Below the pieces are notes generated by a model, which saw only the letters and a program-made list of their open reading frames with translations, made no database searches and had not been told where the DNA came from. Source: Gammaproteobacteria bacterium (GTDB taxonomy: Bacteria; Pseudomonadota; Gammaproteobacteria; SZUA-229). From it: DNA of 32,200 bases. A program made the position numbers and the translations under genes. Positions within the stretch are counted from its first letter, which is position 1. The number at the start of each line of letters is the position of its first letter. The stretch is taken from contig JAPHSZ010000146.1 of NCBI GenBank assembly GCA_026196545.1, positions 1 through 32,200 on the forward strand. The letters run 5' to 3'. Below are positions 1 through 32,200 of this stretch, in pieces.

Positions 1-610
1 CCGGTTTAACAGTGACCTGATTGCCGGCTTCTGCAATCACTTTTCCAAATTCATTTTCTGCTTCAACCTGACCTTCAAGCACCGTTGACGTTACTGAACC
101 ATCCTCTTTTGCTTCAATAACTAACTCTGTACCACGAATACCAATTGTAGCTGTGGTGTTTGTAAAGCTAGCACGGACGTTTTTGTTCTTGTTTCTTGCC
201 CATAATTTACCCGAGAGCAAACTGAATACAGAACGGGATGCCTTTTTGAGGCTTTTTGCAATAACTGATTTTTCAAACCAGCCTGCATTTTTAGCTACGT
301 AATTAATTTCAAGTTTGGAGCTTCGCCCAACCTGTATGAGCGTTTCATCTGACATAACCAGGCTGGCTTTGCCATTGGCGCCAGTTCTAATCACATCACC
401 TGCATGCAGCAAGCTGCCCGTCTTTGCATAAATCCACTTGTTGCTTATGGCCTGGTAGATCTGCACCCTGCCCTGTTTTTTTACGACCTTTCCTTCAACA
501 GACGATTCTAATCTAGTGACTGTATTTGCATGAACTTGAGATGCTAAACAAAAAACAAAAATAATTAAATAGATAAAGCCGTTACGGTTAATTATGCTTT
601 TCAGAGACAT
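1..610 (-). CDS. FecR-domain protein, N-terminal part (runs off left edge)
   Basis: No stop occurs before the window edge, so the gene is partial at its 3' end. The visible part has a signal peptide ending near VHA, then a FecR-like domain. That domain has the segments LLHAGDVIRTGANGKASLVM, IGIRGTELVIEA and VLEGQVEAENEFGKVIAEAG. It is a close paralogue of the N-terminus encoded at 13720-10316, so the missing part may also carry TPRs and an outer-membrane barrel; this is inference. In-frame ATGs exist at 640, 625 and 610. I choose 610 because it aligns with the paralogue's start (MSLKSIINR against MFLLQCINR) and has GGAG nine bases upstream. The mature part is predicted periplasmic. It is divergent from the giant gene at 1118, with a 506-base region between them. 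FecR domains classically modulate sigma factors, but no sigma factor lies nearby and the domain directly follows a signal peptide, so that role is unlikely here. Confidence 0.85.
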   Translation of the reverse strand, partial: MSLKSIINRNGFIYLIIFVFCLASQVHANTVTRLESSVEGKVVKKQGRVQIYQAISNKWIYAKTGSLLHAGDVIRTGANGKASLVMSDETLIQVGRSSKLEINYVAKNAGWFEKSVIAKSLKKASRSVFSLLSGKLWARNKNKNVRASFTNTTATIGIRGTELVIEAKEDGSVTSTVLEGQVEAENEFGKVIAEAGNQVTVKP

Positions 611-701
611 TGATATGGACTCCATTTTTAATTTTTCCATTAATATTATTCCGCTTCTCATTATGTGTCATTTTGATATATGAAGATGATACTTGTGCCA
701 A

Positions 702-764
702 GAAGTTATAGAAGTTATAGAAGTTATAGAAGTTATAGAAGTTATAGAAGTTATAGAAGTTATA
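702..764. repeat. 7 perfect tandem copies of a 9-base unit
   Basis: The unit GAAGTTATA is repeated seven times with no mismatch. Read on the minus strand, towards the FecR-domain gene that starts at 610, each unit contains TATAAC, which resembles a -10 hexamer. The array lies about 90-155 bases upstream of that start. Perfect short tandem repeats can change copy number by slipped-strand mispairing, so promoter spacing or strength could vary; this is inference. The equivalent region upstream of the paralogue at 13720 has no such array. Confidence 0.95.
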
Positions 765-802
765 AATATAGCTAATAATTTATTTGCTCAATAATAAATT
801 AA

Positions 803-817
803 TGATAATTATTCTCG
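803..817. promoter_or_regulatory. Fur-like box
   Basis: The 15 bases TGATAATTATTCTCG fit the 7-1-7 Fur pattern (TGATAAT-N-ATTATCA) with two mismatches, both in the right half. AT-rich DNA produces such matches by chance. The call gains some weight because a similar box lies in the paralogous divergent region at 13798. Confidence 0.4.
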
Positions 818-852
818 TTTTTAATCATGCAAACATTTTTCTTTAAAAATAG

Positions 853-872
853 TAAGTTAAGCGTTTAACTTA
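853..872. promoter_or_regulatory. Perfect 8-base inverted repeat, possible operator
   Basis: TAAGTTAA and TTAACTTA flank the four bases GCGT. The arms are perfectly complementary. The site lies between the Fur-like box and the FNR-like dyad, so it could be a repressor site for either divergent gene. The regulator is unknown. Confidence 0.4.
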
Positions 873-956
873 ATTAAATTTATTAATAAATTTTTTTAAC
901 TATAAATATCTTTATACACGATTGTAAACGCTACTATATGATTGATATTAAATTAC

Positions 957-970
957 GTGACATTGATCAA
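957..970 (+). promoter_or_regulatory. FNR/CRP-family-like site upstream of giant gene A
   Basis: GTGAC-ATTG-ATCAA fits the FNR/Dnr half-site layout TTGAT-N4-ATCAA, with the right half perfect and three of five bases matching on the left. A -10-like TAAAAT begins 28.5 bases after the dyad centre (992-997), close to the spacing of a class II activator promoter. Related dyads lie upstream of the genes at 10030 and 14217, with conserved flanking bases (CAAGGTTT) in two of the three. Confidence 0.5.
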
Positions 971-1041
971 GGTTTATATAAATAGATAGAATAAAATTTT
1001 TGCTAATAATAAGATCAAATAAAATTAAAACGCCTATTTAT

Positions 1042-1088
1042 AATAGCTGTCAAAGAGGAAAGCTATTGGCATAACTGATGCTGTAGCT
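1042..1088 (+). promoter_or_regulatory. Mutually exclusive hairpins in leader of giant gene A
   Basis: Hairpin 1 pairs AATAGCT (1042-1048) with AGCTATT (1061-1067). Hairpin 2 pairs AGCTA (1061-1065) with TAGCT (1084-1088), with an inner GCAT/ATGC stem (1069-1072 with 1078-1081). Both need the same 1061-1065 strand, so only one can form at a time. The ribosome-binding site follows 16 bases later. It does not match any riboswitch class I know. Confidence 0.35.
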
Positions 1089-1117
1089 AAAGTATCGTAC
1101 ATGAAGGACTAAGTAAT

Positions 1118-4100
1118 ATGCTTACCAATAATCGAAGTGCAAAAATTACAGCTCGTAAGTCATTAATACATTTACTTGCTCTACCTGTTCTGACAATAGT
1201 ATCTCTATTGCAAACTACCAGTACTATAGCAGCAACCCCTGGTTTGCCATTTACAGAAGACTTTAGTGATACGGCTTTAATGAATTCTAGTAAATCAGTA
1301 GCTAGCTGGGATACAAAAGCGCAGATTCTTGTACAGTCTTTTAGGAATGCTCGCTCAGGTGGATTAATTTCAAGCTCGGCTTCTGGTAAAAATATTTCAG
1401 ATGATGTGCTTTCAGCAGGCGCCATGGACATTGGTGATGTGGATGGTGATGGCGATCCTGATCTCGTATTATCTGACACATTCGTTGGTATTAATATATA
1501 TCTAAACAACGGTACAGATGAGCCTTTTCTCAATGCAGTTAAACAAACTATTACTCCGCCTGTTAGCGAAATTAATGGCGATATTCCAAGAGTAAACGAT
1601 CTAGCACTTGCCGATATAGATAATGATGGTGATCTGGACCTTATTACGGCTCAATCAGGTCAGTATGCAGATCCTACGGCTGTCAATTTACTTTATCTCA
1701 ATAATGGATCAGGCACCCCATTCGATGCTGTAACACCACAGAAGATAACAGAAGATTTGCATTCATCTCAGGCAGTGGTCGTTGATGATTTTAATGGTGA
1801 TGGGTATCTTGATGTTGTAATTGGAAATGATGAATGCTGTTCACAGACCTTAGCAAAAACAACACGACTGTATCTCAATAATGGTACTGCCAGCCCTTTT
1901 GCGGGAGTTACAGGGACTGATGTTTCAGCCGATGAAGATATTACAGAGGATGTGCATGCAGCGGATTTTAATGGGGATTCGCTGATAGATTTACTGGTTA
2001 TCAACGATACCGTGACGCACAAGGTCTATTTGAATGATGGAATAGGAGATCCATTTGATAGTGCTGTTGCGATTAATGTAGGTGCAGGCACTGACTCTTC
2101 TGATGCAGCTATAGGCGATATGGATGCTGACGGCGATATAGATATTGTGGTGGCTACATATGGAGCTGTAAATCTTTTATATTTGAATACTGGGCTGGCA
2201 GATCCGTTTACTGGCGTTGTGGGTATCAATATAACTGATGAGGTTGATTACACCTATTCAATTGATGTTGGGGATATAGATTCAGATGGCGATTTAGATG
2301 TCATTGCTGGAACATCTAGCGGCAAAACAAATAAAATATTTTTGAACGATGGCTTATCAATACCTGGTTTTGGTACAAGCGGATATCAAGTTTCTTCAGA
2401 TGCATTAGGTACATTAAAAGTATTGTTCCATGATCTGGATTTAGATGGTGATCTGGATTTGGTGGCGTCTAATTTTGATTCTGTCTCAAGATATTATCTA
2501 AATAATATCACAGTAAATCCATTTAATGATTCACCTGCTGTTGCTGTTTCAGATATTGAATCATATACATTTAGTATGCAATTAGTCGATCTGAATAAAG
2601 ACGGAAATCTTGATATTGTAGATAACAATCAAGTTTATTTAAATAATGGAACGTCCTTACCATTCGATAGCGTCACAGGCACAGCTTTGGGAGGAAGTGG
2701 TAATGCTATAGCTATTGGTGATATTAATGGTGATGGAAACATTGATATTGTACTCGGTAAAAGTGGGGCATCACAAAATATCTATTACCTAAATGATGGC
2801 AGTGGTGCAACATTCAGTAACAATCTGATAGGAAACTCAACATTTGATGCTAATGATACACAGCAGGTTGCGTTGGGTGATGTTGATAACGACGGTGATC
2901 TTGATCTGGTTACGGCAAATTATGCATTTACGTCGACTAATGGTGTTAGTACCAGACATAACAAACTTTATTTAAATAATGGCACTTCTGAGCCTTTTTT
3001 AAATGTTCAGGGAATAATTATTGAGCCAGCCGTAACTAATGGTTACGCTACTAAATCGGTTTATTTAGGGGATTTAAATAACGACGGTAATCTTGATTTG
3101 ATTTCAGGTGCTGCTCCATATAGTAGTAAAATATTTTTTGGTGACGGTAGTTCAGATCCTTTTAATCAGGCCACACCAATTAGTTTTGGTCTTTCATTTG
3201 AGTATATTAATGATATAGAAGCAGGTGATGTGGATGGTGATGGAGATATTGATTTTATTACCGTCGCATCAAGCCCATATCATAACCGATTATATATTAA
3301 TGATGGAAGCAGTACCCCTTTTGATGGTGCGACAGGTGAAGATATCAGCTCAGATGACAGTACAACCAATGGAATAGATTTAGCTGATGTTGATACAGAT
3401 GGTGATCTTGATATTATTCTTGCAAAAACTGGTAACAGTACAATTATCTTTAATAATGGGACTTCAAGTCCATTTAGTGACAAGAATGAGATTAACCTTT
3501 CAGAAGATTCGAATGTGTTCTTTTCTATAAAAACTGGTGACATTGATAAAGATGGTGATTTAGATATTGTTGTTGGTACAGGTGGTGTCGATAGTTATTA
3601 TTTAAATCAGTCTGCTTCAACACCCGTTCTGGCCGTTAAACAAAATGATTCAGGCGTAACAATTGATGCAACAAGAACTACAGCAATTTCAGATCTTAAT
3701 AATGATGGATATCCTGATTTAATAACTGGTAACGACGGTGTCAACAATTTATATATTAATAACCAGTCACTTAATCCATTCTTCGGGGTAACTCCAATAC
3801 CCATTACTTCAGACAATCACAATACTTACGGCATTGATGTTGGTGACCTTAATAATGATGGACACAATGATCTGGTCGCAGGCAATGTAAATGGCAATAG
3901 TTATTATTATTTAAATGATGGCAATGGTCTACCATTTGATAGCATTGCTAATGGTGAAGTTATTGGTACTGGAGCTACTATGTCTATGGGCATTGATATT
4001 GCCGATATTAACCAGGATGGCCGCTTAGATATAATTATCGGAAATAACCAGCTCGATACTTTACCCAATCAAATCTATATTAATAACGGCACTGGAACAC

Positions 4101-7100
4101 CATTTGCTGATGCGCCAATTTCAATAGATGCTAATGATTTCTACGGTACCTGGTCAATAGAAGCCGTAGATATTGACCTGGATGGTGATCTTGATATTGT
4201 CACCGGTAATTTTGGCACACGTAATCGTCTATATGTCAATGATGGTTCAAATACATTTGGAACTTCGTCAGGAATAGATATTACAACAGATCAGCATTTT
4301 ACAAGAGATGTTGCAATAGGTGATGTGAATGGTGATGGTAAGCCTGATATTGTTGTTGCAAACACATCTCAGGTTAATCGTTTATATTTGAATGATGGCG
4401 TTGGAAACCCGTTTGATACCATACCTGCCTCAAGCATCTCAACGGATGCCGATCCAACCTTTTCTGTTTCTTTATTTGATATTGATAAGGATGGTGACTT
4501 GGACCTGATTGCAGCTAATGATGGATCCAGTGTTACGTCACCATCTATGCTCTATTTAAATAATGGAACAAGCGATCCATTTGGTGGTGTCACTGGAATT
4601 ATTTTAGTGCCAGGTTCTTATCCAATCAATTCCTCATCAGTTGCTGATCTTGACAAGGACGGTTCAAATGACATTATACTTGGAGGTTTTAATGCAACGA
4701 ATTTATTAATTCGATCTCAGCCATTTGATAATGCAAAAGGCTTTGCAGAATCATTAGAGGTTGATACTGACACTGATATTCTATATGCCACCCTTTCACC
4801 AACTCAAACAGTACTTAATCATACTTCAATAAACTGGTATTTAAGCAACAATGGTGGTATGAATTTTTATAAAGTTCAGCCAGGTATTGAGTTTCAATTT
4901 CCAACATTCGGTGATGATCTGAGGTGGAAGGTGGAGATGAATTCATTGACATCACTATATTCACCATATGTTGATGCATTAACTATTACAGCTCGATATG
5001 ATCACGATCAGGATCTGGTCGCTGATGATGTTGATATTTGTGTTGGTACCTATGACCCCGATCAGCTTGATAATGATACTGACAATTGGGGTCACGCTTT
5101 TGATGGTGGTGATGCCTGTGATATCGATGATGATAATGATGGTATTGCTGATACAGAAGACCTATTTCCGTTTAATTATGACGAGTCAGCCGACACGGAT
5201 GGTGATTGTGGTGCGATTGACTACAACCTGACCACCTCGGGTAATGGTTGTGGTGATGCTTCCGATTTAGATATTGATGGTGATGGCATAGAATTTGATG
5301 GCGTAGTACTTACTGGTGTAGTTGATGAGTTCCTGTTTAATGTGGCGCCCAGTATTAGCGGTTCCCCATCGACAGATGCGACACCTGATTCTGAATATTC
5401 ATTTACTCCAGTTATATCAGATGGTGGAGACGGCCCATCACTCACGGCCAGTTTGACCTTCTCAGGCGGTACTGAAACAAACTTGCCGAACTGGTTAAGC
5501 TTCAATACCAGTACTGGTGCATTAACTGGTGTACCATCCAATGATGATTATGGTACTCTGAGTAGTATTGTCATTACGGTAAATGACAGTGTCCAAACAG
5601 CTACGCTTGCCTCGTTCAATATCAACGTGCTCGATACGCGCGCACCGGAGACCTTTGCTGTACCGGGTGGTGGCAATTTTAATGAAGATACCACGGTCAC
5701 TATTGCCTGCTTTGAAAATATCGGTTCTGGTTGCGCCAGCATTCATTACACCACAGATGATACCGCAGAACTTTCTGCTTTCACAACCGTGGCTAGCTCT
5801 TCTACAACAGTCACCATCCCCTCAAGTGCTGGCAGTGCTAATTTAAGATTTTATTCAAAAGACGCTAGCGGTAATGTTGAAAATGTAAAAACTGAAACAT
5901 ATAACTTTGATCTTGATTACCCTGTCGTTTCAATTACAACACCGTCAGATGGCTCGATCATCCCGGGTCAAGGTGGAACCGTTGATTCGATTTCGGGTAG
6001 TTCATCAGATGTCGGCACGGGTATTGTCGATGTCTCTATTCAAATCTCTGATGGCACAAATTCAGTCCAGACATTTGGTGGCAGTCTTGTTTCAGGGGCT
6101 GCTGCATGGCTTTCTGTTTCAGGTGCAGATGGTGTATGGAGTTATGACACCACGGGTTTGAACTGGACCAGTGATACGGTTTATACCATCACGGCGCGGG
6201 CTATCGATGGCGCTGGTAATACTATTACTACAAGCCATAATTTCACTTTCTACAACACAGCCGCAGCGACAACCACGCTGGATCTGGCGTTGACTAATAG
6301 CAGTATTCCAAATGGTGAAACTACCGATGCGACACTTACATTCAATCGCCTGAATGATTTGAGTGCTGACCTAACTGGCGTTCCACTGGAACTGCATATC
6401 ACTAAACCAGATGCAAGTATTGTGGTCGTACATGGCAATGCTAATTTCAGTGGTAATTTGACTCTGTCGCAACTGGGTGATGGCAGTGATATCAGTTTCA
6501 CTGTTCCTGGTGTTTATTCAATGGTCGCTAAATTTACCGATACCACAACGTATCCAAATCTGGCAGCCACATCTTCAAACCCCGTTAATTTGCTGGTAGG
6601 CACCTCGGCCGGTTATGCGCTGCTCGTGCAGGGTAAACTGTCCAATGAAGAAGGCCTTGAGTCGCACAACAAAACTGCAAATCGTATTTACGAAACATTA
6701 AAAGATCGCGGCTTTGTTGATCAGGATATTTATTACTACAACTACGATATTAACCAGACCGGAGTTGATGGTGTGCCGGATAAAGCAACCATTCAAACAA
6801 CCCTGGAAGGTTTGGCGACCGAGGTACAGAATCGCCCTGCCCCGGTTTACGTCATCATGGTTGATCATGGTGGTAAAGCGCTGGATGGATTAGAAGCCCG
6901 CTTCTTTATGGATACAGAAACTATCACGCCGACTGAACTGGATCTGTGGCTGACTAATCTTGAAAACAATATGGATGCACTGGATGTTCAGCTCAAGGTT
7001 GATAATAAACGAGTTGTCATTATCGGTGCCTGTTACTCCGGGGGATTTATTTCAACTGTTTCCGGCGACAATCGTATCATCATCACCAGTGCCACCGAAG

Positions 7101-9718
7101 ATGAGCAGTCGTTCAAAGGACCACTGGAAGATGACAATATCCGCGTTGGTGAATACTTCCTCGAAGAACTGTTCCTCGAATTGGGCAAAGGTAATGACTT
7201 ACGTAGCGCATTCAAAATCGCAACGGCAAAGACCGAGGCGTACACAGCAAGCGGTGCCGAATCGGCAAATAGTGATAATGCGTATTTAGACACCGCTATC
7301 CAGCATCCACTATTAAATGATGATGCGGATAGCACACCTACTAATGCCTTATTTGATAACTCCTCTGATGGCCAGCTGGCTACTGACATCGTGCTTGGTT
7401 TCGATCAGGGTTCGCTCACCAACGATGCGTTTGTGCCTGCGGATATTGATAGCATAAGTGGTACCCAGTATCTGGATAAAAATACCAGCGTTGCCGACTT
7501 AACGTTGTACGCCAATGATCCAAGCCAAGTGAATCAGGCCTATGTTGAAATTCGAGCACCATCAACAACATTGTCCAGTGCGGTAGAAAGCACAACTGAA
7601 CAGTTATCCAATAACTATATTCGTCGTGCCTATCTGCCACCTGTGACTTCAACCGATCCCTATACGCTTAATTATGCAGATTTTGTACAGGCGGGTAAGT
7701 ATGAGATATTCAGCTATGTCAATGATCGTTTCACCGGAGCCCTGTCACCTGCTAAGCGTTCAGTTATATACAAGAATCGTGCAGATACCGCGCCAACGGG
7801 CATAGATCTCGATGGTGTTAATGATGTGCCAAATGCATTTAATTTACTGACGCCTGTAGATAATGCAACTGGCCAGACTATTGTTGGTTTTATCTGGGAG
7901 GCATCAATAGATCCTGATCAGGATGCAGTCACCTACAGCTTCTACCTTGCTGATGATGCAACGTTTACGACCTTTACCCAGGACAATGGTAATGGAACCT
8001 GTACTCAGTTAACTGCGCCCTATTTGCAAGAAGAACTGGAAAGCCCCAGCACCTTTGTCGATGTGCAGGCTCTATTGTGTGACTCAAGAAGCTACGTCTG
8101 GAAAGTGGAAGCCGTTGACGTCTATGGTTTACGCACTGCCAGTACACCATTCACTTACAACACTAATAATACGAATGCCGATGTCGGTGTGATTGTCGCC
8201 ATGGTTAAGAGTGCAACCACCAACCAGCAACTCACCGCCGCGAATATCGCCAACGGTTTTGGTGAAACGGCAATTGCCTCTGCCAGTGTTCTCTATAATG
8301 GCAACTATGTTCTGTTTACTTCTAATACGGGTGTTGGCCAGACGATTACCGCAACACTAGGCAGCTACGCACCTAAAGATGTGGTGATAGGTAGTGTTGC
8401 CAGTGGTGAAACGGTCGAAATCCTGTTTGATATGACGCCGGACTTATCACTTGATACAGACAGTGATGGCGTTATTGATACAGCCGATAACTGCCCAACT
8501 GTTGCTAATGGAGTCGCTCAGGACAATCAACTTGATACCGATGCTGATGGTGTGGGTGATGCCTGTGACACCGATGATGATGGTGACGGTATGCCGGACA
8601 CCTATGAAAATATCTATGCCTTCCTTGATCCTCTCAATGCCGGTGATGCTGCTCTTGATCAGGACAATGACACAATCATAAACCTTCACGAATATCAGGA
8701 TGGCACCAATCCTGAAGTATTCGACATCATTCCTTCTGATGTTGATGGTGATGTTATTGATGATTCGGTAGATAACTGCGTCAACATCTATAACCCTGAC
8801 CAGCTTGATACTGATGGTGATACACAGGGTGATGCCTGTGATAACGATGATGATGCTGATGGTATGCCAGATGCATTTGAATTACTCTATGGATTGAATA
8901 CATTAGTGAATGATGCCATCGGTGATCCCGACCTTGATGGTGTTAGTAATCTCAATGAATACCTTGATGGCACTAATCCCAACGTGGTTAATGGAGATAC
9001 CGTTGACAGTGACAGCGATAGTATCACTGATGTCTATGATAATTGCCCAGCCATTGCCAATGCACCACAGCTTGATACTGATGAAGATGGAGCTGGTGAT
9101 GCCTGTGATAATGATATTGACAATGATAGTTTCGCAAATGCCAGTGATGCATTTCCGTTAGATATTACTGAATGGTTAGACACTGATCTAGATACAATTG
9201 GTAACAATGCCGATTTCGATGATGATGGTGACGGCACACCTGACACCACTGATGCCTTCCCTCTGGATAGTACTGAGGATATAGATACCGACCGTGATGG
9301 TATAGGAAACAATGCAGACACCGATGATGATGGTGATGGCATACTTGATACCAATGACGCTTTCCCGCTTAATAGTGCTGAAGATATAGATACCGACCGT
9401 GATGGCATAGGAAACAATGCAGACACCGATGATGACAACGATGGTATGAGTGACGAGTTCGAAATACTCTACTCACTCAATCCGCTGGATGCCAGCGATG
9501 CGAATAGTGACAGCGATAATGATGGCAAGAGCAACCTGGAAGAATTTCAGGCCGGCACCAGTCCAAAAGCTGCAAACATAGATACAACCGATACGAGTGT
9601 AACAACTAGCAGCGGAACCAGTAGCAGTAGTAGCGGCGTATTACACCCACTACTATTACTGGCACTGTTAATCAATATCGGACTGTTTGGAAGGCGTTAC
9701 TCAAACTCAAAGTCTTAA
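1118..9718 (+). CDS. Giant secreted FG-GAP/VCBS propeller protein with C13-like peptidase domain (copy A)
   Basis: This 2866-residue exported protein starts at an ATG nine bases after AAGGA. A signal peptide ends near residue 39, and the mature N-terminus contains PGLPFTEDF. Residues about 100-1205 hold 21 FG-GAP/VCBS repeats (DxDxDGDxDL ... LYLNNGTxxPF), which bind Ca2+ and build seven-bladed propellers. Next come a Cys-containing Asp-rich segment (about 1293-1405), a putative-Ig (He_PIG-like) domain (1408-1505), a chitobiase-C-like domain (1505-1605), an Ig-like domain (1605-1712) and an MG2-like beta domain (1717-1828). A legumain-like C13 peptidase domain follows (about 1829-2057), with His1917 in VDHGG and Cys1972 in GACYSGGF. 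Ig- and FN3-like domains and a regulatory-CarboxypepD-like domain extend to about 2442, then thrombospondin-3-like Asp-rich repeats to about 2824. The end is Ser-rich, then hydrophobic (2841-2857), then Arg-Arg, like a C-terminal sorting or anchoring signal. It is probably a cell-surface or secreted Ca2+-dependent peptidase or adhesin; the substrate is unknown. Confidence 0.88.
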   Translation: MLTNNRSAKITARKSLIHLLALPVLTIVSLLQTTSTIAATPGLPFTEDFSDTALMNSSKSVASWDTKAQILVQSFRNARSGGLISSSASGKNISDDVLSAGAMDIGDVDGDGDPDLVLSDTFVGINIYLNNGTDEPFLNAVKQTITPPVSEINGDIPRVNDLALADIDNDGDLDLITAQSGQYADPTAVNLLYLNNGSGTPFDAVTPQKITEDLHSSQAVVVDDFNGDGYLDVVIGNDECCSQTLAKTTRLYLNNGTASPFAGVTGTDVSADEDITEDVHAADFNGDSLIDLLVINDTVTHKVYLNDGIGDPFDSAVAINVGAGTDSSDAAIGDMDADGDIDIVVATYGAVNLLYLNTGLADPFTGVVGINITDEVDYTYSIDVGDIDSDGDLDVIAGTSSGKTNKIFLNDGLSIPGFGTSGYQVSSDALGTLKVLFHDLDLDGDLDLVASNFDSVSRYYLNNITVNPFNDSPAVAVSDIESYTFSMQLVDLNKDGNLDIVDNNQVYLNNGTSLPFDSVTGTALGGSGNAIAIGDINGDGNIDIVLGKSGASQNIYYLNDGSGATFSNNLIGNSTFDANDTQQVALGDVDNDGDLDLVTANYAFTSTNGVSTRHNKLYLNNGTSEPFLNVQGIIIEPAVTNGYATKSVYLGDLNNDGNLDLISGAAPYSSKIFFGDGSSDPFNQATPISFGLSFEYINDIEAGDVDGDGDIDFITVASSPYHNRLYINDGSSTPFDGATGEDISSDDSTTNGIDLADVDTDGDLDIILAKTGNSTIIFNNGTSSPFSDKNEINLSEDSNVFFSIKTGDIDKDGDLDIVVGTGGVDSYYLNQSASTPVLAVKQNDSGVTIDATRTTAISDLNNDGYPDLITGNDGVNNLYINNQSLNPFFGVTPIPITSDNHNTYGIDVGDLNNDGHNDLVAGNVNGNSYYYLNDGNGLPFDSIANGEVIGTGATMSMGIDIADINQDGRLDIIIGNNQLDTLPNQIYINNGTGTPFADAPISIDANDFYGTWSIEAVDIDLDGDLDIVTGNFGTRNRLYVNDGSNTFGTSSGIDITTDQHFTRDVAIGDVNGDGKPDIVVANTSQVNRLYLNDGVGNPFDTIPASSISTDADPTFSVSLFDIDKDGDLDLIAANDGSSVTSPSMLYLNNGTSDPFGGVTGIILVPGSYPINSSSVADLDKDGSNDIILGGFNATNLLIRSQPFDNAKGFAESLEVDTDTDILYATLSPTQTVLNHTSINWYLSNNGGMNFYKVQPGIEFQFPTFGDDLRWKVEMNSLTSLYSPYVDALTITARYDHDQDLVADDVDICVGTYDPDQLDNDTDNWGHAFDGGDACDIDDDNDGIADTEDLFPFNYDESADTDGDCGAIDYNLTTSGNGCGDASDLDIDGDGIEFDGVVLTGVVDEFLFNVAPSISGSPSTDATPDSEYSFTPVISDGGDGPSLTASLTFSGGTETNLPNWLSFNTSTGALTGVPSNDDYGTLSSIVITVNDSVQTATLASFNINVLDTRAPETFAVPGGGNFNEDTTVTIACFENIGSGCASIHYTTDDTAELSAFTTVASSSTTVTIPSSAGSANLRFYSKDASGNVENVKTETYNFDLDYPVVSITTPSDGSIIPGQGGTVDSISGSSSDVGTGIVDVSIQISDGTNSVQTFGGSLVSGAAAWLSVSGADGVWSYDTTGLNWTSDTVYTITARAIDGAGNTITTSHNFTFYNTAAATTTLDLALTNSSIPNGETTDATLTFNRLNDLSADLTGVPLELHITKPDASIVVVHGNANFSGNLTLSQLGDGSDISFTVPGVYSMVAKFTDTTTYPNLAATSSNPVNLLVGTSAGYALLVQGKLSNEEGLESHNKTANRIYETLKDRGFVDQDIYYYNYDINQTGVDGVPDKATIQTTLEGLATEVQNRPAPVYVIMVDHGGKALDGLEARFFMDTETITPTELDLWLTNLENNMDALDVQLKVDNKRVVIIGACYSGGFISTVSGDNRIIITSATEDEQSFKGPLEDDNIRVGEYFLEELFLELGKGNDLRSAFKIATAKTEAYTASGAESANSDNAYLDTAIQHPLLNDDADSTPTNALFDNSSDGQLATDIVLGFDQGSLTNDAFVPADIDSISGTQYLDKNTSVADLTLYANDPSQVNQAYVEIRAPSTTLSSAVESTTEQLSNNYIRRAYLPPVTSTDPYTLNYADFVQAGKYEIFSYVNDRFTGALSPAKRSVIYKNRADTAPTGIDLDGVNDVPNAFNLLTPVDNATGQTIVGFIWEASIDPDQDAVTYSFYLADDATFTTFTQDNGNGTCTQLTAPYLQEELESPSTFVDVQALLCDSRSYVWKVEAVDVYGLRTASTPFTYNTNNTNADVGVIVAMVKSATTNQQLTAANIANGFGETAIASASVLYNGNYVLFTSNTGVGQTITATLGSYAPKDVVIGSVASGETVEILFDMTPDLSLDTDSDGVIDTADNCPTVANGVAQDNQLDTDADGVGDACDTDDDGDGMPDTYENIYAFLDPLNAGDAALDQDNDTIINLHEYQDGTNPEVFDIIPSDVDGDVIDDSVDNCVNIYNPDQLDTDGDTQGDACDNDDDADGMPDAFELLYGLNTLVNDAIGDPDLDGVSNLNEYLDGTNPNVVNGDTVDSDSDSITDVYDNCPAIANAPQLDTDEDGAGDACDNDIDNDSFANASDAFPLDITEWLDTDLDTIGNNADFDDDGDGTPDTTDAFPLDSTEDIDTDRDGIGNNADTDDDGDGILDTNDAFPLNSAEDIDTDRDGIGNNADTDDDNDGMSDEFEILYSLNPLDASDANSDSDNDGKSNLEEFQAGTSPKAANIDTTDTSVTTSSGTSSSSSGVLHPLLLLALLINIGLFGRRYSNSKS
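9146..9460 (+). repeat. Three 105-base in-frame repeats in giant gene A
   Basis: Three 35-residue units each begin DAFPL and contain IGNNAD and DDD. Units two and three are nearly identical in DNA, including the stretch GATATAGATACCGACCGTGA at both. Each is a thrombospondin-3-like calcium-binding unit. The near identity suggests recent duplication, and loss or gain of a unit would keep the reading frame. Confidence 0.85.
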
Positions 9719-9885
9719 CCAAATATCTGTATCGGTTTTTTATTATTTTATTAATTGCTTACATAAAAAGATTATATATTCACAGCTGCAATCAATATAA
9801 AAAACTTATAAAACAAAACATTACCATTCATATTCATTCAAAAGTTTGAATCTACTGTCTGTAAAATATCATTTGATTAGTCTGG

Positions 9886-9899
9886 TATTTGCGCAAATA
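9886..9899. promoter_or_regulatory. Perfect 14-base palindrome, possible operator
   Basis: TATTTGCGCAAATA is fully self-complementary. Its centre is 37 bases upstream of the centre of the FNR-like dyad that precedes the 61-residue gene. A related spaced version, CATTTG-CATA-CAAATG, occurs at 13784-13799 upstream of the FecR-TPR-barrel gene. The binding protein is unknown. Confidence 0.4.
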
Positions 9900-9922
9900 T
9901 TTATATTTTATGGATTATTTTC

Positions 9923-9936
9923 GTGACTATAGTCAA
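9923..9936 (+). promoter_or_regulatory. FNR/CRP-family-like site upstream of the 61-residue gene
   Basis: GTGAC-TATA-GTCAA has the same half-site layout as the dyads before both giant genes. The hexamer TAAAAT (9959-9964) starts 29.5 bases after its centre, the spacing of a class II activator promoter; TACAAT (9953-9958) is an alternative -10. Confidence 0.5.
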
Positions 9937-10029
9937 ATTTTTTAATATTAAATACAATTAAAATCCTCTTTCGTGGTTTGAATTCAACAGACACTCCCCT
10001 TTTTAACGAGGAAAAGCGAGCTTACAGAA

Positions 10030-10215
10030 ATGAATAAGTTTAAAACAGCAGCACATCGTGGCGTTGAACAGTTAGAAATAGAAATAGAAAAATTTATGAA
10101 CAGTATTGATACTGATGAAATTATAAGAATAAAATTTTTGGAGCAATCCGCTAAATATCTTAATGTTTTTGTTGATAGTGATTTAGATAAATCCATGCCT
10201 TCTAGCTTACATTAA
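10030..10215 (+). CDS. Small protein, KFLEQSAKY family (copy A)
   Basis: This 61-residue cytoplasmic-type protein has no signal peptide or membrane segment. I recognise no known family. Its core (DEIIRIKFLEQSAKYLNVFVD) closely matches the core of the 63-residue protein at 25119-25310, with the nine residues KFLEQSAKY identical in both; the flanks are unrelated. That conserved core is good evidence that this is a real gene. The N-terminal half is charged and probably helical (VEQLEIEIEKFM). The ribosome-binding site is weak: GAGG is 17 bases upstream, with GCGAG closer. It follows giant gene A and has its own FNR-like dyad. It could be a small adaptor or regulator of the module; this is speculation. 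Confidence 0.7.
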   Translation: MNKFKTAAHRGVEQLEIEIEKFMNSIDTDEIIRIKFLEQSAKYLNVFVDSDLDKSMPSSLH

Positions 10216-10315
10216 GTACTAAATAATATATTGCAATTAAACTTAAGTCTTTAATTCGATAGTTATACTTCTTTAGTGGTATTTAATCTTTTTTCAGGCT
10301 GGAGGTATGACCTAA

Positions 10316-13300
10316 TTAGAAGTTAACCGTTGCTGATAGCAGGTACTCACGTTCCGGGTTTCTTCCTGTGATCACAAAATTGTCAGTGACCCAGTTAAAC
10401 TCTTCATCTAGAATGTTTTTAACTTTGAGCGATATTTCTCCAGCTTTATCGTCAAACTCATACGTGATATCTGCGTCTAGAATATTAATATCTGGTGTGT
10501 CATGGCCATCCTCAAAATTAATAACTCTGTAAGTATTTTTAATGCCAATAGAAAAACCATTAGACTGTTGGTTGTGTAACGCAATGACAAGCGATTGATC
10601 ATCACGATTTAATGACGGCTCACTTTGAGTTTCTATAGATGCGTACTTGTAGCTTGAACTCAGACCTGTTGTCATGGTGAGCAGTGTTTCATAGGTTAGT
10701 TCTACGCCGTCAGTTTGACCTTCAAGTCCAATAGTATTGGGTGGACTTTCTTTATCGAGGCTAAATACCCCAAATGAAACCAGGCCTTTTTCAGTTTCAT
10801 ATTCCCAAACCAGATCAATCTCTTCAATAATCGTTCCTTCATCAGTGTTCCTAAAAATTGGTATGCCGGCGATACCAACTGGGTCTAGTCTTGAGGTTAC
10901 AAAAGGTAGCACGTATTTAAATGCAGATAGTCTTAAAGTATTATCTGTGCTGGCATTCCAAATAAGGCCAAGGCGGGGTCCTATTTCTTCTACATCCCAG
11001 GTAGTATTAGAGAACGCATCTGCATTTTCCATTTTATCAAAATAAACTGCTGCCTCTATCATTATGGCTTCATTAAATTTCCAGCTATCGTGTATATAAG
11101 CGCTGATAAAGCTAATATCATGATCATACGATGGCATTGGATTGTCAAAGGCTATCAGAGCATCAATAACAACAGGAATTTCTGCTCCTCTATCTACAGC
11201 ATTTGCACCAACAATTAAATTTTCCTGCATAGTGTTGCCCGAAAAACCTAATAGCCCAGTAATAATCTGATGATTATTTACTTTATTCATGTACTGGAAT
11301 TGTAGTTGAGTATAAGGACGTTCGAATTCAGCAGTATTTGTATCATCTAAATATAAAGCAGGGTCAACAACTAAAGTTGAATCTGTCGTTGTTATATAAT
11401 CTCCTGTATTGTTTTGGTATGTTCCATAGAATAGTAAATTACTGCTAGGTGTTAGTTTATGGTTGTAACCAATTTCAAATGCACCTAGCTCAAGATTCAA
11501 TTCATCTTCAGGTGAAGACGGACTATCAAACTCATAGCGCTGATCAGCTCTATCACGCTGTTCAAAATCAGAAAATAATGCAGAGATTAAGTACCCGTTT
11601 TCTTCTGAAGGTTGCCACTTGCCTATAAATGCTGCGGTTTTTGTTTTTTCGGAATTTGTATCGCGCCAGCCGTCTGTTTTGTCACTGAATACACCGAGGT
11701 TGTAAGCAAAATTACTGTCCGGATCAGAGCCATAAATAATTATATCTCCACCTTTAGTTCCATTATTGCCCCCTCGTGCTGTTATTTGTCCACCAATATC
11801 AGGCTGCTCAAAAAACGAAGTGTAATCATTAAAGGTATTAAAAGTATTTACATTAGCAGGTTGTAACATGCGTGCGAGCAGTGCTTCTGAGCCTGCGGGA
11901 TATGACCGGTCTTCCTGATTTCCTAGTACACCGGCATAGAACAAATGTGCGCTATAGTTTGTGTAATCAGATTTGATAGCAGATACTGCTTTCTTTTCTG
12001 CAAGGCGAGTTAAGCCTAACTTATCGTACAATATTGATAAATCTACATTGCGAACGGCTAAATCCTGATCAAGAAGAAAACGTGAACGATAAATAGCACG
12101 ATTATCGTTCAGAGCAATAGCTTGATTAAGCGCCTCAATAGCCTCACCAGAACGGTTCAAATCCCTCAAGATAATCGACTTGTAAAATATAGGCGTTGGG
12201 TCTTTTTTATCTAGCAAAGCGGCGTGCTCAAACATATCTAATGCCTTATCATAACGCCCTACCTGATGTAGCATTTTTCCCCAGTAACTCACAAATAATG
12301 AACGCTGTGGGTCAAGCGCTACAGCACTGGTAATTTCTTCCAGTGCACGGTCTGCATTGCCCTGGCGCATCTCAATAATACCCAGGCCCATATGTGATTC
12401 AGCCATACCTGCATCACTTTCTAAAGCCATATTAAAAGCGTTTCTGGCATCCTCCAGTTCACGCAATGACAGTAATACAAAACCGGCAAGATTGTTGATC
12501 ATGGCATTTCTGGGTTCTTTTTTCTGCGCCACCAATAATGTATTCATTGCCTGCTGGGTATAACCGCTGCCAAACTGCAATTGCGCCAATATGACAGAGG
12601 CAAGAATATTGTCTGGATCAATACGTAATGCGGCGTTAGCAGACTGGATGGCTTCTTCTAGTTCAAAACGTGACTGCTGTACATACGCTAATACCACATA
12701 ATTAAATGAGTTTTCAGGCTCTAGCTCTACAGATTTTTTAGCAGCCTCTACAGCAGTATCTTTATGTTCTGTCATGAGGCCAGCAGTAGCGAGTGAGCGT
12801 AATAATATTCCACTGCCGGGAATCGCTTTTTTTAGACGAGTTAGTTTTTTGTATGCACCTTGTGGTTGTCTGTTAAATATATCAAGTACAGCATCAACTA
12901 ACTGTAATGAATTGTCATTAGGAGTGAGTTCTAATTTCTGTTTGACTATTTGAGCAGCTGTTGAATAGTCTTCCTGTTCTAGTAGCTCTATTAAATCTTT
13001 TGAAATGTTAATAGTTGAAAAATCATCAGCATTGATCAATGGTGGAATTACAAGAGTCCACTGAACCGCATTTTCAGGATTTAACAGAATAGATTTTTGA
13101 GGTGCTTGTCCGGGCTGAGCTATAACCTGATTACCCGCCTCAGCAATGACTGTTCCAAATTCATTTTGTGCTTCAATTGTTCCTTCTAGTACTACAGAGT
13201 TCATAGCCCCATCTTTTTTGGCTTCAATGATAAGTTCAGTACCGCGAATACCTATTGAAGCAGTGGCGAGTTTAAAACGGGCGCGTACATTTTTATTTTT

Positions 13301-13720
13301 ATTTCGTGCCCATAATTTACCAGAGAGCAAACTAAATACAGATCGGGAGGCCTTTTTGAGGCTTTTTGCAATAACTGATTTCTCAAACCAGCCTGCATTT
13401 TTAGCTACGTGATTAATTTCAAGTTTGGTATTTCGCCCAACCTGCATGATGGTTTCATCAGACATCACCAGGCTGGCTTTACCATTGGTGCCGGTTCTAA
13501 TGGTATCTCCAGCGTGCAGCAAAGTCCCCGGCTTGGCATAAACCCATTTATTGCTAATAGCTTGATGAACCTGTACCCGTCCCTGTTTTTGTACAACTTT
13601 ACCCTCTGCGGATGAATCTAACCTTACATTGGTACTTGCATGTACTCCGGATGCCGCACAGAAAATAAAAACCGACAGGTAAACGAAGACTTTTCTATTT
13701 ATACATTGCAGTAAAAACAT
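10316..13720 (-). CDS. FecR-TPR-outer-membrane beta-barrel protein
   Basis: This is 1134 residues from ATG 13720. An in-frame TTG at 13756 would add twelve Lys/Asn-rich residues, but AAGGAG lies just before ATG 13720 and only that start gives a normal signal peptide (ending near VHA). A FecR-like domain follows (about 30-200: LLHAGDTIRTGTNGKASLVM, IGIRGTELIIEA). TPR-like helix pairs occupy about 230-600 (for example the segments around SVELEP, ALRIDP and AVALDP). The C-terminal 520 residues are rich in alternating beta strands and aromatics and end in YLLSATVNF, the terminal Phe typical of outer-membrane barrels. The order of periplasmic TPR then barrel recalls exporters such as BcsC and PgaA, but the barrel is larger and TonB-receptor-like. 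No TonB box or plug was recognised. It is divergent from giant gene B, so a role in exporting or sensing that protein is plausible but unproven. Confidence 0.85.
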   Translation of the reverse strand: MFLLQCINRKVFVYLSVFIFCAASGVHASTNVRLDSSAEGKVVQKQGRVQVHQAISNKWVYAKPGTLLHAGDTIRTGTNGKASLVMSDETIMQVGRNTKLEINHVAKNAGWFEKSVIAKSLKKASRSVFSLLSGKLWARNKNKNVRARFKLATASIGIRGTELIIEAKKDGAMNSVVLEGTIEAQNEFGTVIAEAGNQVIAQPGQAPQKSILLNPENAVQWTLVIPPLINADDFSTINISKDLIELLEQEDYSTAAQIVKQKLELTPNDNSLQLVDAVLDIFNRQPQGAYKKLTRLKKAIPGSGILLRSLATAGLMTEHKDTAVEAAKKSVELEPENSFNYVVLAYVQQSRFELEEAIQSANAALRIDPDNILASVILAQLQFGSGYTQQAMNTLLVAQKKEPRNAMINNLAGFVLLSLRELEDARNAFNMALESDAGMAESHMGLGIIEMRQGNADRALEEITSAVALDPQRSLFVSYWGKMLHQVGRYDKALDMFEHAALLDKKDPTPIFYKSIILRDLNRSGEAIEALNQAIALNDNRAIYRSRFLLDQDLAVRNVDLSILYDKLGLTRLAEKKAVSAIKSDYTNYSAHLFYAGVLGNQEDRSYPAGSEALLARMLQPANVNTFNTFNDYTSFFEQPDIGGQITARGGNNGTKGGDIIIYGSDPDSNFAYNLGVFSDKTDGWRDTNSEKTKTAAFIGKWQPSEENGYLISALFSDFEQRDRADQRYEFDSPSSPEDELNLELGAFEIGYNHKLTPSSNLLFYGTYQNNTGDYITTTDSTLVVDPALYLDDTNTAEFERPYTQLQFQYMNKVNNHQIITGLLGFSGNTMQENLIVGANAVDRGAEIPVVIDALIAFDNPMPSYDHDISFISAYIHDSWKFNEAIMIEAAVYFDKMENADAFSNTTWDVEEIGPRLGLIWNASTDNTLRLSAFKYVLPFVTSRLDPVGIAGIPIFRNTDEGTIIEEIDLVWEYETEKGLVSFGVFSLDKESPPNTIGLEGQTDGVELTYETLLTMTTGLSSSYKYASIETQSEPSLNRDDQSLVIALHNQQSNGFSIGIKNTYRVINFEDGHDTPDINILDADITYEFDDKAGEISLKVKNILDEEFNWVTDNFVITGRNPEREYLLSATVNF

Positions 13721-13783
13721 TTTTAACTCCTTTTTTCCTTTTTTGTTATTTTTCAATAATGAAAGTACATCACTATTTCATTC

Positions 13784-13799
13784 CATTTGCATACAAATG
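13784..13799. promoter_or_regulatory. Inverted repeat CATTTG-CATA-CAAATG
   Basis: The six-base arms are perfect and surround four bases. The site is 64 bases upstream of the FecR-TPR-barrel start and touches the Fur-like box, so it is placed to control that gene. It resembles the 14-base palindrome at 9886. Confidence 0.4.
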
Positions 13800-13812
13800 A
13801 AAATAATTCTCA
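13798..13812. promoter_or_regulatory. Fur-like box
   Basis: TGAAAATAATTCTCA matches the 7-1-7 Fur pattern with two mismatches, and a further CATTAT follows directly. It is 78 bases upstream of the ATG at 13720, within promoter range of the minus-strand FecR-TPR-barrel gene. Confidence 0.4.
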
Positions 13813-14024
13813 TTATTAAATCTAAAATATTGACCTGCATAGCCTGACTAAAACAGTGCTAAATTATTACTAAAAAACTACGGCAAATTAGATATTTGCA
13901 TATTGAATATGGCTCAGACTAAAAGTAAACTCCCGCTGCCGGTAGCGCATACAAATTAGATAATAAACCAATTGCCTAACGTTATTTACAGGTGTGAATA
14001 CTAAAGCTTGATAATAAAAAATTT

Positions 14025-14038
14025 GTGATATTGGTCAA
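14025..14038 (+). promoter_or_regulatory. FNR/CRP-family-like site upstream of giant gene B
   Basis: GTGAT-ATTG-GTCAA matches TTGAT-N4-ATCAA at four of five bases in each half; the GTCAA half is the form often seen in Dnr/Nnr-type sites. It shares its spacer (ATTG) and following bases (GGTTT) with the dyad at 957. -10-like TATATA lies at 14057-14062. Confidence 0.5.
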
Positions 14039-14216
14039 GGTTTTCCAATATAAACCTATATAGGCTAAAGTCTGAGTGGCGATTTTTTTGTAGTCATAAT
14101 AACTGGCTCGCCATGATCACGTAAATACGACTGTTTATTTTCGTGACTGCTAGCTCTAAAAACACATGATATACGTGTGTTGCGGCTAAATTTATAACAT
14201 TCTAAGGATTGGTTGT

Positions 14217-17200
14217 ATGATTTTTACCACAAGAAGTTTCGGAATTTTACCCTGTAAGCTATCCACGCTGATTCTGGGCTTACCGGTTCTTTTTATAACT
14301 ATTGCCCTGTACCAATCTAGTGCTTATGCGAATGAACCCGGCTTACCCTTTACAGAAGAATTTATTGATGCCGACCTGCGCGCTGTTGGCACCACGGCCA
14401 ACTGGGATACATTAGATCAATTTGTAAAACTGGGTAAGCGTAGCCCTAAAAAGCTGGGTCTGACCGCAGATACATCTACAGGGATGGATGTATCATCAAA
14501 CCTCTATAGTACATTCGCGGTAAAGCTTGCAGATATTAACGGTGATGGCACCAATGACATTATTACCGGTAATTACGTCTATATCAGGGATCCTGATACG
14601 TTTGACAGTTATGCATCAATAATTCATCTGTCTGATGCGACAAACACAATTAGATCCATCGATACTGGCGATATAGATCAGGATGGAGATCTGGACATTG
14701 TGTTCGGTGCACAGGGTATTAATCTTCTGTACTTCAATAATGGAACTGATACCCCTTTTGAAGGGGTATCAAAAACTTATATCACCAGTGATAACGATTA
14801 TACGGTTTCAATACAGGCTATTGATGTTAATGGTGATGGCTGGCTGGATGTTGTTGTTGGTAATGAATATACAAATGACAGGCTTTATATCAATAATGGA
14901 ACTAGCAATCCATTTGATGGTGTAACCGCTCAAACCTTTGGTGAACCCAGTTCGGCACGTACTAATGCTGTTATGGTTGCAGACATTGATTATGACGGAA
15001 ACAATGACATTGTTAGCGTATACAACAATGGTCAAACAGGAACCAATGTTAAATACATACTGAATAATGGTAGCAGTACAGAACCCTTTCTGGGACAGAC
15101 TAGCAAGGACATTTCTAACATTACAAACGGTGAACTTCAAAACATTGACCTCGGTGATGTTAATGGTGACAAATATATAGATATTGTCGTCTCTGGTGAA
15201 ATCGACAGTGGCGTCCCAAGCTATCTATTTATAAACAATTCGGCTAACACACCTGGTACGCCCTTTGATACATCAACCAGTGCTATTTCAATTAGTAGCG
15301 ATACAGATCGAAGTGTAGGCATCCATTTACTCGATGCTGATGATGATGGTGACCTTGATGTCTACGTGGCAAATTATTCAGCCCGGGGTAAGCTATATGT
15401 TAATGACGGCAGTAATGAACCATTTGGTGCCAGCCTTGAGGGTATCGATATCTCCAATGATTCAATTGTTGCCCACTCTTCAGGAATCGGTGACATCGAC
15501 AACGATGGTGATATAGATATAGTCGTGGGTGCCAATGGCATCGACCGCCTCTATCTTAATAATTCATCCAGTAGTGCGTTTGATGGTATTGCTGATGATA
15601 TTTCAACTGACGCCGATCAGAGTCGTGGATTAGCATATGGCGATGTCGATAACGATGGCGATATTGATATTATTACCAGCGGCCTCTCTACTCAAGCAAA
15701 ACTATATAAAAATAATGGCACCAATAAACCCTTTGATGGCGTCAGTGCTACCATAATTACGGATGCTCACTCAGGCGCGTATTTAGTGTATTTGGCCGAT
15801 ATTAATCACGATGGGCGACTGGATCTCATTAATGGCGGAGCCAGCGGTCAGCTTTCAGAAATATTTTTTAATAATGGGAGCTCAACCCCCTATACAGCGG
15901 CAAACATGCAAACCTTTGGTGTATCCACATTTGTCCTGGATATTGCTACAGGTGACGTAAATAATGATGGAAAAACTGATCTTATACAGGGTACACGGCT
16001 CTATCTTAATGATGGAACTTCAACACCCTTTTCCAGTGGTGGCATTGATATCGATAGCGGAGGGTTTGATAAAGCACTGGGTGATGTCGACAATGACGGT
16101 GATCTAGACCTGGTTGAAGCCACCCTTAGTGGCGCCTGGCTATATTTAAATGATGGTGATAGCACACCATACAGTAATGGAAAAATAGAAATAGGTACGG
16201 GACTACAATCGAATTCAATTGAATTATACGATTTAAACCAGGATGGCTATTTAGATGCCATTATTGGGAGTTTTGACGATTACACAAGAGTTGTATTAAA
16301 CGATGGCACCTCCACGCCGTTTGATGGAAACGCTATGTACCTTGGAACCAATACAGCCTCTACCGACATCAAGCTTGGTGACTTTAACCTTGATGGTATT
16401 ATTGACATTGCCAGCGTTAATGAAGATGGAAAACGTGTAGAGGTTCTCTATCCAGACGTATCTGATTACACTTTTGTTAATAGCTGGAGAGTACCAACAA
16501 ACTTCGCTTCTGATGAAGCAATATCTGGCTATAAACTTGCTGTTGCAGATTTTTCAAACGATGGCAAACCCGATATTGTTGTCGCCGCCAACGGTATTAA
16601 CCGTATTTATTACAACCAGAGCGCATCAGCAGGGTATTCAAGCATAACAAGATCACAGGTAGCCTCATCAACAGGCGCATATAGATCACTTGATGTTACG
16701 GCCGCTGATTTTAATAATGATGGCGCACTGGATGTAGCATTTGCCAACTATGATACATCTACCTATCCAAATACTGTTGTTCTTAATAATAAAACATCAT
16801 CACCATTTGGTGGCTCATATCCCGCTACTATTCCCTACACATTACAGTATCTCGATACAGATAAGCATTCTAGCTGGGGTATCGATTCTGGCGATATTAC
16901 TGGTGATGGTTATCCAGATATTGTGGTTGCCAATACCAGTGCAGCATCAAGAGTCTATACAAATGATGGGACAGGTTTATTTGGCTCAACATCTGGTTAC
17001 AACCTTGGTAGTGGCACTACAGCCAGGGACGTCAAACTGGCAGATTTGAATGGTGATGGTAGGCTAGATGCTGTTCTCGCTAATTACTCAACAACGCTTG
17101 ACAACCAAATATTTCTAAACAACGGTTCCAGCTACGCTTTGAGTGTGACACCAATCAGTGTCTATACTGGTGATGCGCACTATTCTATGACAGTTGAACT

Positions 17201-20200
17201 GGCTGATATTGATAATGATGATGATATCGATATCATGGTTGGTAATAATGGGAGCAACTACACCTACCTAAATAATGGCACGGGCACATCATTCTATAAA
17301 TGGGAGTTTTATAGCGGCGCACCGGGAACAGATACTCAAAATTCTTATGGAATTGCTATTGGCGATGTTAATGGTGATGGTTGGCCAGATGCCGTAGTGG
17401 GCAATTATGGCACTGTCAACAAACTTTATATCAATGACACGCTAAGTAACCCGTTTACAAACGCCGGCATTGACATAACGACAGATGCAGACTATACATT
17501 AGATATTCTACTGGAAGATATTGATAACGATGGCGACTTAGACGTAATTGTTTTCAATGCTTCTGGAGTTAATAAGTATTATCTAAATAATGGCACTGCT
17601 ACACCTTTTTCTGATGCAGTGGGTATTGAACTTACAACATCAAGCAAAACATCTTATGGTGCTGTAGCAAGGGATTTTGATAATGATGGCGTAAAAGATT
17701 TTGTCGTTGCTAACTATACGCTTAGTAACGACCTGTTCAGGTCTAGTCCATATGCTTTAAACAAAAACAAAGTCATTTCAGAAGAAGTTGATACCGATAC
17801 CGATATCCTCAAGGCAACATTAAATGGATACGTGCCGCTAGACTGGAACAACTCTGTGGATTTCTATATGAGCAATAATGGCGGCACACAGTTTTTCCAG
17901 GTACAGCGCGGAGTAGAATTTACTTTCCCAACCCAGGGTGACGACCTTCGCTGGAAAGCAGAATTGCACTCTTTGACACCGCTCAGATCTCCTCTCATCG
18001 GTGATGTAGTCATTGATGCAAAAGTTGACCACGATCTCGATTTTGCGACAGATGATATTGATTTATGCATAGGAACAGCTGACCCAGACCAGCTTGATAA
18101 CGACAGTGATGCAGTGCCGGGCGTGTCTACAGGGCCAGATGATGGTGGCGATGCCTGTGATATTGACGACGACAATGATGGTGTTGGTGATACTGAAGAC
18201 CTGTTCCCGTTCAACTCTGCTGAACAAGGTGATTACGATGGTGACTGCGGTGCTATCGACTACAACCTGCCTACTTCTGGTGATGGCTGTGGTGATAATT
18301 CCGATACCGACATTGATAACGACGGCATTCCTAATGTTTCTGATACGTTTATGTTCAATGTTGCACCGACTATTAGTGGCACACCCGGCACGGTAGCGAC
18401 ACCTGAAAATACTTACACGTTTACACCGGCAATTTCTGATGGCGGTGATGGCCCAACCCTTTCAGTATCTGTAACAGCAGATGGCGGCTCACTGCCAGCA
18501 TGGCTCACCTTTAATCCTGCCACAGGCGTATTAACAGGCGTACCTTCTAACGATAACTACGGCACGATCAGTAATATTGTTCTGACCGTGAGTGATGGCA
18601 CCGAACAGGTCAGCCTGCCTGCATTTAATATCAAGGTGATCGATACACGTGCACCCGTGACCAACGCCTCACCCAAAGAAGGTGTATACAACTCCGATAT
18701 TAGCGTTTACCTGTCCTGTAGTGATGGTATTGGCTCAGAGTGTGCAAACATCTATTACTCAACTGATGGAGGCATGCAATATAACCTGGCGCTTGATTAT
18801 GCAATTATTGATATCCCCGCGAGTAGTCACGAAACGATATTAAAATATTACTCCGTCGATAACGCAGACACTCCAAATTATGAAGTTGAACAGACTCAGG
18901 TATATACCTTTGATAACGGCCTTCCTGTTGTTACGATTACTTCACCTGTAGCGGACTCAATCTTAACTTCTGTGAATTCTATTAATGGTAGTTCATCGGA
19001 CAATGCAGACTTTGATACCGGAATTAAGAAAATCGAGCTACAGATTACCGATGGCATTAACTCAGTACAGGTGACAGGTGGATCTTTGGTTGAAGGTGCG
19101 CCTGCATGGATTCTAGTGAGCGATGATATTGGTGCGTGGAGCTATGACTGGAGCTACAATACTGAGGGTTTGTGGACCAGTAGTGAGGTGCCCTACACCA
19201 TCACTGCACGCGCCACAGATTATGCGGGCAACACAGCCACCACTAGTGTGACTTTCTCTTACTTCTCAGGCACACCCGCGACCACCACACTGGATTTATC
19301 ACTGACCAACACCAGTGTTCCCGTTGGCCAGACCACCGATGCATTCTTAACATTAACCCGTTTGAATGATCTGAATGCAGACCTGACAGGCATACCACTA
19401 GAACTGCACATCACAAAACCAGATGGGTCACCTGTTGATCCTCTCATCATAGATGAGGCTAACTATACAGGTAACCTGACCCTGTCTGACCTGGGTGATG
19501 GTGTAGATGTTATTTTTGATCAGGCCGGTGTTTATTCGATGGTCGCTAAATTCACCGACACCGCTACCTACCCTAACCTGGCAGCCTCGACCTCCAACCC
19601 CATTAGTTTACTGGTGGGTACGTCTGCTGGTTACGCCATTATTATCCAGGGTAAACTTTCTAATGAAGAAGGCCTGGATTCGCATAACAAAACGGCTAAT
19701 CGTATTTACGAGACCTTTAAAGATCGCGGCTTTGCTGAAGAGGATATCTTCTACTTTAACTATGACACCAACCAGACCGGTGTAGATGGCCTGCCGGATA
19801 AAGCCACTATCCAGAAACTGATTGAAGGTTCCGCCAATGGTGTAAGTGATCCACAATTACTCCAGGACTTAATCCCCAATGGCCTGGCTGCGGAGATTGA
19901 TGACCGCCCTGCTCCTGTTTACCTGGTTATGGTTGATCATGGCGGTAAGGCTGTTGATGAGCTGGAAGCACGTTTCTTCATGAATGATGAAACCATACTG
20001 CCAAGCGAACTCAACCTGTGGCTGGGTAGTCTTGAAGCCAACATGGATGCATTAGATGCTCAGCTTAAAATAGATAACAATCGTATTATTATCATCGGTG
20101 CCTGTTACTCGGGCGGCTTTATCTCAGGCATCACTGGTGATGGCCGTATTGTAATTACCAGTGCTACTGGGGATGAACCTTCTTATAAGGGGCCGATAGA

Positions 20201-23009
20201 AGACGATAACATCCGTGTCGGTGAGTACTTCCTCGAAGAGCTGTTCCTTGAGCTGGGTGAAGGTAACAACTTGCGTGACGCTTTCAAAGTCGCTACAGTC
20301 AAAACTGAAACCTACACCAAGGAAGTCAGTGGTGACACGTCAACCAACAGTGACAATGAGTTCCTCGATACCGCCGTGCAGCATCCATTACTGGATGATG
20401 ATGCCGATGGTTTAGGCACCAACGCCCTGTTTGATAGCTCATCAGACGGCCAGAGCGCACTTGATGTGGTGCTTGGTTTTGATCAGGGGTCATTGACCAA
20501 CGATGCCTTCATTCCTGCTGCTGTTGAGAGTGTGAGTGGCACCCAGTATCTGGATAATGCTACCAGCAATGCGGTGCTAACGATGTATGCCAATGACCCT
20601 TCTCAGGTCAATCAGGCTTACGTTGAGATCCGTACACCAGGAACGGTACTTATTGATGCGGTAGAAAGCACCACTGAGCAGTTATCCAGTGACTTCATTC
20701 GCCGTGCTTATACTCCCCCAGCAGCACCGGGTGAGCCGTATACGCTCGACTACACTGCATTTACTGAAGCGGGTAAATACGAGATATTCAGTTATGTGAA
20801 TGATCGTTTCACGGGTGCATTATCATCAGCTAAACGCTCAATCATTTACAAGAACCGTGAAGATGGCGGTGATCCCAATGATCCACCTACGCCATTTAAC
20901 CTGCAAACTCCAACTAATGGTGACACAGGCCCATATATCACCGCCTTCACCTGGGATGCATCGACCGATCCTGATCAGGATGCGGTGACCTACAGCTTCT
21001 ACTTGGCGGATGACACCAGCTATACCACCTTCACCAAAGATACTGGCAGTGGCTGTACCCAGCAAAATGCGCCTTATGTCCAGGAAGAACTCACCAGCCC
21101 AAGCACCTTCGTTGATGCCGTAGCGGGACTCTGTGATGGCCAGAGCTACGTCTGGAAAGTTGTCGCGGTCGATCCTTATGGATTAAAGGCCGTTAGCGCT
21201 AACTTCAGCTATACCGTTAGTAATCACCTCAATGCCGATCTTGGTGTGATCGTGGCCATGGTCAAGAGCGCCACCACCAATGCACAGTTAACGGCAGCTA
21301 ATGTTATTAATAGTTTTGGAGAAACAGCTACCCCAGCAGAAAGTGTTTTGTATAACGGTAACTATGTGTTAATTACAGGTAACACGGGTACAGGCCATAC
21401 CATTACTACAAACAAGACTGGATATTCAGAAACCGAGGTAAGCATACCTAATATCAACAGCGGTCAGACGGTTGAGATCCTGATTGACATGCCACCAGTG
21501 ACTGTTGATAGTGATAGTGATACTGTTTATGACAACGTAGATAACTGTCCGGTCGATGTTAATGTCAGTCAGGCTGATTTAGATAATGATGGTGTCGGTG
21601 ATGCTTGTGATGATGACATCGACGGTGATGGCATGCCCAATAATTATGAAGATAGTTATGTCTTCCTCGATCCATTAGTTGCGAGTGATGCAGGTCTGGA
21701 TGAAGATGGTGACACCCTCAGTAATCTTACCGAATATCGTGATGGTACCAATCCTGGCGTATTCAATGTAATTCCATCAGATATTGATGGCGACACCATT
21801 GATGATACGATCGATAACTGCGTGGATATATCTAACCAGGATCAGGCTGATTATGATGGTGATGGCCTGGGCAATGTCTGTGATTATGATGACGATGATG
21901 ATGGCATGCCCGACAGTTATGAACAGGACTACGCCTTCCTAAATACACTCGATGCAGCAGATGCCTCTTTAGATGAAGATGGTGACAGCATGAGTAACCT
22001 TGTTGAGTATCTTGGCGGTACCGATCCTGGCGTATTCAATCTACCTGATACGGATGGTGATGGTATTGACGATACCGTTGATAACTGCCTGTATATTTAC
22101 AACCAGGATCAGGCTGATTATGACAGTGATGGCATAGGCAATGTCTGTGATCATGACGATGATGATGATGGCATGCCGGACAGTTTTGAAGAGAGCTACG
22201 CCTTCCTAAATACACTCGATGCAGCAGATGCCTCTTTAGATGAGGATAGCGATACCATGAGTAATCTTGAAGAATATTTGGGTGGTACTGACCCCAGTGT
22301 GTTTGATCTACCTGATACAGATGGTGATGGTGTTTATGATATATTTGATAACTGTCCAGATGTATATAACAACAAACAAAAAGATTACGACAGTGATGGC
22401 ATCGGTGATAAGTGTGATGATGATGATGACAACGACGGTATGTCAGATGCCTTTGAAGATCAGTACAAGAGCAATGGTCTGGATCGGCTCGATGAGACCG
22501 ATGCCTCTGAAAACATAGATGGTGATGCCTTTACCAATCTTGAAGAGTTTCTGTTTGGTACGAACCCGGCAGTCACCAGCCTTGATAACGATAGTGATGG
22601 GTTACCTGACACCTTCGAGCTTGCAGTAGGCACTGATTACACCATCGCTGACAGTGATGGTGATAACTTAACCGACTATGAAGAAATTAACTACGACGGT
22701 GATCTTTACAGTTATACTCCCGGCAGTGACACTGATCCCAACAATGTTGATACCGATGGTGACACATTCCAGGATGATATAGACGTAAATCCGTTAATAC
22801 CAGATGTTATTGGTGATATTGCTCCAGTATCCACACCTGATAGCACTGTTAATGCAGCAGACTATTTGCTTATGATACGGATTGTACAAGGTGAGATAAC
22901 ACCAACAGCTGAACAACTGCAAAATGGTGATTTATACCCTGTTGGCTCACCTGACGGTGTGATTAATATACAGGATCTTATCTTGTTGCGACAGATGGTC
23001 ATGCCGTAG
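14217..23009 (+). CDS. Giant secreted FG-GAP/VCBS propeller protein with C13-like peptidase and dockerin domains (copy B)
   Basis: This 2930-residue paralogue of the product of 1118-9718 has an ATG eight bases after AAGGA and a signal peptide ending at AYA, near residue 38. Residues about 95-1182 hold 21 FG-GAP/VCBS repeats, the same number as copy A. Then come the Cys-containing Asp-rich segment (about 1270-1385), Ig-like domains (1379-1680), an MG2-like domain (1688-1800) and the C13-like peptidase domain (about 1800-2038). The peptidase has His1908 in VDHGG and Cys1963 in GACYSGGF. Compared with copy A it has an insertion before the His strand (NGVSDPQLLQDLIPNG). Ig/FN3/CarboxypepD-like domains reach about 2428, followed by thrombospondin-3-like repeats. 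The last 65 residues (2866-2930) form a dockerin-like pair of Ca2+ loops (GDIAPVSTPDSTVNAAD and GDLYPVGSPDGVINIQD) in place of copy A's hydrophobic tail. B is probably held at the surface by a cohesin-type partner, while A may be membrane-anchored; this is inference. Confidence 0.88.
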   Translation: MIFTTRSFGILPCKLSTLILGLPVLFITIALYQSSAYANEPGLPFTEEFIDADLRAVGTTANWDTLDQFVKLGKRSPKKLGLTADTSTGMDVSSNLYSTFAVKLADINGDGTNDIITGNYVYIRDPDTFDSYASIIHLSDATNTIRSIDTGDIDQDGDLDIVFGAQGINLLYFNNGTDTPFEGVSKTYITSDNDYTVSIQAIDVNGDGWLDVVVGNEYTNDRLYINNGTSNPFDGVTAQTFGEPSSARTNAVMVADIDYDGNNDIVSVYNNGQTGTNVKYILNNGSSTEPFLGQTSKDISNITNGELQNIDLGDVNGDKYIDIVVSGEIDSGVPSYLFINNSANTPGTPFDTSTSAISISSDTDRSVGIHLLDADDDGDLDVYVANYSARGKLYVNDGSNEPFGASLEGIDISNDSIVAHSSGIGDIDNDGDIDIVVGANGIDRLYLNNSSSSAFDGIADDISTDADQSRGLAYGDVDNDGDIDIITSGLSTQAKLYKNNGTNKPFDGVSATIITDAHSGAYLVYLADINHDGRLDLINGGASGQLSEIFFNNGSSTPYTAANMQTFGVSTFVLDIATGDVNNDGKTDLIQGTRLYLNDGTSTPFSSGGIDIDSGGFDKALGDVDNDGDLDLVEATLSGAWLYLNDGDSTPYSNGKIEIGTGLQSNSIELYDLNQDGYLDAIIGSFDDYTRVVLNDGTSTPFDGNAMYLGTNTASTDIKLGDFNLDGIIDIASVNEDGKRVEVLYPDVSDYTFVNSWRVPTNFASDEAISGYKLAVADFSNDGKPDIVVAANGINRIYYNQSASAGYSSITRSQVASSTGAYRSLDVTAADFNNDGALDVAFANYDTSTYPNTVVLNNKTSSPFGGSYPATIPYTLQYLDTDKHSSWGIDSGDITGDGYPDIVVANTSAASRVYTNDGTGLFGSTSGYNLGSGTTARDVKLADLNGDGRLDAVLANYSTTLDNQIFLNNGSSYALSVTPISVYTGDAHYSMTVELADIDNDDDIDIMVGNNGSNYTYLNNGTGTSFYKWEFYSGAPGTDTQNSYGIAIGDVNGDGWPDAVVGNYGTVNKLYINDTLSNPFTNAGIDITTDADYTLDILLEDIDNDGDLDVIVFNASGVNKYYLNNGTATPFSDAVGIELTTSSKTSYGAVARDFDNDGVKDFVVANYTLSNDLFRSSPYALNKNKVISEEVDTDTDILKATLNGYVPLDWNNSVDFYMSNNGGTQFFQVQRGVEFTFPTQGDDLRWKAELHSLTPLRSPLIGDVVIDAKVDHDLDFATDDIDLCIGTADPDQLDNDSDAVPGVSTGPDDGGDACDIDDDNDGVGDTEDLFPFNSAEQGDYDGDCGAIDYNLPTSGDGCGDNSDTDIDNDGIPNVSDTFMFNVAPTISGTPGTVATPENTYTFTPAISDGGDGPTLSVSVTADGGSLPAWLTFNPATGVLTGVPSNDNYGTISNIVLTVSDGTEQVSLPAFNIKVIDTRAPVTNASPKEGVYNSDISVYLSCSDGIGSECANIYYSTDGGMQYNLALDYAIIDIPASSHETILKYYSVDNADTPNYEVEQTQVYTFDNGLPVVTITSPVADSILTSVNSINGSSSDNADFDTGIKKIELQITDGINSVQVTGGSLVEGAPAWILVSDDIGAWSYDWSYNTEGLWTSSEVPYTITARATDYAGNTATTSVTFSYFSGTPATTTLDLSLTNTSVPVGQTTDAFLTLTRLNDLNADLTGIPLELHITKPDGSPVDPLIIDEANYTGNLTLSDLGDGVDVIFDQAGVYSMVAKFTDTATYPNLAASTSNPISLLVGTSAGYAIIIQGKLSNEEGLDSHNKTANRIYETFKDRGFAEEDIFYFNYDTNQTGVDGLPDKATIQKLIEGSANGVSDPQLLQDLIPNGLAAEIDDRPAPVYLVMVDHGGKAVDELEARFFMNDETILPSELNLWLGSLEANMDALDAQLKIDNNRIIIIGACYSGGFISGITGDGRIVITSATGDEPSYKGPIEDDNIRVGEYFLEELFLELGEGNNLRDAFKVATVKTETYTKEVSGDTSTNSDNEFLDTAVQHPLLDDDADGLGTNALFDSSSDGQSALDVVLGFDQGSLTNDAFIPAAVESVSGTQYLDNATSNAVLTMYANDPSQVNQAYVEIRTPGTVLIDAVESTTEQLSSDFIRRAYTPPAAPGEPYTLDYTAFTEAGKYEIFSYVNDRFTGALSSAKRSIIYKNREDGGDPNDPPTPFNLQTPTNGDTGPYITAFTWDASTDPDQDAVTYSFYLADDTSYTTFTKDTGSGCTQQNAPYVQEELTSPSTFVDAVAGLCDGQSYVWKVVAVDPYGLKAVSANFSYTVSNHLNADLGVIVAMVKSATTNAQLTAANVINSFGETATPAESVLYNGNYVLITGNTGTGHTITTNKTGYSETEVSIPNINSGQTVEILIDMPPVTVDSDSDTVYDNVDNCPVDVNVSQADLDNDGVGDACDDDIDGDGMPNNYEDSYVFLDPLVASDAGLDEDGDTLSNLTEYRDGTNPGVFNVIPSDIDGDTIDDTIDNCVDISNQDQADYDGDGLGNVCDYDDDDDGMPDSYEQDYAFLNTLDAADASLDEDGDSMSNLVEYLGGTDPGVFNLPDTDGDGIDDTVDNCLYIYNQDQADYDSDGIGNVCDHDDDDDGMPDSFEESYAFLNTLDAADASLDEDSDTMSNLEEYLGGTDPSVFDLPDTDGDGVYDIFDNCPDVYNNKQKDYDSDGIGDKCDDDDDNDGMSDAFEDQYKSNGLDRLDETDASENIDGDAFTNLEEFLFGTNPAVTSLDNDSDGLPDTFELAVGTDYTIADSDGDNLTDYEEINYDGDLYSYTPGSDTDPNNVDTDGDTFQDDIDVNPLIPDVIGDIAPVSTPDSTVNAADYLLMIRIVQGEITPTAEQLQNGDLYPVGSPDGVINIQDLILLRQMVMP
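21505..22600 (+). repeat. Four in-frame repeats of about 267-273 bases in giant gene B
   Basis: Modules of about 89-91 residues recur, each with a DNC motif, a Ca2+-binding CD-DDDD-DGMP(D/N) or similar segment, and a SNLxEYxxGT(D/N)P end. The two central copies share long near-identical DNA, for example the bases encoding YAFLNTLDAADASLDE at about 21930 and 22200. They are thrombospondin-3-like. Such repeats could recombine to change protein length in frame. Confidence 0.8.
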
Positions 23010-23062
23010 TAGTGTTGTTTATATTAATAGTACTGGTACTGGTAATATTTATAAATTGAATA

Positions 23063-23078
23063 CAGGATAGTTATCCTG
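23063..23078 (+). other. Short perfect hairpin between giant gene B and lipoprotein gene
   Basis: CAGGAT-AGTT-ATCCTG forms a six-base stem with a four-base loop, 35 bases before the lipoprotein start. The following bases are A-rich rather than a clean T run, so it is more likely an RNA-processing or stability element than a terminator. Confidence 0.4.
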
Positions 23079-23113
23079 AAACATTTTAAAAAGGATTAAA
23101 GAGGTATTTTATT

Positions 23114-24016
23114 ATGAAGACGCTGAAGATATTGTTAGCCCTGCTGCTAGTGAACTTAATGGGTTGCGCTGGCCATCAAACATTTAATCATCTGGCTCGT
23201 TCAAACGATACTGTGGCAGTTGCGGCAGGATGGATGCAAACATTTTCACGGGATAGGATAAGGGTGACCATTACAGATGATGATGGAACAGGAACGCAGA
23301 CAGTCTATGAGCCTGGTGACCCTAACATACGCGCGGTTATTAACCTGTATCCTGATCCACTGTCGAATATAGTTGTGTCACGCGAAACGGGAGACGCAGT
23401 ATCTCCAGGTGCAGTTGATTACGCTTCTCAAATTGATTATTGGTACACTCATGGTGATGATGACTGGTGGCAAACAATTGTGTATGTAAACCTGCCCAGT
23501 AATATGACTATAGATAAGGATGCCACCATACTGATTGAGTCCATTGACCCAGTTACAGCTGAGGTAGTAGAAACAGCGAGTTCATTTGTTTCTATCGTGT
23601 CAGGCGTTGGTGAAGCGGCCCCATTTTCTGCACAAAACCCCTGGGGCGGTGGATCTTATTTTAATATGACTTCTGACAACTTAAAATCCCTGGAAAGATC
23701 AGGTCACTACCAAATTGATTTTGATGGGACAGAAATACCTGCGGCCTTATCATTAGAAATAACACATGCTGCGGGTAATGTATTTGTAGCGAACCCCACA
23801 AGTGAAAAAAAGAACCTTCACTGGACGGATGATGGTGTAACCACAAAAATAATTATATTGCCGACAACATCAGCGGGTTTCACTGATTTAGCTGACCTCA
23901 AGTTTTATATAAGCGGGCTTAATATTGATAACGTTGTTGTTTCGAACTTTGAGGCCTATGACCAGAATGGAGATGTGATAGCAACTGTGACGGCTAATAC
24001 GCCTACTAAACGATAA
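23114..24016 (+). CDS. Outer-membrane-type lipoprotein, possible cohesin-like domain
   Basis: The protein has 300 residues; GAGG lies nine bases upstream of the ATG. The signal peptide ends in a lipobox (LMGC, Cys18), and Ala at position +2 suggests Lol sorting to the outer membrane. I recognise no named family with certainty. The rest reads as two beta-rich domains. Its C-terminal 90 residues run beta strand (IPAALSLEITHAAG), loop, strand (TKIIILPTT), then GFTDLADLKFYISG and VVVSNFEAYDQNGDVIA. This resembles the last strands of cohesin modules, where a VxFxxxG strand precedes a DxNGxxx end. It directly follows giant gene B (104-base gap, no convincing terminator), which ends in a dockerin-like module, so it may be that protein's surface receptor. 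The cohesin assignment is inference. Confidence 0.75.
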   Translation: MKTLKILLALLLVNLMGCAGHQTFNHLARSNDTVAVAAGWMQTFSRDRIRVTITDDDGTGTQTVYEPGDPNIRAVINLYPDPLSNIVVSRETGDAVSPGAVDYASQIDYWYTHGDDDWWQTIVYVNLPSNMTIDKDATILIESIDPVTAEVVETASSFVSIVSGVGEAAPFSAQNPWGGGSYFNMTSDNLKSLERSGHYQIDFDGTEIPAALSLEITHAAGNVFVANPTSEKKNLHWTDDGVTTKIIILPTTSAGFTDLADLKFYISGLNIDNVVVSNFEAYDQNGDVIATVTANTPTKR

Positions 24017-24158
24017 TCTGATCTAAGTAGAATGACTAATGAGCAAATTACGATTAAGGGTAAAGGAACATCGCTACAACATTGGTTGAATAGCTAGAAA
24101 AAGATTCACACTTCATCACAAATACAGAAGCATAGACATGCTGTGTACAGCTACGTGA

Positions 24159-24845
24159 TTAAGCTGCAACCTCCATCGCCACACAATTTTTACCGTTATC
24201 CTTTGATTTCATCAATGCGTCATTGGCACGTTCAAAGAGTGTGTCAGGCGTATCGCCTTCCGTTCTGAACTGGGCCACACCAAAGCTGCAGGTCAGATGA
24301 ATAGTTGAATGCATTGGCGTACGACTTATTTTGATGCACAAACGTTTAGCAATATTTGATGCCGCTACCAGATCATTTCGATCCACCATCAAGGCAAATT
24401 TACCATCACCATGACGGGCAACAATGTCATGAGTACGTTTCGTGTTATTCATTATAAGTTCACTTAAGCTGATTAAAACCTCATCACCAACGCTATAGCC
24501 ATAAACGGTATTAATGCTATTAAAATAATCAACATCAATCAGAATGAGTGAAAAGTTAACCTTGTTTTCACACCAGGATTTAAGCTTCTTCCGATAATAC
24601 GAACGGCTAAACGCCTGCGTCAGTGGATCGCGTTCATTCTCCTTCTGCAGATCAATAATCAGCAGAAACAAGCTGGCAGTTAATAGCCCAAGGATAAGCC
24701 CGGTCCCACTCAGCGCTGCAATATGCAGAAGCTTAACCTGGTTAGTCATCAACAGATACATGCCTGCGCCTAATGATAAAACCAGCCAGAAAAAAATGGA
24801 ATTCATATAAATATAATTAGTGTGTGATTTAGTTATAGTCATCAT
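24159..24845 (-). CDS. Membrane protein with degenerate GGDEF domain
   Basis: This 228-residue protein has two N-terminal membrane helices (about 14-33 and 41-64) and one cytoplasmic GGDEF domain (70-228). Most family signatures are present: DPLTQAFSR, LIDVDYFNSINTVYGYSVGDEVL and CSFGVA. The catalytic signature, however, reads GDGKF (146-150) where GGDEF or GGEEF is expected, so the catalytic acidic residue is Lys149. The RxxD inhibitory c-di-GMP-binding site (R137-D140, RTHD) is intact and correctly spaced. It is therefore probably a c-di-GMP receptor rather than a cyclase. AGGGA lies about nine bases before ATG 24845; a second ATG follows directly. It is convergent with the lipoprotein gene and divergent from the small gene at 25119. 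Confidence 0.88.
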   Translation of the reverse strand: MMTITKSHTNYIYMNSIFFWLVLSLGAGMYLLMTNQVKLLHIAALSGTGLILGLLTASLFLLIIDLQKENERDPLTQAFSRSYYRKKLKSWCENKVNFSLILIDVDYFNSINTVYGYSVGDEVLISLSELIMNNTKRTHDIVARHGDGKFALMVDRNDLVAASNIAKRLCIKISRTPMHSTIHLTCSFGVAQFRTEGDTPDTLFERANDALMKSKDNGKNCVAMEVAA

Positions 24846-25118
24846 GAATAAATCCCTGTTTAGTTATTTATTGATTGTTGTATCACAAAAAATAAAAAAC
24901 ACTGCCATAGTTTTTTCATAGTTTTTATTATGATTCTAAAAAAAGACAGCACATGGTCGGCACTATTGATGAGAAGGGAATTAAATTGTTTTTATCTATG
25001 TAAAAAAACAACCAAAAATAATAACTGTAAAATTACTGTGTTTTATGCTTCTGCATTCTCACTATAATTTAATTTTGGTTATTCGTTATATTTTTGAACA
25101 TAAACCAGAGGTGGGAAA

Positions 25119-25310
25119 ATGAAAAATAATAAATCAATAAATAGTACCGGCACAGCAGCTATTCCCAATAAGAAAAATCCCAGGCACATCATTAACAATG
25201 ATGACGTAATAAAAATGAAATTTCTGGAACAGTCAGCAAAATATTTTGGCGTATACGTAGAATACAGGCCTGCTGATTATCGTTACAGGGATGAACCAGT
25301 CATTAGTTAA
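25119..25310 (+). CDS. Small protein, KFLEQSAKY family (copy B)
   Basis: The 63-residue product has a core, DDVIKMKFLEQSAKYFGVYVE, paralogous to that of the 61-residue protein at 10030. The N-terminus is Asn/Lys-rich and looks disordered; the C-terminus is Tyr/Arg-rich (YRPADYRYRDEP). There is no signal peptide. The start has a good ribosome-binding site (AGAGGTGGG, about four bases before the ATG). The next gene begins 31 bases downstream on the same strand, so the two may be co-transcribed. No known family was recognised. Conservation with copy A argues that it is expressed and functional. Confidence 0.75.
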   Translation: MKNNKSINSTGTAAIPNKKNPRHIINNDDVIKMKFLEQSAKYFGVYVEYRPADYRYRDEPVIS

Positions 25311-25341
25311 TATCTTACTATCGATATTTTAGATAAATGCC

Positions 25342-26292
25342 ATGCACATTTATCACCAGTCATCTTCCCGGTCAGCTCTCTGCAATACCTGTACACCTTT
25401 TATTACTGACGGTGGTCTCGAAACTGAATTGATCTTCAAGAAAGATTACGACCTGCCCGAGTTCGCCTCCTTTCCATTGCTGGAAACTGAACAGGGTCAG
25501 CAGGATCTACAGGAATACTACGGGCACTATGTCACTATCGCAAAGCAGTACAATACTGGCCTGATATTAGAAGCGCCCACATGGCGAGCTAGCACCGATT
25601 GGGGTTTAAAGCTCGGCTATAATGCCGAAGCGCTTGATCGCATCAACCACAAAGCTATACAGTTTCTGGATGACTTCAGAGCACAGGCCAATCTTAATAC
25701 TCCCTGCATAAATAGCGGCTGCATCGGCCCTCGCTATGATGGCTACAACCCCGAGTGCTATATGAGTGCCGAACAGGCAGAGTACTACCACAGTTCTCAA
25801 ATCAAAAGCTTCAGTGAAGCTGGGGCCGACATCGTCACTGCCCTGACTATGACCAACATCAAAGAAGCATGCGGCATAATCAAATCAGCAATGAAAAATG
25901 ATGTCGAAGTTGTGATTTCATTTACCACTGAAACTGATGGCCGGTTACCCTCAGGGGAAACACTACAGCAAGCCATTGAGCAGCTTGATCAGATAAGCAA
26001 TACCTATCCGCTGTATTACATGATCAACTGCGCACACCCCACACATTTTGAAACCGTGTTGCAACAAAACCAGCCATGGCTAAATCGCATCGGCGGCATA
26101 CGTGCCAACGCATCATGCAAAAGCCATGCAGAACTCGATGAATGCACCGAACTGGATGCCGGCAATCCGCAACAGCTGGGACAGGAATACAAACAGCTAA
26201 AAACGCATTTGACTAATTTAAATGTGGTTGGTGGTTGCTGTGGCACCAGCCATCAGCATGTTTCAGCTATGACGCAGGCGTGTTTTGGCTAG
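25342..26292 (+). CDS. Homocysteine S-methyltransferase family protein
   Basis: This 316-residue protein has the S-methyl_trans TIM-barrel fold. Near the N-terminus is DGGLETEL (23-30). The Zn-binding Cys set is Cys230 in MINCAHP and Cys299-Cys300 in VGGCCGT, at the usual places. The family transfers a methyl group, for example from S-methylmethionine or S-adenosylmethionine, to homocysteine to make methionine in the cytoplasm; the donor cannot be told here. No clear ribosome-binding site precedes ATG 25342. The stop of the small gene is 31 bases upstream, so translation may be coupled to it. A bidirectional terminator-like hairpin follows. Confidence 0.92.
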   Translation: MHIYHQSSSRSALCNTCTPFITDGGLETELIFKKDYDLPEFASFPLLETEQGQQDLQEYYGHYVTIAKQYNTGLILEAPTWRASTDWGLKLGYNAEALDRINHKAIQFLDDFRAQANLNTPCINSGCIGPRYDGYNPECYMSAEQAEYYHSSQIKSFSEAGADIVTALTMTNIKEACGIIKSAMKNDVEVVISFTTETDGRLPSGETLQQAIEQLDQISNTYPLYYMINCAHPTHFETVLQQNQPWLNRIGGIRANASCKSHAELDECTELDAGNPQQLGQEYKQLKTHLTNLNVVGGCCGTSHQHVSAMTQACFG

Positions 26293-26300
26293 TTGCTAGA

Positions 26301-26344
26301 AAAAAGCCCGGTTGCTGAATGAGGTTTAACCAGGAATGCTTTTT
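26301..26344. terminator. Bidirectional terminator-like hairpin between convergent genes
   Basis: AAAAAGC (26301-26307) pairs with GCTTTTT (26338-26344), and an inner CCGGTT/AACCAGG stem has one bulge. A runs precede and T runs end the structure, so it could work in both directions. It overlaps the stop codon of the minus-strand gene at 26343. Confidence 0.65.
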
Positions 26345-26795
26345 AGTGCCGGAACAAAACACCCAGCATAATTACTTTTTCATAGTCATCCGGCTGATGA
26401 AAAAAATGTTGTTGTCTGACGGTAATGCCTAATTTTTTTGTCAGGTCAAGCACCAGCCCTGCCTCGGCATAATACTGGTCATTAAATTCATCAACATCAA
26501 GATTGTAATCTAACGAAATTCCCGCTCCCAAAAACAACGAGATAGTGCCTCTAAACACATAGCCACCACCAAAGTCCAGCGCCAGACTATCGCCAACAAT
26601 ATCAGATTCACGGTGAACCAGGTCGATATGTGCTTCCATATCTTTTTTAAATTGTAGTGCACCGATAGAGGTGATTTTCCGGTCGTTCAAATCAGAAGAC
26701 CTGTTCTGTTCGAGTCGTAGATTGCTCTGGTCGGCCAGTGCGGCAGTAGTTGTTATAAGCAGCACAAAAAAGCCTGCAAGGCTGTTGAAGGTCAT
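26343..26795 (-). CDS. Small putative outer-membrane beta-barrel protein
   Basis: From ATG 26795 the protein has 150 residues: a signal peptide (about 1-21, ending TAALA), then about 129 residues. The reading frame is open up to 26873, but the extra 26 residues come before the hydrophobic signal and look non-coding, so I chose the internal ATG; no clear ribosome-binding site supports either. The mature part has alternating strands with Gly-rich turns (LDFGGGYVFRG, SLFLGAGISLDY, YYAEAGLVLDL, YEKVIMLGVLFRH), suggesting a small eight-stranded barrel. No specific family or function was recognised. It lies downstream of the GGDEF-EAL gene on the same strand, with about 100 bases between them. Confidence 0.65.
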   Translation of the reverse strand: MTFNSLAGFFVLLITTTAALADQSNLRLEQNRSSDLNDRKITSIGALQFKKDMEAHIDLVHRESDIVGDSLALDFGGGYVFRGTISLFLGAGISLDYNLDVDEFNDQYYAEAGLVLDLTKKLGITVRQQHFFHQPDDYEKVIMLGVLFRH

Positions 26796-26895
26796 CGTGG
26801 TACGGTCTCTGTATAGTGGTAGGGAGGAAAGCGGGTACTGCCGGAAAGCGTGTGCAGCATAGCACATCGGCAACAGGACTATTCAGATTAAATGA

Positions 26896-29007
26896 TCAGT
26901 CATCCGCCACCAGCAGTTCATCCAGTTTGCTGGTGATATCATCTACCGATAAAGGCCGGCTGAACAGGAAGCCCTGCATCGCATCGCAGCCTTTGGCCTT
27001 GAGGTAGTCGCGCTGGGTTTCGGTCTCGACGCCATCGGCGACCACCGACAGGCCAAGTGCATGCCCCATCGAGACAATCGCCGAAATCAGTGCGCTGTCA
27101 TCACCCGCAGTTTTTATTTGGGCGACAAAGTGGCGATCGATCTTCAGCGTGTTCACCGGCAGTCGGTTTAGATCGCTGAGCGAGGAATAGCCGGTGCCAA
27201 AATTGTTCAGTGCAATGCCAACGCCGAGCCTCTTCAGGCCGGTGATGATCTCAATCACATCATCGGTGCCGGACTGTAGCGCGGCCTCGGTTAGCTCAAG
27301 CTCGAGCAGCTCGGCCGGCAGTTCGGTTTCTTCGAGATAGTCGGTTAATACCGACAGCAGGTCAAAGCGCCTGAACTCCAGCGCCGAGATGTTCACCGCC
27401 ACCGGCACGGTCAACTGCCCACCCAGAAACCACGCATTCGCCTGGCGGCAGACATCATCGATCACCCACCGGGTTATCTCCGAGATCAGGCCGCTGTCTT
27501 CGGCAATCGGCAGGAACACCTCGGGTTCGACCAGGCCGTGTTCCGGGTCCTGCCAGCGTATCAGCGCCTCCATGCCTACCATCCTGCCGCTGGCCGTATC
27601 CAGCTTCGGCTGGTACTCCATGAAGAACTGGTCATTGTCGATGGCGTTGCGCAGGTGGGCGTAAATCCGCAGGTGCTCGTGCATCACCGTATCGGTCTTC
27701 TCGGAAAAGAACTGGTAGTGGTTTTCGCCGTGCTCTTTGGCGCGGTACATCGCGATGTCGGCGTTCTTGATCAGCTCCTGTGCGCCCAGTGAATCATCCG
27801 GGTAAACCGTCGCACCGATACTGCAACTGATCATCACCTCGCTGTCGTCGACCGCCACCGGTTGATGCAGCGATTTTAAAATGCGATCACAAACCACGGT
27901 CGCATCCCACGGCCCGTCGATGTTATCCAGCAGCACGATGAAGTCATCGTCCGCATAACGGCAGACGATGTCACAGGCCTTGTCGTGCAGCTCCGCCGCC
28001 TCGTCGGTGTGCTTGCGCAACGAGCCATCCAGCCGCGCCGCCATTGCCTTTAGCACGCACTCGCCGCCAGCCTGGCCGTGGCTGTCAGTGATCGCCTTCA
28101 GGTTGTCCAGCTTGATAAACAGCAGGCCGAGGCAGTGTTTCCTGGTGCTGGCAACCGCAATCATGTTTTCCAGGTAATCGCCAAACATGCGCTGGTTCGG
28201 CAGCCCGGTCAGGCTGTCGTGGTTCTCAAGGTAACTGGCCTCCTCGTGCGTCTGGCGCAGGTCCCTGTTGAGCTCGAACAGGTGCCGGCCGAGCTCACCG
28301 ATTTCATCACCGCGGCCGGTATCAATCGCAACATTGAGATTGCCCTCGCTGATTGCCTGTGCCGCCGCGTTCAACACCGCAACCGGTTTCACCACCAGGT
28401 AGCGCAACAGCACAAGTACGGCAACAAGCACGAACAGCGCCACCGCCAGCGTCATCATAATCACACTTTTACCCTGCGCATAACTGGCCCTGCGCACATC
28501 GGCCTCTGGCAGAAAAGCAATCACATTCATGCCGGAGGCTAGCTCCTTGCGATAGGCAAACACAGTATCACCCGCCACCTCGATTTCAGTGCGGATCGCA
28601 CCGCCTTCCATCACCAGCCTGTCGCCAAGCAGGCGCAAATGCTGTTCCGCCGAAGCCAGCGGAATGGTTTTTGGCAGGAACAGGATCTCCCCGGCCGCGT
28701 TGATCACCAGCATAAAGCCGCTGTCACCCACCACCGAGGTGCTGATCACATTCTCCAGGCTGGCCAGGTCCGGCACCATCGCCTCGCCATCAGCCACGCT
28801 GATGCCTTCATTGGAAAGCAGCTCCCTCGCCATCAGCGTGGCATCAACGCTATGGCGCGATACCTGGTCGAGCAGCGTGGTAATGCCGGTATCGAAGCGT
28901 GCCTCGGTCGATTGTTTAATCTTGCAGAAAGAGACCACGCCAAGCGTTAATACAGGAATGATGATCAGCGGTGTCAGCAATAGAATTGTTTTTGTTTTTA
29001 GCTTCAT
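26896..29007 (-). CDS. Cache-HAMP-GGDEF-EAL protein with degenerate catalytic motifs
   Basis: The protein has 703 residues from ATG 29007; an in-frame TTG at 29013 is a poorer start. Numbering below includes those two extra residues. A membrane helix (about 9-29), a periplasmic Cache-like sensor (30-180), a second helix (183-208), HAMP (209-262), GGDEF (265-437) and EAL (448-700) follow in order. The GGDEF signature reads ADDDF (354-358), and Lys301 replaces the first metal-binding Asp, so cyclase activity is unlikely. In the EAL domain, EAL (482-484), the Asn541 motif and ELTE (573-576) are kept. The metal-binding DDFGTG motif reads NNFGTG (603-604), and AEGVE reads ADGVE. Phosphodiesterase activity is therefore also doubtful. 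It may be a c-di-GMP-binding or protein-interaction sensor. The gene is clearly richer in G+C than the left part of the window. Confidence 0.92.
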   Translation of the reverse strand: MKLKTKTILLLTPLIIIPVLTLGVVSFCKIKQSTEARFDTGITTLLDQVSRHSVDATLMARELLSNEGISVADGEAMVPDLASLENVISTSVVGDSGFMLVINAAGEILFLPKTIPLASAEQHLRLLGDRLVMEGGAIRTEIEVAGDTVFAYRKELASGMNVIAFLPEADVRRASYAQGKSVIMMTLAVALFVLVAVLVLLRYLVVKPVAVLNAAAQAISEGNLNVAIDTGRGDEIGELGRHLFELNRDLRQTHEEASYLENHDSLTGLPNQRMFGDYLENMIAVASTRKHCLGLLFIKLDNLKAITDSHGQAGGECVLKAMAARLDGSLRKHTDEAAELHDKACDIVCRYADDDFIVLLDNIDGPWDATVVCDRILKSLHQPVAVDDSEVMISCSIGATVYPDDSLGAQELIKNADIAMYRAKEHGENHYQFFSEKTDTVMHEHLRIYAHLRNAIDNDQFFMEYQPKLDTASGRMVGMEALIRWQDPEHGLVEPEVFLPIAEDSGLISEITRWVIDDVCRQANAWFLGGQLTVPVAVNISALEFRRFDLLSVLTDYLEETELPAELLELELTEAALQSGTDDVIEIITGLKRLGVGIALNNFGTGYSSLSDLNRLPVNTLKIDRHFVAQIKTAGDDSALISAIVSMGHALGLSVVADGVETETQRDYLKAKGCDAMQGFLFSRPLSVDDITSKLDELLVADD

Positions 29008-29094
29008 GCCCAAGAATATAAACTAGTTAAAGTGGGTCGTACAGTATCGGATTATTATTAAGCCTGGCATTATGTCATTTCAACCAGCAGGAGA

Positions 29095-29115
29095 AATTTT
29101 CCCAAGGGAAAAATT
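29095..29115 (-). terminator. Terminator-like hairpin after the DUF2157-DUF4824 pair
   Basis: AATTTTCCC-AA-GGGAAAAATT is nearly perfect (one extra A in one arm). It lies just downstream of the stop at 29135 on the minus strand. The T run is short, so termination may be weak. Confidence 0.5.
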
Positions 29116-29134
29116 GTTCCAGATATATTCTGTA

Positions 29135-29995
29135 TTATTTGAGGCTTGAATCAGCACTCTCCGTTGCCACAACTGAAGCCACCCAGGGCTCAAGTCGTTG
29201 ACCTATATTTAACTGCACCCTGTAACGTGGTGTTACGACCGTTGTGTTATATGCGCCATAACGCTCACCAGCAGAAATCCTTGACAGCATGTTTGAAAAT
29301 GGCAGCGGGACATGCACCTGCTTAACGTATAATTGCCGAATACGGCCCTCTATATCTTTTTTGTTCCACCTTAGCCCGATTTCGGCTTTCACGAACAAAT
29401 ACCGGTTTTTATCGGCATACTTTTGAAACAATGCATTTTCATCAAGACCGGCATCAATGGCATACAGGCGTGACTGTGATGTTTTTAATCGCGACAGCTG
29501 CTTTTTAAAGTTGCTGAGTTTATTTTGCTCTCTTTTGTCATCAGGAAAATTGGCCGCCCTCTTCTGCAGTATTTCCATCCTGTTTTCGGCCACAGTCAGC
29601 ATCCTCTGGTATGAGTCGCCCTGATATTCCAGCACCACCAATGCCTCAACAGAATGGTGCCACGTCCTGTACTGGTATTTTTCTATATCAGCTTTGAGTA
29701 TATCCATATCAAAGCCCAACGCGGTCAGCTTTTCATCATCCAGCCATGAAGGAGTGATATAGGTATTCGACAAATATTCCAGGTTTTCATCCGGATTAAA
29801 GACCTGCCACTTCAGCGACAGGGCCGTGCCGCTATTCTCATCTGCGCTGTTATAAGATTGCCATACCGGCAGCTCACGTTCTGTCAGCTCAATGCTCACC
29901 AGTGGCTCACCCGAGCGGTTATACGAAACGCCCGCCAGCACCACAACATTGGTCAACAACAGCACAGAAGCACCGACGAGGATTAATTTACGCAT
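29135..29995 (-). CDS. DUF4824 family protein
   Basis: A 286-residue protein with one N-terminal membrane helix (about 4-23) and a large periplasmic region. NRSGEP after the helix, followed by LTERELPV, is characteristic of DUF4824. A charged, probably coiled-coil segment lies at about 125-175 (RMEILQKRAANF, LSNFKKQLSRLKT). The function of the family is unknown. Its start overlaps the end of the DUF2157 gene by eight bases (29988-29995), so the two are translationally coupled and probably act together at the inner membrane. Confidence 0.85.
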   Translation of the reverse strand: MRKLILVGASVLLLTNVVVLAGVSYNRSGEPLVSIELTERELPVWQSYNSADENSGTALSLKWQVFNPDENLEYLSNTYITPSWLDDEKLTALGFDMDILKADIEKYQYRTWHHSVEALVVLEYQGDSYQRMLTVAENRMEILQKRAANFPDDKREQNKLSNFKKQLSRLKTSQSRLYAIDAGLDENALFQKYADKNRYLFVKAEIGLRWNKKDIEGRIRQLYVKQVHVPLPFSNMLSRISAGERYGAYNTTVVTPRYRVQLNIGQRLEPWVASVVATESADSSLK

Positions 29996-31058
29996 GGCTA
30001 TCCTCCACTAACTGGCTTTGCAGGCGAATACGCTTATAGATAAACAACATCAGCAAGGACGACAATGCAATCACAAGGAAGAACAGATATTTGGGCATGA
30101 TATCCCACCACCAGTCGAACATCTTGGTGTATAAAAACAGCACAAAAAAAGCATTACCGGTATTGATAGTATCCGGCCAGTGTTGCCGAATTCCCAGTAC
30201 AATCAGGCCGGCGCTGATCACAAAACCAAGCAGCTGGTAGCTGCCCTCAATGACCGCAGCATCCCAGATCAAATAGCTGCCATAACCCCAGTTGGATAGC
30301 ACCAGCACGGGGAACAGGAACAACAAACAGCCAAACACACGATAGACAGGATCGAAGCCACTGTAGCGTTTTTGTTTCAGCCAGAGCGGTACAGTAAAGA
30401 TGATTAGCGCAGGTAGCAGGTAATTTTCCGGGCGGGAGCCGAAACTCAGCCAGTACATACCCGACCACGTGCCGACACGTGCTGCGATAAACCCGGCAAA
30501 CGAAAGAATGCCCGCCGCCAGCAACAGGCGAACATCAAACGCATAAGCCAGCAAAACAGCAAAGGCGGCCCATACCAGCAGCGCATTCTCCGACGGCGTA
30601 ATATTGAAAATCTGCCCGAGCATAACCAGGTTGAGCACAAAACAGGTAAAACTCACCATGCTCAACAGCTTGGCAAAATAACCGGTAGCCTCTCGCCCAG
30701 AAACCCAGTAGGTGGCAAACAGTGAAAACAGTGGCGCCGCAATCAGAATCGACACCTGTAGCGTTGTGCCGAAATAACCCCAGAACTGGTAAAAAAGGAA
30801 AAACACACTGGCCGCCAGTGCCAGAGCACCGATAAAAGAAGCGATTTTCATGCCGGTTGATAACTGCTTCTGTTGGGCGCTTATGTCGATATCGAACTTT
30901 TCTGTCAACGAATCCAGCAACGCATTGTGATAACTCACAACTGGATCAAACTGCTCAGCGTCAAACTTCAACACCTGATCGGCATCAAGCTGCTCTACCT
31001 CATCATAAAAGGCGCGAATCTGGTCAGCACGTTGCTGGGCTTTTTGTTTATTGTCCAT
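29988..31058 (-). CDS. DUF2157 family integral membrane protein
   Basis: A 356-residue protein with a soluble, helical N-terminal region of about 90 residues (Gln/Asp-rich, starting MDNKQKAQQRADQIRAF) followed by about ten membrane helices. This is the layout of DUF2157, whose function is unknown. The ATG at 31058 has GAGG about 13 bases upstream, a poor spacing. It is the first gene of a two-gene operon with the DUF4824 gene. Confidence 0.85.
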   Translation of the reverse strand: MDNKQKAQQRADQIRAFYDEVEQLDADQVLKFDAEQFDPVVSYHNALLDSLTEKFDIDISAQQKQLSTGMKIASFIGALALAASVFFLFYQFWGYFGTTLQVSILIAAPLFSLFATYWVSGREATGYFAKLLSMVSFTCFVLNLVMLGQIFNITPSENALLVWAAFAVLLAYAFDVRLLLAAGILSFAGFIAARVGTWSGMYWLSFGSRPENYLLPALIIFTVPLWLKQKRYSGFDPVYRVFGCLLFLFPVLVLSNWGYGSYLIWDAAVIEGSYQLLGFVISAGLIVLGIRQHWPDTINTGNAFFVLFLYTKMFDWWWDIMPKYLFFLVIALSSLLMLFIYKRIRLQSQLVEDSHA

Positions 31059-31194
31059 AATCTTTATATAGCCTCATGCTAAAGCTATGAAAATCGTCAA
31101 ATACTTACCCGGTTATTATTCGCTGATAACCAGTAAAGTCAATGCCTGAATAATATTCATCGCTGATAAACGCAAGTGAGTCATACAGTATCGA

Positions 31195-32100
31195 CTAATT
31201 TCTGTCTTGCCCGCCCTGACTGCCAGCGCCCTGTTCAGTTTCCTTTTTATATAACGTCGCATCCTCAGCCAGTTTATCTACAATACTCTTCGGTACAGGC
31301 TTTAACGAACCACTCGACAACCATTGCTGGTTCTTCGAGAATTCATTGATTATAGTAATCCGGTGCCTGGTATCCGGATGGGAGCTCATTATCTGCGGTA
31401 CATAAACGCCCTGCTCGTCCTGTTCATTGAGCAGGACATTGAATAAATCATCCGTACCCTCAACGTGCTTAAAATGATGCTGGGCTGCATACAGGCCTTC
31501 AAGGTCCGCATCTTCTTCCTGTTCACGGCTAAAACCCAGCAGGGTTAATGTGCTGGTATTAATCAGCGCCGTGCTGGCCGCATCCGATGACTGGCCCAGC
31601 AAGGCAGAAAACACCAGGCTGATGACCACGCCCTTGCCCAGCGCTTTTATCGGGTGGCGCAACCTAACATGGCCGATTTCATGGCCGAGCAACATCACCA
31701 GGGCGTTTTCATGCGGCAGTTTTTCCAGCAGGCCCCGGTAGATGAATACGTGACCACCCAGCGTTGCCATGGCATTAACGACATCCTGGTTCACATAATG
31801 AACCGTTATATTGGCACCCTCAGGCATGTCCATGTCCTTTACGATATCGTCTGCCAGGGTTTGCAGATAATCATCAACCTGGTTGCGCTCTTCAGTCTCA
31901 CGCTCGAATGATTTCACCATACTGGTTTCATATTCGAAGGGGATGAATTCGGCCAGCCAGTCGACAGAGTAAGCCAGCAGCGCGGTAATCAGCACAACAG
32001 CCAGCAGCGCGCCTGAGACCAGCATGCCAAACTCCCTCAGCGGGTGCACATCAGAGACATTAATGCCTTCAGGAATTTCCGGGTTGGTGTATTTCAGCAC
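31195..32100 (-). CDS. M48 family zinc metallopeptidase, membrane-anchored
   Basis: This 301-residue protein has an N-terminal membrane helix (about 25-48) and an M48 catalytic domain. The zinc motif HEIGH gives His140, Glu141 and His144; the third ligand Glu195 sits in SREQEEDAD, the standard M48 SRxxExxAD motif. A conserved His lies in MSSHPDTRHRI. Such enzymes (BepA/LoiP/HtpX relatives) degrade or help fold envelope proteins. The catalytic domain is probably periplasmic. The start is GTG 32100, with AAGGGGG directly upstream; it lies seven bases after the stop of the upstream gene, so translation is likely coupled. Confidence 0.92.
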   Translation of the reverse strand: MLKYTNPEIPEGINVSDVHPLREFGMLVSGALLAVVLITALLAYSVDWLAEFIPFEYETSMVKSFERETEERNQVDDYLQTLADDIVKDMDMPEGANITVHYVNQDVVNAMATLGGHVFIYRGLLEKLPHENALVMLLGHEIGHVRLRHPIKALGKGVVISLVFSALLGQSSDAASTALINTSTLTLLGFSREQEEDADLEGLYAAQHHFKHVEGTDDLFNVLLNEQDEQGVYVPQIMSSHPDTRHRITIINEFSKNQQWLSSGSLKPVPKSIVDKLAEDATLYKKETEQGAGSQGGQDRN

Positions 32101-32107
32101 AGCCCCC

Positions 32108-32200
32108 TTAACTTACCGGCGAGAACGCCGTGCCATAAGCCAGCACTTCAATCGAGCCTATACGGCCACGCGCATTTTTAGAAATCGAACTGGTTTCAAA
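32108..32200 (-). CDS. 3' end of a gene running off the right edge
   Basis: Thirty codons are open from the window edge to the TAA at 32108-32110, ending IEVLAYGTAFSPVS. Codon use and the tight seven-base gap to the M48 gene support a real gene in the same operon. The ending faintly recalls YbjQ-type proteins, but too little is visible to assign a family. Confidence 0.6.
   Translation of the reverse strand, partial: FETSSISKNARGRIGSIEVLAYGTAFSPVS

Follow-up and report, generated by a model that had tools for sequence, protein, structure and literature searches.

NsrA-type FecR-TPR-barrel proteins encoded beside giant FG-GAP/C13 proteins in Gammaproteobacteria

The stretch of gammaproteobacterial DNA analysed here (the window, 32,200 nucleotides) holds two tandem copies of a divergent gene pair, in which a FecR-TPR-beta-barrel gene lies on the minus strand and a giant FG-GAP/C13-peptidase gene on the plus strand. 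Do the two proteins work together, and if so, is the barrel the exporter, the anchor or the receptor of the giant? The features of the window are as follows:

2..661, minus strand: FecR A, N-terminal 220 aa with signal peptide and FecR domain (Pfam FecR 5e-11), cut by the edge
662..1117: divergent intergenic region A, carrying the AGAAGTTAT repeat
1118..9718, plus strand: giant A, 2866 aa
6569..7780, plus strand: giant A C13 module and the Ig-like part after it (legumain/GPI8 by profile and Foldseek)
9539..9715, plus strand: giant A GlyGly-CTERM-like C-terminal tail (by eye; unscored by the NCBIfam model)
10030..10215, plus strand: small protein sA, 61 aa, paralogue of sB
10316..13756, minus strand: FecR-TPR-beta-barrel protein B, NsrA family by sequence, 1146 aa (Pfam FecR and TPR plus barrel profile)
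10319..12079, minus strand: C-terminal beta-barrel part of FecR B, residues 560-1146
13757..14216: divergent intergenic region B
14217..23009, plus strand: giant B, 2930 aa
19587..20858, plus strand: giant B C13 module
22827..23006, plus strand: giant B dockerin-like C terminus (Dockerin_1 2.7e-4; NCBIfam dockerin 0.013)
23114..24016, plus strand: lipoprotein-like protein, 300 aa, LMGCAG lipobox by eye
24159..24845, minus strand: GGDEF protein, 228 aa
25119..25310, plus strand: small protein sB, 63 aa, paralogue of sA

The open reading frames were found as the initial annotation had described them, with FecR on the minus and the giant on the plus strand in both copies. The two giants are indeed paralogues (47% identity across 2928 aligned columns and 75% within the C13 part), and so are the FecR N-termini (75% identity over 207 aa) and the small proteins sA and sB, whose 24-aa core is 58% identical with a score of 81, compared to at most 55 among 5000 shuffles. 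The accessory genes were also thought to be duplicated, which is the case for the small proteins but not for the lipoprotein-like and GGDEF genes, which are present after giant B only. The left edge of the window is a contig end, and whether FecR A also carries TPRs and a barrel could be answered using contig C177, whose start overlaps exactly with the final 17 bases of the FecR A frame: the joined frame encodes an uninterrupted FecR-TPR-barrel protein of 1145 aa, and after it comes a CDF transporter gene. Purifying selection acts on both copies (FecR dN 0.17, dS 1.6). The duplication itself had been taken as evidence of function; this argument was rejected, because tandem duplication copies neighbours whether they cooperate or not and is therefore no proof of a joint function.

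FecR B and the joined FecR A each combine FecR, TPR and a C-terminal outer-membrane barrel in one polypeptide; across the window proteins, Pfam detects FecR, TPR, 17-18 FG-GAP_3 stretches, He_PIG, Peptidase_C13 and TSP3. The barrel assignment is based on profile matches, a structure prediction from two sequences (pLDDT 27) having been set aside. Profile searches with the barrel hit TonB-dependent receptors (PDB 5fok, 7e-11), and 7 of 19 members match Pfam TonB_dep_Rec; FecR B ends in a C-terminal Phe. In contrast to TonB-dependent receptors, which the barrel otherwise resembles, no plug family was found in a full-length Pfam scan of the FecR-TPR-barrel protein. A FecR-type domain and a TonB-receptor-like barrel are also the elements of FecR-FecA surface signalling; in the window, however, both are located in one polypeptide together with TPRs, the plug domain is missing and no sigma factor is encoded nearby.

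FecR-TPR-barrel proteins are encoded in 49 of 369 sampled gammaproteobacterial genomes, which is about one in eight, yet the only studied member that we found is that of Sinorhizobium. A Sinorhizobium meliloti plasmid encodes a FecR-TPR-barrel protein of 1209 aa (L163; FecR 9e-15, TPRs, barrel profile 1e-12), which is followed by a CHASE2 cyclase. Judged by its cyclase neighbour, its replicon and its length, L163 is probably NsrA. In published accounts, the barrel of NsrA spans residues 600-1200 and the protein acts with CyaK (PMC7529298, PMC13001267); it is an outer-membrane receptor (PMC7529298) whose partners are CHASE2 adenylate cyclases. L163 matches the window protein by blastp (1e-19) over the FecR-TPR part and by the barrel profile (1e-12). 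Like NsrA, the window protein unites FecR, TPR and a C-terminal barrel in a single chain of ~1100-1200 aa; the homology covers both parts, and by this sequence evidence the window protein is a member of the NsrA family. It differs from the NsrA-CyaK-Clr system in its surroundings: the nsrA gene precedes a CHASE2 cyclase, whereas the window barrel adjoins a C13 giant, has no cyclase nearby and falls into a separate clade. The initial annotation had stated that no named system has this composition; this no longer applies to the barrel protein, which belongs to a named family, but holds for the pairing, as we found no published description of an NsrA-family protein paired with a C13 giant and no literature on C13 domains combined with FG-GAP repeats.

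In the tree, the 11 barrels from C13-carrying genomes group together in one clade (support 100/100), and no CHASE2 adenylate cyclase was found beside the barrel at any of these 11 loci. In G434 the neighbour is not visible; of the ten clade members whose flanks are, eight lie next to a giant or a C13 protein. Among the other family members of the sampled Gammaproteobacteria, 27 of 38 adjoin a CHASE2 cyclase and none adjoins a giant (Fisher 1.2e-7 for adjacency, with rows that are not independent). The adjacency extends to distant relatives and occurs in three gene orders: divergent in G000, the genome of the window (twice), G001 and G003, barrel followed by giant in G189, G437 and G431, and C13 followed by barrel in G620. 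Furthermore, C13 and barrel co-occur in the same four of the eight genomes of genus g167 (4/4 versus 0/4, p 0.03). A cyclase next to the pair, as in the NsrA system, was also considered and rejected, as none is present and the CHASE2 proteins that the genome does encode have other gene neighbourhoods. A genus-mate without the module also encodes CHASE2 proteins.

It could be argued that a giant adhesin or peptidase and an NsrA-like gene lacking a cyclase merely share a locus by descent and transfer of one island without cooperating. The recurrence covers few independent lineages (g1, g167, g374), some of which were found by searching for C13 first. In G482 and G593 barrel and C13 lie apart, and three species of a single genus have kept the locus with the CDF gene on the side of the barrel. 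Three gene orders, adjacency in eight of ten cases, a barrel clade of its own and the matching presence in g167 argue against this explanation, which we regard as quite improbable. The pairing of barrel and C13 giant is well supported, and its recurrence in other genera with altered gene order, the clade and the g167 co-occurrence lend to the proposed functional unit the support that the duplication could not provide. Measured against the refuting condition named in the initial annotation, members of the wider C13 family do occur without the barrel: searches revealed no barrel in the C13-carrying genomes G212, G485, G526 and G596, and no barrel gene was found on Geobacteraceae and Deltaproteobacteria C13 contigs, whereas every FG-GAP-C13 giant of the A/B clade with a visible 5' flank has the barrel. 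A simpler rule, that FG-GAP repeats on a C13 protein go along with a barrel in the genome (p 0.002, motif count), was dropped, since the barrel-less G485 has FG-GAP repeats on a C13 protein and the C13 protein of G434 is a different paralogue.

Giant A consists of a signal peptide, about 20 FG-GAP repeats with a spacing of ~52 aa (residues ~107-1177), a He_PIG Ig domain, the C13 module with His ~1917 and Cys ~1971, a TSP3 stalk, and a Ser-rich linker followed by a hydrophobic segment and a basic tail. Giant B is built in the same way, but has a dockerin-like end and lacks the hydrophobic tail. Pfam detects Peptidase_C13 with 27.8 and 27.0 bits (cut-off 22.8), and both profile and structure comparisons match the domain to legumain, asparaginyl ligases and GPI transamidase (Foldseek legumain 7e-10). 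The catalytic residues His100 and Cys155 are invariant in nine homologues. The domain thus resembles peptidase family C13 (legumain and the GPI transamidase Gpi8; clan CD) in its profile, its caspase-like fold and the aligned catalytic His-Gly and Cys, and is predicted to be a peptidase; unlike in these enzymes, it forms part of a giant bacterial protein. In the window proteins, Ser stands at the position of the S1 residue Arg44 of legumain, and two residues before the Cys there is Gly in place of Glu; asparaginyl specificity would therefore not be expected.

The C termini of the giants bear on how they leave the cell. The tail of giant A is hydrophobic and sorting-like, and the tripartite arrangement is likewise visible in G001, G437 and G189. 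In G000, rhombosortase (142 bits, cut-off 84) and GspD (600 bits, cut-off 351) are encoded on the same contig in one type II secretion cluster. With its signal peptide, its linker-hydrophobic-basic tail and a rhombosortase gene in the type II secretion cluster, this resembles the GlyGly-CTERM surface proteins of the rhombosortase and type II secretion route, such as VesB of Vibrio cholerae (PMC6219818). However, the giant A tail is Ser-rich and, like that of G001, obtains no score with TIGR03501, the NCBIfam GlyGly-CTERM model, whose cut-off is exceeded by the L057/G434 paralogue; giant B has no such tail, and VesB, a serine protease, comes from a different family. The Dockerin_1 match of giant B lies 1.4 bits under the curated cut-off. 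The adjacent 300-aa lipoprotein-like protein matches no Pfam family, but a paralogue elsewhere in the genome adjoins a TSP3-dockerin protein, and it is possible that the lipoprotein anchors the dockerin-like end of giant B.

With a sorting-like tail on giant A and a type II secretion cluster with embedded rhombosortase, the barrel need not be an exporter. The initial annotation had named export as one role, which would make the protein an outer-membrane channel for the giant, comparable to Slam or PgaA for their substrates. The TPR-plus-barrel architecture and the conserved pairing would fit; however, the barrel is TonB-receptor-like, and most of the family lacks any giant and is found beside cyclases. 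Membership in the known exporter families was rejected, as there is no Slam match and the PgaA model reaches 20 bits (cut-off 367) in the generic TPR part only. We thus consider export improbable. The other suggested role, a sensor or receptor, fits better with the NsrA family and the TonB-receptor-like barrel.

We propose, with about even confidence, that the pair is a conserved envelope module in which the partner of an NsrA-type receptor is a surface C13 protein rather than a cyclase. The receptor would consist of periplasmic FecR and TPR domains ahead of a plugless outer-membrane barrel, and the inner-membrane CHASE2 adenylate cyclase found elsewhere in the family would have been exchanged for the giant, a secreted protein whose legumain-fold peptidase is flanked by the FG-GAP propellers on one side and by a Ca-binding TSP3 stalk on the other. 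The giant would exit by Sec and type II secretion and remain on the surface, A-type giants through rhombosortase processing of the tail and B-type giants perhaps through the dockerin-like end gripping the neighbouring lipoprotein. The propellers may bind a target or the barrel, and the C13 domain would cut protein. The barrel would bind the giant or its products outside and relay its state to the periplasm via TPR and FecR; no transducer for a periplasmic signal is encoded beside the pair. The specific version, in which the signal sensed by the barrel is the giant or its cleavage products, so that a cyclase-feeding family was rewired in one clade to a surface protease for proteolysis-coupled outer-membrane signalling, is put forward tentatively. 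Alternatively, the FecR-TPR-barrel protein might act in the outer membrane as anchor or assembly factor, keeping the giant on the surface, and have no role in signalling. Adjacency, clade and co-occurrence fit this equally, the long TPR region is suited to protein binding, and giant B without its hydrophobic tail would need another hold. Nevertheless, giant A and its relatives have their own sorting-like tail, rhombosortase is present in the genomes, and NsrA, the only member of the family found to have been studied, functions as a receptor (PMC7529298), so that docking appears possible but rather unlikely.

If one clade indeed pairs with a surface peptidase rather than a cyclase, the family would represent a general type of outer-membrane receptor whose partners can be swapped, and comparison of the two clades would offer a direct way to find the part that contacts the partner, be it barrel, TPR or FecR. 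It would also place a legumain-fold peptidase on the bacterial surface in a defined genetic context. Two smaller features of the locus were observed. Intergenic region A contains 7.1 perfect copies of AGAAGTTAT at positions 701-764, and sA runs towards the 3' end of FecR B, the sA homologue in G001 likewise being located at the 3' end of the FecR gene.

The window is a whole contig (C218) of a fragmented 2.67-Mb gammaproteobacterial genome, and every gene that the initial annotation had assigned to a duplicated divergent module is present in it. Pfam detects FecR in both minus-strand proteins and TPRs in the complete one, and FG-GAP, He_PIG, Peptidase_C13 and TSP3 in both giants. In alignments, giants A and B are 47% identical over nearly their full length and 75% identical in the C13 part, and the FecR N-termini of the two copies share 75%. 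The small proteins sA and sB have a common 24-aa core, which scores far above shuffles. Smaller features of the window are:

701-764, in the intergenic region between the divergent genes and a short way upstream of FecR A: the 9-mer AGAAGTTAT repeated perfectly seven times, which may be a promoter or leader element of variable length; absent from copy B
10030-10215: small protein sA
23114-24016: lipoprotein-like gene, following the dockerin-like end of giant B
25119-25310: small protein sB
26896-29013: HAMP-GGDEF-EAL protein; the GC content of this stretch is 58%, compared with about 40% in the module

The small-protein family, with the core I.[IM]KFLEQSAKY, has a further member in the related genome G001 (L050, 6984-7169), which runs towards the 3' end of the FecR gene there, the same convergent arrangement as between sA and FecR B. 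FecR A is cut by the left edge of the window and continues on contig C177, exactly 17 bases being common to both contig ends. The joined frame of 1145 aa is stop-free and spans the TPRs and the barrel; it is followed on C177 by a CDF transporter.

The C-terminal 590 aa of the minus-strand protein alone give no Pfam match, and Pfam finds no plug domain in this protein. A barrel profile built from 19 relatives, 7 of which match the TonB-receptor barrel family, hits TonB-dependent receptors in the PDB (7e-11). A class-wide search found barrel matches in 49 of 369 gammaproteobacterial genomes. Outside the window's group, 38 barrel loci were compared: 27 have a CHASE2 adenylate cyclase within a few genes, in most cases as the immediate upstream neighbour in the same orientation, 16 have a CRP-type regulator in the vicinity, and a giant is present at none. 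An alphaproteobacterial homologue of 1209 aa on a Sinorhizobium meliloti plasmid is followed by a CHASE2 cyclase, and from this neighbour, the replicon and the length we infer that the gene is nsrA. NsrA is described as an outer-membrane barrel protein, with the barrel at residues 600-1200, which perceives a plant protein signal together with the cyclase CyaK (PMC7529298; PMC13001267). More than one NsrA-type barrel gene, either two or three, is present in some genomes (L131, L149, L156); in L131 and L149 these genes lie close together near a single CHASE2 cyclase.

The pair of barrel and giant occurs in three species of the window's genus, where its flanks are conserved and CDF lies next to the barrel: in two copies in the window genome, in one copy in G001, whose giant has 3409 aa, and also in G003, whose contig stops within the giant. 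No match was found in G006, a 98% complete genome of the same genus. In g167, a genus of another family, barrel gene and giant are immediate neighbours on one strand, the barrel gene first, in G437 (gap of 107 bases), G189 and G431; the barrel frame is interrupted in G189, and in G189 and G431 the giant frame is interrupted and the giant is split by contig ends. Among the eight g167 genomes, C13 proteins turned up in four, and barrels in exactly those four. In G620, which shares only the phylum, an FG-GAP-C13 protein is encoded directly upstream of the barrel gene; in G482 and G593 barrel and C13 protein are both present but apart, and in G434 a contig end coincides with the end of the barrel gene. 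All 11 barrels of C13-carrying genomes group together in the barrel tree with 100/100 support, separate from every cyclase-linked barrel, as in an earlier barrel sample. A giant or C13 protein is adjacent in 8 of 10 cases inside this clade versus 0 of 38 outside, for which the Fisher value of 1.2e-7 overstates the case, since the loci compared are related to one another and several came from searching with C13. The class-wide barrel search involved no C13 selection; the clade members that could be placed from it belong to the window genome and G189, and both genomes have giants. The duplicated arrangement is confirmed, and recurrence in other genera supports the proposal that barrel and giant are a functional unit. 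We regard the barrel as an NsrA-type receptor and a C13 giant, probably at the surface, as its partner in this clade; the role of exporter for the giant, which had been suggested initially, is less likely.

Profile searches of the PDB with the C13 module give GPI transamidase and legumain (1e-5 to 1e-3), and Foldseek points to the same proteins (7e-10) from the fold predicted for the module (pLDDT 76). Its His-Gly and Cys align with the catalytic residues and are invariant in nine homologues. At the position of legumain's S1 arginine the module carries a serine, so that a specificity other than legumain's is expected. About 20 FG-GAP motifs with a spacing of ~52 aa precede the module and would suffice for about three propellers. 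Elsewhere, the module is found on many scaffolds, including SLH, RTX, cadherin and beta-helix; in other Proteobacteria, several copies per genome occur on SLH, RTX, cadherin and other scaffolds (L162, L223-L234). The C13-module proteins make up a broad family, probably of the cell surface.

Giant A and its counterparts in G001, G437 and G189 share a C-terminal layout of linker, hydrophobic segment and basic tail. In Vibrio, such tails give surface display (PMC6219818). The window genome has a rhombosortase gene inside its type II secretion cluster, on the opposite strand (L243, contig C28); the NCBIfam tail model scores only the tail of a relative. A related but different FG-GAP-C13 giant (L169/L057, G434 contig C87) has a scored GlyGly-CTERM tail and is followed by a gene that is TolC-like by eye. 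A paralogue (34%) of the lipoprotein-like gene behind giant B lies elsewhere in the window genome, directly before a TSP3-dockerin protein (L241, 5731-6684, contig C167), which suggests that dockerin-like end and lipoprotein may form an anchor pair.

Between copies A and B, the FecR dN/dS is about 0.1, the C13 part is conserved, and divergence of the FG-GAP part has been rapid (dN 0.62, dS near saturation), which indicates that selection maintains both copies even as their propeller surfaces change. FecR A and B are sisters in the FecR tree (99/94); in the C13 tree, however, B is sister to G001 (100/99) with about 90% identity, and the flanking parts and tail of the G001 giant (L056) resemble giant A. 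This conflict points to probable recombination or gene conversion between copies of the giant.

What the first reader, a model, noticed from the sequence alone, without database searches (positions are those of the whole stretch)
6601..7290. Legumain-like C13 peptidase domain buried inside giant protein A
Residues 1829-2057 carry VDHGG (His1917) and GACYSGGF (Cys1972), then ITSA and SF in the order seen in clan CD C13 peptidases. It sits between beta-domains rather than at an end, which would suit controlled self-cleavage or transpeptidation at the surface (C13 includes the GPI transamidase). The catalytic pair is intact in both copies.
Basis: partly seen in the sequence, partly recalled or inferred. 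Interest (0 to 1): 0.72.

Follow-up and report, generated by a model that had tools for sequence, protein, structure and literature searches.

The report
Legumain-like protease inside giant surface proteins
A gammaproteobacterium encodes two very large exported proteins that each carry an intact-looking relative of the protein-cutting enzyme legumain in their middle, part of an apparently undescribed family of bacterial surface proteases with interchangeable binding heads and anchors that may cut themselves at one conserved asparagine.

Summary
Protein A residues 1829-2098 (window 6602-7411) and the same region of protein B are Peptidase_C13 domains. Both pass Pfam's cut-off, and predicted models of each match human legumain (Z 23.5 and 24.1) ahead of GPI transamidase, metacaspases and caspases. 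The His/Cys pair is intact in both and in every relative checked, except second tandem copies in one genome that have lost both residues. The C13 block and the Ig-like domain after it are the best conserved parts of the giants. Across 29 'giant' C13 domains from several bacterial classes, the catalytic module stays while heads (FG-GAP, RCC1, leucine-rich, cadherin) and tails (GlyGly-like, dockerin-like, SLH, RTX) change. Legumain's S1 arginine (Arg44) is never present; instead a Lys/Arg sits where caspases carry theirs, with an invariant Glu. The variable linker after the domain holds one conserved Asn (A: Asn2102; 22 of 29), a candidate self-cleavage site. Each giant sits beside a FecR-TPR-barrel gene. 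Best reading: an exported surface protease that may process itself. Activity, specificity and self-cleavage are untested here. New variant of a known kind.

The parts
1118..9718 (+). Protein A, 2866 aa: signal peptide-like N-terminus, FG-GAP propeller repeats, He_PIG and Ig-like domains, C13 module, post-Ig, FN3/regulatory-like domains, TSP3 stalk, GlyGly-like hydrophobic/basic tail
6263..6601 (+). Ig-like domain before C13 (A 1716-1828), no Pfam match
   Evidence: beta-only in model m5438f65b4cde; no Pfam hit; conserved in Gammaproteobacteria and more weakly in the Deltaproteobacteria relatives
6602..7411 (+). C13 peptidase domain of A (residues 1829-2098)
   Evidence: PF01650 over cut-off; legumain Z 23.5, rmsd 2.5 over 214 residues
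6866..6868 (+). catalytic His1917 (VDHGG)
   Evidence: aligned to legumain DHG; kept in every non-degenerate domain
7031..7033 (+). catalytic Cys1972 (GACYSGG)
   Evidence: aligned to legumain EACESG; kept in every non-degenerate domain
7115..7117 (+). Lys2000 after the conserved aromatic; Lys/Arg in all 29 giants; inferred position of the caspase S1 arginine
   Evidence: caspase/legumain S1 description in PMC4357240; equivalence inferred from sequence
7151..7153 (+). Glu2012, at the position of legumain S1 Asp231
   Evidence: profile alignment; invariant in 29 giants
7421..7423 (+). Asn2102, conserved linker Asn: candidate autocleavage site
   Evidence: 22 of 29 relatives against 22 of 377 at other linker positions; linker pLDDT below 50
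7424..7783 (+). Ig-like domain following C13 (post-Ig)
   Evidence: conserved with C13; strands in model
8378..9607 (+). TSP type-3 repeat stalk of A
   Evidence: PF02412, 7 stretches
9608..9715 (+). Ser/Gly-rich, hydrophobic, basic tail of A (GlyGly-CTERM-like, below model)
   Evidence: sequence; no TIGR03501 hit; rhombosortase in genome
14217..23009 (+). Protein B, 2930 aa: same architecture, ends in a dockerin-like segment
19623..20489 (+). C13 peptidase domain of B (His1908, Cys1963)
   Evidence: model m3f8007dcaf53 pLDDT 86, pTM 0.89; legumain Z 24.1
20499..20501 (+). Asn2095 of B, equivalent of A Asn2102
22812..23006 (+). dockerin-like C-terminus of B
   Evidence: PF00404 16.0 bits, below cut-off 22.9
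10316..13756 (-). FecR-TPR-beta-barrel protein beside B, divergent
   Evidence: PF04773 and TPR; orthologues beside giants in G001, G003 and L010; the barrel is read from sequence, not modelled
2..661 (-). N-terminal 220 aa of a second FecR-TPR-barrel protein beside A, cut by the contig end (continues on G000:C177)
   Evidence: FecR hit; 75.6% identical to P0003; contigs share 17 bases

Best explanation
A and B are exported, surface-tethered proteases. The conserved core is a C13 (legumain-type) cysteine peptidase with a His-Cys pair, followed by an Ig-like domain. The N-terminal beta-propellers act as a binding head and the TSP3 stalk with its tail as a tether. After export (most likely by type II secretion, with a rhombosortase-type tail for A), the C13 domain probably cuts at the conserved linker Asn (A Asn2102, B Asn2095), on its own chain or a neighbour's. 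That would mature the enzyme and separate the head-plus-protease half from the stalk, and the enzyme would then act on proteins that the head binds. Shown here by computation: family, fold, dyad placement, purifying selection, changing heads and tails, linker Asn conservation. Inferred: export route, activity, P1 preference (Asn/Asp/Glu through Lys2000 and Glu2012) and self-cleavage.
For: C13 identity: PF01650 over cut-off in A and B and hit by all 13 aligned domains; the best 27 profile hits in the PDB are all legumains/asparaginyl endopeptidases or GPI transamidases, best E 1.4e-8; legumain is the best structural match for both copies. Dyad: 33 of 33 non-degenerate domains keep DHG and CxS, while three second tandem copies in G253 have lost both residues, which suggests that catalysis is what is kept elsewhere. 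Selection: C13 is 75% identical between A and B against 36% for the FG-GAP part; B versus G001 dN 0.061, dS 1.0. Exchangeable heads and tails around the same core, and an 843-aa minimal form with no propeller (L025). Linker Asn in 22 of 29 against 5.8% at other linker positions. Rhombosortase over cut-off and a gsp operon in the genome.
Against: No biochemical evidence. The linker Asn is missing or shifted in 7 of 29, including L025 and L065, and the counts are from related sequences, not independent events. Legumain's S1 Arg44 is replaced in all 29, so cleavage after Asn is not assured. A's tail does not reach the GlyGly-CTERM model. The role of the FecR-TPR-barrel partner is unknown.
Confidence: 0.45

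Rival explanations
1. The C13 domain is an active peptidase that acts only in trans on other surface or environmental proteins; the giant is not processed by it, and the linker Asn is structural (for example a cap of the post-Ig domain).
For: Heads vary widely while the protease stays, and a minimal form has no head to release; the Asn is absent in members that keep the dyad, such as L025 and L065.
Against: The Asn is the most conserved residue of an otherwise variable, low-confidence linker.
Confidence: 0.33
2. The domain is a transpeptidase (like GPI transamidase or plant peptide ligases): it opens the chain at the linker Asn and joins the head to an amine on the cell surface or matrix.
For: The GPI transamidase catalytic subunit and plant ligases are among the close structural matches, and the GPI transamidase profile match is second best; the conserved Asn lies where such a site is expected.
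Against: Fold and dyad do not tell hydrolase from ligase. Tails already suggest their own anchoring routes, and rhombosortase is common where this C13 is absent (47 of 54 against 2 of 54), so it is not needed for tail anchoring.
Confidence: 0.12
3. The domain is a structural or regulatory pseudo-protease.
For: Degenerate second copies exist in G253; clan CD contains known pseudoenzymes (general knowledge).
Against: DHG and CxS are kept in 33 of 33 non-degenerate domains at down to about 25% identity, with strong purifying selection.
Confidence: 0.07

Closest known systems
Legumain / asparaginyl endopeptidase (MEROPS C13)
   Same: Fold (Z 23.5-24.1), His148/Cys189 equivalents, S1 His45 and Ser216 equivalents, acidic residue at the Asp231 position; legumain also self-cleaves after an Asn C-terminal to its catalytic domain (Asn323, PMC4357240)
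   Different: Arg44 replaced by Ser/Ala/Asp in all 29 giants, Glu187 by Gly, Asp231 by Glu, Lys/Arg on the L5 loop; no LSAM prodomain recognised; internal in a giant exported protein
GPI transamidase catalytic subunit (PIG-K/GPI8)
   Same: C13 family; Z 21.8-22.4; second-best profile hit in the PDB
   Different: GPI8 works in a membrane complex on other proteins' C-termini; the partners were not looked for here
Standalone bacterial C13 proteins (about 250-770 aa, one with MORN-like repeats)
   Same: C13 domain with SHG and SACYSG motifs (G051, G290)
   Different: Match mainly the middle of the giant profile (positions about 62-215) and lack the giant-protein architecture
Gingipain-type surface proteases (C25) with Ig domain
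   Same: Clan CD protease followed by an Ig-like domain, exported to the surface (general knowledge)
   Different: Different family; did not appear among the rows shown for these models, which does not exclude similarity
GlyGly-CTERM/rhombosortase surface proteases such as VesB
   Same: Tripartite tail and a rhombosortase plus type II secretion operon in the genome; surface protease (PMC6219818)
   Different: Serine protease; A's tail does not reach the TIGR03501 model

Membership tests
Peptidase family C13 (PF01650) | Profile match above the curated cut-off | tested here: met
   27.8 and 27.0 bits against 22.8; 36.6 for A's domain alone
Peptidase family C13 (PF01650) | Caspase-haemoglobinase fold, closest to legumain | tested here: met
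   Predicted models only: Z 23.5, rmsd 2.5 over 214 residues; Z 24.1, rmsd 2.7 over 229
Peptidase family C13 (PF01650) | His then Cys dyad in HG and C-x-S motifs | tested here: met
   H1917/C1972 and H1908/C1963 aligned to legumain
Peptidase family C13 (PF01650) | Third catalytic residue (legumain Asn42) | tested here: inconclusive
   The alignments shown start just after this position; the nearest residue in A would be Leu1847; no coordinates
Peptidase family C13 (PF01650) | Peptidase or transamidase activity | not testable with these tools
   needs protein
Legumain-type asparaginyl endopeptidase | S1 pocket Arg44-His45-Ser216-Asp231 | tested here: not met
   S-H-S-E in A and B; Arg44 equivalent never Arg in 36 domains; pocket definition from PMC4357240
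GPI transamidase | Membrane complex with partner subunits | not tested
   not searched
GlyGly-CTERM (TIGR03501) substrate | C-terminal tail over model cut-off | tested here: not met
   No hit for A's tail; 7.7 bits against 15.5 for the G001 tail
GlyGly-CTERM (TIGR03501) substrate | Rhombosortase and type II secretion in the genome | tested here: met
   141.7 bits against cut-off 84; gspD 599.8 against 351.35
Dockerin type I (tail of B) | PF00404 over cut-off, with a cohesin partner | tested here: not met
   16.0 against 22.9; the only cohesin-like hit 22.7 against 24.1

The most novel reading that the evidence does not exclude
These giants are a separate C13 subfamily that opens its own chain at the conserved linker Asn through a caspase-like S1 arrangement (Lys/Arg on the L5 loop plus Glu) and passes the head to an amine acceptor: a self-contained bacterial transpeptidase that attaches or sheds binding heads at the cell surface.
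Probability: 0.12. Interest if true: 0.85.

Novelty: new variant of a known kind. Interest (0 to 1): 0.6.

Why it matters
C13 enzymes have been studied mainly in eukaryotes (legumain, GPI transamidase); bacterial members are little studied. If the reading is right, several bacterial lineages display legumain-like proteases on giant surface proteins with interchangeable heads and anchors, with a changed specificity pocket and a likely self-cleavage site. This would be a new route for surface processing or attachment, a possible source of new peptide ligases, and a comparison point for how the caspase and legumain S1 pockets evolved. The conserved Asn and the Lys2000/Glu2012 pair make it directly testable.

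Tried and rejected
Chance motif: rejected by HMM scores against 500 shuffles. C13 as the missing transamidase of the rhombosortase/GlyGly system: rejected as a general role, since rhombosortase is over cut-off in 47 of 54 genomes of the taxon family and this C13 in only 2. Phage or plasmid cargo: no relative in plasmids or viral contigs. Defence system: no PADLOC hit for the C13 domain; the partner has only weak TPR hits. A real cohesin-dockerin pair: both partners are below cut-off. Direct phmmer of A's domain against the PDB found nothing useful; the profiles did. The structural lists for both models contained legumains, GPI transamidases, plant metacaspases and caspases; other clan CD families did not appear among the 50 rows, which does not exclude them. 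Literature searches for bacterial C13 surface proteins found nothing specific; subscription papers are mostly not held, so a description elsewhere cannot be excluded. Model coordinates were not in the Python box, so dyad and S1 distances could not be measured.

Full report
Observation. Protein A (window 1118-9718, 2866 aa) holds VDHGG with His1917 and GACYSGGF with Cys1972, then ITSA and SF, as reported. Pfam's Peptidase_C13 model passes its cut-off in both A and B and in A's domain alone (36.6 bits against 22.8). An HMM built only from distant relatives scores A and B near 250 bits, the best of 500 shuffles 8. These are the only two C13 matches in this genome.

Fold. AlphaFold2 models of A's module (mean pLDDT 81) and of B's domain alone (pLDDT 86, pTM 0.89) match human legumain best (Z 23.5, rmsd 2.5 over 214 residues; Z 24.1, rmsd 2.7 over 229), then GPI transamidase (21.8, 22.4), plant metacaspases (19.8, 20.5) and caspases (18.8, 18.6). 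A profile of 13 domains finds legumains and GPI transamidases first in the PDB, and aligns His1917 with legumain's DHG histidine and Cys1972 with its catalytic cysteine.

Active site. Of 36 aligned domains, 33 keep DHG and CxS; the other three are second tandem copies in genome G253 that have lost both residues (GNG, DAP). In the 29 domains of the giant subfamily (leaving out the G253 set and L027), legumain's Arg44 is Ser, Ala or Asp, His45 and Ser216 are kept, Asp231 is Glu, and a Lys or Arg follows the (usually aromatic) residue at the Tyr217 position of the L5 loop. The legumain pocket (Arg44, His45, Ser216, Asp231) and the remark that Arg44 overlies the caspase L5 arginine come from PMC4357240. 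That the Lys/Arg here takes the caspase position is inferred from sequence (caspase S-W-R, general knowledge, against S-F/Y-K/R), not measured. The likely P1 preference is then Asn, Asp or Glu, but Arg/Lys is not excluded.

Linker Asn. Directly after the domain comes a conserved HPLLDDNGDG-GSN stretch that resembles a calcium-binding DxNxDG loop (degenerate in A), then a Leu-Gly, then a linker with pLDDT below 50 in the model. Eight residues after that Gly, 22 of 29 giants have Asn (A Asn2102, B Asn2095), against 22 Asn in 377 other linker positions. Legumain also cuts itself after an Asn beyond its catalytic domain (PMC4357240). This is circumstantial evidence for self-processing; the sequences are related and the count is not a probability.

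Architecture and relatives. Close relatives lie in Gammaproteobacteria MAGs (64-65% identity, L009-L011) and a Deltaproteobacteria MAG (34-35%, L012, L013). Wider scans found matches in 5 of 369 genomes of the class (including weaker and standalone forms), and the giant form in seven genomes of other classes, with up to six copies. Heads include FG-GAP, RCC1 and cadherin/Big domains by Pfam, and leucine-rich, BNR-like and BACON-like repeats by eye; tails include GlyGly-like, dockerin-like, SLH and RTX repeats. L025 is an 843-aa form with no propeller. The tail types use different export or anchoring systems (general knowledge), so the protease core is the constant part. Within the giants, C13 and post-Ig change least (A-B 75% identity against 36% for FG-GAP; B-G001 dN 0.061, dS 1.0). 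G001's single copy is A-like on both sides but B-like across pre-Ig to FN3, which suggests gene conversion.

Neighbours and export. A and B each stand divergently beside a FecR-TPR-barrel protein: the window holds one whole (10316-13756) and the first 220 aa of another (2-661), whose remainder is on contig C177. The family is found in 3 of 54 genomes of the taxon family, always beside a giant; in G003 the giant is cut by the contig end before the C13 region. L010 has the same pair. The genome has rhombosortase and a gsp operon, with the rhombosortase gene between gspF and gspG. A's tail looks like a GlyGly-CTERM but does not reach the model. In Vibrio cholerae such tails lead, through rhombosortase and type II secretion, to surface display (PMC6219818).

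Conclusion. C13 membership and catalytic competence by sequence are well supported (about 0.9). An exported surface protease is likely. Self-cleavage at the linker Asn is the most interesting testable step (about 0.45 as part of the best explanation); transpeptidation is possible but has no direct evidence. I found no description of this subfamily in the papers held.

Noticed in passing
window 2-661(-) and 10316-13756(-); G000:C177 (L038): Duplicated divergent two-gene unit: FecR-TPR-barrel protein beside a C13 giant. The barrel family occurs in 3 of 54 family genomes, always next to a giant; its function is unknown.
   Followed up: partly
G000:C28 (L039) 5689-6324(-): The rhombosortase gene lies on the opposite strand inside the type II secretion operon, between gspF and gspG.
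   Followed up: no
L022, L030, L026 (G253): BNR-like propeller proteins with two tandem C13 domains, the second having lost both catalytic residues (GNG, DAP).
   Followed up: partly
L014 4567-14796(-) compared with A and B: The G001 giant is a mosaic of A-like and B-like stretches, B-like across the C13 module, as if by gene conversion.
   Followed up: partly
L018 1349-2212(+), G000:C124: A 287-aa protein with a weak cohesin match (22.7 bits, cut-off 24.1), TSP3-like repeats and a GlyGly tail; possible partner of B's dockerin-like end.
   Followed up: partly
L013 8802-13589(+): A protein with an N-terminal filamentous-haemagglutinin-like region, TPR and a CHAT-like C-terminus (another clan CD fold) lies next to the deltaproteobacterial C13 giant; assignment by eye.
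   Followed up: no
window 7304-7342 and relatives: A conserved LDDNGDG-GSN stretch after the C13 domain looks like a calcium-binding loop.
   Followed up: no
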